64,000 bases of DNA, taken from contig NZ_UAPQ01000006.1 of NCBI RefSeq assembly GCF_900444995.1, forward strand, positions 1 to 64,000. Reading direction: 5' to 3'. The translations under genes were made by a program, and so were the position numbers. Shown in pieces: positions 1 through 64,000 of this stretch. Below the pieces are notes generated by a model. The model was not told the origin of the DNA. It searched no databases and worked only from the letters and a program-made list of their open reading frames with translations. The DNA comes from Actinomyces bovis (GTDB lineage Bacteria; Actinomycetota; Actinomycetes; Actinomycetales; Actinomycetaceae). Each line of letters opens with the position of its first letter. Position 1 is the stretch's first letter.

Positions 1-1195
<1,195 letters not shown>

Positions 1196-1337
1196 ACCCC
1201 CCACCACATAGGTGGGGAACAAGAACCAAACACGCAAGCGTCCACTATACGGTCCACCACCAACCCACACACCAAACACACAACACAAACACAACACACA
1301 ATACGGCCCAACACACGCACTGGGCCCCACATAAACG
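1196..1337 (+). other. 23S-5S spacer, strongly C/A-biased
   Basis: Internal transcribed spacer between the two rRNAs. From about 1250 to 1310 it is almost entirely A and C on the transcribed strand, with hardly any G or T. That should keep the RNA single-stranded. No tRNA is present in it. A short hairpin (CCCCCCACC..GGTGGGG, near 1195-1217) lies at its start and may take part in processing of the 23S 3' end; that role is inference. Confidence 0.7.
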
Positions 1338-1456
1338 TCTCGGTGGTCACAGCGGGAAGGCAACGCCCGGACCCATTCCGAACCCGGAAGCTAAGACTCC
1401 CAGCGCCAATGGTACTGCACCCGCCAGGGTGTGGGAGAGTAGGACACCGCCGAGCA
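1338..1456 (+). rRNA. rrf: 5S ribosomal RNA
   Basis: Complete 5S rRNA of about 118 nt. The terminal stem pairs CTCGGTGGT near 1339-1347 with ACCGCCGAG at 1446-1454. The conserved core CCATTCCGAACCCGGAAGC and the GGGAGAGTAGGACACCGCC tail are both present. It is the last gene of the rRNA operon, followed directly by a strong hairpin. Confidence 0.96.
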
Positions 1457-1470
1457 CACACCCAGGGTCG

Positions 1471-1497
1471 AGGCCCCCAACCACAGGTTGGGGGCCT
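1471..1497 (+). terminator. rRNA operon terminator hairpin
   Basis: Perfect 12-bp inverted repeat, AGGCCCCCAACC (1471-1482) with GGTTGGGGGCCT (1486-1497), loop ACA. It sits 15 nt after the 5S gene. No U-tract follows, which is common in high-GC actinobacteria. From 1498 to 1773 no convincing gene is seen. Confidence 0.75.
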
Positions 1498-1773
1498 CCC
1501 CACATATTCGCCACCCTCATACGCTAAGGCGCCGCAGCATGCCTGGAGCATCCTGCTCCCATACCGCTCACCAATCACACAGCGCATGCGGGAATCGGAA
1601 ACGGAGCCAAAGCGGACTGAGCCCTTCATGCACTTAGCTAGGGGCAGCGCGAAACGAGCCAAAGCCCGGACTCACGTCACCTATCCAGCGCTCAGAGTGC
1701 TCACTGAACCCAGTACGCACTCGCATTTACGCCCGGCTCCGCCGTCGTAATTGCTAGAGAACGCGGCTGCCGG

Positions 1774-3846
1774 TTAGATCCAAGTTGGGAACCACATGTG
1801 CCAACGCCAGAAGTCCATAGAGATGGTCCGGCCCGTCCACAGCGGCCACCAGAGCACCGCAAAGACCAGCGCTGCCAACACCACTACCACCAGCAGCAGC
1901 AAGCCAAGCACATGTACCTGCGGCTCAGGGACGTCATCAGCCCCGACCTGCGAGGCCACTGCGCCTACCGTCTGTCCAGAGCGAGCCGGCGGCACAATCA
2001 CCGTGCCATCGCCACTGGTCTCATCAAAGCGCGGCCGATTGATACCAGCAGGAGCACCAGAACGGTTCAAAATCGGCATCCTCGCCGGTGTTACCGGATA
2101 CCAGCTGGGCCTACGCGAACCAAAAGCCACGTACTTACTTCCCGGCAAGAAGGGCATCAGTCCTGAGGCCAGGCCGAGAGCCAGCACCAAGACCAACACC
2201 ACTACAGGCACAAAAGCCACCGTATAGAAAGTGAAAATAGTCCGCTCCCGGTAGAGGAACCACGGCGCATACAAGCCCAGATAACCAGCCAACGGCACCC
2301 AGGCCCGCCAGTCGCGCCGCGCGACAACAAGCAGGCCAATCACTACCACCAAAGCGATGATCGCAGACCACCAAATCGGAATATTGCCCACCGAAGTGAT
2401 CGCCTGCACGCACTTGTTGCTACCGCAAGCATTAGCTTGTCCCAGCTCCCTCAGCCCATCTTCACCAGGCCAGTAGAAGGAAGTCGGACGCTCCTGAATC
2501 AGCCAGAACTCCGGCTTTGACTTATAGGGATGATCCGAATTGAGGTTCACATGGAAGTTCCACATGACCAAGTGGTACTCAATCCAGTCGTTGAGCCCAT
2601 CCGGCAGCCAATCGCGCGCCACAAAACCCTGCGCAGCACGCTTCCCAGCCGCCCAACCGTGGTTATAAGCCCCCGGGTGGGTGAACCACGACCACCAGCC
2701 AGCCACGTACACCAGCACCGCGACCACTACCAGGTGCACAAAGTCCACCACTGCGCCCCCCAGCCACCCGGGCCAGGCTCGGGCTGCCCCCACATTCCGC
2801 AAAGCAGTGAAGTCCCAAATAACCACCAGGATCCCCACAACAGCCAGCAGGTAAATCCCCGACCACTTGATCGAACAAGTCAGTCCCAAGCTGATGCCGC
2901 AGGCCAATAGCCACGGCCGGAACCAAGCCAAGCGCGGACGCTGACCTGGCTCAGTGCCCGCAAGCTGCTGGGCGATCCGGGCTCGCATCCACTCCCGGTC
3001 CCGCACCAGGAAATAGAGGCTCAACAGTGCAAACAGGCCAATAAACACATCCAACAAGCCAATACGCGACTCAGTCAGGCCAACGCCGTCGATCGCCAAG
3101 AGAAAGCCCGCAACCCCAGCCAGCGTGACCGACCGCGTAAGCCGCAGGGTCAGGCGGATCAGCAGCAGCACGGTCAAGGTTCCAGCAATGGCCGTAGCAA
3201 AACGCCAACCAACCGGACCCGTCCCCATCAACTGCATGCCCAGAGCTATCAGCCACTTGCCTAACTGCGGGTGGACGATAAAGGCAGGCTTTTCCGTCAG
3301 CGCAGAGAAATTACCTGTGGCGAAGAGCTTGTCAGCACCATCGAGCCACTGAGACTCATAACCGTTATGCCACAGGGCATAGGCGTCCTTGACGTAATAG
3401 ATCTCGTCGAACATGAGGCCCTTGGGGTGATTCAAGCCAACTAGGCGCAACACCGCGGCAAAAAGCGTCACCAAAGCCGTAACCACCCAGCCTGCACGCC
3501 AGGCCAGCAACGACGGCGCCGTATTCACAGGCAACAGATGCAGTGCCTTACGCAAGCCGTTCTCGCTGCGTGCCGCCGCCAGTTGCTCGCTCGCCAACTG
3601 TTCACCAGACGCCGCGCCTGCTGCAACAGAGTCTTCCGCCACCAAGGCATCCGCCAGTTGCGCATCCGCCCCTGAACTGTCCACCGGATGCGCCGCCTGC
3701 GCCGCGACACCGTAGCCCGCCTCCTCATGGGGAACCGCGCTCATTGCCGGATCATCAGCACTAGGTAACCTCCATGGTGCTCCTGCATCTGCAGTGGAAT
3801 CGTCGATTGCGGCAGGGCCAGCAGGGTCTGGGCTCGTCGTAGTCAC
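1774..3846 (-). CDS. pmt: Dolichyl-phosphate-mannose-type protein O-mannosyltransferase (GT39)
   Basis: Polytopic membrane enzyme that transfers mannose from polyprenyl-phosphate-mannose to Ser/Thr of secreted proteins during export. The first lumen-type loop carries the acidic motif [14 protein letters not shown] near residue 147, and [17 protein letters not shown] follows; both are typical of the PMT family. About ten hydrophobic segments are visible. The protein is 690 aa, longer than the mycobacterial homologue (about 500). The extra length is an acidic/Ala-rich N-terminal tail of about 110 aa and a hydrophilic insert before the last helix. The called start is GTG with GAAGG directly abutting it, so a downstream start such as Met35 is possible. 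It is divergent from rsmI with only 35 bp between starts, the same arrangement as Rv1002c/Rv1003. Likely substrates are the secreted proteins encoded in this window (inference). Confidence 0.92.
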
Positions 3847-3881
3847 CCTTCGAGTCTAGGCCGCAGGCCATACTGGCGCTC

Positions 3882-4778
3882 ATGACGAGCACCGATCGTT
3901 CTCCCCATAGTGCAACTCCACAGCCAATTGACCCAGCGGCCAGGCCTCACAAAGGCGCTATCACCCTAGCCGCCACCCCGATCGGCAACACTTTCGACGC
4001 CTCACCGCGCTTGCTGGCCGCCTTGCAGCACGCCGACGTCGTCGCCGCCGAGGACACCAGAAGGGTGCTGGCGCTTGCAGGCCGCCTGGGCGTGCGGGTG
4101 GGCGGTCGGCTATTGGCCGTGCATGAGCACAATGAGCGGCAGCGCGCCCCAGAGCTCATCGCCGCCGCCCAGGCTGGGCAGGCCGTCGTGCTGGTAACTG
4201 ACGCGGGAATGCCGTCCGTCTCCGACCCCGGCTACCGGGTCGTTGAAGCCGCTATGACAGCGGGTGTGCCCGTAACCGCTGCCCCTGGTCCCTCCGCAGT
4301 ACTTACGGCGCTGGCGCTATCCGGACTGGCCTCGGACCGCTTCTGCTTTGAAGGCTTCCTGCCCCGTCGCGCGGGGGAACAAGAACGCCGCTTAGCCGCC
4401 CTGGCAGACGAGCCGCGCACGATGGTGTTCTTTGAATCCCCGCGCAGGGTGCACCAGACTTTGCTGCGTATGGCCGGTGCCCTGGGGGAGGAACGGCCGG
4501 CAGCCATATGCCGTGAGCTCACTAAGACCTATGAGGAAGTCCGCCGTGGCACCCTGGCGGAACTGGTGGCCAGCACCCAGGCCGAGGTGCTCGGAGAAGT
4601 GGTGTTAGTCGTTGCCGGAGCCACCGGCAGCGCCGTCGACCCAGAAACAGCGGCCCAGGAAGCCCTAGCCCTGGCCGACAGCGGCATACGCCTCAAGGAA
4701 GCAGCCGCACAAATTGCGCAACAGCGCGGGCTGCGCACCAATGACGTCTACCGGGCGGCAATCGCAGTTCGAAACTAG
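3882..4778 (+). CDS. rsmI: 16S rRNA (cytidine-1402 2'-O)-methyltransferase
   Basis: SAM-dependent tetrapyrrole-methylase-fold enzyme that 2'-O-methylates C1402 in the 16S rRNA decoding centre. Family motifs are present in order: [34 protein letters not shown] and [16 protein letters not shown]. The length of 298 aa matches the family. The first 26 residues are a hydrophilic extension before the conserved core, so the start could be slightly later, although no other ATG is available there. It is divergent from pmt. It converges on a minus-strand membrane-protein gene after a 74-nt gap without a clear terminator. Confidence 0.95.
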
Positions 4779-4852
4779 GTACAGCGCCCTTAAAGCCCAC
4801 ACTAAAGCAGAAACCTGCGGGCGGCAGCCCCGCGCGCCGCGCCCCTCAAGGC

Positions 4853-5701
4853 CTACGGAGCGTCATCTTGAGTTGGCACCGCCCGGTAAATGACCTGCTT
4901 CGGGGCAATGCCGTAAGGGCCGGACTGGGCGCTCTCAGCCTGGCCTCCGCCCGGCTGGCTCCAGCCCAGCTGCCCCCCTGAACCATTAGGGAGCTGCAGG
5001 CCAGTTGCGGTTGGCGCGGAAGCTGCTGGACCCGCTGAGGCCAGCTCGCCATAACCCGCTACGAAAGGCTGCGCTGCGGGGACGCCACCCAAGGGAGGCA
5101 TCGCTGCTGGGGCCGCCCCGCCACTCCAGATGAAGGCCGCCGGGTCTCCGCCATGAGAGAGAAAAGCAGTGCGCGCTGCCCGGTACAGTCTGCGGTCCCG
5201 CCTCGCCCGGAACAGCCAGACACAGCCAGGAACCAGGAAAGCCAGGCCGATAATCATGGTTGGCGGCAAGAGCTGAAACATCGTGTAACTGCGCTGGTAG
5301 TCGTCATCAAGGGCAGATAGGTTCAGCTCTGCAGGCAGTGAAGCGGTACAAGCGACCTGATATTCCCCCTCAGTCACAATCTCAAAGGAGAGAAACTGCT
5401 CCGGTTTAGAGTAGGTGCGCTTAGTAGCTTCCTTGAGGCTAATCGCTGACCCGTCTGCGGCCGTGACGGTACAACTCGTATTGGGATCGTCGCTGTAGAT
5501 CCCCCACTCATCCACCGTGAGCTTGACCGACTGGGGAGTTGAGTTCAGAACGGTGCGTGTGCCAGGTCTGGGGCCAGTGGCCATATTCAACGTCACCAGA
5601 AACACCACCAGGTAGACGACGGTCAGCAGCAGACCGAAGCTAGTGAGCAGCAACGGCTTCACGAGGCTCGGCGGAGTTTGAGTTGAAGACTTCGGTTTCA
5701 T
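4853..5701 (-). CDS. Two-helix membrane protein with extracellular disulfide-type domain (paralogue of the next gene)
   Basis: Function not recognised. An N-terminal membrane helix (near residues 16-38) is followed by an extracytoplasmic domain of about 100 aa containing two cysteines, a second helix (TMIIGLAFLVPGCVWLF), a basic stop-transfer RARRDRRLYR, and a Pro/Gly/Gln-rich cytoplasmic tail of about 100 aa. The extracytoplasmic domain has the pattern GIY...C.V...G...L...F....G.Y.V.C, which recurs in the neighbouring gene at 5910-6509. ATG at 5701 is used; an in-frame GTG at 5713 is possible and neither has a strong ribosome site. It is the second gene of a leftward pair, with 208 nt between the two genes. 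Confidence 0.75.
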   Translation of the reverse strand: MKPKSSTQTPPSLVKPLLLTSFGLLLTVVYLVVFLVTLNMATGPRPGTRTVLNSTPQSVKLTVDEWGIYSDDPNTSCTVTAADGSAISLKEATKRTYSKPEQFLSFEIVTEGEYQVACTASLPAELNLSALDDDYQRSYTMFQLLPPTMIIGLAFLVPGCVWLFRARRDRRLYRAARTAFLSHGGDPAAFIWSGGAAPAAMPPLGGVPAAQPFVAGYGELASAGPAASAPTATGLQLPNGSGGQLGWSQPGGGQAESAQSGPYGIAPKQVIYRAVPTQDDAP

Positions 5702-5909
5702 AGGGCCAATCACAAACTGAACTGGGGTCAGAAGGTTTCAGGGGCAGGCAGGGGACCAGACGGACCGCCAGCCACAGCCTGGCGAGCGGGCAAGCGGTCA
5801 ACCATCTACGGCACAAGCCAAGCGTACGTTGAGATAAGTCCCCGGCCTGGGCCTGAGGACGGATAGCGGTCCCCTACCGCCCCTGGTAATTGACGGTGTG
5901 TTTCGGGTA

Positions 5910-6509
5910 TTAGCGTCTTGCGACCCGCCAGACGATCCCTGCGATCAGCAGCGGAAGGCCCACTATGCCCCCCAAGATCATCATGCCCATCAGCCCCACC
6001 ATGCCGAAGACAGCACCGGCTCCATGAGCATCGCCGTAGTAGACAAAATCATCGGCATCACAGGAGATCTGGTGTTGGCCAGAGTTCTTGGGCGTGAAGG
6101 TTGCCAGCAGCACCTTGTTATTGACCGTGAAGCTGGAAGTGGGAGGTGCCAGCTCAAGCTGCTCGCCCTGGGGGCCCTGGACTAAGCAGCGAGCCCTGCC
6201 CTGCATGTTGTACAGGCCGTAACTCTTACTGGAGTCCAAGGAGGCTGTAGCCACCCCATTGTTCAAAGGGGTGAGCTTCGTGGTGTTGGAAGCGAAAACC
6301 ACCAACATCACTAGCGAGATGATGGCGCCCACCAACAGCAGTGCCCCAATGCTCATCAGCACGGCTGGGCCCCGGCCCCGCTTGGCTTGCGGACCATTCG
6401 GAGCTTGCGGGTTGAACGGGGCACCGACGGGCGCTGGCCCCGGGGCGTAGTACTGCTGACCTTGCCAGGCTCCCGGGCCTGGATTAGTTGGGAACTGTGC
6501 GTTTGACAT
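5910..6509 (-). CDS. Two-helix membrane protein with proline-rich cytoplasmic N-terminus
   Basis: Function not recognised. Residues 1-55 are Pro/Gly/Gln-rich and cytoplasmic. A membrane helix follows (VLMSIGALLLVGAIISLVM), then an extracytoplasmic domain with two cysteines (YGLYNMQGRARC ... SGQHQISC), then two close hydrophobic segments and a basic end. The ATG at 6509 is chosen because GAAGGAG lies 5 nt upstream. A longer reading frame to 6569 has no such site. The extracytoplasmic domain matches that of the gene at 4853-5701 in spacing and residues. Here the Pro-rich tail is at the N-terminus, there at the C-terminus. It is divergent from metG across 121 bp. Confidence 0.8.
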   Translation of the reverse strand: MSNAQFPTNPGPGAWQGQQYYAPGPAPVGAPFNPQAPNGPQAKRGRGPAVLMSIGALLLVGAIISLVMLVVFASNTTKLTPLNNGVATASLDSSKSYGLYNMQGRARCLVQGPQGEQLELAPPTSSFTVNNKVLLATFTPKNSGQHQISCDADDFVYYGDAHGAGAVFGMVGLMGMMILGGIVGLPLLIAGIVWRVARR

Positions 6510-6630
6510 GATGCTCCTTCGCAGGTGTCGGCCCAGCGGGAGACCACCGGGAGGTTGGGCTCCTAACAAGATGATGCCCCAGTCAGTATCTACGCTAAGA
6601 CCACATTGCTGAAACGGATAGGGTTACCCC

Positions 6631-8472
6631 ATGACCCACATCCTCTCCGCGGTCGCCTGGCCCTATGCCAACGGCCCCCGCCACATCGGACACGTCGCAG
6701 GCTTTGGCGTCCCCTCGGACGTTTTCTCCCGCTACATGCGAATGGCGGGCCACGACGTCCTCATGGTCTCGGGCACCGACGAGCACGGCACCCCGATCCT
6801 GGTGGCTGCCGACGAGGAAGGCATCAGCGCCCGCGAGCTCGCAGATCGCAACAACCGCCTCATCGTCGAGGACCTGGTAGCTCTGGGACTGTCCTACGAC
6901 CTATTCACCCGCACCACCGCAGGCAACCACTACCACGTGGTGCAGGACATGTTCTCTGCGGTACGGGACAACGGTTACATGGTCGAGCAAATCACCCGCT
7001 CCGCCATCAGCCCCTCCACCGGCCGCACCCTGCCGGACCGCTACATCGAGGGCACCTGCCCCATCTGCGGCACCGAGGGCGCCCGCGGCGACCAGTGTGA
7101 CGCCTGCGGCAACCAACTGGACCCCACCGAACTGATCAACCCGCGCTCACGCATCAACGGTGAAACCCCCGAGTTTGTGGAGTCCGCCCACTGGTTCCTG
7201 GACCTGCCTGCCCTGGCTGAGGCCCTGTCCGCCTGGCTGGATGAGCGCGAGGAGTCCGGTTCCTGGCGCCCCAACGTCATCCGCTTCTCCCAAAACATCC
7301 TCAAGGAAATCCGCCCCCGCGCCATGACGCGCGACATTGACTGGGGCATCCCGGTGCCCGGCTGGGAGGACCAGCCCACCAAACGCCTCTACGTCTGGTT
7401 CGACGCCGTCATCGGCTACCTCTCGGCCTCAATCGAGTGGGCCCGGCGCAGCGGCGACCCCGAAGCCTGGCGCAAATGGTGGAACGACCCTGAGGCCCTT
7501 TCCTACTACTTCATGGGCAAGGACAATATTGTCTTCCACTCCCAGATCTGGCCCGCCGAACTCCTGGGTTACAACGGCCAAGGCGCCAAGGGCGGCAACA
7601 CCGGCAAACTGGGGCTACTCAACCTGCCCACAGAGGTCGTCTCCAGCGAGTTCCTGACCATGGAGGGCAAGAAGTTCTCCTCCAGCCACGGCATCGTCAT
7701 CTACGTGCGCGACTTCCTGACCCGCTATCAGGCTGACGCCCTGCGCTACTTCATCTCCGCTGCCGGCCCAGAGAATGCCGACGCCGATTTCACCTGGGCG
7801 GAGTTCGTGCGCCGCACCAACGGTGAGCTGGTGGCCGGATGGGGCAACCTGGTCAACCGCACCGCCAATATGATCCACAAACGCTTCGGTCAGATCCCCG
7901 CACCCAGTGAGTTAGAGGAGATTGACCGCGCACTCCTGGACGCCGTCGCCAAGGGATTTGAGACCGTTGGTGAGCAGATCCGTCACCACCACCAGAAGGC
8001 TGCTCTGGCTGAGGCCATGCGCCTAGTGGGTGAGGCCAACAAATATGTGGCCGAGACCGAGCCCTTCAAGCTCAAGAGTGAGGAGCAGCTGCCGCGCCTG
8101 GGCACCGTGCTACACACTCTGGCGCAGGTGGTAGCGGACCTCAACCTCCTGCTCTCCCCCTTCCTGCCGCACGCCGCCAACGACGTGGACCGCGTCATGG
8201 GGGGCACCGGGGATATCGCCCCCATGCCGCACATTGAAGAGGTCACCGAGCTGGACCCGCAAGTGCTGCCCGCTGCCTTTGACGGACGTGAGGGTTACCC
8301 GATCATCACCGGCGACTACACCTCCGCCCCCACCTGGGGCCGTCACAAGATCAAGGTAGGCACGCCGATTGCCAAGCCGGCACCGGTATTCGTCAAGCTT
8401 GACGAGGCCATCGTGGAGGAGGAACTGGCCCGCTACGCCAGCTCCCGCCCCGACGACGTCACCGGCGCCTGA
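6631..8472 (+). CDS. metG: Methionyl-tRNA synthetase
   Basis: Class I aminoacyl-tRNA synthetase charging tRNA-Met. The signature HIGH is at residues 18-21 (ANGPRHIGH). The KMSKS-type loop is GKKFSSSHG near residue 346. A four-cysteine zinc knuckle (CPICG...CDACG) lies near residues 143-161. At 613 aa the protein ends with the anticodon-binding helical bundle and lacks the C-terminal EMAP-type tRNA-binding domain found in longer MetG proteins. The gene starts at ATG 6631, is divergent from the small membrane-protein pair, and lies 70 nt before tatD, as in M. tuberculosis Rv1007c-Rv1008, although the orientation here is the same for both. Confidence 0.97.
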
Positions 8473-8542
8473 GCGCCAAAGCTGCAAGGGTCGGCGCCAC
8501 TTCCTGCGGGAGGCGGCGCCGGCACCATTTTGAGGAGGACTA

Positions 8543-9481
8543 ATGGGCCGCAAGCATCGCGACCGTTCCTGGCCGCCCGCCGACGCCGTCGCCCCACTGG
8601 CGGGCACGGTGGTGGACAACCACACCCACCTGCCGGTGCCAGGGGTGGAAGAGAGCGGACCCGGCTGCGAAGCGCCCCTGGACGCCGCTGAGTTAGTGGC
8701 GCGTGCCGCCGCCGTCGGGGTGGCGGGCATCATCACCTCCGCCTGTGAGGTGCCCACCTGGGAAGGCAGCATCGGTCTAGCCCAGACGCTGCCGGGAGTG
8801 CGGGTGGCCCTAGCCGTGCACCCCAATGAGGCGGTGCTGCACGCAAAAGTGCGGGAGGTCGGACCCGACGGCTTGGAGCCGAAGCCACAGCCGCACCACG
8901 CCGTGCCCCTGGACGAGGCCATGGCGCAGCTGGAGGCCTTGATACGAGCCAATCGGAACGCAGTGGTGGCTGTGGGGGAAAGCGGGCTGGACTACTTCCG
9001 CACCGGCGAGCGTGGTCAGGAGGTGCAACGGCAGGCTTTCCGGGCGCATATCGCCCTGGCCAAGGAGCTAGACCTGCCCCTGCAGATTCACGACCGTGAC
9101 GCGCACGCGGACTGCGTGCAGGTGCTGCTGGCGGACGGCGCTCCCGCGCGCACGATCTTCCACTGTTTTAGTGGCGACGCTGAGTTGGCGCGCGTGTGCC
9201 GGGAGCATGGCTGGTACGCCTCAATTGCTGGACCTATCACCTATCCGGCTAACGCTGATCTGCGTGAAGCCGTGCGGGAGCTGCCGGACGAGGCTCTGTT
9301 GGTAGAGACTGACGCCCCCTACTTGCCGCCGGTGCCCTGGCGGGGGCGGCCCAATGCTTCCTACCTCATGCCTGGAACGGTGCGGTTCCTGGCCGAAGCT
9401 AGGGGACTAGCAGAACATGATGCGTGCGCGCTTCTGAACAGCAACACAACTGCTGTATACGGCTCCTGGCGAACGGCATAA
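8543..9481 (+). CDS. tatD: TatD-family metal-dependent deoxyribonuclease
   Basis: TIM-barrel hydrolase of the TatD/YcfH family, proposed 3'-5' exonuclease or DNA-repair nuclease. Metal-binding motifs are readable in order: VDNHTHLP near residue 24, LAVHPNEA, VGESGLDYF, LQIHDRDAHAD, IFHCFSGD and LLVETDAPYLPPVPWRG. The length of 312 aa is slightly above the usual 260, with an extra segment around residues 105-125. GAGGAGG lies 8 nt before the ATG. It precedes the G5/Rpf-type genes, the same neighbourhood as Rv1008-Rv1009. Confidence 0.94.
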   Translation: MGRKHRDRSWPPADAVAPLAGTVVDNHTHLPVPGVEESGPGCEAPLDAAELVARAAAVGVAGIITSACEVPTWEGSIGLAQTLPGVRVALAVHPNEAVLHAKVREVGPDGLEPKPQPHHAVPLDEAMAQLEALIRANRNAVVAVGESGLDYFRTGERGQEVQRQAFRAHIALAKELDLPLQIHDRDAHADCVQVLLADGAPARTIFHCFSGDAELARVCREHGWYASIAGPITYPANADLREAVRELPDEALLVETDAPYLPPVPWRGRPNASYLMPGTVRFLAEARGLAEHDACALLNSNTTAVYGSWRTA

Positions 9482-9591
9482 GGGGTTGTCTGGGTCACTT
9501 TTGCTTGCGATTTGAGTCAAAAATGGGTGCCCGCAGGTGATCTGAATGACCCCGCAGAGTGTGATGGACTCCATTGTCTCGGCAGGGAATT

Positions 9592-9620
9592 GTCGGTTAG
9601 CGTGCATGGCAACTACCGAC
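9592..9620 (+). promoter_or_regulatory. Leader hairpin before the first G5 muralytic gene
   Basis: GTCGGTTAG (9592-9600) can pair with CTACCGAC (9613-9620) with one bulge, ending 5 nt before the AGGAAG ribosome site at 9625-9630. An upstream pair, GGGTCA (9492-9497) with TGACCC (9547-9552), could give the 9482-9637 leader further structure. I do not recognise a known riboswitch. A regulatory role is inference. Confidence 0.35.
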
Positions 9621-9637
9621 CGTTAGGAAGTCTCACA

Positions 9638-10705
9638 GTGGGTCGTCACTCCCAGAGCAGCGCAGGCCTAGGCTCTACCCTGAGCGATCTCGGCGCAGCC
9701 GTAGCATCGAGCCTCCACCGCGCTCCCGCCACCGGGCGTCGTGTCGCAGCACCAGCCAAAGTAGTAGTCCCTCAGTCTGTTTACCGTGCCGGTGGGGTGG
9801 CCGCAGCCGTCTCCCTGGCCATCTCCTCGGTGGCCTACGCGGCAGTCCAGAATGAAGGTGGGCAGCAGGCACTCAACAACCGCGCCCGCGCCGCGCTAGA
9901 CCTCAACGGCCTCGACGCCGCCACCACCGAGCAGGGCGGTCAGGGAAAGACCGTCAGCTTCACGCTGGTGGTCGACGGCGTCACCACGCAAGCTAAGACC
10001 AGCGCCGCTAGCTGGGGTGAAGCCTTGGTGGGTGCAGGTGTAAGCGTTGACGGAAATATTGGGGACACCGTCTCCGTGCCTCTCACTGACGCTCCCACTG
10101 AAGGCGCCACCGTAACTGTCGCGCACGTAGGCACCAGCACTCAGACCGCTGACACCACCGATGCCCACGGCACCGTGGAAAAGCAGACCGACACCCTGGC
10201 TAAAGGCGAGAAGAAGGTCGAAACCGCTGGGGTCGACGGCGTCACCCGCACCACCTACCAGGTCAAGACCGTTGGCGGTCAAGAGGTTGGCCGCGAGGCC
10301 GTTTCCTCCACCCAGGTAAGCAACAAGGTTGACGAGGTGGTGCTGGTGGGGACCGGCAGCCCGCAGGACGTGGCTGTCGCCCAGGCTGGCGACGGCACCT
10401 CTCCGAACTCAGCCAAGGCCATCGCCAAGGCCATGCTGAGCTCCTACGGTTGGGGTGAGAGTGAATACTCCTGCCTGGTGAGCCTGTGGCACCGCGAGTC
10501 CACCTGGAACTACAAAGCCATCAACCCCTCCTCTGGCGCCTACGGCATTCCGCAGTCGCTGCCAGCTTCCAAGATGGCTTCCGCCGGTGCAGACTGGCAG
10601 ACCAACCCGGCCACTCAGATCAAGTGGGGCTTGGGCTACATCAAGGGTCGTTACGGTTCCCCCTGCGGGGCCTGGGCTCACTCCGAGGCGACCGGCTGGT
10701 ACTGA
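9638..10705 (+). CDS. Secreted G5-domain lytic transglycosylase-like protein 1
   Basis: Exported cell-wall hydrolase of the RpfB type. A basic N-terminus precedes a signal/anchor helix (AGGVAAAVSLAISSVAYA). A DUF348-like beta domain (FTLVVDGVTTQAKTSAASWG) and a G5 domain (TVEKQTDTLAKGEKKVET ... GGQEVGREA) follow. The C-terminus (about residues 255-355) is a lysozyme-like domain with LVSLWHRESTWN, in which Glu is the likely catalytic acid, then SGAYGIPQSLPASKM and RYGSPCGAWAHS. This catalytic domain is of the aggregation-promoting-factor type, not the compact Rpf type. The GTG at 9638 is chosen because AGGAAG stands 7 nt upstream; a TTG at 9512 would add 42 residues unlike any signal peptide. 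It is the first of three tandem paralogues. Confidence 0.88.
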   Translation: MGRHSQSSAGLGSTLSDLGAAVASSLHRAPATGRRVAAPAKVVVPQSVYRAGGVAAAVSLAISSVAYAAVQNEGGQQALNNRARAALDLNGLDAATTEQGGQGKTVSFTLVVDGVTTQAKTSAASWGEALVGAGVSVDGNIGDTVSVPLTDAPTEGATVTVAHVGTSTQTADTTDAHGTVEKQTDTLAKGEKKVETAGVDGVTRTTYQVKTVGGQEVGREAVSSTQVSNKVDEVVLVGTGSPQDVAVAQAGDGTSPNSAKAIAKAMLSSYGWGESEYSCLVSLWHRESTWNYKAINPSSGAYGIPQSLPASKMASAGADWQTNPATQIKWGLGYIKGRYGSPCGAWAHSEATGWY

Positions 10706-10839
10706 GCCGCGGCGCCAATCCTCTGGCTATGGACCTGTTCTTGGGTGCGGTAGACCTGGAGGATTTACAAGCACTGAAACCAACCGGCGGCCGTTGGCTG
10801 TTGGATAGATGAGCACGCCCCGAAACGAAGGACGGTCAT

Positions 10840-11985
10840 ATGACGTACGAGCGGGAAACGGACAAGTTGGACCACGACTATGAGGACCCAAGCGGCACCC
10901 CTGCGCGCACGGGTGCAGGTACTCGCTCCTTCGCTTCTACCGCCCTGCGGGCAGGCGCAGTAGCTGCCGCTATCTCCATGGCAGTCTCCGGCGTCGCCTA
11001 CGCGGCAGCCATTAAGTCAGCTCCGGAGACCCAGGTGGCCTCCTCCGCCGAGGCGGCCCTCAGGCTTCCTGCCATTGGTGAGTCCACTAGCGCGCCGCAG
11101 GCCAAGACCGTCACCTTCACCGTGGTGGTGGACGGACAGAGCCAGGAGGTCTCCTCTGAGGCTGCCACCTGGGGTGGTGCCCTGCTGGAAGCGGGTGTCA
11201 GCGTCAACACCGCCGCAGGTGACCAGGTCGACGTCGAGCTTGATGCCGCCCCCAGCGCAGGCCAGACCGTTACGGTCAACCACGTCACCGTGACCACCGA
11301 CGTCAAGGAGGAGAAGGATCCTCACGGCACGGTGGAAGAGGAGACCGCTGAACTCGACAAGGGCGAGAAGAAGGTCAAAACCGAAGGCAAAGACGGCGTC
11401 GTCCGCACCACCTACACCGTGCGCACTGTAGGTGGCCAGGAGTTGGGCCGCGAGATTGCCTCCCAGGTGGTCGCTTCCACCAAGACCGACGAGGTGGTGC
11501 TCGTAGGCACCCGCGAGAAGAAGGCTGAGAGCAGCAGTTCTAAGTCCCAGTCCAGCAGCGAGCAGAGCGGCTCTGGTTCCTCTGGTAGCTCCAGTTCCTC
11601 GGGCGGCTCTGGCTCATCCGGCGGTTCCGGCTCCGGGAACTCCTCTGCCCCGACGCCCAACTACGCCGCCTCGGGCACCAGCGCGGGCGAAGCTCAGGCC
11701 ACAGCCAAGGCCATGCTGTCCTCCTACGGTTGGGGCGAGAGCGAATTCTCCTGCCTGGTGGCGCTGTGGAACCGAGAGTCCGGCTGGAACTACCGGGCCG
11801 CCAACCCGTACTCCGGCGCCTATGGCATTCCACAGTCACTGCCCGGTTCCAAGATGGCCTCCGCTGGCTCTGACTGGCGGACGAACCCGGCCACCCAGAT
11901 CAAGTGGGGACTGGGTTATATCAAGGGTCGTTACGGTTCTCCCTGCGGGGCTTGGTCCCACTCCCAGTCAACCGGCTGGTACTGA
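10840..11985 (+). CDS. Secreted G5-domain lytic transglycosylase-like protein 2 (mosaic paralogue)
   Basis: The architecture matches the preceding gene: signal/anchor helix (GAVAAAISMAVSGVAYAA), DUF348-like domain, G5 domain, linker and C-terminal lysozyme-like domain (ALWNRESGWN, SGAYGIPQSLPGSKM, RYGSPCGAWSHS). The linker, near residues 228-270, is almost pure Ser/Gly and is a likely flexible, O-mannosylation-prone spacer. The G5 coding DNA (11353-11525) is nearly identical to that of the third paralogue (12602-12774), whereas the catalytic domain resembles the first. The gene is therefore a chimera of its two neighbours. ATG 10840 is preceded by GAAGGAC. A strong hairpin follows the stop. 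Confidence 0.9.
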   Translation: MTYERETDKLDHDYEDPSGTPARTGAGTRSFASTALRAGAVAAAISMAVSGVAYAAAIKSAPETQVASSAEAALRLPAIGESTSAPQAKTVTFTVVVDGQSQEVSSEAATWGGALLEAGVSVNTAAGDQVDVELDAAPSAGQTVTVNHVTVTTDVKEEKDPHGTVEEETAELDKGEKKVKTEGKDGVVRTTYTVRTVGGQELGREIASQVVASTKTDEVVLVGTREKKAESSSSKSQSSSEQSGSGSSGSSSSSGGSGSSGGSGSGNSSAPTPNYAASGTSAGEAQATAKAMLSSYGWGESEFSCLVALWNRESGWNYRAANPYSGAYGIPQSLPGSKMASAGSDWRTNPATQIKWGLGYIKGRYGSPCGAWSHSQSTGWY

Positions 11986-12000
11986 TACCTCAGTCCTATA

Positions 12001-12036
12001 AGCAGGCGCGCGGCTTATCTAAGCTGCGCGCCTGCT
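12001..12036 (+). terminator. Hairpin terminator between muralytic paralogues 2 and 3
   Basis: AGCAGGCGCGCGGCTT (12001-12016) pairs with AAGCTGCGCGCCTGCT (12021-12036), one G-U pair, loop ATCT. It lies 15 nt after the stop codon of the second paralogue. It is not followed by a real T-run. The arrangement suggests the third gene has its own promoter. Confidence 0.65.
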
Positions 12037-12118
12037 CGTGATTTGCGCCCCATGGTGGCGCCAAGGTGACGGCATCCGAGTATCGTCCTGTGTGAATGCT
12101 TTACAGGAAGGGCCTGGA

Positions 12119-13063
12119 ATGACTGACTCCCGCCAGCACAACCAGTCGGCTGCTGAGGCAAGGCATGCCAGCAACGGGCTGCTGCGCGGCAGCATGCTGC
12201 GCGCTGGCGCGGTCGCCGTCGCCGTTGCCATGGCAGTGTCTGGTGCCGCCTACGCGGCCACGCTGCAGGCCCAGTCCCCGGCTCCCGCTGAAGGCACAGC
12301 TGTGGCTGAGCGAGCCGCCCTGCTAGGGATTGGCGAGTCCCCTGCCGGTGCCAACGCTGTGGAGTACACCCTGGTGGTGGATGGTCAAATCCGTTCCGAG
12401 AGCACCACCGCCACCACCTGGGGTGCTGCCCTGCTGGCCGCTGGGGTGGGCGTAAGCACTGCCGACGGCGATACCGTCTCTGAGCCTCTCGACGCTGCCC
12501 CCGCCGCAGGCCAGACCATCACGGTCAACCATGTCACCGTGAGCACCGAGGCCAAGGAGGAGAAGGATCCTCATGGCACGGTGGAGCAGGAAAGCAACCA
12601 ACTCGACAAGGGCGAGAAGAAGGTCAAAACCGAAGGCAAAGACGGCCTTGTCCGCACCACCTACACCGTGCGCACTGTAGGTGGCCAGGAGTTGGGCCGC
12701 GAGATTGCCTCTCAGGTGGTTGCTTCCGCCAAGGTGGATGAGGTGGTGCTCGTAGGCACCCGCGAGAAGAAGGCAGGCTCCACCAGCAGTTCCGGTGCTT
12801 CGGCCGCCGCGGCGCAGGCACCCGCGAACGACGACGGCAGCCTGGATGACGACTTTGCGCGACTCGCCCAATGCGAGTCCGGGGGCAACCCCCGCGCGGT
12901 GAACCCAGCTGGCTACTACGGCCTCTACCAGTTTTCGCTAGCTACCTGGGCCTCCGTGGGCGGTACCGGCAATCCCATCGACGCCAGCCCCGAGGAGCAG
13001 CTCAAGCGGGCCAAGATCCTCCAGGCCCGCTCCGGCTGGGGGCAGTGGGGCTGCAGCCACTGA
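12119..13063 (+). CDS. RpfB-like resuscitation-promoting factor (G5 + Rpf domain)
   Basis: Secreted peptidoglycan hydrolase closest to the RpfB position (Rv1009). A signal/anchor helix (AGAVAVAVAMAVSGAAYAA) is followed by a DUF348-like domain, a G5 domain, a short Ser/Ala linker and a C-terminal Rpf transglycosylase domain. That domain is visible as LAQCESGGNPRAVNPAGYYG, with the conserved Glu of QCESGGN, then YQFSLATW and GWGQWGC. This is the only true Rpf-type catalytic domain in the array; the two upstream paralogues carry a different one. ATG 12119 is chosen for the AGGAAGGG upstream; an upstream GTG-initiated frame to 12038 lacks this. rsmA follows at 89 nt, as in mycobacteria. Confidence 0.92.
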   Translation: MTDSRQHNQSAAEARHASNGLLRGSMLRAGAVAVAVAMAVSGAAYAATLQAQSPAPAEGTAVAERAALLGIGESPAGANAVEYTLVVDGQIRSESTTATTWGAALLAAGVGVSTADGDTVSEPLDAAPAAGQTITVNHVTVSTEAKEEKDPHGTVEQESNQLDKGEKKVKTEGKDGLVRTTYTVRTVGGQELGREIASQVVASAKVDEVVLVGTREKKAGSTSSSGASAAAAQAPANDDGSLDDDFARLAQCESGGNPRAVNPAGYYGLYQFSLATWASVGGTGNPIDASPEEQLKRAKILQARSGWGQWGCSH

Positions 13064-13151
13064 GTTGGCCTTAGCTGAGCCTGCCACTGCTACCTAGGGC
13101 TTGCGCCTGTGGTGCCAGGTTCTTGTCAGCACCTCCCGTTACGCTTTCACC

Positions 13152-14126
13152 ATGCCCGACAGTCAGACCTGCGCCAGCTTGGACGCCACTCCCTCCGGCC
13201 TGCTGGGGCCCGCAGACGTCCGGGCGCTGTCCACCGCCTTGGGTATTCGCCCCACCAAGACCCTCGGGCAGAACTTTGTGCATGACGCGGGAACGGTGCG
13301 CCGCATTGTGCGCAGCGCGGGGGTTACCGCGCAGGACACAGTCCTGGAGATCGGCCCGGGCTTGGGCTCCTTGACCCTCGCCCTGCTAGAGACCGGCGCC
13401 CGAGTGGTCGCCGTCGAGATTGACCCACCGCTGGCCCGGGCACTGCCGGTGACCGTGGCGGAGCGCATGCCCCCGGCGGCTGATCGCCTGCGCGTGCTCC
13501 CGGCTGACGCCATGACCATCACCAGTCTTGCCGCCCTGGAACTTCCCGCAGACTGGGAGGCCCCTACCCGGCTGGTGGCTAACCTGCCATACAACGTGGC
13601 GGTGCCCGTGCTGCTGACCTTGCTGGCGGCGCTGCCTAGCCTGCGCACGGTAACCGTGATGGTTCAGGCTGAGGTCGCTGACCGCTTGGCCGCTGGGCCG
13701 GGCAGTCGCACCTACGGCGTGCCCTCTGTCAAAGCTGCCTGGTATGCCGCAGCCCGACGCACTATCACCATTGGCCGTACGGTCTTTTGGCCCGTGCCAA
13801 ATGTGGATTCTGCCCTGGTGGAGTTAGTACGCCGTGAGCCCCCAAACACCAGTGCTAGCCGGGAGCAGGTTTTCGCCGTCGTGGACGCCGCCTTTGCGCA
13901 ACGCCGCAAGACCCTGCGCAAAGCCCTGGCGACCTTGGCTGGAAGCGCCGATCAAGCTGAGGCCGCTCTGCGTGCTGCCAGGGTGGATCCCAGTGCTCGC
14001 GGGGAGACCTTGGAGGTGGGGGCGTTCGCGGCTATTGCTGAGGCCCTGGTAGCCGCCGGGGCCCTGTCGGCGTCGCCGCCTGCTGCCGAGTCTGCCCGCC
14101 CCGATCAGGAGGAAACTCAGCTATGA
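13152..14126 (+). CDS. rsmA: 16S rRNA (adenine-1518/1519 N6)-dimethyltransferase
   Basis: KsgA-type enzyme that dimethylates two adjacent adenines in the 3' terminal hairpin of 16S rRNA, SAM-dependent. Motifs: TLGQNFVHD, the SAM-binding loop [17 protein letters not shown], the catalytic [38 protein letters not shown] and [12 protein letters not shown]. At 324 aa it is slightly longer than average, with a Pro/Ala-rich tail. The ATG at 13152 is the best start, since upstream codons read through non-conserved sequence; the ribosome site is weak. The stop overlaps the ispE start as ATGA, so the two are translationally coupled. Confidence 0.96.
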
Positions 14127-15109
14127 GCCACCTGTGTGTCGTCCCTGCCGACTCTGGTTCCCCGGAGCGCCGCGGCTCACTGACTTCAGTGCGAGTTGAG
14201 GCGCCGGGCAAGGTCAACCTATACCTGTCCTGTGGTGCTCCCGCCCCCGACGGCTACCACCCCCTAATCACCGTCTTCCAAGCCGTGCGCTTGATTGAGC
14301 GCGTCACCGCCCGGAGGCAGAGCGCCGACGCCGTCGGTCAGATCACCCTGAGCCTGGAAGAGCCAGATCCTCGCGTCCCCCTGGACGCTAGCAATCTGGC
14401 AGTGCGCGCCGCCGCCCTGCTAGCCAAGCATGCGGGCGTCTCGGAAGGCGTGGATCTGCTGCTGCGCAAGCGCGTCCCAGTGGCCGGGGGCATGGCGGGT
14501 GGTTCTGCGGATGCTGCCGCCACCCTGCTGGCCTGTAACGCCTTGTGGGGCACCGGCTTGGACTCGGAGGAGCTGATTGGTTTGGCGGCCCGGCTGGGAG
14601 CCGATGTGCCCTTCCCCCTGGCTGGTTTTACCGCCCTGGGGCATGGGCGGGGGGATCAACTCAGCCCCCTCATGGCTAAAGGCCGCTTCACCTGGGTTTT
14701 CGCCCTGGCTAAGTGGGGCCTGTCCACCCCGGACGTTTTCAAGCGCTTCGACAAGCTGTTGGCGGCAGGCGAGCTCCCCGGCCGCACCGGCGCTAGCGAG
14801 CCCGCTCCCGTGCCCGAGTCTTTGACCGCTGCACTGCGCACGGGGGACGTGGAGGCGCTGGCCGCCGGTCTGCACAACGACCTGCAGCCCGCCGCCCTCT
14901 CCCTGCGCCCCGAGCTGGAGAGCATCATCGCCACAGCGGAAGCTGCCGGGGCCCTGCGGGCCATCGTCTCCGGCTCCGGCCCCACCATCGCGGCCCTAGT
15001 ACCAGACTCCGGCGCGGCCACCGTGGCTCGGGCTCTGGAAACCCTGCCCATGGTTGCTGGCACCGTGCGGGCAGACGCGCCGGTGGCCGGTGCCCGGGTG
15101 GTGCGCTGA
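14123..15109 (+). CDS. ispE: 4-diphosphocytidyl-2-C-methyl-D-erythritol kinase
   Basis: GHMP kinase of the non-mevalonate isoprenoid pathway, phosphorylating CDP-methylerythritol at the 2-hydroxyl. The substrate-binding N-terminus ([14 protein letters not shown]) and the ATP loop [20 protein letters not shown] are both intact, as is the C-terminal [24 protein letters not shown] stands 10 nt before the ATG. The first 24 residues are a nonconserved extension before the core. The gene overlaps rsmA upstream by 4 nt and the ABC-F gene downstream by 1 nt, giving a three-gene operon. Confidence 0.96.
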
Positions 15110-17010
15110 TGGCACATCTCCTAGGCGTGGAGAACCTGCGCCTGATGGTCGGTTCCAGGATTCTCCTAGATGACGTCACCCTGGGGATCGAGGACGGCAC
15201 CCGCGTGGGTGTGCTGGGCCCAAATGGTGCCGGAAAATCCACCTTCCTGTGCACCCTGGCGGGCCTGCGTGAGGCCGAGGGGGGTCGGGTTACCCGGGCG
15301 CGCGGCACTCAGGTAGTCATGTTGACCCAAGCTGATGACTTCAACCCCGGCGACACCGTGCTGCAGACCGTGCATCCAGACCTCCCCGAACACGTCTGGG
15401 CCTCTGACCCGGCCGTGCGGGATATTCACGCTGGCCTGCTAGCCGACGTGCCCCTAGACGCCGACGTCGTCACCCTGTCTGGCGGGCAACGGCGCCGCGT
15501 GGCCTTAGCGGCTGTGCTCACCTCCAGCGCAGCCGTGGTGGTGCTAGATGAGCCCACCAACCATCTGGACGTTGAGGGCGTTGACTGGTTGGCCCGGCAC
15601 CTACGCCGTCGTTTCCTGGGGGCTGGAGGTCGCGACCAAGGGGCGCTGGTGGTGGTCACCCACGATCGCTGGTTCCTGGACGCCATCTGCACCAATATTT
15701 GGGAGCTTGTGCCCGGGGTTGACCCGGGCGGTGGTCGCCCGCAGGTGCCCGGCAGGATCGAAACCTACGACGGCGGCTACGCGGCCTATGTGCTGGCGCG
15801 GGCTGAGCGTGCGCGCCAGGCCGCAGTAGAGGCCCAAAAGCGAGAGAATCTGCTGCGCAAGGAACTGGCCTGGCTGCGGCGCGGTGCTCCCGCCCGGACC
15901 TCCAAGCCCCGCTTCCGCATAGACGCTGCCGAGGCCCTCATCGCCGATGTGCCGCCGCCGCGTGACTCGGTGGAACTGACGGCCATGGCTACTGCCCGGC
16001 TGGGTAAGAAGGTCATTGACTTGGAGGAGGTCTCAGTCGCCTACCCCCTGCCGGGGCTAGGTGCGGAGGCTGCGCGGCGGGAGGTGCTGCGTCAGGTCAC
16101 TTGGCGACTGGCTCCCGGTGAGCGCGTTGGCATCGTGGGGGTGAACGGTGCCGGCAAGACCACCTTGCTGCGTCTGCTGGAGGGCACTCAGGAGCCCACC
16201 GGTGGCCGCGTGGTGCGCGGCAAAACCGTCAAGGTGGCCGCCCTGTCCCAGTCCACCCATGAGTTGGATGCGCTGTCTCAAGAACGGGTGGTTGACGCCG
16301 TCGCAATGGTGGGGGAGCACGTCACCGTGGGCGGCAAGGAACTCAGCGCCTCCCAGCTGGTGGAGCGCCTGGGCTTTACCCGCCAGCGCGCCTGGACCCG
16401 GGTGGGGGAGGTCTCTGGAGGGGAACGGCGTCGCCTACAGCTATTGCGTCTGCTTATGACTGAGCCCAATGTGCTGCTGCTGGATGAACCTACTAACGAC
16501 CTGGACACCGACACTCTGGCGGCGATGGAGGATATTTTGGACTCTTTCCCCGGCACGCTCGTGGTGGTCTCCCACGACCGCTACCTGTTGGAGCGAGTTA
16601 CCGATCATCAGGTAGCGCTGCTGGGTGATGGCACGGTGCGTAACCTGCCCGGTGGGGTAGAGCAGTACCTGGAGTTGCGCCGCGCGGCGCTTGACGAGGC
16701 TACGGCGGAAGCCTCCGGCAAAGCGGAACAGAGCGCCGGGGGAGCTGTGGTTGAGGGAGATGGCGCCGCGGCTGGGCTGAGCGGCGCACAGCGGCGTGAG
16801 GCGACCAAGAACGTGGCCCGGATCGAGCGAAAACTAGAGCGGGCGGACGCGCGGATTGAACAGATCCACGCGCGTATGGAAGCGGTCTCAGCTGACCCCC
16901 ACAAGGTCAGTGAGCTGGTTGAACTCGGCCGGGAACTGGCGGCAGCGCAATCGGAGCGAGACGCACTTGAAGACGAATGGTTGTCGGCAGCGGAGCTACT
17001 CGACGCCTAG
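15109..17010 (+). CDS. ABC-F family ATPase (ribosome-associated, Uup/EttA type)
   Basis: Soluble protein with two fused ABC domains and no membrane segments, as in translation-factor ABC-F proteins. First domain: Walker A GPNGAGKST near residue 37, signature LSGGQRRRVALA, Walker B VVLDEPTNHLDV. Second domain: Walker A GVNGAGKTT near residue 345, signature VSGGERRRLQL, Walker B LLLDEPTNDLDT. The linker of about 80 residues is rich in Lys/Arg. The C-terminus (about residues 565-633) is a charged coiled coil, a feature of Uup-like members. It is 633 aa, overlaps ispE by one base and ends the rsmA-ispE operon. Whether it confers antibiotic protection or has a housekeeping role cannot be told. Confidence 0.93.
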   Translation: MAHLLGVENLRLMVGSRILLDDVTLGIEDGTRVGVLGPNGAGKSTFLCTLAGLREAEGGRVTRARGTQVVMLTQADDFNPGDTVLQTVHPDLPEHVWASDPAVRDIHAGLLADVPLDADVVTLSGGQRRRVALAAVLTSSAAVVVLDEPTNHLDVEGVDWLARHLRRRFLGAGGRDQGALVVVTHDRWFLDAICTNIWELVPGVDPGGGRPQVPGRIETYDGGYAAYVLARAERARQAAVEAQKRENLLRKELAWLRRGAPARTSKPRFRIDAAEALIADVPPPRDSVELTAMATARLGKKVIDLEEVSVAYPLPGLGAEAARREVLRQVTWRLAPGERVGIVGVNGAGKTTLLRLLEGTQEPTGGRVVRGKTVKVAALSQSTHELDALSQERVVDAVAMVGEHVTVGGKELSASQLVERLGFTRQRAWTRVGEVSGGERRRLQLLRLLMTEPNVLLLDEPTNDLDTDTLAAMEDILDSFPGTLVVVSHDRYLLERVTDHQVALLGDGTVRNLPGGVEQYLELRRAALDEATAEASGKAEQSAGGAVVEGDGAAAGLSGAQRREATKNVARIERKLERADARIEQIHARMEAVSADPHKVSELVELGRELAAAQSERDALEDEWLSAAELLDA

Positions 17011-17212
17011 ACTTATACGGCGCTAAATAACACCCATGTGTGATTGCGGCTGGCGTGTGGGTTCCCACGGGTGCCGCACGCTTCCGCAGGGCTTGACCAG
17101 TCTCCGCATGAGTCCCGCACGGGCCCTAAATAGGGCTTGGTTAGTGGGGTACGTTTCAATCGCTTCATCTTCCGACTCCCGCGTTATCGCGGGGAATCCA
17201 AGGAGTATTTGG
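17011..17212 (+). promoter_or_regulatory. Leader region before the kinase/FHA locus
   Basis: About 200 nt without a gene. It holds two small hairpins: GCCCTAAATAGGGC at 17123-17136 and CCCGCG-TTAT-CGCGGG at 17178-17193. The second ends 6 nt before the AAGGAG ribosome site at 17200-17205 and could mask or present it. No clear -35/-10 pair is assigned. Confidence 0.4.
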
Positions 17213-17698
17213 ATGTCTGAACGTCTTACTGCTGGCACCGCTGTCCAGTGGGCTGAGGGCAGCTGGACCGCTGTCGTCACCCCCAACGGTCTCATGCTCC
17301 TTCCCCCAGAGGTCTCTGACGAGCTTGTCAACCGGGTTTGGAGGCTCCTCCGTTCCGGTAGCGCCACCATGACCGATGTGCTCGACGAGCTGCTCGTGGC
17401 TCAGGGTGGCCGCATCGCCTCCATCCCGGACTTCGCTCTGCTGCTGCTGAGCGACAACGGCGATGTGCACCTGGCTCTGCGTGGCGTGCCGGCCCTTGAG
17501 GTCGACGGCGAGATCGTTGACGCTCGCGCCGTGTCCACCTGGTGCGAGACCGTGCTCCCCGCTCCCTCTTCAGTGCAGGTGCGCGTCCACGAGGCCCCCG
17601 GCGCCCGCATGCGCCCGGTGGTCGACGGTGTCGTCGCCGCCTCGGTTGTGCGCCTGGGCGACCAGCGCACCGCCGCTGTGGCCGTGGACGAGGTCTGA
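17213..17698 (+). CDS. Stand-alone copy of the N-terminal domain of the adjacent FHA protein
   Basis: Function not recognised. The 161-aa soluble protein aligns from end to end with residues 1-150 of the FHA protein encoded immediately downstream. Shared elements include AVQW, a GSW.AVVTP core, MLLPP, FA.LL, VRG.P, TW.ET and the conserved end RPVVDGVVA. There is no membrane segment or signal peptide, so it is probably cytoplasmic. ATG 17213 is chosen for AAGGAG 7 nt upstream; the longer frame starting at 17036 has no such site. It is separated from the larger copy by 195 nt, with its own leader. A partner or competitor role toward the FHA protein is inference. Confidence 0.85.
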   Translation: MSERLTAGTAVQWAEGSWTAVVTPNGLMLLPPEVSDELVNRVWRLLRSGSATMTDVLDELLVAQGGRIASIPDFALLLLSDNGDVHLALRGVPALEVDGEIVDARAVSTWCETVLPAPSSVQVRVHEAPGARMRPVVDGVVAASVVRLGDQRTAAVAVDEV

Positions 17699-17893
17699 GA
17701 GCAATACGTTAAAACCCGCAGGACCGGTCGGTCACGCGGAGGCTAGCCTGGGCAGAATCGCACAAGAAATCATGGCGATTACGAGCCCAATCCGACGCTA
17801 GTTCTCAATGTGTTGGCCGACTGGTTCTGCGGTAGTGTGGTCAGGATTCATTAGGACTGACCGGATGTTGTCCAGTTGTTGAAGGAGTACCGG

Positions 17894-20137
17894 ATGTCTA
17901 CAGGTCTGACCTCTGCTGGCGCCGTCCAGTGGGTCGGTGGTAGCTGGGTGGCTGTGGTCACCCCCCGTGGTGTGATGCTGCTGCCACCAACCGCAGACGA
18001 TGCCGTAGTCACCGACCTGTGGGAGCTGCTGCGGGCTGAGGGCACCTCAATGGTGGACCTGATGGACGCCCTGCTCAGCAGCTCAGGTGGTCACATTGGT
18101 TCCCTGCCCGAGTTTGCAGCCGTCTTGTCGGGCGAGGCTGAGGTCATGCACGTCATGGTGCGTGGCCGCCCGGTGATCTTTGTTGACGGCACGAAGCTGA
18201 ACTGCGACGGCGTCGAGACCTGGTACGAGACCACCCTTGAATCGGGCCAGGACATCCGGGTGATCGCTCCTGAGGAGCTGCACGGACGCACCCGCCCCGT
18301 CGTCGACGCGATCGTCTCCGCCGCTGCCCTGTTGCTGGGTGGTGGGAAGATCGACGACGGCATCATCCCCAAGGCACCAGAGCCAGTGGCGTTGGCCGCT
18401 GAGGCTAAGGAGTCTGCCGAGGCGGAACACGTCGAGGTGGCTGACAAGGCTGGCGCTGCGGAGCCGCTGGCGAAGGACGAGTTCCTTGACGCTCCGGTGC
18501 CCGCCCCGGCACTGGTGGAGGAGCACGTGCCGGTCGCTGATGAGACCATCATGGCGCCCCAGATCAGCCTCGACGAAGAACCTGAGGCCACCGAGGTGGC
18601 CGAGGAGACCAGCGCAGTCTCCGCTCACAGCGCTGCCGACGTTGAGCCCGTCGAGGCTGCCCTCTCCGGTGAGCAGATTGACGAGGTTGACGAGCTGAGC
18701 GCGCGGGCCGCTGATGCTGAGCAGAGCGCAGCTGAGGCCGAGGCTTCCGCCGAGTCCAGCCCCTCCGCCGAGTCCCCCAAGTCCGCTGCCTCTGCCGATG
18801 AGGCAGCGGTGTCCGCCCACTCCGCTGACGAAGCTGAGGACAAGGCGGAGGAGACTGACGAGGCTGACAAGCCTGAGGTGGCTTCCCCCGCCGACGCTCA
18901 GGCTCCTGCAGCGGACGAGCCGGAGGACCAGGTAGAAGCCCCCAAGGCTGATGCTGACGAGGCCGACCGGGCTGAAGACCTTGCTGCAGTTGAGACCCCT
19001 GAGGTTGACGCCGTTGTTGCAGAGGCAGTTGAGACTGACAAGCCCACCCGTGGCCGGGGTCGCTTTGGCAAGCGCGTGAAGGCTGCCGCCGCTGCAGCCG
19101 CCGCCCTCGTCGCGCATGAGTCCGCAGAGGCCGAGGCAGCAGAGGAGGCTGAGGACCTCGCCGAGTTTGCCGCGGGCAAGGATGAGGCGGAGGCTCCCGC
19201 CGCCAAAGCGGAAGAGACCCAGGCTGACGCCGAGCATGACGCTGAGGAGTCCGACGCCGTCGAGGCCGCTGAGCCCACGGAGGCAGAGGCATCTGCGGAG
19301 GCCGTCGAGGACGAGCCTGCCGCCGAGCTGGCCGAGGAGGCTGCTGCCTTCTCCAAGGACCAGACCCCCAACGCGCAGTTCCCCGACGAAGAGATCGAGT
19401 ACGAGTTCGAACTCGAACCCGGCATGAACGTCGTGGACGACTTTGATGAGGGTGAGGTGCGCGTCGTCACCCCCACCGCCCCGGCAGCCCAAGCTGAGGA
19501 ACCTCAGGACGAGGAATCCGAGGAGCCCCAGGCAGCTGACGAGGACAGCGAGGCCGTCTCCTCCACAATCATTTCCCACACGGTGGACCAGGACCTCCCG
19601 CAGGCCCTGCTCGCGGAGCTCGACGCCGAGTTCGGCGTTGACCTGGGTGCCCCCAGCACTGACGAGCTCTACGAAGACCGCTACGTGCTGGCTTGCCCCT
19701 GCCCCAAGGGCCACGCCAACCCCACAAGCCGCAGCAAGTGCCGCGTCTGTGGTGAGGACCTAGTCCTACCCGCACAGCGCATGGTCTGCCCCGCCCTGGG
19801 CACCGTCACCATGTCCTCCGGTGAGGTCATCTCCCTGGACCGTGACCTGGTGGTCGGCCGCCAGCCTGACGTGACCTCCTTCGCGATGGGCGACGTGCCG
19901 CCGCTCGCCGTCGTGGTGCCCAGCCCGGAGCGCCTCATCTCCCGCAACCACGTGCACATCATGCTCGAGGAGTGGGCGGTGCTGGTCGAGGACCTGGCCA
20001 CCCGCAACGGCACCATCCTGTGTCGCGACGGCGAAGACCCGGTGCGCATGGCTCCTGGCACCTCAGTGCTGATCCGCAACGGTGACGAGCTTGTGCTTGG
20101 CGACGGTCAATCCTTGGTCTTCGAGGATCTTCCGTGA
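17894..20137 (+). CDS. FHA-domain protein with duplicated N-terminal domain, acidic linker and zinc ribbon
   Basis: Four-part protein of 747 aa. Residues 1-150 are the same unnamed domain as the upstream gene. Residues from about 165 to 560 form an Ala/Glu/Asp-rich, strongly acidic, low-complexity linker, broken by one basic patch (RGRGRFGKRVKAAAA near residue 390). A zinc ribbon follows near residues 600-622 (CPCPKGH ... CRVCG). An FHA phosphothreonine-binding domain occupies about 650-745, with VVGRQPD, LISRNHVHI and TRNGT. ATG 17894 is chosen for the GAAGGAG upstream. The stop overlaps the kinase start (GTGA), so reader and kinase are translationally coupled. Location is cytoplasmic. It is likely a phospho-dependent scaffold for the kinase (inference). 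Confidence 0.88.
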   Translation: MSTGLTSAGAVQWVGGSWVAVVTPRGVMLLPPTADDAVVTDLWELLRAEGTSMVDLMDALLSSSGGHIGSLPEFAAVLSGEAEVMHVMVRGRPVIFVDGTKLNCDGVETWYETTLESGQDIRVIAPEELHGRTRPVVDAIVSAAALLLGGGKIDDGIIPKAPEPVALAAEAKESAEAEHVEVADKAGAAEPLAKDEFLDAPVPAPALVEEHVPVADETIMAPQISLDEEPEATEVAEETSAVSAHSAADVEPVEAALSGEQIDEVDELSARAADAEQSAAEAEASAESSPSAESPKSAASADEAAVSAHSADEAEDKAEETDEADKPEVASPADAQAPAADEPEDQVEAPKADADEADRAEDLAAVETPEVDAVVAEAVETDKPTRGRGRFGKRVKAAAAAAAALVAHESAEAEAAEEAEDLAEFAAGKDEAEAPAAKAEETQADAEHDAEESDAVEAAEPTEAEASAEAVEDEPAAELAEEAAAFSKDQTPNAQFPDEEIEYEFELEPGMNVVDDFDEGEVRVVTPTAPAAQAEEPQDEESEEPQAADEDSEAVSSTIISHTVDQDLPQALLAELDAEFGVDLGAPSTDELYEDRYVLACPCPKGHANPTSRSKCRVCGEDLVLPAQRMVCPALGTVTMSSGEVISLDRDLVVGRQPDVTSFAMGDVPPLAVVVPSPERLISRNHVHIMLEEWAVLVEDLATRNGTILCRDGEDPVRMAPGTSVLIRNGDELVLGDGQSLVFEDLP

Positions 20138-21696
20138 CCAAGCCTAAGGCAGAAGCCAGCGTTCCCCCGGGGATTGCTGGCTTCACCTACCTCCGGGAGA
20201 TCGGAACCGGAGGGTCTGCGCACGTATACTTATACGAGCAGCAGATGCCTAGGCGGCAGGTCGCCGTCAAAGTCCTAGATGCTGGCGGCAACAGCGGTGC
20301 AAAAGCCCGCATTGAGTCCGAGGCCAACCTTATGGCCCGCGTCTCCACCCACCCCGCGATTCTGACAATCAACGAGGTGGGGGAGACCTCCGATGGCCGC
20401 CCCTTCCTGGTGATGGAGTACTGCCCCCCACCAGCTCTTAGCGCCATCATCGAAAAGGATCCACTTAGCGTCGCTGAGGCCCTGAATATCACCATTCAGA
20501 TCGCTGGCGCCGTCGAGACCGCGCACCGCGCAGGCATCGTCCACCGCGACATCAAGCCCGCGAATATCCTCTTCACGAGCTATGGCCGCCCGGTGCTCTC
20601 AGACTTCGGCATCTCTGCGCTCTCAGACCCCGATGGCGACTCTGAGCTGCGCGGTATGAGCGTGCCCTGGGCGCCACCCGAGCAGCTGCTCGGCTCCCGT
20701 GTACCGGTGCCCGCCAGTGACATCTACTCTCTGGGTGCCACCGCCTACGCCATGCTCACCTGCCGCAGCCCCTACGAGGTGGTCGGTGGTGACAACGGCG
20801 TCTACGAGTTGTCACGACGCATCGTGAAGGCCCCACTGCCACAGATCGTGCGGGAAGACGTCCCGCCGTCGCTACAGCGCGTACTGGCAACGGCTATGGC
20901 CAAGAAGCCAGACAACCGTTACCCCAATGCCTTGGCCTTCGCGCGCGCCTTGCAGCAGGTGGAGAGCGAACTCAGCCTGCCGATCACCACGATCGACGTG
21001 CTACGCGCCTCCACTTCCGCTGAGGCCCAGGCGGCCAAGGAAGATGACACTGCGGATGACACCGACGGCGGCACCACCCGCTTTGGCGTCTACGACGTAA
21101 TCGACGTCGATTCCAACAGCAAACCACGTACAGACACTCACCGGGATGCCCCGGAGGATTCCACCCGCCACGAGGGCTACGAGATCGTAGAGCACGATTC
21201 ACCTGGCGATTTGCGTCTTCCTGGTCTCCGCCGCCTAGGCGTCATATTGGGAGTTTCTGCCGCAGTGGTGGCTTTGGGTGCCGGAGTGTTCTTGCTCAAC
21301 GAGCGGGGTGCCTCCAAGACAGGGCGCACCAACTCCAACCTGTCCACCATTGCCCCCGGACCGGGCGGTGCGGTGGGCAATAACGTGCCCTCACCGCGCT
21401 CGCTCAAAGGCAGCCTGGGAGCAGACGGACGGGTGACATTCACTTGGAGCCCACCAACTGACTCCTGGGAGGGCAGCTACCTTTACGGCGTTGATCGGCC
21501 CGGTGAGCAGCCTGGACTGCTGCAGGCTAACCAGACCCAGGCAGTGGTGGATGCTGAGCCTGTACGCACCTGCCTGGAGGTCCGGGCGGTCCAGCCCAAT
21601 GGCAAAGCCTCCCAGCCGGTTACGGCCTGCGTGGACACTGCGGCGCAGGGGACTGCCCCCAGTTCTGACAAGCAGCGAAACGGCAGTAGCTTCTAG
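20134..21696 (+). CDS. Transmembrane Ser/Thr protein kinase with extracellular fibronectin-like domain
   Basis: Eukaryotic-type kinase of 520 aa. Kinase core: glycine loop GTGGSAHV near residue 22, AVKV lysine, catalytic HRDIKPAN near residue 137, DFG near residue 157, PPEQ in the activation segment. No Thr is present between DFG and PPEQ (only Ser), unlike PknB-type kinases. An acidic juxtamembrane linker follows, then one helix near residues 365-389 (LGVILGVSAAVVALGAGVF), then an extracellular FN3-like domain (VTFTWSPPTDSWEGSY) with two Cys. No PASTA repeats. The start is GTG, overlapping the FHA gene by 4 nt. It converges on the RDD-FHA gene through a terminator hairpin. Its targets probably include the two FHA-linked proteins of the locus (inference). 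Confidence 0.93.
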   Translation: MTKPKAEASVPPGIAGFTYLREIGTGGSAHVYLYEQQMPRRQVAVKVLDAGGNSGAKARIESEANLMARVSTHPAILTINEVGETSDGRPFLVMEYCPPPALSAIIEKDPLSVAEALNITIQIAGAVETAHRAGIVHRDIKPANILFTSYGRPVLSDFGISALSDPDGDSELRGMSVPWAPPEQLLGSRVPVPASDIYSLGATAYAMLTCRSPYEVVGGDNGVYELSRRIVKAPLPQIVREDVPPSLQRVLATAMAKKPDNRYPNALAFARALQQVESELSLPITTIDVLRASTSAEAQAAKEDDTADDTDGGTTRFGVYDVIDVDSNSKPRTDTHRDAPEDSTRHEGYEIVEHDSPGDLRLPGLRRLGVILGVSAAVVALGAGVFLLNERGASKTGRTNSNLSTIAPGPGGAVGNNVPSPRSLKGSLGADGRVTFTWSPPTDSWEGSYLYGVDRPGEQPGLLQANQTQAVVDAEPVRTCLEVRAVQPNGKASQPVTACVDTAAQGTAPSSDKQRNGSSF

Positions 21697-21714
21697 AGAC
21701 ACTAACAACACGCG

Positions 21715-21760
21715 AAAGCGCCCGGTTCCTTGGCCTGAAGCCAATAAACCGGGCGCTTTT
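21715..21760. terminator. Bidirectional terminator between convergent arms of the kinase locus
   Basis: Perfect 13-bp inverted repeat: AAAGCGCCCGGTT (21715-21727) pairs with AACCGGGCGCTTT (21747-21759). A-rich on the left and TTTT on the right, so it can act on both strands. It sits 18 nt after the kinase stop and 30 nt before the RDD-FHA stop. Confidence 0.9.
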
Positions 21761-21789
21761 GTCGCAGTGGCTGCTTGCGGTAGCCGCTT

Positions 21790-24309
21790 TCAGCGCTGGA
21801 CGCGGTAGGCGGTCTGACCGAGCAACACCACGCCACCCTCGTGCACCATCACAGCGACGTCGGTAGGAATACGGCGAGCTTTGCCCGCACGCACCACCCG
21901 AGTGCCGTTGCTAGAGCCCAGGTCAGTAACCAAGATGCCGTGTTCGGTGGGCATCATGGCCGCGTGGGTCTTGGATACGGAAGGTGCAGAGTCGCCCAGG
22001 GCGACCAGCTTGGCCTCCGGGTAGCGGGAGGTGTTCAGCGGGGCCCGGCCAATAATCGTAGGTCCGGAAATGTGGATCGCCTTGCTTGCGTTGGTGAAGG
22101 GCATCAGGCGCATGACGGGTTCCGAGCGGTCGTCAACGAAGGCCGGGGCGGGGCCTTCGGTGCCAGCGGGGAAACCATCCTCTGTGGAATCCGTCGAGGT
22201 GGACTCCTCGGAGATGGCGTCGTCGTCATTGAGCAGGGCTTCCGCGAAGTAGCTGTCCAGCGACTCTCCTTCGGGCACCTCAATCATCGGCTCATCCGTG
22301 GTCTGACCATCCACCAGGTTGGCGTCAATCAAGGTGTCATCGACGACCTCTGAAGCCGAGGCCGGGCTCGTGGACTCCTTAGGCTGAGGCTCCGGGCTAA
22401 CCGGGTCTTCGGCATCAAAGGTGGCAATGCTCGGGCCGGAGGAGGCACTGGCGGCGGCCTTGGCGGCGCGAGCGGCTGCCCGGCGAGCGAAGACCTCCTG
22501 GACCAGTTCGTAGTGGTCATCGTGCTCCGACGGCGAAGGCGCCGATCGGGGAGCCCCGATCAGTTCCTTGACTGGCGGAACGACGCCGAAGGAAGAGGAT
22601 TCGTCGGCGTCCAACTCCTCCTGCGCACTCACAGCCACGAAACCGTTCTCAGCGGCAGCGTCACTCACAGTGTTGAAGGGCTTGAACTCGTTCAACTTGG
22701 CTGAGCCCTTGGAAACTGGGGGCACGACCGCCTGGGCCTGGGAGGCGGCATCGCTCTGCTCAGATGCGGCCTCGGCAGCCTCGGCTTCAGCCTCAGTGGG
22801 TTCGGTCGGCTCTGCTGTGGCCAGAATGCTCTGGGCCACCTGCTCGAACTCAGCCTCCGCGTCTGCGCGCCTTGGAACACTTGCGAGTTCGGGCTTTGGC
22901 GAGGACGAGTCCTCCTCCGCTGCTTCCTGGGCGGCATCAGCGTCGATAGCGGGTGTTTCGGGGCTGGGGGCACTCTCTGGCTCGTCGGCGGTGTGCTCAG
23001 CCCGCTCCGCGACTGGCTTCTTCGGGCTGGTGGCCGGAGCCTCAGGCGCAGATTTCACCTTGGCTGCAGTTTTGTGCTGCGGCTCCGGGGAGGAGACGTT
23101 TTCAGGCTCAGGCACCGGTGCGGTCTCAACCGCGTCCTGCGGCTCGGCAGCAGGCTCCAGTGCGGCCTTCGGCTCCTCCACTGGCTCTGGCGCCAGCTCG
23201 GCTGCAGCCTCCACCACAGGCGCAGGCTCAGAAACCGCCGCAGACTCGCCTACAGGTTCGGGGGCCGCTACTGGTTTTGGCGCAGTAACGGGCAAGACCT
23301 CAGTGGCATCATCTGCCTCTGCCTCAGGTGCCGCCTGCGTCATGGGCTCTGGGTCAACCTCCGGCTTCGCCTCGACCTCCGGCGCTACTGCCGCAACTGG
23401 CTCAAAGGCAGGAGCCGATACCGACTCCAGCCCCGGCTTGAGTTCAGCAGCCGTCTCCGGCTCGGTGACGGGCAGAATCTCGGTGGCAGCCTCAGCCTCC
23501 GGCGTCGTCTCAGGTGTCGGCTTCGCCTGGGCTGCAGGCGCCAGTTCCAGCTCAGGCGCCACTTCGGCTACCGGCTCCGGTCGGGGCGCCGTCGTCAACG
23601 ACTCCAGCACCGTCCCCGATGCGGCAGCAACAGAAGCAAAAACCGGTGCCTCGCTCTCGACCTTAGCCTGCTCTGCGCTGCTCACCTGAGCGCTGCGGCT
23701 CGACTCATACACCGAGCGGCTCACCGGCGTCTCACTTACGCCCACCTGCTCCAGGTCCTCCGCGTCAGCTCGGTAAAGCTCCTCCGGCACCTCCTCCAGA
23801 GTGCCCCTAGACAGCAGGGAGGTCTCGTCGAAGTCCTCCAGCTCGTCAGCTAGCGGGTCCTTGGTGCTCACGGCGATCAGACCAGAAATACGGTCATGCC
23901 AACCGCGCAGGTTCTTGTCCTTGGACGCAGAGCTCAAAAGCAGCAGGGAACCGAAACCAAGCGTAGGGACGATCGTAATAAGCACCAGGTCAGCGTGGAA
24001 GAACATGCCGATCCCGGGCCGGTTGTCAGTGCGGGCGTCAACCCAACGCACACCGGCGATGCGTCCACCCACGCTGTAGCCGGTGAGAGTCAGATCTGCT
24101 TCCCGGAGCAGCAAAATTACCGCCAGGATTGCGCCCAGCAGTGCCAGGTTGGGACGATCCATCACTAGAATTGACACGCCCATCAGTGCCACGGCCAGGA
24201 TGCTTATAAGGACGGCGTCGATGATGACAGCCCGGGCGCGCGCACCTGTGGTGGCAGGTATCCGCAAGGGGTTGACCATGGTCTCGTCTGTTACGCTCAA
24301 GAGCGTCAT
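21790..24309 (-). CDS. RDD-family membrane protein fused to an FHA domain
   Basis: 839-aa protein. Residues about 15-150 form an RDD membrane domain with several hydrophobic helices (LISILAVALMGVSILVM and following) and the typical YSVGGRIAGVRWVDARTG-like segment. Residues about 165-720 are a long Ala/Pro/Glu-rich acidic linker containing a repeated peptide, ATEILPVTEPE and ATEVLPVTAPK. The C-terminal FHA domain (about 730-839) shows IIGRAPL, SVSKTHAAM and LGSSNGTRVV. ATG 24309 is preceded by AGGAGAT and overlaps the stop of the transglutaminase-like gene as ATGA. It is the last gene of the leftward operon. It likely tethers phosphorylated partners to the membrane (inference). Confidence 0.9.
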   Translation of the reverse strand: MTLLSVTDETMVNPLRIPATTGARARAVIIDAVLISILAVALMGVSILVMDRPNLALLGAILAVILLLREADLTLTGYSVGGRIAGVRWVDARTDNRPGIGMFFHADLVLITIVPTLGFGSLLLLSSASKDKNLRGWHDRISGLIAVSTKDPLADELEDFDETSLLSRGTLEEVPEELYRADAEDLEQVGVSETPVSRSVYESSRSAQVSSAEQAKVESEAPVFASVAAASGTVLESLTTAPRPEPVAEVAPELELAPAAQAKPTPETTPEAEAATEILPVTEPETAAELKPGLESVSAPAFEPVAAVAPEVEAKPEVDPEPMTQAAPEAEADDATEVLPVTAPKPVAAPEPVGESAAVSEPAPVVEAAAELAPEPVEEPKAALEPAAEPQDAVETAPVPEPENVSSPEPQHKTAAKVKSAPEAPATSPKKPVAERAEHTADEPESAPSPETPAIDADAAQEAAEEDSSSPKPELASVPRRADAEAEFEQVAQSILATAEPTEPTEAEAEAAEAASEQSDAASQAQAVVPPVSKGSAKLNEFKPFNTVSDAAAENGFVAVSAQEELDADESSSFGVVPPVKELIGAPRSAPSPSEHDDHYELVQEVFARRAAARAAKAAASASSGPSIATFDAEDPVSPEPQPKESTSPASASEVVDDTLIDANLVDGQTTDEPMIEVPEGESLDSYFAEALLNDDDAISEESTSTDSTEDGFPAGTEGPAPAFVDDRSEPVMRLMPFTNASKAIHISGPTIIGRAPLNTSRYPEAKLVALGDSAPSVSKTHAAMMPTEHGILVTDLGSSNGTRVVRAGKARRIPTDVAVMVHEGGVVLLGQTAYRVQR

Positions 24310-26582
24310 CGTGGGTATCTCCTGGAAGTACGGCGACCACGAGAAACGCGGCCAGCCGGATGGACTAGGGACGCCAACGAGACCCGTGCCAGGGCACGTT
24401 GGAACCGGCTTCTACAGAAGCCCATCGCAGGAATACTAGCCTCCACAGCGCGCCAAACGCCGGTAGCATCGTCATCTGCGGGGTCAGCCTCACTGAATAC
24501 GGACTTGTCTACATCCCGCGAGAGCTTGAGCAGACCCGCATCGGGGAAGCTGGAATCCAGATCAGTGGCCGTCTCGTGCCGCGTACGGCCACCCACACTC
24601 TGCACGCCCAGGTCTCGGGCGCGGTCCAAAACCTCGTCCCAGGCGCCCTCCACCCGGTCAATTGCGGAGCGCAGCCGCTGCCGTCGCCGTCGCCGCCAGG
24701 CCTTAAGGCAGACGATCAGCGCGAAAGGCAACAGCAGGGCCAGCACACCGCCCGCAATGCCTAGCGCCAGGTAAGAGCGAGGCTGTTCAGGCTCGTCGTC
24801 ATCGTTGGGCTTCTGCTCGTCTTGATAGTTAGGCGGCAGCTCGGCTGGATCCTGCGGAGCCAAAGGCGGCTGCAGCGCCTGTGGCAGCGGATTGGAAACT
24901 CTTTCCTCAGTCTGCTGCTGCGGCAGATTGTCGCGATCGGGGGTGACGTCAAAAGGTACCCACCCCACGCCCTTAAAGGGGATCTCCACCCAGGCGGTCA
25001 CATCGGTGCCGGTGACCTGTGTGGCATCGCCGTCGATTGCGGGATCAAAGCCCATGATCACGCGCGCCGGGATGCCCAGAGAGCGGCACATCAGCATCAT
25101 GAGCACGGAGTACTGTTCCGCGTCACCGATCAGGGCGCCGTTTTCCACCATGGTGCTCAGCCGGGCTGCTCCGTGACCAGGGGTGGATGGGCTCTTGGTG
25201 CCGTCCGAGTAGTAGCCGGTTCGCAGCGCCTGCTGCAGAGCCCTGATCTTGCCCAGGTCCGTGGCCTCAGAACCGATCAGCGTGGCCGCACGCGTAGCGA
25301 TGACCACCGGGACGTCGGCCACCTTGCCGGGGGCGTCCTTGTCCAATTCCAAGGTGCTGAGCGTGGCGTCGCTAGGCACCTGGTTAGGAACCACCTCTTC
25401 GGTAAACACATCGCCAGTGGCGGTGCTGGCAGTGGTCAGCAGGGTTCCTGAAAGTGCGTCGAAGTACAGCGTCCCACGCAAGTCATGCTGACGCGGTCCG
25501 GTGACCCAGGTGGAACGCACATCGCGGACGGTGGGAACCCAGGCGAAGTTGTAACCAGTTACCTCCAGAGACACGGTCCGCACAGCATCCCGGTCAAGGT
25601 CGTTGAGCAGGGTGCCATCGCCCACCGGCCTGAAACGGGCCACGCCCGTGGCGTCCTCACCGATGGAGGCCACAGTCCCATCGTAGGAATCCAAGGCCGC
25701 GATCCGCAGCCGCACCCCTGCAGGCGCTTCCCTGAGCTTGAGCAGCTCGGTATCCACCATCTCTGTTTCCAGCAGCCGCACCAGAGACAAAGGCGTCGCA
25801 TACTGCGCCAGATCGAGCGGCGGGGTGAAGCGGTCACGCAGCAGCATGCGCGCTCCAGGAACTGCCGGGTTCACGGCCATCGCAATGGCCATCGCTGCGG
25901 CCACCACCGCGACCCCCATGAGGCCAGAGCGACGGTCCGTGCGCGCTGCGCCGTCGTCGCCAATCTCCATGGCCTCCGCAATTGAGCCACGGCTACGGCG
26001 TCGGGCGTGCATCGCCCAAAGCAGCAGCAGCGCCGCAGCCAAGGGCGGGCAGGTCAAAGCCGGCAGGAAAGGCGCGCGCGTGCCCCACAGCAGAGCCACA
26101 AAGGGCATCACTAGGCAGGCCAAGCCGCCCAAGTGCGCGTAGCCAGACAGCACCAGCCGGGTGGCAAGTACCCCGGTCAGCAGGCCGGTCAGCCAAGGCA
26201 ACACGGTCATCCCCGTGAAGGCCGTGAGCGGAGGCGACAGCGTCAGCGCGTCACGCCACACGCTCAAGGAAGAGGTAGCCACCGCGGTGATCGCGCTTAG
26301 GCCCTCCCCGACGTCAGGCAGGATCCACGGAGCCAGACCCAGGTGCACCGCCACCACTGCAAGCAAGGTGGCCAGTGGACCCCAACGTCTGGCGCTGCTG
26401 ATCCAGCCGATAGCCAAGCCGATAACGGCCCCCACCCCAGCTGCGACAGGACCGATCACGCCACCCCACGCAGGAGCAAAGTGGACCGTGCCCAGGAGCA
26501 GTGCCAGCAGCACCATTCCAAGGTCCAGGAAGGTCATGAAGGAGAGCGCTGAAGGGATGCGCTCGCGGGTTTGAGTGGTCAT
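24306..26582 (-). CDS. TgpA-like membrane protein with degenerate transglutaminase domain
   Basis: 758-aa membrane protein. The N-terminal ~200 residues contain six or so helices. A large extracytoplasmic part carries a transglutaminase-like fold, then a Pro/Gln-rich stretch, a last helix (LALGIAGGVLALLLPFALIV) and a basic/cytoplasmic tail. In active family members the triad is Cys-His-Asp in GxCxxxA, HAWVE and FDPTP contexts. Here the equivalent positions read GDAEQYS (Ala488), VTAWVE (Thr529) and FDVTP (Asp545 kept), so peptidase or transferase chemistry is unlikely. ATG 26582 is chosen because it overlaps the DUF58 stop as ATGA; an upstream frame to 26687 lies within the DUF58 gene. It is coupled to DUF58 and RDD-FHA. 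Confidence 0.9.
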   Translation of the reverse strand: MTTQTRERIPSALSFMTFLDLGMVLLALLLGTVHFAPAWGGVIGPVAAGVGAVIGLAIGWISSARRWGPLATLLAVVAVHLGLAPWILPDVGEGLSAITAVATSSLSVWRDALTLSPPLTAFTGMTVLPWLTGLLTGVLATRLVLSGYAHLGGLACLVMPFVALLWGTRAPFLPALTCPPLAAALLLLWAMHARRRSRGSIAEAMEIGDDGAARTDRRSGLMGVAVVAAAMAIAMAVNPAVPGARMLLRDRFTPPLDLAQYATPLSLVRLLETEMVDTELLKLREAPAGVRLRIAALDSYDGTVASIGEDATGVARFRPVGDGTLLNDLDRDAVRTVSLEVTGYNFAWVPTVRDVRSTWVTGPRQHDLRGTLYFDALSGTLLTTASTATGDVFTEEVVPNQVPSDATLSTLELDKDAPGKVADVPVVIATRAATLIGSEATDLGKIRALQQALRTGYYSDGTKSPSTPGHGAARLSTMVENGALIGDAEQYSVLMMLMCRSLGIPARVIMGFDPAIDGDATQVTGTDVTAWVEIPFKGVGWVPFDVTPDRDNLPQQQTEERVSNPLPQALQPPLAPQDPAELPPNYQDEQKPNDDDEPEQPRSYLALGIAGGVLALLLPFALIVCLKAWRRRRRQRLRSAIDRVEGAWDEVLDRARDLGVQSVGGRTRHETATDLDSSFPDAGLLKLSRDVDKSVFSEADPADDDATGVWRAVEASIPAMGFCRSRFQRALARVSLASLVHPAGRVSRGRRTSRRYPR

Positions 26583-27853
26583 GCGGGCACCATCGCTCGT
26601 ATCGCGCGCGGCAATTCCTGGAGCTCGTGCACATCCACCACCGGCAGCTGCCCAATATGGGAGCGGCTGAGGGATTTGGCGCCACACTGCACAGCAAAGG
26701 AGGTAATTGCTAGCGGCATAGTGCGGTGGGCCTTGCCCAGCACCGCGGCTTCAGTGGCTTGCCCGGTGACGATTGCCAGCACGGACAGGGCGGGGAAAGC
26801 ACGGATTGCTTGGCCTGCTAGGTCATCCAGACCGATCTCACTGGTGGCCTCTACCAGGCAGGAGGCGTCTAGCAGCCGCTGGGGGGTGGCCGTTGGCAGC
26901 GGGCCGTTTTGGGTCAGCACGTGAACCTCTCGGTTGGAGGCCAGGGCATCCAAAGCCAAGGAGCAGGCGGAGGAAACCGCAGTCTCAAAGTCATCTTCCG
27001 TGGCGTAGTCCTCTGAGCGGGTGGACAGCAGCACTACCAGACTGGCGCGACGCGTTTCTTCAAACTGACGCACCATGAGGCGGCCGGTGCGGGCGGTGGA
27101 GCGCCAGTGGACGTTGCGGCGGTCATCGCCGGGAATGTAGTCGCGCAGGGCGTGGAAGGAGACGTCAGAGGAGGACAGTTCTTGGGTGACGGCGCCCTCT
27201 ACGTCTCGCATGGTGCCGTTGAGTTGGATGCCCAGGTGGACTGTGCGCGGATAAATATGAACGCTCTGTGGCCGGGTGCGCAGTCGCTCGTGGCGCATCA
27301 AACCCAGGGGGTCCTGGTCAGCCGTGAGCACGGGGCCGACGTCGACGACGCCACGTCTCTTGGTGGGCAGGATGAAGCCGCGCTGATTGGTGGCCTCAGG
27401 TACCAGCGCTGGCACCACGAATACGGCCTGACCCTTGCCTACCCGCATCTCCATCCGGGTGGGCATAAGCAGCCGGTGGGTGGGGTTCTTGACTGTCACA
27501 TGGATGACTGCCCGGTCTCCCACCTGCATGCGAGGCTCCAGCAGCTCGTGCTCCACCTGGTGCCCTCCCTGTGGGATCAGCCAGACCAGGCAGGTCGCAA
27601 AGACGATGCCCGGGACCATGGCGAGCACTGCGGCTTCTCTCCAGCCCAGGAAGAACGTACCTATAAGCGCCAAGGCCAACAGCGCCAACACGGTCCAACC
27701 AGCCGGCATGATGACCTTGGCAACCTTCAGCACCTGCAACAGGAAGGCACGCAGACGCTCAGACCAGGTGGGCACGGCAACCGCCAGCGGCAGCGTGCTG
27801 CGCGTCGTGCTGGTGGTTGAGAGCGTGGTGTGCGGATTAGTGGAAGTCGTCAT
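26579..27853 (-). CDS. DUF58 protein (MoxR-associated, vWA-like)
   Basis: 424-aa protein. Two hydrophobic helices near residues 37-85 anchor it. A beta-rich extracytoplasmic or membrane-proximal region is followed by the DUF58 core, visible as RDYIPGDDRRNVHWRSTART near residue 240, then a Rossmann-type vWA-like region (RASLVVLLSTRSEDY). Genes of this family almost always accompany MoxR ATPases and are thought to be their partners in assembling or activating envelope or redox complexes. It lies 57 nt downstream of moxR and overlaps the transglutaminase-like gene by 4 nt. No metal-site analysis was attempted. Confidence 0.92.
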   Translation of the reverse strand: MTTSTNPHTTLSTTSTTRSTLPLAVAVPTWSERLRAFLLQVLKVAKVIMPAGWTVLALLALALIGTFFLGWREAAVLAMVPGIVFATCLVWLIPQGGHQVEHELLEPRMQVGDRAVIHVTVKNPTHRLLMPTRMEMRVGKGQAVFVVPALVPEATNQRGFILPTKRRGVVDVGPVLTADQDPLGLMRHERLRTRPQSVHIYPRTVHLGIQLNGTMRDVEGAVTQELSSSDVSFHALRDYIPGDDRRNVHWRSTARTGRLMVRQFEETRRASLVVLLSTRSEDYATEDDFETAVSSACSLALDALASNREVHVLTQNGPLPTATPQRLLDASCLVEATSEIGLDDLAGQAIRAFPALSVLAIVTGQATEAAVLGKAHRTMPLAITSFAVQCGAKSLSRSHIGQLPVVDVHELQELPRAIRAMVPA

Positions 27854-27910
27854 CTGGTTCCGTGTTGAACAGGTGGGTGGTAATCCTTGGCGGCGGTTAG
27901 GAGCTGTGGT

Positions 27911-28876
27911 TTAGGAGCGTGACGTTGGTGCGGCCACGGCGGCGAGCGCCTGGTTGACCACTTCCTGGGCGGTGGCACCACTGAATTCGGCGTCGGGGTC
28001 CATAACCAGGCGGTGCGCCCAAACCACCACAGCCAGGTCCTTGACGTCGTCGGGTAGCACGTAGGAGCGTCCCTGCGCAGCGGCCCAAACCTTGACGGCC
28101 CGAGTCATGGCGATTGCACCACGGGTGGAGACTCCCAGACGGGTGGACTCCGAGTCTCGGGTGGATTCAGCTAGGGCGCCGATGTAGTCCAGCACGGCGG
28201 TACCTACGTGGTTCTCCGCTGCCAGGTCACACATGGTGGTGACCTGCGCGCTGGAGACCACCGGGGAGAGGGTCTTAGAACGGTCCGGGGCGGCTGAACC
28301 CGCCAGGATTTCCGTTAGGGCGCTGCGCTCGGGGTAGCCGATGGAGGTTTTCATTAAGAAGCGGTCCAACTGGGCTTCGGGGAGCTTGTAAGTACCGGCC
28401 TGCTCCACCGGGTTCTGCGTAGCGATCACCATGAACGGCCGGCCCGCCTCATGGCGCACCCCATCGACGGTCACCTTGGACTCCTCCATGACCTCCAGCA
28501 GCGCTGACTGGGTCTTAGGCGAAGCCCGGTTAATCTCATCAGCCAACACAATGGAGGCAAACACCGGACCGGGGTGGAAGTCCCAAGAGCCGGTCTTTTG
28601 GTCATAAATGGTCACACCCGTGATGTCGGAGGGCAGCAGGTCGGGGGTGAACTGGATACGCGAATGGGTGCCTTGCACGGTGGCTGCTAAAGCGCGGGCC
28701 AGGGCGGTTTTACCGGTGCCGGGGGCGTCTTCCAACAGCAGGTGGCCTTCAGCCAGCATGGTGGTCAGCGCCAAGCGGATAATGTCCGTCTTGCCCAGCA
28801 ACGCCAAACCAACATTGTCAACAATACGGGAGAAGCTGGACGCGAATTCAGTCGCGTTCTCCTGGGTCATTGCCAT
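27911..28876 (-). CDS. MoxR-family AAA+ ATPase
   Basis: Chaperone-like AAA+ ATPase of 321 aa. Walker A LLLEDAPGTGKTALARA near residue 46, Walker B VLADEINRASPKTQSALLEV, sensor segment ATQNPVEQAGTYKLPEAQLD with the arginine of DRFLMK, and a C-terminal lid. MoxR proteins act with DUF58 partners on membrane-protein complexes. The ATG at 28876 has AAGGAGAA upstream at a long spacing; an in-frame ATG two codons later is possible. The 174-nt gap before it, after the giant protein gene, may carry an internal promoter, but none is clear. Confidence 0.94.
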   Translation of the reverse strand: MAMTQENATEFASSFSRIVDNVGLALLGKTDIIRLALTTMLAEGHLLLEDAPGTGKTALARALAATVQGTHSRIQFTPDLLPSDITGVTIYDQKTGSWDFHPGPVFASIVLADEINRASPKTQSALLEVMEESKVTVDGVRHEAGRPFMVIATQNPVEQAGTYKLPEAQLDRFLMKTSIGYPERSALTEILAGSAAPDRSKTLSPVVSSAQVTTMCDLAAENHVGTAVLDYIGALAESTRDSESTRLGVSTRGAIAMTRAVKVWAAAQGRSYVLPDDVKDLAVVVWAHRLVMDPDAEFSGATAQEVVNQALAAVAAPTSRS

Positions 28877-29050
28877 ATGGGGCGGTTCTCCTTGAATGGG
28901 TTATGCCTTGGTTCTCAAAGGAACCAGGACGCTTACAGGTCAGTCTTGGCGGGCGGTGGCCCAGAGGCCTTTCCGGCTGGAAGGTCTAGGCGGGTATGCC
29001 AGCGTGTGGGCTCCTGCGTGCAGGAGTGAGCGAAGGCCTCATGGTCATTC

Positions 29051-32000
29051 CTATGGCAGCCTGACGTAACTGCACGGCCGCCCGTAGGGCACCGAGCGGA
29101 TTGCACAGATACCGAAGGTTGGGTGCTGCCGGGTCAAGGTCCTTTGCAATGTTCCTGTGGGGGTGGAGGCGATTTGGACGCCAGTGTCGTAGTCGAGGAC
29201 TTCGTAGACGACGCCGTGGGTGTGAGGCCAGGTAACGTCCCATTTGCAAGTGGCGGTGTTGCCGTCCAGAGTGCACTTGGCCCAAGGGGTGTCGTTCTGC
29301 GGAGGCGGAGCCGCAATCTGGCCGATGCCGCAGGACTGGTTAGTACCCAGCTGGTTGGCGGTGCGTACGCAGACCTCTAAGCTGCCAGACTCTTTCAAGA
29401 ATTCCTTCTTGGTGCTGCCGGTGGCGTTGGAGCTGATGGCTTCTCCGTTGGCGGTCACGCTGTAAGTGGTGGGCAAGCCGGTATCCGTATCGGCGCTCCA
29501 GGTGCAGACGATGCTGCGATCCTGGGTGCTGCAGCTGACTTGTCCCTTGCGGGGCGTGGTAACCGGTATGGCGGGGGAGGACCAGCTGGAGGGCTGTGAC
29601 CGGGTGCCGTCAACTCCCACTGCGCGCGCCCGCAACACATAGCTTCTGCCGTTGGTCAGGCCAGTAAAGACCCCACCACCTGCGGGCACCGGCCAGGGGT
29701 TGCCCGTGGCACCAACCTGCGCCATCTCGTACTCGATGGAGAGCTCAGCTGCACTCCAACCCTTGCCAGAGACCGGGGTGGAGGCGGTTGCCAGCTGGAG
29801 CTGGCCGCTTACCTGATTCGAGTTGAGCGCCGGCACGGTGGGAGCCATCGGCACGGTGGAGTGGGCCACAGACCAAGGCTCGGAACTGACGGAACCGGCG
29901 GCGTTGGTGGCCGTCACCGTGAAGGTGTAGGTACCCCGGTCGGAGGCGTTAACGCGCAGGGAGGTACGGGAGCTGGTGTCGTAGGTGGCGGGGCCACCTG
30001 GCCCAGAGACGGCAACCGAGTAGGTGACCGGTGAGCCGTTGGGAGCTGCCGCAGCCCACTGGAGATCAATCTGATCATTGGAGTTGAAGGCCCCATAAGG
30101 GGTGCCCGGCTTACCGGGGGCGGAATAGGCGGTGGCGGAAGCCGACGACGCAGAAACTGCGGATTTCTGGCCGTTGGGATCGTTCGGGATCGCCATGACG
30201 GTGGCGTGGTAAGGCACACCAACCTTGATCTGATCGGAGGAGAAGGTGGCCGAGGTGGAGGCGGTCGGCACCGATACGGGGTTCGCTCCGGTCACCTCCG
30301 GGCTCAAGGTGACCTGGTAGGTCACGCCGCCGGGGATGGCGGGCACCGCCGTCCAGGACACCGTGAGGGTGCCATTGCCACCAACCAGACTGGGGGCAGC
30401 GGGCGTCTGCGGCCGCAAGGTTAGGTTTATCGCAGCGGAGGGCGCAGAGGGGGCCGAGTCGCCGGCTGCGCTGTGCGCCACCACTCGGAAGGAGTAGCTG
30501 CCGCCCGCACGCAGACCACTGGCCAAGCAGGGTGAACTGTTGCAGTTCCAGGAGCCAGCCCCACCGACCTCGGTGACCGTGTAACCGGTCACCGCGCTGC
30601 CGTTGTCACCGGCAGCAGCCCAAGACACCAGCGCGGAGGAACTCGAATTGGCCGAGGCCTGTACTCCTGTGGGGGCGGAGGGTACGCCAGTTACCGCCAC
30701 CACAATGGTGCCGGAGGCTGTGCGGTTGGGCTTCTGCGGGTCATCGGTAACTCGGAAAGACACCACGATGCGGCCGTGGAAGCCGGCGTCGGGGCTGATG
30801 GTCACAGAGTTGCCGGAGGCCGAGGCACTGCCCTGACCGGAGGTAACTGCCGGGGAACCTACCAAGGCGATCTGCGGGTTGGGCAGGGTGGTGGAGACCA
30901 AACTGCTGACATCCACGGACACCGGGCGGCCATTAGATTCCAGGGAAGTGGACAGGGCCGTGGGCAGGGGCTGGTTGTCTTCCTCCGTTACCGCCCGCAG
31001 TGGCAGTGAGCCCGTGACCGGATTGGACTTGCCGTCAGAGACAGTCACGGACAGGGTGCCCTGAGTGTCATTGGCAGTGCCCTGGGGGGAGGAGATCGTT
31101 ACCTGTGAGCCCGCCTGGGATACGGTGAAGCCGGTCGGGGCAGCACCAATGGTGTAGGTCATGGCGGCCAGGTCACCAGCGTCATTGTCGCGAGTCATGG
31201 CGGCCAGGTCAGCGCTTACAGATGGTCCGCCCGCAGTTACTGTCACTTGCGTGGGGGTGAAGACCGGTGGCGTGTTGGTGGAAGAGTCCACCACCACAGG
31301 GATCGTCAAGGTGGAGTGCAAAGGGTTGGCGGCGGCGCCGTCGGTAACCTCAAAGGTCACTGAGGTGGTGCCGGAGAAGCCAGCCTCCGGCACCAAATGC
31401 AGGGCCGTGTTGCCGTCCTGCGCGGTTGCGGAAGACAGGCCCGGGGTCACCCGGGGGCTGGTGCCTTCAACCAGGGTGGGGCTGGTGCCGGAACGGGTAA
31501 TCACATGCCCGGCCAGCTGTACATCACTGGGTTGGTCCTGGGTGATATGCACCGGCACGGTGGCTGGGTCGATGCGCGGTGGGGTGGAGGACTTGCCTGG
31601 CACCTGGATAACTGCATTGCCAGACAGGCCATCTTGGTCCGTGATCGTGTAGAGCACCAGATGCGGCTGGTCCTGCATGGTCACCCGCACATCAGTGCCT
31701 ACTACGGCGGCGGTCGGGTCATTAGTGGAGACGCTCAGAGCCCACGGACTGCCGTCGTCATCTCGGTCATTGTCCAGCACCGGGACCATGATGGTGCCAT
31801 TGGCTTCCGCCTTATCGACCTGGGCATAGTCGTCGACGCCGATGGGCGCGAGCAGCGGGGCGGCGTTAAGCGCCTGGAAAGTGACGGTGCCGGTGTCCGA
31901 GCCACCACGGGAGTCGGTGACGGTGTACCGCAGCGTGTGGACGCCTTCCTGATCCGGCAGGGTGACTACCACGCGCCCAGCCCGCACCCCTACCTTGAGG

Positions 32001-35000
32001 GCGGGGTCGTCACTGACGGGGTCTTCTGCCAGGGTCAGGGCGTCGCCGTCGCCGTCAATGTCATTGGAGATCACGTCCACGGCTATGGTGCGGCCCGGTT
32101 TGGCGGTGACGACGTCGTCAACGGCCACCGGAGCGGAGTTGGTGGTGGCGGCGGGAGCAATGCCCACGCGCACCGTGCCGGTGGCTTTGGCACCGTAGCG
32201 ATCCTCCACCGTGTAGGTGAAGGTGTCCGTGCCAGTGACGCTGGCGGCGGGCGTGTAGGTGATCCAGGTGGACTCCACTTGGGCGGCCCCCAGTTTGGGG
32301 GTCTGGTCTAGGCCCTTGAGGGTTACCGAGTCGCCGTCGGGATCGATGCCGTCTAGGGTCACCGGAATGCGGAGCTCTTGGCCAGCCACGGTCTGGGCCT
32401 CAATGGATTCCGCATGCGGGGGCGCGTTAGTTTCCGCTGTGGTGGCGCGCACTTCCAGGTTTACTGTGCCGGTGGCGCGCTGGCCGTGGTCGTCGGTGAC
32501 GGTGTAGGTCAGGGTGGTGGGGCCGGGGGTGGCACCAGCCTTAAAGCGCAGGGTCTTGTCACTGATCCAGGCGGTGCCCAGGGACTCCCCGACGGTGTTG
32601 ACCTCAGAGGCCAGTTTGATGGGCAGGCGGGAGGGCGAGTAGTCGTTCTTCAGCACCGGAATGGTGATGATGTCCCCGGCGCCAACAATTGCGGTATCGC
32701 CCTGGGCTACGGGTGGCTGCGTGTCGTCCTGGGCAGCGCGGACCACAGCCACAGTGCCGGTGGCGGTGGAGGTGCCGTTGGAAACGTTGTAAGTAATCGT
32801 CAGGTTGTCTGGCACCTGGTCCGTAGAGTTCACCTGCAGATAGGCGTGGTCCACGACCGTCGCGGTGATCCCAGGGGTGGCGGGCAGGGAAATATCCTGC
32901 AGCACTAGCACGCCTCCGGCTGGATCGAAGTCGTTGGCCAGGGGCGCCACGGTCACGGAGCCGCCATTGCGCAGCAGAGCGGTGTCGTTCTCCACCACCG
33001 GCGGCACGCTCGGGTCAGACTTCTCCACCACGTCAATGCGGATCACTGAGGTGGCTAGAGCAGCGCCACCGATAGCCCCATAGTCCAGGTAGTAGGTCTG
33101 AGGGACATCAGAGGAGAAGGTGAAGGTGCCGGCGCGGCGGTCCAAGTCGATCTTGGTGCCAGCTGGGGCTTCCTGCAGCTGCGCCAGCTTGAGCGGCTCA
33201 CCCGTGGGGGAGATGTCATTGGCCAGCGGGGAGACGGTGATGGTGGAGCCTGCCACCACGCGCACGTGGTCGGCATTGACAATGGGGCTGACCTGGTCGG
33301 TGGGGATTACCTCCACGAAAACCGTGCCCGCAGTGGTCTCGCGGCCGTCAGAAACCAGCAGTTCAATGCGGCGGGTGCCGGGGCCTGCGCCGGTGTCCCG
33401 CACGGTGATGGTGCCCTCCTGAGTGGTTTGCACCTCGACGTCGGTGCCGGAGGCTGAGGCTAGGAAGACGGGGTCACCGTCGGGGTCCTGCCAATCACCC
33501 AGCACATAAGCGGAAATCGTGCCCCCCTGCGCCATGGACAGGCTCTGCTGTTCCTTGCCGGGGGTGGGGGCACTGTTGACGTTCCAGTCGTGGACGGTCA
33601 CGGTGGCGACGGCGGAGTCTGCCTGCCCGCGCCCGTCTGAGGCCGTGTAGGGGATGGCCGTGGAACCGGTGGCGTTGGCTGGGACGTTGATCTGCAGGGT
33701 GCGGCCCGACTGGCCGGCGGTGACAGTGCCCAGGTTGCCGGTGTATCCGGAGGTGGCGGTGAGGATGTCACCGTCAGTGTCGACGTCGTTGGCCAGGACG
33801 TTTAGCACGGTGGAGCGTCCTGGGCGCACCCCGAAGTTGTCGTCGTAGGCCGTGGGGGCGTGGTTCTCCTGGGTGCGGTCCGGCTTGGTCTTCTTGGACT
33901 GGGTGGTTTTGGCGGATTTGTCTTGCCGGTCTGCGTTGTCATCTGCCTGGGCGGTGGCGTCCACCCACTTGTCCACTAGGACTAGGTTGTCCTCGGGCAG
34001 CCAGACATTGCCTTTGATGGTGTCGTTCAGGACGATTGCGTCCCGGTTGACGCGGAAGACCGGATTCTGGGCAGAGGCCAGATTGGAATCAGTTTTGACT
34101 TCCGGGGCTTCACCGGCGCACTGGCGGATGAACTGCCCGGAGGAGCTCCAGGCACCGTAGGTGCAGCCACGCAGGAGGACTGGCTGGGCGGCAACGCCTT
34201 GGGCGCCGGAGAGCTGGTCTTGGGGGACGACGTCGCTGGGTGCACCACCCTCCAAGGGGACGGTGAGCAGGCCGGTGCGGCTGGCTACTAGCACGGTAGA
34301 AGACGCTGGACCAGGCTGCTGCAGCACAAAGCCACCGCTACCTAGCTCGGTCTTGGCACCGCCGGGTAGGTGGAGCACGCCGGTGCCGGTTTCCAGCACT
34401 ACCGGCTGGTCACCGACGACGGTGATAGCCAGGTCCCCGCCCGCGGGCAGCTCCAACTGCTGGCGTTTGGGTTCTTTCCAACCCTGGCTGGCAACCGCCA
34501 CGGTGGCTAGTTCCCCGGAGCTGGAGACGGCGTAAACCGAACCATCCTGGCCGATCGTGGCCGCTACGTTGGGGAGTTTCTCCAGCAGTGGGCGCATAGA
34601 GGGCAGGGCGCCCAGCTCGCTGGTGCGTGTGCCGCGAACCGTGCCTTCCTCCGGGTCGTAGGCGATTACGCGGTTGCCGCCCTGGGCGACCTTGGCGGTG
34701 GGGGAGAGGTTGGTGGGGGAGGTGAACTCCACCAAGGCTGGGTCTACGGAGGCTACGGAGGCGGCGTCGGCATCGTGTACTAGGACTTCGGAGGCCACCT
34801 GGGTGACGTCAAAGTGTGAGGAGGCGGTGCGCACCGAGGAGTCGATCTGCCGGGAGGGGTAGTTGACTCGTCCCACCAGGTGCTGTGCGGCGGAGGTGAC
34901 CCAGACCCCGCCGTCGTTGAGTTCAAGATCGGTTTGGGAGACGCCTGGGTAAGCCCAGGCCGCTCCGGCAAAAGCCAGGGTGACTGCGGTGGCGGTCAGG

Positions 35001-35056
35001 GCTGAGACCCTACGACGCGCGCGGTTGCTGATACGCGCAAATGGGTTCGACGGCAC
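29051..35056 (-). CDS. Giant secreted Ig-like / fibronectin type III repeat protein
   Basis: 2001-aa exported protein heading the MoxR operon. The N-terminal basic/hydrophobic signal (ALTATAVTLAFAGAAWA) ends near residue 35. Residues about 36-380 are beta-rich and look propeller-like. A Lys/Asp/Gln-rich hydrophilic spacer follows. From about 397 to 1450 I count eleven cadherin/Ig-like modules of about 95 aa, many with an ND.D.DGD calcium-binding-type motif (VLANDVDTDGD, VISNDIDGDGD). From about 1455 to the end there are about six fibronectin-III-like modules, the last two rich in cysteine. There is no LPXTG motif or C-terminal anchor helix. The start is GTG 35056 with a G-rich ribosome site (GGGGGG). 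Probably a surface stalk or adhesin, likely mannosylated (inference). Confidence 0.9.
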   Translation of the reverse strand: MPSNPFARISNRARRRVSALTATAVTLAFAGAAWAYPGVSQTDLELNDGGVWVTSAAQHLVGRVNYPSRQIDSSVRTASSHFDVTQVASEVLVHDADAASVASVDPALVEFTSPTNLSPTAKVAQGGNRVIAYDPEEGTVRGTRTSELGALPSMRPLLEKLPNVAATIGQDGSVYAVSSSGELATVAVASQGWKEPKRQQLELPAGGDLAITVVGDQPVVLETGTGVLHLPGGAKTELGSGGFVLQQPGPASSTVLVASRTGLLTVPLEGGAPSDVVPQDQLSGAQGVAAQPVLLRGCTYGAWSSSGQFIRQCAGEAPEVKTDSNLASAQNPVFRVNRDAIVLNDTIKGNVWLPEDNLVLVDKWVDATAQADDNADRQDKSAKTTQSKKTKPDRTQENHAPTAYDDNFGVRPGRSTVLNVLANDVDTDGDILTATSGYTGNLGTVTAGQSGRTLQINVPANATGSTAIPYTASDGRGQADSAVATVTVHDWNVNSAPTPGKEQQSLSMAQGGTISAYVLGDWQDPDGDPVFLASASGTDVEVQTTQEGTITVRDTGAGPGTRRIELLVSDGRETTAGTVFVEVIPTDQVSPIVNADHVRVVAGSTITVSPLANDISPTGEPLKLAQLQEAPAGTKIDLDRRAGTFTFSSDVPQTYYLDYGAIGGAALATSVIRIDVVEKSDPSVPPVVENDTALLRNGGSVTVAPLANDFDPAGGVLVLQDISLPATPGITATVVDHAYLQVNSTDQVPDNLTITYNVSNGTSTATGTVAVVRAAQDDTQPPVAQGDTAIVGAGDIITIPVLKNDYSPSRLPIKLASEVNTVGESLGTAWISDKTLRFKAGATPGPTTLTYTVTDDHGQRATGTVNLEVRATTAETNAPPHAESIEAQTVAGQELRIPVTLDGIDPDGDSVTLKGLDQTPKLGAAQVESTWITYTPAASVTGTDTFTYTVEDRYGAKATGTVRVGIAPAATTNSAPVAVDDVVTAKPGRTIAVDVISNDIDGDGDALTLAEDPVSDDPALKVGVRAGRVVVTLPDQEGVHTLRYTVTDSRGGSDTGTVTFQALNAAPLLAPIGVDDYAQVDKAEANGTIMVPVLDNDRDDDGSPWALSVSTNDPTAAVVGTDVRVTMQDQPHLVLYTITDQDGLSGNAVIQVPGKSSTPPRIDPATVPVHITQDQPSDVQLAGHVITRSGTSPTLVEGTSPRVTPGLSSATAQDGNTALHLVPEAGFSGTTSVTFEVTDGAAANPLHSTLTIPVVVDSSTNTPPVFTPTQVTVTAGGPSVSADLAAMTRDNDAGDLAAMTYTIGAAPTGFTVSQAGSQVTISSPQGTANDTQGTLSVTVSDGKSNPVTGSLPLRAVTEEDNQPLPTALSTSLESNGRPVSVDVSSLVSTTLPNPQIALVGSPAVTSGQGSASASGNSVTISPDAGFHGRIVVSFRVTDDPQKPNRTASGTIVVAVTGVPSAPTGVQASANSSSSALVSWAAAGDNGSAVTGYTVTEVGGAGSWNCNSSPCLASGLRAGGSYSFRVVAHSAAGDSAPSAPSAAINLTLRPQTPAAPSLVGGNGTLTVSWTAVPAIPGGVTYQVTLSPEVTGANPVSVPTASTSATFSSDQIKVGVPYHATVMAIPNDPNGQKSAVSASSASATAYSAPGKPGTPYGAFNSNDQIDLQWAAAAPNGSPVTYSVAVSGPGGPATYDTSSRTSLRVNASDRGTYTFTVTATNAAGSVSSEPWSVAHSTVPMAPTVPALNSNQVSGQLQLATASTPVSGKGWSAAELSIEYEMAQVGATGNPWPVPAGGGVFTGLTNGRSYVLRARAVGVDGTRSQPSSWSSPAIPVTTPRKGQVSCSTQDRSIVCTWSADTDTGLPTTYSVTANGEAISSNATGSTKKEFLKESGSLEVCVRTANQLGTNQSCGIGQIAAPPPQNDTPWAKCTLDGNTATCKWDVTWPHTHGVVYEVLDYDTGVQIASTPTGTLQRTLTRQHPTFGICAIRSVPYGRPCSYVRLP

Positions 35057-35214
35057 GGATTTCCCCCCAAGATCCTGACAAACGAGACTCGCACGGCGCT
35101 GGGTGATTCAGGGAGCGCCCAGGCCTTCACTGTGCTATGGAGAGTACCTGGCCTTACTGTTGATAGGGATTTCAGGTCTGTCTCAAAACGCTTGCAGGCT
35201 GGGGCCTGTGGGTC

Positions 35215-35889
35215 TTAGGGGTGGGCAGGGGCGCTGGGGTCTTCGCGAAGGCTGGGTTTTGCTTCTAGGGCCCGCAATCCGTTCCAGGCCAGGTTAACCA
35301 TGTGGGAGGCGACGTCCTCCTTGCTCATCGCCGGGTTCTCGATCCACCATTGCGAGGGCATTACTACGATTCCGACTAGCATCTGCGCATACAGCGGGGC
35401 GGTCCGCGGGTCCAAACCATGGGATTGAAACTGGGAGGCGAGGATCCCGGAGACCTGGATCGCCACGTCCGCCAACAAGGTCGAATACGTGCCGTTGCCC
35501 CGATCGTTGCCAGAGGACAAGATCCGGAAGCCATCGGGAGAGTCCTCGATATATCCCAGCAGTGCCAGGGCTGCGCGCTCCACAATCAAGGAGGCGGAGG
35601 TGGAGGAGGACAGGGCCGCCGTGATCGTCGAGTAAATCGTGGTCAGCTCGCGGTCCACGATGACGGCGTACAGCCCCTCCTTGCCACCAAAGTGCTCGTA
35701 TACAACCGGCTTAGATACCTTGGCGCGTTGCGCGATCTCCTCAATGGCAGCCGCCTCAAAACCCTTCTCCGCGAAAAGCGTGCGGGCCACATCGATTAAC
35801 TGCTCACGCCGCTCGCTGGCACTCATGCGGGTGCGTTTACTTGGCTGTTTGGCCCGCTGGGAAGGCTTGGAACGCATGCTCTCTATCAT
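35215..35889 (-). CDS. TetR-family transcriptional regulator
   Basis: 224-aa repressor-type protein. The helix-turn-helix is clear: SASERREQLIDVARTLFAEK, then AIEEIAQRAKVSKPVVYEHF near residues 45-64. The C-terminal ligand domain is helical and unassigned. Its position before glmU/mfd matches Rv1019 in M. tuberculosis. The ATG at 35889 is chosen; a frame to 35940 adds a nonconserved Arg-rich start, and Met at 35877 is an alternative. It lies 158 nt upstream of the giant-adhesin gene on the same strand, so it could regulate or be co-transcribed with that operon (inference). Confidence 0.9.
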   Translation of the reverse strand: MIESMRSKPSQRAKQPSKRTRMSASERREQLIDVARTLFAEKGFEAAAIEEIAQRAKVSKPVVYEHFGGKEGLYAVIVDRELTTIYSTITAALSSSTSASLIVERAALALLGYIEDSPDGFRILSSGNDRGNGTYSTLLADVAIQVSGILASQFQSHGLDPRTAPLYAQMLVGIVVMPSQWWIENPAMSKEDVASHMVNLAWNGLRALEAKPSLREDPSAPAHP

Positions 35890-35944
35890 GCCGCCTGACC
35901 CTGGCGAGGGCAGCAGGCTCCGCGCGCGAGATAGGCGCAAACGA

Positions 35945-35983
35945 CGGCCGCCGTCGGAAGCGCCAAGGCTCCGACGGCGGCCG
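35945..35983 (-). terminator. Hairpin terminator after the GDPD operon
   Basis: Perfect 14-bp stem: CGGCCGCCGTCGGA (35945-35958) and TCCGACGGCGGCCG (35970-35983) with an 11-nt loop. It lies 17 nt past the stop of the Tat-exported protein gene (minus strand), with CGTTTG following on that strand. Confidence 0.75.
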
Positions 35984-36000
35984 CAGGGCTGTGTTAGGCC

Positions 36001-36510
36001 TCAGGAGACCACGAAGGGCGCCTGCGCTGCAGGCACCACCGGCACGTTGTCTACGACGCCGAAGCCCGGCAGCATCAGGGTCACGGTGCTGGTTGAGGCG
36101 ACCATCGGGAAGACCAGGTAGGTCTCTTTTGCCGTCGCCTGCGCGGAAGTCGCCCGGACATAAGGCGGAGAGGCCACCGGAGCCTCCGCTTGGCCCTGCT
36201 CCACCCCCAGCAGGCGCGCATCCTTGCTTAGGGAGCCGTTGGTGCCGAGCATGCCCACGGCCTCCAACTCAGAGGCAGCGGTCTTGCCTGAAGTCACCCG
36301 CACCACGGTCTGCTGCCCGAAGACAGCCGCCGGGCCCACAACCACCAGCTTTGGGTTCTGGGCGACGCTCTGGTAGGTGGTGGCCGCTGCGGCCGACGGC
36401 GTCGGGCCGACCACCATGAGGGTCGCGGCACCACCAGCTAGCAGTCCAAAACTGCGCCGACTCACGCCTGAGCTTGGGGCTTCCATCGCCTTGTCAAGAG
36501 CCTTGCTCAT
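36001..36510 (-). CDS. Small Tat-exported protein of unknown function
   Basis: Function not recognised. 169 aa. A twin-arginine signal peptide is clear: VSRRSFGLLAGGAATLMVVG, then a cleavage-type end PSAAAA. The mature part is about 125 aa, beta-strand-like, rich in Val/Thr/Ala, without cysteine or a membrane segment. The ATG at 36510 is chosen because it overlaps the stop of the upstream GDPD gene as ATGA, which indicates translational coupling. A longer frame to 36540 begins inside that gene. The pairing suggests the two products work together, although only this one has an export signal. Confidence 0.82.
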   Translation of the reverse strand: MSKALDKAMEAPSSGVSRRSFGLLAGGAATLMVVGPTPSAAAATTYQSVAQNPKLVVVGPAAVFGQQTVVRVTSGKTAASELEAVGMLGTNGSLSKDARLLGVEQGQAEAPVASPPYVRATSAQATAKETYLVFPMVASTSTVTLMLPGFGVVDNVPVVPAAQAPFVVS

Positions 36511-37871
36511 CTCAGCACCATCCCATCGATCTTGGCGCACATGACTCCCACTGCGCCCATCTCAAAGCTGCGGTCAATGGCCTTCTGATCCGGGCAGATG
36601 TGACCAACCAGAGGTTTGCCGTAGCTCCGGGCGATCTCCCACACCTTCTTGTCGGCGTACCACGGCACACCGACCAAGTCCCAGTAAGGCGCCCAGGTGG
36701 CGCCACGGCCATCAAGAATCTCCTCGGGGTACATGAAGCCCCAGCACTTGAAGCCAGCATTGCGCCAAATCGTGGCCAGCCAGGTGGCATCGCCGTAGTA
36801 CTTCATGATCGTGCGCTTGGGGTCCAGCAAAGGCAGGTACAGCTGGTGGCGCGTGGGGGAGTACTTCGGGTCCACAAATAAGACCTTGTCATTGCCGAAG
36901 GCCGTGAGCAGGGTCTGCAACTTGATTAGGGGCTGCCCGAAAGTGCGGTACTTCTGGGCCTCCGCCGCAGTCATCTGCGTGATCGGCGTGTCCGGGGCGG
37001 AGGAGTCCACCCGCTTGAGGGTCTGATCGTGCAGGCCCAGCATCACGTCGTCCTTGGTGATGGAGAAGCTGAACTCCAGGGCGGAGACCTTCCGGCGGGC
37101 GGACTCGGTGTAAGCCCGCAAGCTCATCTCCGGCCAGTCTGCAGAACCGCCGCGGTGCGCAATCATCCAGCGTTTGCGGGCCAGCAGGGACTCCACCGTC
37201 TCCGGCGTGGTGCTGCGCAGTGGTGAGGCGGTGGGGGTTATGGCCGTGCCGTCAGGATTAGCTACAGCCACATCGACGTTTGGACCCGCGGGCTCCAAGC
37301 CAATCGTGGCCCAGATGACGGTGGCTCCAGCCTTCCCCTGCTTAACGGTGCCGCTTGTGTTATTGAGCACAGCGCGCAGGGAGGACCAGGCGAGTTCCTT
37401 GGAAGCCTCGCCAGCCCAGATCACTTGGCCATTGCTGACGGTGAACTCGTCGAGTGGGTTCCAACGCGAGGCGTGCTGCTGGGTGATGACCAGACCTGGA
37501 CCGACCTGGGTGGGCGGGTTCTTGACCCAGCCCTCGGTGATCGGCTCCGCACCCTCAGCTACCCCGCTGATAGCCAGTAGTAGGCCGTTCTGGCGTGCTG
37601 CATAGGTGTCAACCTCGCCCCACCAGTGGTCTAGGCGCACCTTGGTGGTCTGGGTGGCTCGGGTCCAGGCGATGAAGCCCGAACGACCTGCGGTTGCAGG
37701 GCCATCTGCATAGACGTGCTGCCAGCCAGCGGGCACGGTCTTCCTGCCGACTGTGCCCCACTGTGAGGAGAGCACGAACAGCAGGACATCGCCCTTCTGC
37801 GCGGTTACTTCTAGAGAGGTCCCTTTGCCGGATCTTGCGGTGGCATGGGACTGTTCGCGGACCTTTATCAT
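36507..37871 (-). CDS. Divergent glycerophosphodiester phosphodiesterase with N-terminal beta domain
   Basis: 454 aa. Residues 1-225 form a beta-rich domain of unknown role, reminiscent of jelly-roll modules in some phage tail proteins. Residues from about 230 are a GDPD TIM barrel: IAHRGGSADWPE with His239, ALEFSFSITKDD and GLHDQTLKRV with His281. Both catalytic histidines are kept. In canonical enzymes the metal ligands are Glu-x-Asp and a later Glu; here they read Glu266-x-Ser268 and Asp334 (VLFVDPK), so metal binding may be altered. There is no signal peptide. AGGAAGG precedes the ATG. It is coupled to the Tat-exported protein. Substrate unknown; glycerophosphodiesters or teichoic-acid-like polymers are possibilities. 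Confidence 0.85.
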   Translation of the reverse strand: MIKVREQSHATARSGKGTSLEVTAQKGDVLLFVLSSQWGTVGRKTVPAGWQHVYADGPATAGRSGFIAWTRATQTTKVRLDHWWGEVDTYAARQNGLLLAISGVAEGAEPITEGWVKNPPTQVGPGLVITQQHASRWNPLDEFTVSNGQVIWAGEASKELAWSSLRAVLNNTSGTVKQGKAGATVIWATIGLEPAGPNVDVAVANPDGTAITPTASPLRSTTPETVESLLARKRWMIAHRGGSADWPEMSLRAYTESARRKVSALEFSFSITKDDVMLGLHDQTLKRVDSSAPDTPITQMTAAEAQKYRTFGQPLIKLQTLLTAFGNDKVLFVDPKYSPTRHQLYLPLLDPKRTIMKYYGDATWLATIWRNAGFKCWGFMYPEEILDGRGATWAPYWDLVGVPWYADKKVWEIARSYGKPLVGHICPDQKAIDRSFEMGAVGVMCAKIDGMVLR

Positions 37872-38040
37872 GTGGGCGCCTTCCTGGGAGCGCTTGGATG
37901 CGTGGGTCGTCCCATCCCTGGCTGAGATGGGCTTTAACCATATTTGCGGTCGTAACAGACGTCGGTCATTTAAACATATATGCGTATTAGAAACCTAGAG
38001 GCGTACTCGACTTGCAACTCATGAGACACTTGCCCGGTGC

Positions 38041-38060
38041 TTCAGCCCCGCCGGGCTGAA
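38041..38060. other. Perfect hairpin just upstream of tRNA-Gln
   Basis: TTCAGCCC (38041-38048) pairs with GGGCTGAA (38053-38060), loop CGCC, ending 6 nt before the tRNA. It may be a terminator of upstream transcription or a processing signal. The rest of the 37872-38066 gap is unusually AT-rich near 37965-37990 and probably holds the divergent promoters. Confidence 0.5.
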
Positions 38061-38066
38061 ATGCGA

Positions 38067-38138
38067 TCCGCCCTGGTGTAGTGGCAGCACGCAGGCCTTT
38101 GGAGCCTTGAGGCCCGGGTTCGAATCCTGGGGGCGGAG
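38067..38138 (+). tRNA. tRNA-Gln (anticodon TTG)
   Basis: 72-nt tRNA. The acceptor stem TCCGCCC pairs with GGGCGGA and the discriminator is G, as expected for tRNA-Gln. The anticodon loop is CTTTGGA with anticodon TTG. The T arm is CCGGG-TTCGAAT-CCTGG. CCA is not encoded. The outermost anticodon-stem pair is a C-T mismatch. It lies 86 nt upstream of glmU, a common actinobacterial arrangement. Confidence 0.93.
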
Positions 38139-38224
38139 CGGATGTGTGGATGGGGGGGCTACAGCCTCCCTGGGGCGTCGTAGGATTGCCCCGTCCGGAT
38201 TCCCAAACGCTGAGAAGAGGACCC

Positions 38225-39211
38225 GTGGCCCCCACCACCAAACCGACCGCTGTAATCGTCATGGCCGCAGGCAAGGGCACCCGCATGCGCTCTGCCACAC
38301 CCAAGGTTCTGCATCGAATTGGCGGCCGCAGCCTCCTGGACCATGCCGTAACCGCAGCCCGTGGACTTTCCCCTGAACGCCTGGTGGTCGTTGTTCGCCA
38401 TGAGCGTGACGCTGTTGTGTCTCATCTGGCACAGGTGGCGCCTGACGCCGTGCCCGCCGACCAAGATGAAGTTCCCGGCACTGGCCGTGCCGTCGCCTGT
38501 GGCCTGGCCGCCCTCCCCGCGGCAGCCACCGGCGCCGTGGTTGTCACCTCCGGGGATGTGCCCCTGCTGGACACCGCCACCCTTGAGACCCTGCTGGCCC
38601 AGCATGCGGAGCGCGGTGACGCCGTCACCCTGCTCACCACCGTTTTGGACGATCCCACCGGCTATGGGCGGGTGCTCCGCACCGCTGAGGGTGCCGTCTC
38701 CGGCGTCGTGGAACACCGTGATGCCAGCCCGGAGCAGCTGGCCATTAAGGAAGTCAACGCTGGGGTCTACGTCTTTGATGCCGCTCACCTGCGCCAGGCC
38801 CTGGCCACCCTGGGGACCAATAACGACCAGGGTGAGGTGTATCTCACCGACGTCGTCGCCCATGCCTACCACGCTGGCCTATCCACCTCCGCGCTCGCGG
38901 TAACGGACCACTGGCTTGTAGAGGGCTGCAATGACCGCGCCCAACTCGCCTCCTTGGGTGCCGAGCTCAACCGCCGCATCCTGGCCCGCTGGATGGAACA
39001 GGGTGTTGGTGTGACCGACCCTGCAAGCACCTGGGTAGATGTCACCGTCACTCTGGCGCAGGACGTCCAGCTTGAGCCCGGCGCGATCCTGCACGGCACC
39101 ACCCGTGTGGGCCAGGGGGCGGTGATCGGCGCCCACAGCGTCCTAGACGACGCCCAGATCCCAGCCGGAGCGGTGGTTAAGCCACTTAGCCACGTGACCG
39201 CAAGCAACTGA
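38225..39211 (+). CDS. glmU: UDP-N-acetylglucosamine pyrophosphorylase (GlmU, truncated acetyltransferase domain)
   Basis: N-terminal uridyltransferase of the peptidoglycan-precursor pathway, making UDP-GlcNAc from GlcNAc-1-P and UTP. Motifs: AAGKGTRMRSATPKVLH near residue 14, TSGDVPLLD, GYGRVLR, EVNAGVYVFD, NNDQGEVYLTDVV and NDRAQLASLGAELNRR. Bifunctional GlmU is about 450-490 aa; this product is 328 aa. It ends after only two or three left-handed beta-helix turns (LEPGAILHGTTRVGQGAVIG). The glucosamine-1-phosphate acetyltransferase residues are absent, and no remnant fits in the 99 nt before prs. GTG 38225 is used, since a frame back to 38144 overlaps the tRNA region without homology. Acetylation must be done elsewhere. 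Confidence 0.9.
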   Translation: MAPTTKPTAVIVMAAGKGTRMRSATPKVLHRIGGRSLLDHAVTAARGLSPERLVVVVRHERDAVVSHLAQVAPDAVPADQDEVPGTGRAVACGLAALPAAATGAVVVTSGDVPLLDTATLETLLAQHAERGDAVTLLTTVLDDPTGYGRVLRTAEGAVSGVVEHRDASPEQLAIKEVNAGVYVFDAAHLRQALATLGTNNDQGEVYLTDVVAHAYHAGLSTSALAVTDHWLVEGCNDRAQLASLGAELNRRILARWMEQGVGVTDPASTWVDVTVTLAQDVQLEPGAILHGTTRVGQGAVIGAHSVLDDAQIPAGAVVKPLSHVTASN

Positions 39212-39220
39212 ACCCGAGCC

Positions 39221-39243
39221 TTCCGGCCGGGCAGGGGCCGGAA
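39221..39243 (+). terminator. Hairpin between glmU and prs
   Basis: TTCCGGCC (39221-39228) pairs with GGCCGGAA (39236-39243), 7-nt loop, 10 nt after the glmU stop. No T-run, so termination may be partial. prs follows with its own strong ribosome site. Confidence 0.4.
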
Positions 39244-39310
39244 CTACTAAAGCTCCAAGCACTGACCAGTCGGACACCAGGCCAACAGGCCAAAGGAAGG
39301 GAAACTACGC

Positions 39311-40294
39311 ATGTCGGGCATCATCACCAGCGGCGAAAAGCGTCTCGTCTTAGTCGCCGGTCGCGCGCACCCCGCGCTCGCCGAGGACGTCGCCAAGGAG
39401 CTGGGCATCGAGGTGCTCTCCTCCACGGCCTACGACTTCTCCAACGGCGAGACCTATGTGCGCTTTAACGAGTCTGTGCGTGGTAGCGACGTCTTTGTCC
39501 TGCAATCCCATGGTGACCGTGTAAACGACTGGCTCATGGAGCAGCTGATCATGGTGGACGCCCTGAAGCGCGCCTCCGCCAAGCGCATCACGGTGGTCTC
39601 CCCATTCTTCCCCTACGCCCGCCAGGACAAGAAGCACCTGGGGCGTGAGCCCATCTCCGCGCGCCTGGTGGCTGACCTGTACAAGGCTGCCGGGGCCGAT
39701 CGCATCATGAGCGTGGACCTGCACTCTTCCCAGGAACAGGGCTTCTTTGACGGTCCCTGGGACCACCTGTGGGCCCAGCCCGTACTAGTGGACTACGTGC
39801 GCACTCGCGTGGACCCTGCCACCACCACCGTCGTCTCCCCGGACGCCGGCCGCATTCGCGTGGCCGAGCGCTGGGCAAACCAGCTTGGCGGCACCCCATT
39901 GGCCTTTGTGCACAAGACCCGCGACGTCACCCGCCCCAACGAGTCCGTGGCCAACCGCGTGGTTGGTGATGTGGTGGGCCGCTCCTGCGTGCTGGTGGAC
40001 GACATGATCGACACCGGTGGCACCATCGCCAAGGCGGTCAAGGTGCTGTTGGATAACGGTGCCAAGGACGTCATCATCGTTGCCACCCACGGGGTGCTCT
40101 CCGGGCCGGCCGTAGAGCGTCTGTCCACCTGCGGTGCGCGTGAGGTGGTGGTCACAGATACACTGCCTATTCCCGAGGCTAAGCGTTTCGAGCAGCTAAC
40201 AGTGCTGCGCATCGCGCCCTTACTTGCCCGTGCCATCAAGGCTGTTTTTGATGATGGTTCAGTGACCTCGCTTTTCGAAGAGGGCACGGTCTGA
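39311..40294 (+). CDS. prs: Ribose-phosphate pyrophosphokinase
   Basis: Makes PRPP from ribose 5-phosphate and ATP for nucleotide, His and Trp synthesis. 327 aa. Conserved features: SNGETYVRFNESVRGSDVF, the flexible ATP loop PYARQDKKHLGREPIS, DLHSSQEQGFFDGP, and the PRPP-binding VLVDDMIDTGGTIAKA. AAGGAAGGG precedes the ATG. In mycobacteria prs follows glmU in the same order. The rplY and pth genes that usually follow there are not present in this window. Confidence 0.97.
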   Translation: MSGIITSGEKRLVLVAGRAHPALAEDVAKELGIEVLSSTAYDFSNGETYVRFNESVRGSDVFVLQSHGDRVNDWLMEQLIMVDALKRASAKRITVVSPFFPYARQDKKHLGREPISARLVADLYKAAGADRIMSVDLHSSQEQGFFDGPWDHLWAQPVLVDYVRTRVDPATTTVVSPDAGRIRVAERWANQLGGTPLAFVHKTRDVTRPNESVANRVVGDVVGRSCVLVDDMIDTGGTIAKAVKVLLDNGAKDVIIVATHGVLSGPAVERLSTCGAREVVVTDTLPIPEAKRFEQLTVLRIAPLLARAIKAVFDDGSVTSLFEEGTV

Positions 40295-40531
40295 GCTCAC
40301 AGGAACCTCGCCGCCTCTCCCGGTGCGATAAATAAGTATTTCCGTTGAACTGGCCTGCATCATGCGGGTTATCAAAAACCGCAGGCGAGCGCAAAAACTC
40401 TGCTAGTGTGACCGTGCAGAACCGCATGCGGATGCCCCGTGGTCCGATCCCTTTCGGTTCCTTGGGCGCATTCGCACTGCTTGCGCACACGCTCGCAGAG
40501 ACGGACCGCGATATCGCGCATGGGAGGACCG

Positions 40532-43345
40532 GTGTACGCGCTGTACCAGCGACGCCTCTTCACCCGAGAGATTGCGGAGCGACTCCGCAACGGCAGGGGC
40601 TCGGTTGTTCTCGTGTCAGCCCCAGTAGCTGCGGGATCATGGTCCCTTGGCCCCAGGCTGGCCGTGGAATGCGCCGAGCGGGTCCGCGACGCCCGCATCC
40701 TTGAGATTGACGGCACTGACACCACCGGTAGCTCCTATGGGGACGACCACAGCATCTCCGATGCCCTGCTCGTCTCCGGCGTGACTCAGATCTTTGAGCA
40801 CCTGCGCTTCGAGCCCAGCCTGGATGCTTTGCGCGATGAGTTGCGGCTTCAGCGCGATGCGGTGGATTCGGCCACCTCCCTGTCCGGCAGGGCCGTGGCC
40901 GCAGCCCGCTTCTGTGCCACTGCGGCCGCGGCTGGACCGCTGGTACTCGTAGTGGTGGGCGTCTCCCAGGTGGACGAGCGCACATTGGCCGAGATGCGCC
41001 GCATGGCGTCTTATGTCTCCGGTTTCCCCCTGGCACTGCTGATCATGCTGCCTCCCGGAACCGCCGCGGGCGCCACCGTCCCACCGCTGTACACCTCCTC
41101 CATCAGCCGCCTTGGGCTGGAAGACACCCGCGACCTGATCCGCACCGAGACCCGCGGCTATGTGGAGCCAGTCGTAGCGAGCTGGCTGGCCCGGGCCTTC
41201 GGGGGGCGCATTGCGGATATCGCTGTGGCGGCTTCCAGCCTCAGCGCTGGTGCTCTAGCCGGGCGCGAGCTACTCCCATACGACCTGCCCTTCTCCGCGG
41301 ATACCCAGCGGATGGTTTCCGACAAGCTCTCCCAGCTCAAGCCGCAAGAGGCGGAGGCGCTGATCGCCTCCCAGTTGCAGCTAGTGCAGGACGACGTCGT
41401 AGTGGAGCGCGTGGTGGGGTGCCGGCCGGTGCGGGTGGTGGAGAACCTCTCACCCTCTCCTGAAGTCTTCGCCCACCCCGCGCCACGCGCGGTAACCCGC
41501 CTGGCGGTGCTCGCACATGGCGACAGCCCCCGGGACCTAGCCCTGCGCCTAGCTGAGGCCACCGCGCAGGGATCGCGCGAGCGTGCCTGGTACCAATTGC
41601 TGGCCGGTGAAGCCACCTCTGCTGACGTCGCCACCTTGGTGGAGGCTGCCCGGCATGAGCTCTCCCGGGGCAGTTTGGACCTGACTTGGCGGATCCTCTC
41701 TGAGTTGGAGCCCCGGGACCTGGAAGAGGGGCACCGCATTCAGGTCACCTTCCTGACTGCCGTGCTGGCCCTCCACCTGGGCTGTGCGCTATCTGCCTCT
41801 ACTCGTTTCCTGCAGCTGATCGAATCCCAGTCCCTTAAACCTGCGGACGAGTTGCTGGCCATCACCGGCTTCATCTCGGTGCGTGACGGCGAGGACATCA
41901 ACGCCCACTCTGACCGGCGTATAGCCGCCCGCTTGCGTGCCCTGGCCGGAAAGGCTCCCTTGGAGACGGCCCGCTGCTTCCTTTACATGGCAGCTCAGGA
42001 GATCCTGGTCGGTGAAACCAACAGCCCCCTGGCACATCTGGATGCAGCGGAGGAACTGCTCGCCGGGGTAGACGCCGCCCAGGACACAGAGCCCGTCAAA
42101 ATCGTGCTGCGTGAGCTGCGTCGTCGCCTTGATGGGGCCTCCGAGGGGGCCGCCCGCGTGAACGACTTCCTCCTAGGCGTCCCGCCGGACATGGGGCGTC
42201 TGGACCTGCTCGACTGGGGCGAACTGGTAATCCGCGCCTACCTAACCGTCACTAACGGTGGGCAGCAATCCTCCGCGGTGGCAGAGTCATTCCTCTCCCG
42301 CCTCTCAGATGTTTCCCCCTACCTGGAAGCCCAGGCGGTGGCTCTGCGGGCCGTGCTTGACGAGCGCCGCGGCTGGACCGCGCAGATGCGTGAGCGGCTG
42401 GAGTCCGAGCAGGCGCAGGTGCCGGTGCGTTCGGCACTGGCAGGTCGCGGCTCCGTGCTGGCGGCCCAGGCTGCCCTCCTCTTTGGTGACACGGTTGCCT
42501 TCAGCCGTTGGTACAACGCCATGACCATCGACGCCGCCGGTGGTTGGACCGCCCCCCAGCAGTTGTGGGCTTCAATCCTGGAAGCTTCCTCCCGCCTGGT
42601 TTCCGGGGACTCCACCCTGGCGTCGCTGGTGCTGGGGCCCGCCGTTTCCGCGCCGGTGCCCCGCAAGTACCTGGATGCCGTGTGGTCCTCAGTGGTAGAT
42701 ATGCTCATCATCGCGCCGGAGATGCTGGACCGCGTGCCCGGGCTGCGCTCTTGGGTGCAGGTGGGCCTAGACGAGTCCACCGCGGAACACCGTGATGACC
42801 GGGTGCTGGGCTTAGATGACCGCATCCTGGAAGTGCTCCTAGCCGACGATATTGAGGCGACCGGCCTGATCTCTCGCCTAGTGCTCGATGCGGTGGTCTC
42901 GGGTGCCGCCATCTGGCAGATCCGCGCGAATATGGCTTGTGCAGCCCGCCTGTTTATGTCCCCGACGCTCTCCATGGCCGGGCTGGGCATTGGTGAAGAC
43001 GCGGTCTCCAGCTCCCAGGTGCTGCGCGCCCGCGCCCATGAGTTGGCAGTCACCAATGAGATGGCCTACTGGATCACGGCCATAGATTTGTTGCGCAAAG
43101 ACACCGGCGCCATGGTGGAGAGTGATCCTGTTGGTCCAGTGGAAGCCCCCCAGCTCACGGAGATGGAGTTGCAGGTGGCCCGCTTGGCCGCGCAGGGCTG
43201 GCGCAACAAGGATATTGCCGGTGAGCTGTACATGGCGGTGCGCACCGTCGAGTTGCGCCTTACCGGCGTCTACCGGGCCTTGAATATCTCCTCGCGCAAG
43301 GATCTGGCTCCGCGCCTAATCGAGTGTGGCCTCCTGGAGAAGTAG
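40532..43345 (+). CDS. Large LuxR-family (LAL-like) transcriptional regulator with degenerate P-loop
   Basis: About 937 aa. The C-terminal LuxR helix-turn-helix is clear: LTEMELQVARLAAQGWRNKD and MAVRTVELRLTGVYRAL. The middle is a long helical region that resembles the TPR-type repeats of MalT/LAL proteins. The N-terminus aligns with their ATPase domain, but the Walker A position reads VLVSAPVAAGSWSLG with no GK[S/T], and the Walker B strand (LVLVVVGVSQVDE) lacks the aspartate pair. The start is uncertain: GTG 40532 follows GGGAGG; ATG 40520 and an ATG/GTG further up to 40439 are alternatives. It stands between prs and the polysaccharide locus, which it may control (inference). Confidence 0.88.
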   Translation: MYALYQRRLFTREIAERLRNGRGSVVLVSAPVAAGSWSLGPRLAVECAERVRDARILEIDGTDTTGSSYGDDHSISDALLVSGVTQIFEHLRFEPSLDALRDELRLQRDAVDSATSLSGRAVAAARFCATAAAAGPLVLVVVGVSQVDERTLAEMRRMASYVSGFPLALLIMLPPGTAAGATVPPLYTSSISRLGLEDTRDLIRTETRGYVEPVVASWLARAFGGRIADIAVAASSLSAGALAGRELLPYDLPFSADTQRMVSDKLSQLKPQEAEALIASQLQLVQDDVVVERVVGCRPVRVVENLSPSPEVFAHPAPRAVTRLAVLAHGDSPRDLALRLAEATAQGSRERAWYQLLAGEATSADVATLVEAARHELSRGSLDLTWRILSELEPRDLEEGHRIQVTFLTAVLALHLGCALSASTRFLQLIESQSLKPADELLAITGFISVRDGEDINAHSDRRIAARLRALAGKAPLETARCFLYMAAQEILVGETNSPLAHLDAAEELLAGVDAAQDTEPVKIVLRELRRRLDGASEGAARVNDFLLGVPPDMGRLDLLDWGELVIRAYLTVTNGGQQSSAVAESFLSRLSDVSPYLEAQAVALRAVLDERRGWTAQMRERLESEQAQVPVRSALAGRGSVLAAQAALLFGDTVAFSRWYNAMTIDAAGGWTAPQQLWASILEASSRLVSGDSTLASLVLGPAVSAPVPRKYLDAVWSSVVDMLIIAPEMLDRVPGLRSWVQVGLDESTAEHRDDRVLGLDDRILEVLLADDIEATGLISRLVLDAVVSGAAIWQIRANMACAARLFMSPTLSMAGLGIGEDAVSSSQVLRARAHELAVTNEMAYWITAIDLLRKDTGAMVESDPVGPVEAPQLTEMELQVARLAAQGWRNKDIAGELYMAVRTVELRLTGVYRALNISSRKDLAPRLIECGLLEK

Positions 43346-43485
43346 GCCCGGTCCTGGCTCTGGCTACATAGAGTCACCGCCTGCGCGGCAACCACCGCCT
43401 GCGCGGCCACCTCTCTGGGTGCCCGCCGCCCTCCGAGGTGAGAACTCATTTGGGGTGAGCCCCTAATGGCGAGCGCCTACAGCAA

Positions 43486-43515
43486 GCGCCCCGCAACCAG
43501 CAGGTTGCGGGGCGC
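43486..43515. terminator. Terminator between the LuxR gene and the polysaccharide operon
   Basis: Perfect 13-bp stem GCGCCCCGCAACC (43486-43498) and GGTTGCGGGGCGC (43503-43515), loop AGCA. It lies between convergent genes and could serve both strands; neither side has a long T-run. A direct repeat of CCGCCTGCGCGGC occurs just upstream near 43378-43405. Confidence 0.75.
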
Positions 43516-43540
43516 GGCGCACAATTTGGGCTAACCGAGT

Positions 43541-43993
43541 TCAGGCGGTGGCGGCAACCACTTCGTGCACGGCTTTGCGGATCATGGTGGAAGAGGTGGA
43601 GAGGGTGTAAGGCAGGTAGACAACTTCTGCGCCGACCTCTGCCATCTCCGCTTCCAGGCGCTCCCCCTTGGCGGTGCCCTGCCAATCCGTGCCCTTGAAC
43701 AGGATGTCAAAGTGGTTGTCCTGCCAGGCGCGGCGCTTGTCCTGACTGTGGTCCGCTACGGCCAGGTCCACGATTCCCAGGGCCTCGACGATCTGACGGC
43801 GCTCCGCGAAGGCGATCATGGGGGCGCGGCCCTTCATCTCAATGAGGGACTCATCCGTGGCCACTCCCACGATTAAGCGGTCGCAGCGCTTGGCGGCCTC
43901 CTTGAGAATGTTGAGGTGACCAATGTGGAACATGTCGAAGCCGCCGGGCACGTAGCCCGTAACCAGCTGGTCCTGTGTGTTTGCGCCCTGCAT
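43541..43993 (-). CDS. TagD-like glycerol-3-phosphate cytidylyltransferase family protein
   Basis: 150-aa nucleotidyltransferase of the cytidylyltransferase family. The N-terminal signature GYVPGGFDMFHIGHLNIL contains the HxGH motif, and LSTSSTMIRK at the C-terminus corresponds to the family's ISTT-type motif. TagD activates glycerol-3-phosphate for teichoic acid; related RfaE/HldE proteins activate sugar phosphates. Which substrate applies cannot be read. It starts at 43993, overlapping the upstream sugar transferase stop by one base (TGATG), so it belongs to the polysaccharide operon. A glycerol-phosphate decorated polymer is plausible, and the GDPD at 36507 would be relevant to that (inference). 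Confidence 0.88.
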   Translation of the reverse strand: MQGANTQDQLVTGYVPGGFDMFHIGHLNILKEAAKRCDRLIVGVATDESLIEMKGRAPMIAFAERRQIVEALGIVDLAVADHSQDKRRAWQDNHFDILFKGTDWQGTAKGERLEAEMAEVGAEVVYLPYTLSTSSTMIRKAVHEVVAATA

Positions 43994-45471
43994 CAGTAGG
44001 CACCCTTTCCGCCAAGGACAGCCCCAAAGGTGGCTGCCGTGATGTGTACATCAAGCAGGGACGAGGAGTTGTCCACGTAGTGCTGGTCGATAGCGACCGA
44101 GCGCTCCCAGGACAGGTCAGAGCGGCCGGAGACCTGCCACAGGCCGGTCATGCCAGGACGGACCAGGAGACGACGACGAGCTTCGGCGTCGTAGGTGGCA
44201 ACCTCTTCCGGCAGGGCCGGACGGGGGCCGATCAGGGACATATCGCCCAGGAGGACGTTGAAAATCTGCGGCAGCTCGTCAATGGACAGACGCCGGATGA
44301 TCTTGCCGACCGGGGTGATGCGCGGGTCGTTGGCGCTCTTGAAGAGCACCTCGTTGCCCTGGCCAGCGTTCGCGCGCTCGGCGATCACGGCGGCACGGCG
44401 GGCGTCGGCATCCACATACATGGAGCGCAGCTTGAACATCTTGAAGGTCTGCCCATCCTTGCCCACGCGGGTCTGCGTGTAGAACATGGGGCCGCCGTCG
44501 GTGACCTTAACGGCAATGCCCGCGATGCCGATGATCGGCAGGGCGATCAGGGTGAGCAGGCTGCCGACCAGCAGGTCGCAGACTCGCTTGCCCAGGCGGC
44601 GCTCGCGGCGCTTGTCCACCTCGACGGCGCCAGTCCAACCGGCGGCAGAGGGCAGCACGTGGATGCGGGGGGCGGCCACGGAGGCCAGGCCGGACATCAT
44701 GACGAAGCGGGCGTCCGTGCCTTCGATGCCGCGCAGGGCCTTGATCTGGTCATCCGGATGCACAGCACCCACGGACAGCACGACGTCAACCTTGTGGTCC
44801 ACGACGATCTGGTGCAGCTCGTCAATGGAGCCCAGAACACGCGGCATCCGGGTGTCAGCGTCAGGGGTGCAGGTGGAAGCAATGGAGCCAACCAGCAGGA
44901 AGCCGTCTCCGGGGTGCTGGCGCAGGCCACGCAGGATTGGGTTAGCCCCCTCGCCCACGACGACGAGTGCGCGGCGCAGGCCGTGGCCGTCCATCCGGGT
45001 GCGGCGCAGGCGAGCCTTAACGGCTGCGCGGCCGAGGATCATGGCGACGGTGCCCAGGGGGGCGGCCAGCAAGGTGGCGCCCAGCGGTACGTGCAGGCGC
45101 ATGACCTGCGCCACGAGCAGCGTAATGAGCACAGTGGTGGGCAGGGCAGACAACACTCGGCGCCAGCCAGAGGCAGCCTCAGCAAGGACCTGCTCGCTCA
45201 GTGAGCCGGAGAAGATGGCGATGCCGACTAGAAGCACATTGGTGCTAAGCAGCCACAGGGCCTGAGGCGCGTCCATAAAGGCGGCTACTACCGCGGCAGT
45301 GGAGGCGGCGAGGACTAGGTCCTGGCCCACGAGCCAGGTGCGCAGGATTCGGCGGTAGCTGTTCCAAGGGCGGCGCGCGTGAACATTGGCCCGGTCGGCG
45401 GCAGTGCGCGAGTACTCATAGGTGCTCGAGCTAACCGTCTTGACGGGGAGGGGGGCCAGGAGGAGAGACAT
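43993..45471 (-). CDS. Polyprenyl glycosylphosphotransferase (initiating sugar transferase)
   Basis: 492-aa enzyme that starts polysaccharide repeat-unit assembly by transferring a sugar-1-phosphate to undecaprenyl phosphate at the inner face of the membrane. N-terminal helices (about residues 45-165), a CoA-binding-like Rossmann region, then the catalytic sugar-transferase domain from about residue 290: KRVCDLLVGSLLTL, a membrane re-entrant helix, TRVGKDGQTFKMFKLRSM, RRLSIDELPQIFNVLLGDMS, IGPRPALP and RPGMTGLWQVSGRS. GGAGGAG precedes the ATG. It is the first gene of a leftward two-gene unit with tagD-like, divergent from the flippase across 470 nt. Confidence 0.94.
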   Translation of the reverse strand: MSLLLAPLPVKTVSSSTYEYSRTAADRANVHARRPWNSYRRILRTWLVGQDLVLAASTAAVVAAFMDAPQALWLLSTNVLLVGIAIFSGSLSEQVLAEAASGWRRVLSALPTTVLITLLVAQVMRLHVPLGATLLAAPLGTVAMILGRAAVKARLRRTRMDGHGLRRALVVVGEGANPILRGLRQHPGDGFLLVGSIASTCTPDADTRMPRVLGSIDELHQIVVDHKVDVVLSVGAVHPDDQIKALRGIEGTDARFVMMSGLASVAAPRIHVLPSAAGWTGAVEVDKRRERRLGKRVCDLLVGSLLTLIALPIIGIAGIAVKVTDGGPMFYTQTRVGKDGQTFKMFKLRSMYVDADARRAAVIAERANAGQGNEVLFKSANDPRITPVGKIIRRLSIDELPQIFNVLLGDMSLIGPRPALPEEVATYDAEARRRLLVRPGMTGLWQVSGRSDLSWERSVAIDQHYVDNSSSLLDVHITAATFGAVLGGKGAY

Positions 45472-45941
45472 ACGCGGCTTTCGTAGAAATCTTCAAGACC
45501 TTGCTTCCAGGGTGGGAAGCGAGGTGGACCGGTAGGGCGGTTGTGTTGACCGCGGCTCGGTGTGATTCGAGTGTGCCGTCTTTGGTTCTGATCAGCCGTG
45601 GCTGGAGGCACAGCCTTCGGGTGCCTGCGGTGGGCATGCGGTGGGGTTGCGAGGAAACCGCAAAGCTTGCGTGGATCCGCGTGCGCTACCGGCGGTCGGT
45701 AATTTGTGGGGCGATTGCGCGATAATTCCAGGGTTGTTAGCTCTTGCTTGAGGGTGTCGAAAGGTTTGCTTAGACCAGGGCCGCAAGGTCCGCATAATAG
45801 TACTGCGGTCTTTTTGGAATCCGCAAGCGGGGTGCGTGGCGGCTAGAGTGGCCCGGGCGTAGCGCCAGCTGTGCCATACGCAAGGCCGAGGCGGTAACTC
45901 GGCGCTAGACAGGCCGAAAGGCAGATCGGGAGGCGGCCCTG
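45472..45941. promoter_or_regulatory. 470-nt divergent regulatory region of the polysaccharide locus
   Basis: No gene seen. It separates the leftward sugar-transferase unit from the rightward flippase and should hold both promoters. Less GC-rich than its surroundings. A small hairpin, CCGCA (45790-45794) with TGCGG (45804-45808), is followed by TCTTTTT (45809-45815) and could be an attenuator before the flippase gene. CCGCAAG occurs twice around it (45781, 45821-45827). No -35/-10 is firmly assigned. Confidence 0.5.
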
Positions 45942-47282
45942 ATGAGCAGCAAAGCCAAGGGGGTCCTCCGTGGTTCGGGTATGTGGCAGGTCGTCGGACG
46001 CACCGCCTTCGCGAAGATCGCAGTCATGGGCGTGGCGGGCGTATTCGGCCTAATCAACACCCGGCTCATAATCGGGCACTTTGGTGCAGACGCCTATGCC
46101 CAGTACGGATTGCTAGCCACCTTTCCCAACCTGATCCCCTTCGCCGACCTGGGCATCGGGGCGGTGGTCATCAACGCCGTCTCCAGCTCCGACGAGCTCT
46201 CCAGTGACTCGCAGTTGCGTCGCACACTCACCACCGCCATGCGCGTCCTGCTGGGATCGGCGCTGGTTATCGCCAGCATCGGCATAGTCATCGGCTTGTT
46301 AGGGCTCTGGCCAACTTTGCTGGGTGCCAAAGTCATGCCGGGCGGTGGGATCACGGCAACCCTGTGTTTGCTGGTGTATGCGGCGGCGCTTCCGCTCACG
46401 ATCGGCCAACGCGTCGTCGTCGGCATGGGACGCGCCGCAACCCAGGTGCTAAGTCAGGGGATCGTCTCACCCGCCTTCTCCACCATGCTCGTTCTGGCCA
46501 TCGTGCTGCGGCTAGACGCAGGCAATGAGCTGTCGATCATGTCCTATCTGGCCAACTCTTTGGTGGCCATCATCTGCGTGATCGTGGCCTGGCGCGCCAC
46601 CCGCCCACTGCTGCGTGAAGCTGCCCAGGATGTGCTGCGCTTCCGCACGGTTCCAGGCGTACCCATTGCGGGCACGGCTGCTCCCCAGTTCATCCAGACC
46701 TTGGCTATCCCGCTCGCATTCCAGACCGATCGCCTTCTGCTATCCCACTTTGGTGGCAGTCAGGACCTAGCCCAGTACACCCTGGCCGCCAGCCTGTTCC
46801 AACTTCTCACGCAGACGCTTTTCACCACCGCCAACGCCATGTGGCCGCAGTTCGCCAAAGCCCGCGCCCAAGGCCGCGTCGTTTCACCTTTTAAGCCCAC
46901 CCTGGTCTTTGCCATCGGTGGCTTGCTGGCTGCCTTGGCCATGGCCGCTCTAACTCCCTGGGCGGCAAACAAACTCTCCAAAGGGCTCATAGCTATTCCA
47001 GCCGTGCTGATTGCGTCCTGGGTGCTCAACGTAGTGGTAGAGGCCGCCAAGCAGCCCATCACTATGTACATGACCTCACCGCAGGGCCTGCAATTCCAGA
47101 TGTGGCCCGTGTTCGTGTTGATACCGGCCAACCTGGCGCTGTCCTACCTGCTAATCGCGCCGCTGGGGGCAGCTGGCCCTCTGTTGGGCTCCGCCCTAAC
47201 CATCCTGTTCTGTCAACTGCTTCCCTACGGCTGGTGGGTGCGGCGTGACCTACGGCGTCGGCGCGCACAGGCAGCGGCCTAG
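45942..47282 (+). CDS. Wzx-like polysaccharide flippase
   Basis: 446-aa polytopic protein with about twelve to fourteen hydrophobic helices, of the MOP/polysaccharide-transporter (Wzx) type, expected to flip lipid-linked repeat units to the outer face of the membrane. Recognisable family features are the N-terminal GVFGLINTRLIIGHFGADAY and the mid-protein PQFIQTLAIPLAFQTDRLLL. GGGAGG stands 8 nt before the ATG. It ends 4 nt into the stop of the convergent glycosyltransferase gene (47279-47282), so the two 3' ends overlap. Part of the polysaccharide locus. Confidence 0.88.
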   Translation: MSSKAKGVLRGSGMWQVVGRTAFAKIAVMGVAGVFGLINTRLIIGHFGADAYAQYGLLATFPNLIPFADLGIGAVVINAVSSSDELSSDSQLRRTLTTAMRVLLGSALVIASIGIVIGLLGLWPTLLGAKVMPGGGITATLCLLVYAAALPLTIGQRVVVGMGRAATQVLSQGIVSPAFSTMLVLAIVLRLDAGNELSIMSYLANSLVAIICVIVAWRATRPLLREAAQDVLRFRTVPGVPIAGTAAPQFIQTLAIPLAFQTDRLLLSHFGGSQDLAQYTLAASLFQLLTQTLFTTANAMWPQFAKARAQGRVVSPFKPTLVFAIGGLLAALAMAALTPWAANKLSKGLIAIPAVLIASWVLNVVVEAAKQPITMYMTSPQGLQFQMWPVFVLIPANLALSYLLIAPLGAAGPLLGSALTILFCQLLPYGWWVRRDLRRRRAQAAA

Positions 47283-48418
47283 GCGCGCAGCAGAGACTCC
47301 ACCTCGCGGGCTAGATCCTGGCGGTAACGCGCCACAGTGAAGCGTTCCGCGGCATCCTGTTGCCCCGCAGCCGCGAGCTCACGAGCCCGTTGCGGATCCG
47401 CAGCCAAGCTCGCCAGCGCCTGAGCCAGCGCCTGAGCCGAATCAGGCGCAACCAGCAGACCTGTCAGACCGTCCTGCACCACTTCCTGCAGACCCTGGAC
47501 CCGGGAAGCCACCAGCGGTCGACCAGCGTGCATCGCCTCCACCGCAGTGTTGCCAAAAGGCTCAGCCCGAGACGGCACAATCACGACGTCGGCAGCATCC
47601 AACTCCGGCCAGGTGGGGTGCACATAGCCGAGCAACTCCACCTGGCCAGCCAGGTCCGCTTGGGCCGCGCGCTCGCGCAACTGCTCCTCGTACCACTCGT
47701 AGCCCGGGAAGATTGAGCCGCAAACACGCAGGGAAGCATCCACCCCCTGCTGCCGCAACAGGCCGACGGCGTCGAGCGCCACGTCCACCCCCTTGCGGGG
47801 AGACAGGCGTCCCACCATGACCACGCGCAAGGGGGCCTTTGCGGTTCGCGCGCGCAGCGGCGTGGGTGCCTGCGCTGGTCCCGGCACGCCGTTGTGCACC
47901 ACCGTCACCCGGCGCGCCAGCAGTGGCTGGGCCTGCAACAGCGCATCTCGGGCAGCACCTGAATTGGCCACAATTCGATTGGCAGACAGCAGCGGGGCAT
48001 TGAGGCCCGCCCGCAGCAGCAGCGGCTGGGAATCCTCGGCCTCATGCACATGCGCCAACACCGGCACCCGGGCAGCGCGAGCCGCAGGGCCCCACCACGG
48101 CAAGGTAACCGTGTTAACCAGCACTAGGTCCGCCGCTGCGGCCCGGATCACCTGGCGCAGCCGCAGCAGTTCTCCAGGCGTGCGGGCTGCCAGCCCTACC
48201 AGGCCCCGAGGACTCAGCAGAGCCTTGCGCAGCACCGTAAAAGGCAGCACTGCCACCTTCGCTCCTAATGCCTCCATCTCCGGCTCCAGCGGGCCGTGTT
48301 CCGGCAGGGCGATCAGGACTCGGTGCCCTGCCTCTCGCAGGCCCGCAACGGTTTCCAGCAGCTGGCGGTCAGAGCCGTAGAGGTCAGGGGAGGGGTGGGC
48401 CACCAGGATCGTGCTCAT
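47279..48418 (-). CDS. Family 4 glycosyltransferase
   Basis: 379-aa GT-B-fold glycosyltransferase. The N-terminus starts with an AHPSPDLYGSDRQLLETVAG segment, typical of GT4. The C-terminal nucleotide-sugar domain shows VVMVGRLSPRKGVDVALDA and the conserved PSRAEPFGNTAVEAMHAGRP with its EX7E pattern. ATG 48418 is chosen because it overlaps the upstream gene's stop as ATGA; a frame to 48487 starts inside that gene. It forms a translationally coupled pair with the DUF1972-type transferase upstream and converges on the flippase. Donor and acceptor are unknown. Confidence 0.92.
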   Translation of the reverse strand: MSTILVAHPSPDLYGSDRQLLETVAGLREAGHRVLIALPEHGPLEPEMEALGAKVAVLPFTVLRKALLSPRGLVGLAARTPGELLRLRQVIRAAAADLVLVNTVTLPWWGPAARAARVPVLAHVHEAEDSQPLLLRAGLNAPLLSANRIVANSGAARDALLQAQPLLARRVTVVHNGVPGPAQAPTPLRARTAKAPLRVVMVGRLSPRKGVDVALDAVGLLRQQGVDASLRVCGSIFPGYEWYEEQLRERAAQADLAGQVELLGYVHPTWPELDAADVVIVPSRAEPFGNTAVEAMHAGRPLVASRVQGLQEVVQDGLTGLLVAPDSAQALAQALASLAADPQRARELAAAGQQDAAERFTVARYRQDLAREVESLLRA

Positions 48419-49581
48419 GAACAGGCTCCGGTGCGGCGGCCAGAGGGGCGGTTCTGGCGGGGGCCTTCGGCAGCCAGGGTGCGGCACAACTGCTCGTAGC
48501 GGTCGGTGACCTCATCCCAGTCGTAAAGGGCTGCGCGTTGGCGGGAAAGTTCGCCGCGGGCCGTGTGGGCGGCCGGGTCTGCTTCTGCGGACTCCACCAG
48601 CGCGGCGACCTCCTCAGCGTTTTGCCAGTAGCGGCCAGCTTCTTCCAACACCTCCCGATTGAAGGAGACGTCAAAGGCATCCACGGCACTGCCTGCGCCA
48701 ATTGCGCGCAGCAGAGAGGGGTTGGTGCCGCCCACGGAGTGGCCGTGGTAGTAGACCAGGGCATTGCCGTAGAGCTGGTCGAGCTGGTCTTGATCCCACA
48801 AGCCGCCCAGTTGCATTACCCGCTGGTCCGCAAGGGACTGGATCTTGGCAGTGTATTCATTGGCATAGGGGGCAGAACCCACCACTACCAGCGGCAGCTT
48901 GGCCTGGGAGCGGACGTAGCCGTCAACGATCACATCTACGTGGTTTTCCACCTCAAAGCGCGCCACTACTAGGTGGAAGCGCTTGGGTTCCAGGCCGAGT
49001 TCCGCCAAGCGGTCCGCGCCAGTGACTAGGTGTGGGGCGCCGTAGGCGATCAGCCAGGTAGGAGCTTGGAACTCCTGGGTGTAGTAGTCAGCAATGCCTT
49101 GCGCGTCCGCAATCAAGGCGTCTGACCAGCGGACGGCGGCGGCCTCAGCTGCCCGGTAGTACTTCTGCCCGGTGGGGCCCCACTTGCCTCGGCGCCACTC
49201 CAAGCCATCTACATGCGTGGCCACCGGGATGCCCGCCGAGCGAAGCGCTGGCAGGAAGGGGGAGTTGGCGGCGTTGAACAGCAGGGCGACGTCGGGGTGC
49301 ACCCGGCGGAGCAGGTGTGCCACGGACAGGCCGGTGTGGGAGAGAGTCTCCAATGAGCGCTTGCGCATCGCAGGCAACTCCACCACCCGCATGCCTAGAT
49401 GCAGCTTGGGCAGCGGGGTATTTGGGTCAGGGTTGCGGGAGTAGACGAGCACTTGGTGCCCGCGTGCGGCCAAACGCTGGCCGACCTCTTCAATTGCGGT
49501 CTCAAAGCCGCCGTAGCGGGCAGGTACCCCGCGGGTACCGATCATCGCGATTCTCAGACGGCTCGGATCGCTTGGGCGCAT
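48415..49581 (-). CDS. Rhamnosyltransferase-like glycosyltransferase (DUF1972 N-terminus)
   Basis: 388-aa GT-B enzyme. The N-terminus RIAMIGTRGVPARYGGFETA is the hallmark of the DUF1972 glycosyltransferases, several of which add rhamnose in exopolysaccharides. Later segments include VATHVDGLEWRRGKWG, AYGAPHL, ARFEVENHVDVIVDGY and the HGHSVGGTNPSLLRAIGAG acceptor/nucleotide region. GGAGG stands 7 nt upstream of the ATG at 49581. First gene of a leftward pair with the GT4. The assignment to rhamnose is by family resemblance only. Confidence 0.9.
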   Translation of the reverse strand: MRPSDPSRLRIAMIGTRGVPARYGGFETAIEEVGQRLAARGHQVLVYSRNPDPNTPLPKLHLGMRVVELPAMRKRSLETLSHTGLSVAHLLRRVHPDVALLFNAANSPFLPALRSAGIPVATHVDGLEWRRGKWGPTGQKYYRAAEAAAVRWSDALIADAQGIADYYTQEFQAPTWLIAYGAPHLVTGADRLAELGLEPKRFHLVVARFEVENHVDVIVDGYVRSQAKLPLVVVGSAPYANEYTAKIQSLADQRVMQLGGLWDQDQLDQLYGNALVYYHGHSVGGTNPSLLRAIGAGSAVDAFDVSFNREVLEEAGRYWQNAEEVAALVESAEADPAAHTARGELSRQRAALYDWDEVTDRYEQLCRTLAAEGPRQNRPSGRRTGACS

Positions 49582-49728
49582 CCCATTTCCTCCATATGTC
49601 CAGCCACCTCACGTGGTCCCGCAAGGTTACATGCGTAATAGGAGCCTGGCTTCATCGGAACGAGACCGTTTCAAGGGTGTCGCCTTATCGCGTCCTAGCA
49701 CCGCTATATGCTGCACGTTGTGAAGTCC

Positions 49729-50400
49729 ATGCGAACCACCACCACTGCCCTCATCGTCCTGCCGCTTAGCGCCGCTCTTCTGCTGGGAGGCTGCGCCAAG
49801 GGGGACAAGCCTGCGGGGCAGTCCTCCGCCAGTGCTACCGCCACCGCTGCTGCTAGCGCGGCGACGGAGAGTCCGGCTCCTTCCTCCACGCCCCTGGAGC
49901 AGGCCACAGATGGTGCCACCCCGGAGCCGCAAGCGGGGCAGGATTCAGCTGCGCCCGCGGACCCCGGATCCGCCGGTGCAGGAGATTCCGAGGAGAGCCG
50001 CCGTATGCCCGCCGGCCCGATCGAGCAGCCTGCTGTCCTGGAGTCAGGCGTCACCGTTTCCCTAGGCGCGCTTACCTCCACTAGCTTGAGCTCCAAGCTC
50101 CCTGGCGAAGTGGCGGGACCTGGCGTGCTAGTGCCGGTTACGGTGACCAACCCTGGCGCGGAAGCGATCTCTTTGGAGTCCCTGGTGGTCAACTGCTACT
50201 ACGGGGAGAGTAATCAGATCGCCTCACCGAATCATTCGGCGTCGGAGCAGGGAGCGACCAGCTTGGAGGCGGGCGGCTCTACTACCGTCACCTTCGCCTT
50301 CCGGGTTCCTGCTGAGGAGCGCGGCCACATGCGGGTGGTTGTAGACCTGAGCGCCTCCCAGAAAACCGCTGTGTTTGAGGGTGCTGGGCCCGCTGCCTGA
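49729..50400 (+). CDS. Secreted lipoprotein of unknown function
   Basis: About 223 aa. A lipoprotein signal peptide is clear: TALIVLPLSAALLLGGC, with Cys as the lipidated residue. The mature N-terminal ~85 residues are an Ala/Ser/Pro/Glu-rich low-complexity linker. The C-terminal ~130 residues form a beta-sandwich-like domain (VSLGALTSTSLSSKLPGEVA, VPVTVTNPGAEAISLESLVV) resembling DUF4352-type extracellular immunoglobulin-like folds. Start at the ATG 49729 is preferred because it begins a classical signal peptide; an ATG at 49708 adds seven residues. It lies alone between the glycosyltransferase pair and the large propeller protein. Confidence 0.85.
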   Translation: MRTTTTALIVLPLSAALLLGGCAKGDKPAGQSSASATATAAASAATESPAPSSTPLEQATDGATPEPQAGQDSAAPADPGSAGAGDSEESRRMPAGPIEQPAVLESGVTVSLGALTSTSLSSKLPGEVAGPGVLVPVTVTNPGAEAISLESLVVNCYYGESNQIASPNHSASEQGATSLEAGGSTTVTFAFRVPAEERGHMRVVVDLSASQKTAVFEGAGPAA

Positions 50401-50605
50401 ATCTTGGTGACGTTTGGGGTTATTAGCCGACCGTTAGTTGGGGGTTGCTAGCGGACCTGCAACTCAGCTTGCGGGGTCCGCAGACGGCCCGTAAGGGGCA
50501 CGCAGAATGCCCGTGCGCGAACTATCGCAGGCCTGTTGCGTGCACATACTGAGTCCATCCAATCAGTTGTTTTCCCAGCTGACCCCGATGATTCCCGGAG
50601 GACTC

Positions 50606-53600
50606 GTGAAGATCACCCGCCTGCGCCGCGTTGGGGCGGTGGCAATTGCCGCCGTCTCAGTTGCACTGGCGCCCGTCGTCCTGCCAGCCATCACCCTCTC
50701 TTCAGGTGCTGGTGCTGCTGAGCAGGACCTCGGTGTTGACGACCCCTATGAGACCGTTTCCGCTGACCCGCTCCCGGCACCATCTGTCAATGGTGTTGTT
50801 TGGGACCAGGAGGTTGTGGGTAACACTGTTTACGCTGTTGGTGAGTTCACCACTGCCACCACCCCCGGCGGTAACCCAGTAACCCGCAACAACGCTCTGG
50901 CCTACGACATCACCACCGGTGCTCTGCTGGATTGGGCCCCCTCCGCCAACGCCGTGGTGCGCACCGTCAGCGCTACGCCTGACGGCGCCTCCGTTTTCAT
51001 CGGTGGCGTATTCGAATATGTCAACGGGCAGCGAGTTGACCACATCGCTTCCGTGGACCCGCGCAGCGGTGCGGTACGTCCGATCAACCTGCACCTGAAC
51101 TCCGGTGTTAACGACATTGCGATCTCCTCCGACGGCTCCAAGCTCTACGCAGGTGGGTACTTCACTGCGGCCAATAACCAGGAGCGTCAGCGGATCCTCG
51201 AGTTCGACCTCAACCGCGGTTCGCTGACCTCCTTCCGCGCCAGTGTTCCCAACTACTACGTGCACGCCGTGGCAACTGAGCCGGGCGGCTCCGGTGTGGT
51301 CATTGGTGGCGCTTTCACCAAGGTCAACGGCTCCACCAATCCCGGCAAGGGCATCGCGATTCTGGAGGCCGGCAGCGGGCAGCTGCGCAACAACCGAGTG
51401 GCCTCGGTGATCGGCGCCTCCGGTAGCCGGGCTGCTGTTTGGGGTCTTAGCGCCGACTCGCGCGGTATCTACCCCGCCATGTACTCACAGTCCGGCACCT
51501 TCGAGGGCGTGGCGCGTCTCAACTGGCGCTCCGGTGAGCTTGAGTGGATGCTCGACTGCCACGGTGACTCCTACGACACCTTCCCCTCCGGTGACGTCGT
51601 CTACATCTCTTCCCACGAGCACGACTGCTCCAACGTGGGCCAGTTCCCCAACGACTGGCACATCTACCACAACGGCACCGCAGTCCAGAACCAGGCGGTC
51701 GGCACCGTCGGACGCAATACCTACAGGGGCTACACCGACTTCCAGGGCCAGCCTGCCACCAAGCTGCTGAGCTTCTTCCCCCGCTTCACCGCCGGTACCT
51801 ACACCGGCGCCCACCAGGCCACCTGGACGGTTGAAGGCAACCAGGACTACGTCGTCTACGGCGGCGAGTTCACCGCCATCAATGGCATGCAGCAGCAGGG
51901 TTTGGTGCGCTTCGCCAAGCGCAGCATCGCGCCAAACCAGGTCAGCGCTGAGAACAAGGGCGGCGCCTACAAGTTCAGCGCCACTTCGCCGAGCGCCGGT
52001 GTGATCTCCTTCAACTGGACAGCGAACTGGGACCGCGACGACCGGATGCTCACCTACGAGATCTTCCGCGACAACATGAACGGCAAGCCGGTGTGGACCC
52101 GCAAGGTGGCCTCCACCTTCTGGGACCTGCCCCAGCTCACCGCCACGGACTTCGTGGACCCGGGCACCGAGCACCGCTACCGCATCCGCGTGTCGGACAA
52201 GCACGGCGCCAAGACCCAGACTGACTGGTTAACCGTCACCGCTAAGAACGGCGTGGGCTTCAACGCCCAGGCGCGGGCCGCTGCCGTCGACGGCGCCAGC
52301 AACGTCTGGAGCATGGACGAGACCGATGGCTCCACTGTCAAAGACAGCCTCGGCAACGCCGACGGGCGCCTGTCCGGCTGGACTTGGCAGCGCGGTGGCA
52401 AGCCCGCCGTCAAGGAAGGCCGCTCTGTGAGCCTGGGCGGTAGCTCCTACATGGTCGCCCAGCGGCGCGTTAGCGCTCCGAAGACCTTCTCTGAGGAACT
52501 GTGGTTCCGCACCACTACCCGTTCCGGTGGCACGCTTATGGGCTTTGGTTCCTCCACTGGCGCCAGCTCCTCTAACCAGGACCTCATGCTGTACATGCGC
52601 GACAACGGGACGCTGGTTTACAGCATCTACGACCGCGACTTCCGCACGATCACTAGCAGTCAGCCGGTGAACGACGGCAAGTGGCACCACGTTGTGGCCA
52701 CCACCTCCGACTCCGGGTCCGTGCTCTACGTTGACGGCCAGGTTGCCGCGCAGGACGCCAGCATGACCAAGGCCCAGAACTTCAAGGGCTACTGGCACGT
52801 TGGTGGTGAGACCCTGAGGGGTTGGCCCGGCCGCCCCAGCTCGAAGTACTTCGACGGCGACATCGACGAGGCTGCCGTCTACTCCACCGCACTTAGCGCC
52901 GACCAGGTCGTCAACCACTACTCCCTGGGGGCAGATGTTGCTCCGGCCAACCGCGCTCCGGTAGCCGCCCTGACCGTGACCCCGGCTGACCTAGCGGTCA
53001 CCGCCGACGCTTCTGCGGCCAAGGACGAGGACGGCAAGATCGCCTCCTACAAGTGGAACTGGGGCGACAAGACTGCGGAGGAAACCACCACCGCAGCCAC
53101 CGCCACGCACACCTACGCCGCTGCTGGCACCTACACCGTCCGCGTGACCGTCACTGACAACGCCGGGGCAACCGCCTCTGCGGAGCAGGCTGTCACCGTC
53201 AAGGCGGCCGCCAAGCCCGCCCAGCCGGAGAACCAGGCGCAGCCGGCTCAGCCTGGTGATGTCGCCTTCCTGGCTTCCTTCAACAAAGATGTCGCCTCTG
53301 GCTGGGGCAGCGCGGACAAGGGCGGCGATTGGAAGGCCTCCTGGGGCGGCTCAGCCCTGTCCGTCTCCGGCGGCGCTGGCAACATGACCTTGGCACGCGG
53401 CGGCTACGGCTCCCGCGTGGTCAGCTCCCCGCTGGCCAAGGCTGACGCTGACCTGACCAGCAGCTTCAAGATTGACGCCCTCCCGGATGCTGGCAAGCTG
53501 TACCTCGATCAGGATGTGCGTGTCTCTGACGCCGGCGCCTACCGCGTCAAGCTGCAGGTCCGCTCCGATGGCACCGGCAAGCTTGAATTGCTCAAGCTCA

Positions 53601-53872
53601 TTGGCGGCACCGAGTACTGGCTCAAGGAGACTCAGCTGCCTAAGGTCAATGCAGGCGAGACCATCCACCTGCGCCTGTCCGCCATCGGCACCAGCACCAC
53701 TAAGGTCAACGCCCGTATCTGGACCGGCGACGCCGAGCCCAAGGAGTGGAACGTTTCCTACGAGGACAGCGTCAACCCGATGACTGCTCCCGGTGGTGTA
53801 GCTGTCACTGGTTACCTCGGCAGCTCGACCATCCCCGTGACCATCGCGGTGGATGAGATGGCCGTCAAGTGA
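50606..53872 (+). CDS. Large secreted propeller / LamG / PKD multidomain protein
   Basis: 1088-aa exported protein. A signal peptide (RRVGAVAIAAVSVALAPVVL) is followed by a beta-propeller-like region (about 50-450) with repeated VGGxF.xxNG units (VFIGGVFEYVNG, VVIGGAFTKVNG, VYGGEFTAING), an FN3-like module (about 455-555), a LamG lectin-like domain (about 560-775, ending YFDGDIDEAAVYSTALS), a PKD domain (about 784-875; YKWNWGDKTAEE) and a C-terminal beta-jelly-roll carbohydrate-binding-like domain. No LPXTG or C-terminal helix. GTG 50606 is chosen for GGAGG 4 nt upstream; the frame extends to 50507 without a site. It probably binds or organises the surface polysaccharide (inference). A strong terminator follows. 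Confidence 0.88.
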   Translation: MKITRLRRVGAVAIAAVSVALAPVVLPAITLSSGAGAAEQDLGVDDPYETVSADPLPAPSVNGVVWDQEVVGNTVYAVGEFTTATTPGGNPVTRNNALAYDITTGALLDWAPSANAVVRTVSATPDGASVFIGGVFEYVNGQRVDHIASVDPRSGAVRPINLHLNSGVNDIAISSDGSKLYAGGYFTAANNQERQRILEFDLNRGSLTSFRASVPNYYVHAVATEPGGSGVVIGGAFTKVNGSTNPGKGIAILEAGSGQLRNNRVASVIGASGSRAAVWGLSADSRGIYPAMYSQSGTFEGVARLNWRSGELEWMLDCHGDSYDTFPSGDVVYISSHEHDCSNVGQFPNDWHIYHNGTAVQNQAVGTVGRNTYRGYTDFQGQPATKLLSFFPRFTAGTYTGAHQATWTVEGNQDYVVYGGEFTAINGMQQQGLVRFAKRSIAPNQVSAENKGGAYKFSATSPSAGVISFNWTANWDRDDRMLTYEIFRDNMNGKPVWTRKVASTFWDLPQLTATDFVDPGTEHRYRIRVSDKHGAKTQTDWLTVTAKNGVGFNAQARAAAVDGASNVWSMDETDGSTVKDSLGNADGRLSGWTWQRGGKPAVKEGRSVSLGGSSYMVAQRRVSAPKTFSEELWFRTTTRSGGTLMGFGSSTGASSSNQDLMLYMRDNGTLVYSIYDRDFRTITSSQPVNDGKWHHVVATTSDSGSVLYVDGQVAAQDASMTKAQNFKGYWHVGGETLRGWPGRPSSKYFDGDIDEAAVYSTALSADQVVNHYSLGADVAPANRAPVAALTVTPADLAVTADASAAKDEDGKIASYKWNWGDKTAEETTTAATATHTYAAAGTYTVRVTVTDNAGATASAEQAVTVKAAAKPAQPENQAQPAQPGDVAFLASFNKDVASGWGSADKGGDWKASWGGSALSVSGGAGNMTLARGGYGSRVVSSPLAKADADLTSSFKIDALPDAGKLYLDQDVRVSDAGAYRVKLQVRSDGTGKLELLKLIGGTEYWLKETQLPKVNAGETIHLRLSAIGTSTTKVNARIWTGDAEPKEWNVSYEDSVNPMTAPGGVAVTGYLGSSTIPVTIAVDEMAVK

Positions 53873-53888
53873 TCGCTTGATCAACCTC

Positions 53889-53931
53889 AGCGGTGGGCCG
53901 TTGACCTTCGGGTCAGCGGCCCACCGCTTTT
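53889..53931 (+). terminator. Strong terminator after the propeller/LamG gene
   Basis: 18-bp stem, AGCGGTGGGCCGTTGACC (53889-53906) with GGTCAGCGGCCCACCGCT (53911-53928), one wobble pair, capped by a TTCG tetraloop and followed by TTTT. Textbook intrinsic terminator. Confidence 0.92.
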
Positions 53932-54012
53932 GTACTCGCCAAGCGACGCTGCCGGTATGCTCGCCAGCGCAAGCGCCAGCCAGGCGAGCCTAGACACCCA
54001 GGGACGTGCACC

Positions 54013-54999
54013 ATGCAGCCAATCAGGCTGACCATCGCTATGCTCACCTACCGCCGCAACACCTACCTCACGGAGGTGCTGCCCCTGCTGGTGCGGGAGG
54101 CTGCCAGCGTGAGGGCCGCTGGCGAAGGCCATCCAGCCGTAGAGGCGCGCGTACTAATCATCGACAACGATCCTGAAGGCGGGGCTGCAGACACGGTCGC
54201 TCAGGCGGCCAGCCAAGCGCAGGAGGCGGACACCCCAGTTGACGTCGTCTATGTGCACGAGCCGGAGCCGGGCATTGTGGCCGCGCGCAACCGAGCTCTC
54301 AAGGAGTCAGAGGCTTCCGACCTCCTAGCCTTCATTGACGACGACGAACTACCTGAACCAGGCTGGTTGGCGGCGCTGCTGGCCACCCGCGAAAGCACTG
54401 GCGCCGACGCCGTCACCGGCCCCACCCCGCCGCGTTATGAACGCAAGCCGGACGCCTGGGTCGCTGCGAGTGGCATCTTTGATTCCTGGGACCACCCTGA
54501 CGGCCAGGTGGTTGGATCAGCCGATACCGGCAACCTCTTGCTGGACCTGCACACGGTGCGTCGCCTGGGCCTTGCCTTTGATCCCCGTTACGGGCTCTCA
54601 GGCGGGGAAGACTCGCTGTTCACCCGCCAACTCACCCTGGGCGGCGGCAAACTCTGCTTTGCGGCCAAAGCCGTGGTGACTAAGCGCGTCCCGCCTTCAC
54701 GGGCCAACCGCAGCTGGTCGCTGCAGCGAGCTTTCCGGGCCGGCTCCTCCTGGTCACGGGTCCGGGTGGACACCAAGACCGGTGCTCGCCTGCCCCTGCG
54801 CCTCAAATTTGCCGTCAAAGGCTTGGCCAAGGCGGGCGTAGGGGGGACGCTGGCAGGGCTTAGCCTGCTGCGTCGGGACCTGCCAGCAAGAGCCCGTCAC
54901 GAGGTCAATGGCGCGGGTGGCCTGGGCATGGTCCTAGGTGCCTTTGGGGCTGACGTGCGGGAGTACTCCCGTAAGAAGTCCAAGCCGCACGGCCACTGA
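54013..54999 (+). CDS. Family 2 glycosyltransferase
   Basis: 328-aa GT-A-fold enzyme. RLTIAMLTYRRNTYLTEVLP is the nucleotide-sugar-binding start, VLIIDNDPEG and PGIVAARNRALKES follow, the metal-binding DxD-type motif is FIDDDELPEPGW near residue 110, and SGGEDSLFTRQL supplies the acceptor-side acidic pair. The C-terminal ~90 residues are basic and hydrophobic, suited to membrane association. It starts at ATG 54013 and ends 14 nt from the stop of the convergent polymerase gene. Its sugar is unknown. Confidence 0.92.
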   Translation: MQPIRLTIAMLTYRRNTYLTEVLPLLVREAASVRAAGEGHPAVEARVLIIDNDPEGGAADTVAQAASQAQEADTPVDVVYVHEPEPGIVAARNRALKESEASDLLAFIDDDELPEPGWLAALLATRESTGADAVTGPTPPRYERKPDAWVAASGIFDSWDHPDGQVVGSADTGNLLLDLHTVRRLGLAFDPRYGLSGGEDSLFTRQLTLGGGKLCFAAKAVVTKRVPPSRANRSWSLQRAFRAGSSWSRVRVDTKTGARLPLRLKFAVKGLAKAGVGGTLAGLSLLRRDLPARARHEVNGAGGLGMVLGAFGADVREYSRKKSKPHGH

Positions 55000-55013
55000 A
55001 GCGCTGGCCAGTT

Positions 55014-56369
55014 TCAGGAACGGCGGCGGATCCGGCTGAACTTGATGTCGTCGCGCAGCGGGCCGGTGCCGCGAACTAGGTCGGCCTGCTGGGAAAGTGG
55101 GCGCATAGCCAATAATGCGCCGATAGTTACGGCAATGCCTGGCGCAGAAGTAATCAGCGGGCTGAAGAAGGTATCCCAGAGGGCGCCGATTGCCACAAAG
55201 AACAGCCAGGGTGATAGGTGGAAAGACCCGAGGTTGCGCACTAAGGCCGCAATCACCAGGCAGAAGCAGAACAGTGCCAGCGCGATGCCGGGTATGCCGG
55301 TCGCCGCCCACAGGTCTGAGGTGGAGGAGTGCAGTTCCACACCATGACCAAAGATGTAGTTGTAGACGTAGCCGTTCTCGGGGTCGTACTCGATGCCATG
55401 CATTTCGTACATGGCGGCACGCTCGTCGTCGTAGCCAGGTTTGATGCCTAGGCCAAAGCCCTCCGGGCGGTGTTTGAGTAAGCCCCAGGTGGCTGCGGCC
55501 TCAGGCCGGGCTGAGAGCACCACATTTGTCGACGACGAGGCCTGGGCCTGGGTGCGCGCTTTCGCGGAGTCACCCAACAAGCCGCTGGCGGCCGCCGTCA
55601 CGATTGCAATCATTACCACGGTCATTAAGGCGCCCAGCACGCTCACCTGGAAGGCCGCCAGGAAACGGGGAGTGCGCGCTTTGATGACGAATTTCTCCGC
55701 CAGGAACTGCCAAATTAGCAAGGCGATGATCATCGCCATATAACCCAAAATAGAGCGCGAGTCGTTGATTGCCCACAGTCCCGCCAGACCGACCAGGGCC
55801 AGCAGCTGCACCCAGCGAGGGCTACGGTCCACCAACGCCAGCACTAGCACCGTCGTCGGATACCCCAATACGTACTTCCACGGATTAGGGGTGGTGGGGA
55901 TGTTGCGCACCCCGATGAAAGTCAGCCCAGCTGAATAGGCGGCCACAGCCATCGGCAAGGTCAGGCGCTCAGCCCCCCAGGCAATCGCTGCCGCCACCGC
56001 GGGAAACAGCGTCACCAGGAAAATCGAGGTGATCATCTCGGAACGCACGAAGGTCGCCCAATGCAGGTGCAACATGAGCAGTACGAAACCGGACAGCAGA
56101 GCGATGATGGTCAGCGTGGACAGGATGGTAAACAGCTTGGAGCGGCGCACTGTCTGCCAAGTGATCGGCAGGGCCAGGACGGCTAGAACATTGCCGAAGT
56201 TAACCCCGCCAGGCAGTTTCAGGCGCAGGCCAATCAGCACCAACAGGATGACGGCAAACCACCACTCGCTGGCTGACACATCCGGGCGGTTCCAACGGCG
56301 AAAAGTCTGCCGCACCCGTCTGTAGGGAGAGTCCACTCCCGCCATCGCCGAGGTTTGAAAACTGGTCAT
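55014..56369 (-). CDS. O-antigen ligase/polymerase (Wzy/WaaL-like)
   Basis: 451-aa polytopic membrane protein with about ten to twelve helices and one large extracytoplasmic loop (about residues 260-360). The loop contains RPEGFGLGIKPGYD and VELHSSTSDLWAATGIPGIA. The latter matches the Wzy_C family motif, in which the His is functionally important in WaaL ligases. It should polymerise lipid-linked repeats or attach the finished polymer to an acceptor at the outer face. ATG 56369 overlaps the Wzz-like stop as ATGA, so the two are co-translated. Confidence 0.88.
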   Translation of the reverse strand: MTSFQTSAMAGVDSPYRRVRQTFRRWNRPDVSASEWWFAVILLVLIGLRLKLPGGVNFGNVLAVLALPITWQTVRRSKLFTILSTLTIIALLSGFVLLMLHLHWATFVRSEMITSIFLVTLFPAVAAAIAWGAERLTLPMAVAAYSAGLTFIGVRNIPTTPNPWKYVLGYPTTVLVLALVDRSPRWVQLLALVGLAGLWAINDSRSILGYMAMIIALLIWQFLAEKFVIKARTPRFLAAFQVSVLGALMTVVMIAIVTAAASGLLGDSAKARTQAQASSSTNVVLSARPEAAATWGLLKHRPEGFGLGIKPGYDDERAAMYEMHGIEYDPENGYVYNYIFGHGVELHSSTSDLWAATGIPGIALALFCFCLVIAALVRNLGSFHLSPWLFFVAIGALWDTFFSPLITSAPGIAVTIGALLAMRPLSQQADLVRGTGPLRDDIKFSRIRRRS

Positions 56370-56983
56370 CGCGTGGAGCTGCGGCGTCCGCCCAGACGGG
56401 AGTCCAGAGCCAGCGCGATCAACACACCCAGGGTGGAGCCAAGCACAGCGCCAACAATGCCGTAACGCAGCTTGGATGGGCCAATGGGGGCGGTAGGCAG
56501 GTTGGCGGCGTCAACATCAGACAGAGAGAGCTGTGCTGGCTTGCCGGAAAGAGACACCGACATGCCCGTGATCTGCTTGCGCATGGCCTTGACCTCGGCG
56601 TCGGCAAGCTGCTGCGCCTGTGCGGCGGTGGCTCCCTCAGCGGTGATCTCCACCATGAAAGTCGTGGTGGGGTTGGCCACAGAGATGCGCCCCTCAACCT
56701 GTGACAGCGGCAGGCCAGTGTCCTGTGCCACCTGTGCTTGCAGGCTGTGGGAAGATCCCAGCTGAACGATCGTGGGCATGATGGAGGCCACGATTAGCTG
56801 CGAGCCCGAGACGTTGTTGCTGGAGCCATCTGATTCCGCCACCACGATTGCCGTGGCCGAAGAGGAGAACACCGGCGTGCCAAAGACTGCCAGGGCGACA
56901 CCTGCAGCAATGCCCACTACGACGTGTGCGACGATAAGGATGAAGCGTCGCCGCAGCGCCTCGATGATGAGTTCCGGTTCCAA
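56366..56983 (-). CDS. Wzz-like polysaccharide chain-length / co-polymerase protein
   Basis: 205-aa protein with an N-terminal helix (about 15-38, IVAHVVVGIAAGVALAVFG) and a C-terminal helix (about 180-198, YGIVGAVLGSTLGVLIALAL), with an extracytoplasmic segment between them, the arrangement of Wzz/chain-length determinants. The proline-rich motif before the second helix is AANLPTAPIGPSKLRYG. No kinase domain is attached. The start is an unusual TTG at 56983, chosen because GGAGG stands 6 nt upstream; the reading frame stays open to 57100 but without a site. Coupled to the polymerase gene. Divergent from mfd. Confidence 0.85.
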   Translation of the reverse strand: MEPELIIEALRRRFILIVAHVVVGIAAGVALAVFGTPVFSSSATAIVVAESDGSSNNVSGSQLIVASIMPTIVQLGSSHSLQAQVAQDTGLPLSQVEGRISVANPTTTFMVEITAEGATAAQAQQLADAEVKAMRKQITGMSVSLSGKPAQLSLSDVDAANLPTAPIGPSKLRYGIVGAVLGSTLGVLIALALDSRLGGRRSSTR

Positions 56984-57108
56984 GGGAGACCTCCGGGGGA
57001 GTGTTATTAGCACAACGCTAACCTGGGAACAGCCCCGCATGCGGCGGGCTGCGGCGCTACTGCGGGAGACATTCGCCACCGGATTGCCCGGCCCATACAC
57101 TCCCGCAT

Positions 57109-60100
57109 GTGCGTCTGACCGCCCTACTTCCCCTGCTGCTAGAAGACCCAGAGGTCTCCTCTCTGCTCGCTGCCTCCGCCCGCCCAGCCCGCACAGACCG
57201 GGCCGTGGTGGTTGCGCCGGGGGCCCGGCCGGCTGTCTTGGCGGCTATGGCCCTTGGCAGCGACGGCGTCGCCCAGCTCGCCAGTGAGGCGGGCAGCGGT
57301 CAGCAGACAACCGCCGATGGCACTCCCTTGCTCGTGGTCACTGCCACCGGCCGGGAGGCGGAGGAACTCGCCGCCGCCCTGAGCTGCTACCTGCCGCAGC
57401 GTGACATCGCTGTCTTTCCCGCCTGGGAGACCCTGCCCCACGAGCGCCTCTCTCCCCGTGCCGACACCGTGGCCACCCGCCTGGCCGTGCTGCGGCGCCT
57501 AGCTCACCCGGAGGAAGCCCCACAGCCCGCAGACAACGCCACTGCCCCTTCCACTGCTGACTGCGGCCCCATCCGTGTGCTAGTGGTCCCCGTGCGCGCC
57601 CTGCTGGCCCCCATCATCGCGGGCCTGGGAGAGCTCGAACCCATCTACTTGGCCCCCGGGGTGGCCACCAGCCTGGAAGAAACCACCCGCCGCCTAGCCG
57701 AAGCTGCCTACACCCGCGTGGACATGGTGGAAAGTCGCGGCGAGTTCGCGGTGCGCGGTGGCATCCTGGACCTCTTCCCACCCACCAGTCGCCGCCCAGT
57801 CCGAGTGGACTTCTTTGGTGATGAAATCGAGGAGGTCTCCTCCTTCTCCGTCACCGACCAGCGCAGCATCGAGCCGCTGCCCTCCGTCACCGCCACCGCC
57901 TGCCGCGAACTGCGCCTTAGCGACGCCGTGCGCCAGCGTGCCGCCAAGCTAGCCAAGCAGGTGCCCGGCGCCGCCGATATGCTGGAGAAAATTGCCCAAG
58001 GGCAGAGCGTGGAGGGCATGGAATCTCTGGCCCCAGTGCTCGTGGACCAAATGGTGCCGCTGCTAGACCTGGTGGGGGAGCGGCTCGTGGTACTCAGCGA
58101 GCCTGAGCGCGTGCGCAAACGCGCAGAAGACCTTGTAGCCACCACCAAGGAGTTTCTGGCCGCCGCCTGGACCAGTGCCGCCAGCGGCGGCCAAGCCCCC
58201 GTGGATCTCTCCGCCGCCGCCTTTGCCCACCTGGCAGAAGCCCGCGCCCTCGCCCTGTCCACCAACCGTGGCTGGTGGGCCTTCACCGCCCTAAAAGCCT
58301 CCCCGGAGATGACCGAACTGCCCCTGCGCGACCCCACCTCCTACCGGGGTCGCTTAGAGGAGGCCGTGCAGGACCTAGGCAGACTCGCCCGCGAAGGCTG
58401 GAGTGTGGTGGTGGCCACCGACGGCCCCGGCCCAGGCCGCCGCATGGCGCAGCTGCTTGGCGAAGGCGAGGTGCCTGCCCGCATCGTCACTGAGCTGACC
58501 GAACCCGCCCAGCTGCGCGGAACCAGCAGTCTTGACGGCCACCGCGGCGACGCCGCCCCAAATGCTTCCGACGGCGTCGTCCGTGTCACCCAAGCCACCG
58601 CCGGGCACGGCTTCATAGCCCCCGGCGCCCACCTGGCCCTCTTAGCTGAGTCAGACCTGACCGGCCGAGCCGCCACCAGTCCCCGCGAACGCAAATCCAT
58701 GCCTGCGCGTCGCTCCCGCAAGAGCGTGGATCCCCTGTCCCTGCGCCCTGGCGACCTAGTGGTCCACGCCCAGCACGGCGTCGGCCGCTTCCTGGAACTA
58801 ATGCGCCGCTCCGTGGGCTCCGCCAACTCCACCGCCAGCCGCGAATACCTGGTCATTGAATACGCCCCCTCCAAACGCGGTCAGCCCGGCGATCGACTGC
58901 TGGTCCCAACCGACTCCCTAGAGCAGGTCAGCAAATACGTGGGTGGGGAAGCTCCCGCCCTGAACAAAATGGGGGGCGCGGACTGGCAGAAAACCAAGTC
59001 CAAAGCCCGCAAGGCCGTTAGGGAGATTGCCGCTGAGCTGGTGCGCCTCTATGCGGCTCGCTCCGCTGCCACCGGCCATGCCTTCAGCCCTGACACTCCC
59101 TGGCAAGCCGAATTGGAGGAGGCCTTCCCCTACACGGAGACCCCCGACCAGCTGGCCACCATTGAAGACGTCAAACAGGACATGGAATCCACCAAGCCGA
59201 TGGACCGCCTTATCTGCGGAGACGTCGGCTACGGCAAGACTGAGATTGCTGTGCGCGCCGCCTTTAAAGCAGTGCAGGACGGCAAGCAGGTGGCCGTGCT
59301 GGTGCCCACCACCCTGCTGGTGAGTCAGCATGCGGAGACCTTCTCGGAACGCTACGCCGGGTTCCCTGTGCGCGTGGCCCAGCTCTCTCGCTTCCAGACT
59401 GCCAAGGAATCCCAGGAGGTGCTGGAAGGCTTAGTCAAAGGCAGCATCGACGTGGTCGTTGGCACACACCGCCTTATCACCGGGCAGGTGCGCTTCAAAG
59501 ACCTGGGCCTGGTGGTCATCGATGAGGAGCAACGCTTCGGCGTGGAGCACAAGGAAACTCTCAAAGCCCTGCGCACTGACGTGGATGTGCTCTCCATGTC
59601 CGCCACCCCCATCCCCCGCACCCTGGAGATGGCGGTGACCGGCCTGCGCGAGATGTCTACCCTGGCCACCCCGCCGGAGGACCGCCACCCCATCCTCACC
59701 TACGTGGGCGCCTACGAAGCCAAACAGGTGGGCGCCGCCATCCGCCGCGAACTGCTGCGTGACGGCCAGGTGTTCTTCGTCCACAACAAGGTGGAGGATA
59801 TCGACGCCGTCGCCGCGCGCTTGGCTGAGCAGGTCCCCGAGGCGCGCATCGCCACCGCCCACGGGCAGATGAATGAGGGACAGCTGGAACGCGTAATCGA
59901 CGACTTCTGGCACAAAGAGATCGACGTGCTGGTCTGCACCACCATTGTGGAGACCGGCCTGGATGTCTCCAACGCCAACACCCTGATTGTGGATCGCGCC
60001 GACCGCATGGGCCTGAGTCAGCTTCACCAGTTGCGCGGCCGGGTGGGGCGAGGCCGCGAGCGCGCCTACGCCTACTTCCTCTTCCCCGCTGACCGGCCCC

Positions 60101-60879
60101 TCACAGAGACCGCTTTGGAGCGCCTGCGCACCATTGCCACCAACACGGACCTGGGCGCCGGAATGCAGGTGGCGATGAAGGACTTGGAGATTCGGGGCGC
60201 TGGCAGCCTCCTGGGTGGGGAACAGTCCGGGCATATCGCTGGGGTGGGCTTTGACCTGTACGTCCGCATGGTGGCGGAGGCGGTGACTGCCTACAAGCAG
60301 GCCCTGCGCGTGGGTGCCAATTCTGAGGGGGATGACGACGCCGCCTTGGCGGTCGGGCGTGCTGAGGCAGGGATTGATGAGGAACTGCGCGTTGAACTGC
60401 CGGTGGATGCCACCATCCCCGAGGACTATGTGCCCCACGAGCGCCTGCGTCTGGAGGCCTACACCAAGTTCGCTGCCGCTCGCAGCGAGGCCGATGTGGC
60501 CGATGTGCTTGAGGAACTCACTGACCGCTACGGGCCGGTGCCGGAGGCGGTTTCCCGACTGGCTGCCCTGGCGCGCCTGCGGGCGCTTGCGGCCAGCTTG
60601 GGGGTTCGCGAGATTGTCGCCCAGGGGCGCTCCGTGCGCTTCGCGCCAGTGACGCTGGCTGAGTCTGCTCGCATGCGTGCCACCCGCCTGTACCCGGGGA
60701 CCGTGCTCAAGCCCGCTACTCGGACCATTGTGGTGCCGGCCCCGGGTTCGGCCCGGATGGGTGGGGGAGCCGTGGAGGGGGAGGAGTTGCTGCGATGGGC
60801 TGAGGTGCTGCTGCGGGCAGTTGTGGCTGGGGAAGCGGACTATGAGTTGGAGGCCACCAAATACCGCAAGCGGCGCTGA
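57109..60879 (+). CDS. mfd: Transcription-repair coupling factor
   Basis: 1256-aa ATP-dependent translocase that removes stalled RNA polymerase from DNA lesions and recruits UvrA. UvrB-like N-terminal region (VMVESRGEFAVRGGILDLF-type segment near residue 205), then the RNA-polymerase-interacting CarD-like domain near residue 545 (LRPGDLVVHAQHGVGRFLEL). Helicase motifs follow: ICGDVGYGKTE, DEEQRFGVEHKE, MSATPIPRTLEMA, TTIVETGLDVSNANT and LRGRVGRGRERAYAYF. The C-terminal TRCF domain is near 1080-1180. Length slightly above average. Start at GTG 57109, divergent from Wzz-like. Same chromosomal position as Rv1020; the mazG gene that follows in M. tuberculosis is absent here. Confidence 0.97.
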   Translation: MRLTALLPLLLEDPEVSSLLAASARPARTDRAVVVAPGARPAVLAAMALGSDGVAQLASEAGSGQQTTADGTPLLVVTATGREAEELAAALSCYLPQRDIAVFPAWETLPHERLSPRADTVATRLAVLRRLAHPEEAPQPADNATAPSTADCGPIRVLVVPVRALLAPIIAGLGELEPIYLAPGVATSLEETTRRLAEAAYTRVDMVESRGEFAVRGGILDLFPPTSRRPVRVDFFGDEIEEVSSFSVTDQRSIEPLPSVTATACRELRLSDAVRQRAAKLAKQVPGAADMLEKIAQGQSVEGMESLAPVLVDQMVPLLDLVGERLVVLSEPERVRKRAEDLVATTKEFLAAAWTSAASGGQAPVDLSAAAFAHLAEARALALSTNRGWWAFTALKASPEMTELPLRDPTSYRGRLEEAVQDLGRLAREGWSVVVATDGPGPGRRMAQLLGEGEVPARIVTELTEPAQLRGTSSLDGHRGDAAPNASDGVVRVTQATAGHGFIAPGAHLALLAESDLTGRAATSPRERKSMPARRSRKSVDPLSLRPGDLVVHAQHGVGRFLELMRRSVGSANSTASREYLVIEYAPSKRGQPGDRLLVPTDSLEQVSKYVGGEAPALNKMGGADWQKTKSKARKAVREIAAELVRLYAARSAATGHAFSPDTPWQAELEEAFPYTETPDQLATIEDVKQDMESTKPMDRLICGDVGYGKTEIAVRAAFKAVQDGKQVAVLVPTTLLVSQHAETFSERYAGFPVRVAQLSRFQTAKESQEVLEGLVKGSIDVVVGTHRLITGQVRFKDLGLVVIDEEQRFGVEHKETLKALRTDVDVLSMSATPIPRTLEMAVTGLREMSTLATPPEDRHPILTYVGAYEAKQVGAAIRRELLRDGQVFFVHNKVEDIDAVAARLAEQVPEARIATAHGQMNEGQLERVIDDFWHKEIDVLVCTTIVETGLDVSNANTLIVDRADRMGLSQLHQLRGRVGRGRERAYAYFLFPADRPLTETALERLRTIATNTDLGAGMQVAMKDLEIRGAGSLLGGEQSGHIAGVGFDLYVRMVAEAVTAYKQALRVGANSEGDDDAALAVGRAEAGIDEELRVELPVDATIPEDYVPHERLRLEAYTKFAAARSEADVADVLEELTDRYGPVPEAVSRLAALARLRALAASLGVREIVAQGRSVRFAPVTLAESARMRATRLYPGTVLKPATRTIVVPAPGSARMGGGAVEGEELLRWAEVLLRAVVAGEADYELEATKYRKRR

Positions 60880-61075
60880 GGGCAGTGGCAGGCTCGCTGG
60901 GGGTTGTGCTGGCGTGAATTGGCCTGAGGTGGCCTGAACTAGCCATAGCTTGGGTGCCCTGACTGGCAGGGCTTGCGTGCCGCGATAGCATATCTGGCAG
61001 CCAATGTCGCCCGTGGGTGGCAGAAAACCACCGAGCCTGACACGCCGCCCAAAGGCGGAGCCCAGAGGAGAAAAA

Positions 61076-61645
61076 GTGATCTCTCGATCCGCCCAAACCT
61101 CGCTTTCGCGGGTGATCCGACCCGCCGGGGCCATTCTGACAGCCCTGGCCCTCCTGGGAGGCTGCGGCATTCACCCTGGCGTGGCAGCTGTTGAGTCTTT
61201 TACGGACTCCAGTGGTCAGCCGATCTCTCTGGCAGTGGGTGAGCAAGATATTTCCGACGCCGTCACGGAGCTCTCGGCACTGCAGATGGACCGGAACGTG
61301 GTGCTCAGCTTCCTGCTTGACCGTCCGGTGCTGGAGGACGTGATGAAGTCTGAGGGCGTGACCATCTCCGAGGAGGAGGCCACGACTTTCACTAAGAACC
61401 TCTTTGATTCTGTGGGACAGCACGTTCCTAAGCTCTCCGTGTCCGCAAAGCAGGTGATGCAGCAGTTGGCCCTGGCAGATAGGTTCAAGACGCTGGAGCC
61501 TGAGCAGATGCAGCGGGTTAGGGCCAAGTTCCAGGAGGTGCGGCTGCATTCCAAGCACGAGATCTCGCCGCGTTACACCGAGCGTCCTTGGATTGTGATG
61601 ACTCCGCAGGGGGCTGGCCAGCAGCTGCCACAGCGCGGGAACTGA
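61076..61645 (+). CDS. Lipoprotein with SurA N-terminal-like helical domain
   Basis: 189-aa lipoprotein. Signal peptide ends in the lipobox ALLGGC. The mature ~150 residues are largely helical and resemble the SurA-N / peptidyl-prolyl-isomerase-associated N-terminal fold, without a parvulin PPIase domain. GTG 61076 is chosen for GAGGAG 5 nt upstream; a frame to 61004 has no site. It lies between mfd and eno, the position occupied by LpqU in mycobacteria, but I see no clear sequence evidence that it is LpqU. Probably surface-located and chaperone-like (inference). Confidence 0.85.
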   Translation: MISRSAQTSLSRVIRPAGAILTALALLGGCGIHPGVAAVESFTDSSGQPISLAVGEQDISDAVTELSALQMDRNVVLSFLLDRPVLEDVMKSEGVTISEEEATTFTKNLFDSVGQHVPKLSVSAKQVMQQLALADRFKTLEPEQMQRVRAKFQEVRLHSKHEISPRYTERPWIVMTPQGAGQQLPQRGN

Positions 61646-61762
61646 GGCTGATTTGGTGGCAGAAACGTCCCGGCTTGTCCTCGCTCGCCCGTGGTGAACA
61701 CTGCCCAGGGACCATGGCCCTCGTGGCATTGGCGCAGTGCCGGTAGGCTTGGACCGCAATAG

Positions 61763-63073
<1,311 letters not shown>

Positions 63074-63125
63074 GCCCAAAAGCAACTGTGAAGCCGTAGC
63101 GTTGAGCTGCTGATTCACAGCCTGG

Positions 63126-63167
63126 ACCGGCCGGTCCCCGCCAAGTGCGAGGACCGGCCGGTTTCTT
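63126..63167 (+). terminator. Enolase terminator
   Basis: 12-bp stem ACCGGCCGGTCC (63126-63137) and GGACCGGCCGGT (63151-63162), 13-nt loop, followed by TTTCTTA. It lies about 50 nt after the eno stop. Confidence 0.85.
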
Positions 63168-63253
63168 ATGCGCCCCCTCGCGTCACCAGCCCCACAAGAC
63201 GACGCGCCCAAGCAGCTGATGCAGGCAACCTTGAGGTGAGGCAGTATCGACCC

Positions 63254-63976
63254 ATGAGCCCCCGCCGCCCAGCACCAGCCCGCCCCGGCAACCGCCCGGG
63301 AGCAGGCCGTCGTGCCTCCGGCGCCAAGGCCACTCCCACAGTCAAACCGGCCCGCCGTGAAACCGCCTCCCGGCTGAACAGCACCGCGCCCAAGCAAGAG
63401 ACCACGCCCCCTGCCATCAAGACCACCAAGGACCCCGGGCGGTCATCGCGCTGGCAAATCGGCGGAGATAAGGGCTTCTCCATCTCATACGGTTTATTGG
63501 CCATAGTGGCCGTTTTGACCTTTGCCATCGTGTTCGCGGGGCCCGCCGCGCGTCAGTTCTTGGTCCATCGCGCTGAGTTAGCCGACGCCAAGCGACAGCT
63601 CGCTCAGGCTCAGGCCACCCAGGCGGCCCTGCAGCAGGAACTCGCCAGGTGGGACGACGACGCCTACGCCCGCTCCCAAGCTCGGGAGCGGCTGGGCTAC
63701 GTGATGCCAGGGGAAACCAGCTACGTCGTCGTGGGGGCAGAAGAACTGGAGACCAAGCAGAAGCCTGGCGCTGCCACCGTCCCTAGCCAGATGGCTAGCC
63801 CCTGGTACCAGACCCTCACTGAATCTGTGCGCTTGGCCGCCCGTCCCCAACCCACAGCCAGCCCAAGGACCACCCCCAGCTCAGGCCCCAGCGGCACGCC
63901 CACGACGCCCACCGCACCAAGCACCACTGCTACAGAGGCCCCCACACCAGCCCCAAACCCTCAGGAGACGCCGTGA
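63254..63976 (+). CDS. FtsB/DivIC-family septum formation protein
   Basis: About 240 aa. A basic Pro/Ala/Arg-rich cytoplasmic N-terminus of about 70 residues, one membrane helix (YGLLAIVAVLTFAIVFAG), a short coiled coil (HRAELADAKRQLAQAQATQA), then the family hallmark RERLGYVMPGETSYVVV. The C-terminal ~70 residues are Pro/Ser/Thr-rich and extracytoplasmic, a likely mannosylation target of the mannosyltransferase at 1774 (inference). Start: ATG 63254 is used; GTG 63236 is an alternative. It follows eno as Rv1024 follows Rv1023. The stop overlaps the next gene as GTGA. Confidence 0.9.
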   Translation: MSPRRPAPARPGNRPGAGRRASGAKATPTVKPARRETASRLNSTAPKQETTPPAIKTTKDPGRSSRWQIGGDKGFSISYGLLAIVAVLTFAIVFAGPAARQFLVHRAELADAKRQLAQAQATQAALQQELARWDDDAYARSQARERLGYVMPGETSYVVVGAEELETKQKPGAATVPSQMASPWYQTLTESVRLAARPQPTASPRTTPSSGPSGTPTTPTAPSTTATEAPTPAPNPQETP

Positions 63977-64000
63977 CCGCCACCCCGGGCCCCGACACCA
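63973..64000 (+). CDS. Start of a further gene, cut by the window edge
   Basis: Only the first nine codons are present (GTG start, overlapping the previous stop as GTGA; AGGAG at 63963-63967). By analogy with M. tuberculosis the next gene would encode a DUF501 protein, but nothing in these codons can confirm it. Confidence 0.5.

What the first reader, a model, noticed from the sequence alone, without database searches (positions are those of the whole stretch)
17213..35056. Kinase / FHA / MoxR / giant Ig-FN3 locus inserted into a conserved backbone
Two arms converge on one bidirectional terminator. Together they hold a transmembrane kinase, two phosphothreonine-reading FHA proteins, a MoxR-DUF58-transglutaminase-like trio and a 2001-aa secreted repeat protein. 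Translational overlaps link each arm (GTGA; ATGA twice). The set reads as one system in which phosphorylation controls assembly or display of the giant surface protein. Related clusters occur in other actinobacteria to my knowledge, but their biochemistry is not established. No PP2C phosphatase is seen in the window.
Basis: partly seen in the sequence, partly recalled or inferred. Interest (0 to 1): 0.8.

Follow-up and report, generated by a model that had tools for sequence, protein, structure and literature searches.

The report
Kinase-controlled surface-protein cluster, secretion-linked paralog
This Actinomyces gene cluster joins a membrane kinase, proteins that read phosphorylated threonine, an ATPase machine and a 2001-residue surface protein; it is a real, conserved unit and the sister of a second cluster that is joined to a type VII-like secretion system, with which it keeps exchanging its ATPase core.

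Summary
The locus is real: eight genes at 17213-35056 in two convergent arms over one strong hairpin. Of 49 genomes, the DUF58 subgroup (left arm) and the kinase (right arm) occur in the same 41 and are both undetected in the same 8; in 38 of the 41 they are convergent neighbours, in 3 on different contigs. In outline the kind is known: the Bifidobacterium "PFNA" operon lists the same five core genes.

Three things appear new. (1) The genome has a paralogous cluster beside rpoBC that adds a PP2C and runs into EssC/WXG100 type VII-like genes. EssC adjoins 10 of 13 non-window-type relatives tested; the window form has neither. (2) The "transglutaminase" lacks its catalytic cysteine in 36 of 36 readable relatives: probably a pseudo-enzyme. 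(3) The MoxR ATPase core is homogenised between the clusters by recurrent gene conversion (296 identical bp here, 441 in a relative), while the rest mostly stays cluster-specific.

Most likely it is an EssC-free, kinase-controlled apparatus for assembling the giant surface protein. The mechanism is inferred; no biochemistry was possible.

The parts
17213..17698 (+). 161-aa solo copy of the N-terminal domain of the FHA1 protein; its leader (AAGGAGTA...GGATGTCT) resembles that of FHA1
   Evidence: alignment (41% identity to the FHA1 N-domain); no Pfam or NCBIfam match; also present in relatives G043 and G047; leader
17894..20137 (+). FHA1: N-terminal domain of unknown fold, long acidic linker, CPC..CRVC zinc-ribbon-like stretch, C-terminal FHA (747 aa)
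   Evidence: (FHA 2e-5)
20134..21696 (+). Transmembrane Ser/Thr kinase with an FN3-like extracytoplasmic domain (my reading) holding two conserved Cys (520 aa)
   Evidence: (Pkinase 2e-37); active-site residues and C480/C499 invariant in 14 of 14 aligned
21715..21759 (.). Terminator-like hairpin between the convergent arms
   Evidence: -31 kcal/mol, z -6.45
21790..24309 (-). RDD membrane domain + long linker + C-terminal FHA (839 aa)
   Evidence: RDD 2e-6, FHA 3e-5
24306..26582 (-). TgpA-like membrane protein with a transglutaminase-fold domain lacking the catalytic Cys and His (758 aa from the internal ATG)
   Evidence: (Transglut_core 7.8e-18)
26579..27853 (-). DUF58 protein (424 aa)
   Evidence: (7e-12)
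27911..28876 (-). MoxR AAA+ ATPase (321 aa); ATPase core homogenised with the paralog on C2
   Evidence: (AAA_3 2e-61)
29051..35056 (-). Giant surface protein (2001 aa): N-terminal hydrophobic stretch (below the cut-off in this copy), conserved ~400-residue N-terminal domain, Big_9 repeats, FN3, no C-terminal membrane segment
35215..35940 (-). Flank: TetR regulator (FasR model 115.8 bits, below its cut-off 330); a match lies beside the cluster in L024, L033, G007, G015, G043
14123..17010 (+). Flank: ispE-like GHMP kinase and ABC-F ATPase; ABC-F recurs beside the cluster in L023, L024, L025, L029, L033 and in G003, G007, G014, G015, G043, G047, G048

Best explanation
The locus encodes one envelope machine: an EssC-free relative (type B) of a kinase-controlled module whose sister (type A) is built into a type VII-like secretion locus. 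SHOWN by sequence: a conserved unit of kinase, FHA1, RDD-FHA, pseudo-transglutaminase, DUF58, MoxR and giant protein; a type A paralog with PP2C and EssC/WXG100 genes in the same genome; loss of the transglutaminase nucleophile; gene conversion of the MoxR ATPase core. INFERRED mechanism: the giant Ig/FN3 protein is exported and held by its N-terminal segment, reaching out through the wall. The MoxR-DUF58-pseudo-transglutaminase trio acts at the membrane as an ATP-driven assembly or remodelling device, with the transglutaminase fold serving as a binding scaffold rather than an enzyme. The kinase reads the state of the giant protein through its FN3-like outer domain and phosphorylates threonines (MoxR being the precedent in Bifidobacterium), which FHA1 and RDD-FHA bind to switch or recruit the device. 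Dephosphorylation comes in trans, from the PP2C of the type A cluster or a second PP2C elsewhere. MoxR is the shared, exchangeable part of both machines.
For: Co-occurrence 41 of 41 and co-absence 8 of 8 in 49 genomes. Paralog with PP2C, EssC and WXG100 (EssC model TIGR03928 554.6 bits, under its 778.4 cut-off; WXG100 model TIGR03930 51.5 bits, over its cut-off). Type B is one clade, bootstrap 100. Nucleophile Cys absent in 36 of 36 readable open frames of relatives and in both copies of this genome, aligned to the Cys of solved 6g49. MoxR conversion: A-B third positions in the core 138/150 identical here, against 84-93/150 for the same cluster type between this genome and three others. In G018 the type B locus has no MoxR while its type A has one, as a shared MoxR would allow. 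Pkb2 phosphorylates MoxR in B. longum (PMC8430577).
Against: No biochemistry or phenotype for this locus came up. MoxR is absent from the type B locus in 3 of 19 distinct genomes read there (G007, G015, G018), and G007 and G015 show no type A cluster either, so MoxR is not strictly needed in cis. Three named non-B clusters (L040, L043, L045) have no EssC beside them; in the genus G040's type A has none next to it although the contig goes on, G021's contig ends there, and a third form in G032, G033 and G004 lacks it. So the T7SS link is frequent but not universal. The root of the tree, hence the direction A to B, is not fixed. Gene conversion may reflect mere sequence similarity rather than shared function.
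Confidence: 0.5

Rival explanations
1. Plain Bifidobacterium-PFNA equivalent: a host-sensing adhesion operon in which the giant FN3 protein binds host ligands and the kinase reports binding; the type VII link in the paralog is incidental.
For: Same five core genes, and reported TNF-alpha binding and presumed adhesion role of the bifidobacterial FN3 protein (PMC8430577 sections 3 and 4 read; PMC10688814 passages).
Against: Related clusters also occur in Brachybacterium, Psychromicrobium and Smaragdicoccus, genera with environmental members (recalled), and EssC sits beside 10 of the 13 handed. The paper's statement that FN3 is unique to bifidobacteria would not hold if these giants are its homologs; direct homology was not tested.
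Confidence: 0.25
2. The giant protein is a structural part (conduit or sheath) of a type VII-like secretion apparatus, equivalent to TsdI of T7SSd; the window cluster then serves in trans one of the EssC-like ATPases elsewhere in the genome.
For: T7SSd has a 1654-aa Ig-like TsdI and a kinase (PMC11217815 section 'T7SSd and T7SSe' read); the window genome holds three EssC-like matches (C2, C8, C12); type A couples giant and EssC in one run of genes.
Against: TsdI has a C-terminal membrane helix; none of the 22 giants examined has a hydrophobic segment at the C-terminus. Homology to TsdI was not tested. In one search only 7 of the 41 cluster-bearing genomes have an EssC of the type A subfamily.
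Confidence: 0.15
3. The gene set is a phospho-regulated cell-wall maintenance complex (MoxR/DUF58 as in the mycobacterial moxR1-rip neighbourhood) and the giant is a wall-spanning scaffold rather than a displayed adhesin.
For: In mycobacteria moxR1 lies next to a DUF58 gene in an operon discussed with rip wall hydrolases, and the authors note likeness to PFNA (PMC12067865 passages); a transglycosylase/G5 protein and a ksgA-like gene lie near here.
Against: No hydrolase was seen in the conserved unit; the cluster's markers are undetected in 8 of 49 same-genus genomes, so it looks dispensable.
Confidence: 0.1

Closest known systems
Bifidobacterium PFNA operon (pkb2, fn3, aaa-atp, duf58, tgm, with prpC and fha in some species)
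   Same: Kinase with TM and outer C-terminal region, FN3 protein, MoxR, DUF58, transglutaminase-like; same order fn3-MoxR-DUF58-transglutaminase
   Different: PFNA genes run in one direction, kinase first, with PP2C in some species; here two convergent arms, two FHA proteins, no PP2C, a giant with nine Big_9 stretches, and a paralog tied to EssC. Sequence, length and catalytic Cys of the bifidobacterial proteins were not examined.
T7SSd (Garrett, Higginson and Palmer 2024, PMC11217815)
   Same: Actinobacterial EssC with N-terminal FHA, WXG100, transmembrane kinase, giant Ig-like protein: present in the C2 paralog
   Different: The window cluster itself has no EssC or WXG100; the paper's main text has 0 hits for MoxR, DUF58, transglutaminase, fibronectin; the giants lack the C-terminal TM described for TsdI
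MoxR-DUF58-TgpA gene triads (transglutaminase structure PDB 6g49; named Pseudomonas TgpA from recall)
   Same: Gene order (reported as frequent in PMC6803598 passages) and transglutaminase fold (E 7e-10 to 6g49)
   Different: Catalytic Cys replaced by Asp, Glu or Ala; His also lost in readable window-type members

Membership tests
PFNA-type cluster | Ser/Thr kinase with transmembrane and outer C-terminal region | tested here: met
   the membrane segment is read from the sequence
PFNA-type cluster | Large secreted FN3-domain protein | tested here: met
   fn3 2.6e-24 in the 2001-aa protein; secretion itself not testable
PFNA-type cluster | MoxR, DUF58, transglutaminase genes in this order after fn3 | tested here: met
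PFNA-type cluster | All genes in one direction, kinase first | tested here: not met
   Two convergent arms; hence filed as a variant, not a member of the operon as defined
PFNA-type cluster | Co-transcription | not testable with these tools
   Only overlaps and a hairpin seen
PFNA-type cluster | Direct sequence homology to the bifidobacterial proteins | not tested
   No Bifidobacterium sequence was in hand; order-level searches gave no answer
T7SSd | EssC ATPase (TsdC) with FHA | tested here: not met
   Window: no EssC on C9 at E 1e-60, no match among window ORFs. The C2 paralog has one
T7SSd | WXG100 protein (TsdA) | tested here: not met
   Window: no phmmer match to the C2 WXG100 at E 10 (a single-sequence search). 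The C2 paralog has one
T7SSd | Giant TsdI with signal and C-terminal TM helix | tested here: not met
   22 giants, none with a C-terminal hydrophobic segment
T7SSd | TsdH, small single-TM protein | not tested
   -
Active transglutaminase / cysteine peptidase | Catalytic Cys-His-Asp | tested here: not met
   Cys replaced by Ala and His by Thr in the window (against 6g49); Cys absent in 36 of 36 readable open frames of relatives

The most novel reading that the evidence does not exclude
Actinobacteria carry a family of phospho-switched envelope machines built from a giant Ig/FN3 protein, MoxR, DUF58 and a dead transglutaminase scaffold. The machine is ancestrally an accessory of a type VII-like secretion system and has been released in Actinomyces as a free-standing surface apparatus. 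The two machines in one cell share an ATPase that gene conversion keeps identical, so MoxR hexamers may be mixed and couple surface assembly to secretion.
Probability: 0.3. Interest if true: 0.8.

Novelty: new variant of a known kind. Interest (0 to 1): 0.6.

Why it matters
It connects two subjects that no paper listed in the searches made was seen to treat together: the probiotic 'PFNA' operon and the newly described actinobacterial type VII systems. It predicts that the bifidobacterial 'transglutaminase' may be a non-enzymatic scaffold, and that giant FN3 proteins are parts or products of a conserved machine rather than only host-specific cytokine receptors. The repeated homogenisation of one AAA+ core between two operons is an unusual natural test of which part of a MoxR machine is generic and which part is partner-specific.

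Tried and rejected
Of the seven kinase hits not near a DUF58 hit, G030, G040 and one of the two in G005 are the partners of a DUF58 on another contig (in G040 the DUF58 begins at base 298, in G030 the kinase at base 3877 of its contig). The other four are extra kinase hits (an interrupted frame in G019 and in G020; a short one in G005 and in G042).

Independent origin of the two clusters: rejected, because the shared genes are homologous (kinase 44%, TgpA 35%, giant 34%, MoxR 85%, C-terminal parts of FHA1 39% and RDD-FHA 28%; DUF58 43%).

High MoxR identity as mere purifying selection: rejected, because third codon positions are nearly identical within genomes but not between them. The signal is weaker in G045 (90.7%, nearest core in another species). 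G033 is homogenised over the whole gene, and in G004 the tail nearest neighbour is also in the same genome. In G040 the B copy is marginally nearer G045_B. G021 is cut short, and G018's type B locus has no MoxR.

Kinase outer domain as a relative of the giant's FN3 domains: only weak matches (whole-protein E 6e-4 to 5e-3 in 3 of 22 giants), not used.

Structure prediction of the FHA1 N-domain (A10) and the giant N-domain (A8): the machine was busy at every try, so the folds are unknown. Order-level co-occurrence: the tool gave no answer, so breadth outside the genus rests on the 28 loci, a scan for two DUF58 peptides and so biased to close relatives. My regular expressions for kinase and MoxR motifs were badly written (20 of 36 and 0 of 38) and are not used; kinase conservation rests.

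Rows left out of counts. Of 28 loci, 10 are window-type, 2 are deltaproteobacterial with weak matches (L048, L049), L032 and L047 are cut short, L041 is from the same MAG as L040; the other 13 went. L054 is the same genome as L027 (contig length), and G004 is the genome of L026/L044. One search used 53 of the 55 DUF58 rows (a second fragment in G028 and in G034 left out) and 38 of the EssC rows (matches to the FtsK core alone left out; none lay within 30 kb of a DUF58 hit). The 36 frames include two repeats (L041, L054); three gene fragments were unreadable. My notebook entry calling G040's type A 'contig edge' was wrong; one search corrects it.
Full report
What is there. The window belongs to a 2.6-Mb genome (G000, contig C9). 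It lies in the same genus as the genome behind locus L044, Actinomyces dentalis: the 'same genus' genome G004 and the genome of L044 give the same EssC match at the same contig position. At 17213-35056 eight genes form two arms that converge on a hairpin of -31 kcal/mol (z -6.45). Right-going: a 161-aa protein, an FHA protein (FHA1) and a transmembrane kinase. Left-going: giant Ig/FN3 protein, MoxR, DUF58, a TgpA-like protein and RDD-FHA. The three translational overlaps are as described. On one side lie ispE- and ABC-F-like genes, on the other TetR and GDPD. Where fetched stretches reach, ABC-F recurs beside the cluster in L023, L024, L025, L029, L033 and G003, G007, G014, G015, G043, G047, G048. 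TetR recurs in L024, L033, G007, G015 and G043 (not detected in G047), and GDPD in G043 and G047. The site is thus old within the genus.

One correction. The gene at 17213 is no FHA protein. It is a solo copy of the N-terminal domain of FHA1, with a similar ribosome-binding leader. G043 and G047, whose EssC is the most similar (96 and 92%), have it too. Of 19 distinct type B loci read there, 14 have instead a second small RDD-FHA gene upstream of FHA1 (in G018 cut by the stretch end), and G007 and G015 show neither. The N-domain has no Pfam or NCBIfam match; its fold could not be predicted.

One unit. In the 49 held genomes of the genus searched, the DUF58 subgroup (profile A6, E 1e-20) is found in 41 and the kinase (profile A7, E 1e-70) in the same 41; both are undetected in the same 8. 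In 38 of the 41 a DUF58 hit has a kinase hit 4.6-8.8 kb downstream on the opposite strand, as in the window; in the other 3 the two are on different contigs.

The paralog. Searching the own genome for PP2C, MoxR and FHA led to a second cluster on contig C2, directly after rpoB-rpoC. In order it holds a giant (up to 2069 aa), MoxR, DUF58, TgpA, RDD-FHA, PP2C, FHA1, kinase, a 262-aa conserved protein, an FHA-bearing EssC-like ATPase (1491 aa) and proteins with WXG-like and LXG-like N-termini (my reading; no family match). Further on lies a WXG100 protein over its curated cut-off. All named genes run in one direction. I call this type A and the window form type B. Among 28 loci fetched by a named-genome scan, 10 are type B, all Actinomyces. 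Of the 13 other actinobacterial loci handed to, 10 have an EssC of the same subfamily right beside the cluster: Psychromicrobium, Smaragdicoccus, five Brachybacterium, Schaalia canis (with an in-frame stop), a Renibacterium MAG and A. dentalis. Three do not (L040, L043, L045). PP2C is present in 11 of these 13 (not in L031 and L045) and was found in 0 of 19 distinct type B loci. In the genus, 9 of 49 genomes have a type A cluster, each in a genome that also has type B markers. EssC adjoins it in 7; in G021 the contig ends there; in G040 the contig goes on without EssC. A third, smaller form (MoxR-DUF58-TgpA-kinase, co-directional, no EssC) occurs in G032, G033 and G004. A tree of DUF58+TgpA+kinase puts type B in one clade (bootstrap 100). 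The root is not fixed, so 'B derived from A' is the likelier but not the proven direction.

A dead transglutaminase. Aligned to the solved protein 6g49, the nucleophile Cys falls on Asp, Glu or Ala: 0 Cys in 36 readable open frames of relatives (29 Asp, 5 Glu, 2 Ala; two frames are repeats, three fragments unreadable), and Ala and Asp in the window's genome. The His is kept in every readable non-B frame except Smaragdicoccus and the five Brachybacterium, and in no readable type B frame. The two are the only matches to this domain in the genome. The PFNA papers call the corresponding gene a transglutaminase or presumed cysteine protease (PMC8430577 section 3; PMC6803598 passages). Whether bifidobacterial Tgm keeps its Cys was not tested.

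MoxR conversion. The two MoxR proteins of the window genome are 85% identical while kinase, TgpA, DUF58 and giant are 34-44% identical. At DNA level a run of 296 bp is identical, and 138 of 150 third positions in the ATPase core agree, against 67 of 141 in the tail. In seven genomes with both types and enough sequence, core identity within the genome is 96.9, 99.3, 99.8, 90.7, 98.9, 96.0 and 95.8% (G000, G043, G047, G045, G033, G040, G004). In six of the seven the closest core of at least one copy is the other cluster of the same genome. In G004_B that is tied to the nearest percent with a cut-off sequence; in G040 it holds for the A copy only. Tails are closest to the same cluster type in another species in 10 of 14 sequences; the exceptions are both copies of G033 and of G004. 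DNA comparison of whole clusters in three genomes (G000, G047, A. dentalis) shows no other long stretch so similar; next in G000 is a 267-bp DUF58 block at 80%. This reads as recurrent intragenomic gene conversion, mainly of the MoxR core. Against a strict need for MoxR in cis, three type B loci have none: G007 and G015, where giant and DUF58 abut, and G018, whose type A cluster keeps one.

How it most likely works. Shown: gene content, co-inheritance, invariant kinase residues in the 14 aligned kinases, FHA motifs in 30 of 31 and 38 of 39 frames, hydrophobic segments near the N-terminus in most giants and none at the C-terminus (22 examined; in the window giant the N-terminal one is below the cut-off used). 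Inferred: the kinase reads the envelope with its FN3-like outer domain, threonine phosphorylation recruits FHA1 and RDD-FHA, and the MoxR-DUF58-pseudo-transglutaminase device assembles or remodels the giant protein. The precedent is the reported phosphorylation of MoxR by Pkb2 in B. longum. Phosphatase would act in trans.

Literature. The kind is known as PFNA in bifidobacteria (PMC8430577 abstract and sections 3 and 4; PMC10688814 and PMC6803598 passages). T7SSd is described in PMC11217815 (abstract, the sections on identification and on T7SSd/e, and passages). Its main text has no hit for MoxR, DUF58, transglutaminase or fibronectin, and one search counted no 'Actinomyces' in it. Searches for both subjects together showed no paper that joins them, judged from listings; one search listed 20 of 57 and one search listed 25 of 29. 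One search on gene conversion and MoxR listed 10 of 890 papers and cannot show absence. The library is open-access only, and supplementary files were not read. The mycobacterial moxR1 comparison is from PMC12067865 passages. Passages of PMC5720513 (a T7SS in Actinotignum schaalii) and PMC7159879 (MoxR-vWA conflict systems) were also seen and describe other arrangements.

Verdict. A genuine, conserved system; a new variant of the PFNA kind, with a type VII link, a probable pseudo-enzyme and a gene-conversion pattern. The mechanism is plausible but untested.

Noticed in passing
L078 (G015), L079 (G007) and L084 (G018), giant/DUF58 junction: Three type B loci lack MoxR; in the first two the giant and DUF58 genes abut within about 15 bp. 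G018 still has MoxR in its type A cluster.
   Followed up: partly
L050, L051, L052 (G033, G004, G032): A third, minimal form of the cluster (MoxR-DUF58-TgpA-kinase co-directional, no EssC) in genomes that also carry type B.
   Followed up: partly
L082 (G040 C25 44000-62000): Type A cluster that ends after the 262-aa-type protein without an EssC beside it.
   Followed up: partly
G000 C8 about 131-139 kb (L018): Another MoxR-DUF58-two-vWA locus with an FHA protein upstream in the same genome.
   Followed up: no
G000 C9 about 273-280 kb (L019): DUF4129-DUF4350-MoxR-DUF58-RDD locus, a further MoxR context in the same genome.
   Followed up: no
G000 C8:184053-187913 and C12:177030-180032: Two further EssC-like ATPases besides the one in the C2 cluster.
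   Followed up: no
window 40439-43345: 968-aa protein with a LuxR-type (GerE) C-terminal domain, next to a prsA-like gene.
   Followed up: no
G000 C5 about 35-38 kb (L005): Three FHA domains and the second PP2C lie together, as in the usual actinobacterial pstP/pknB region (name recalled).
   Followed up: no
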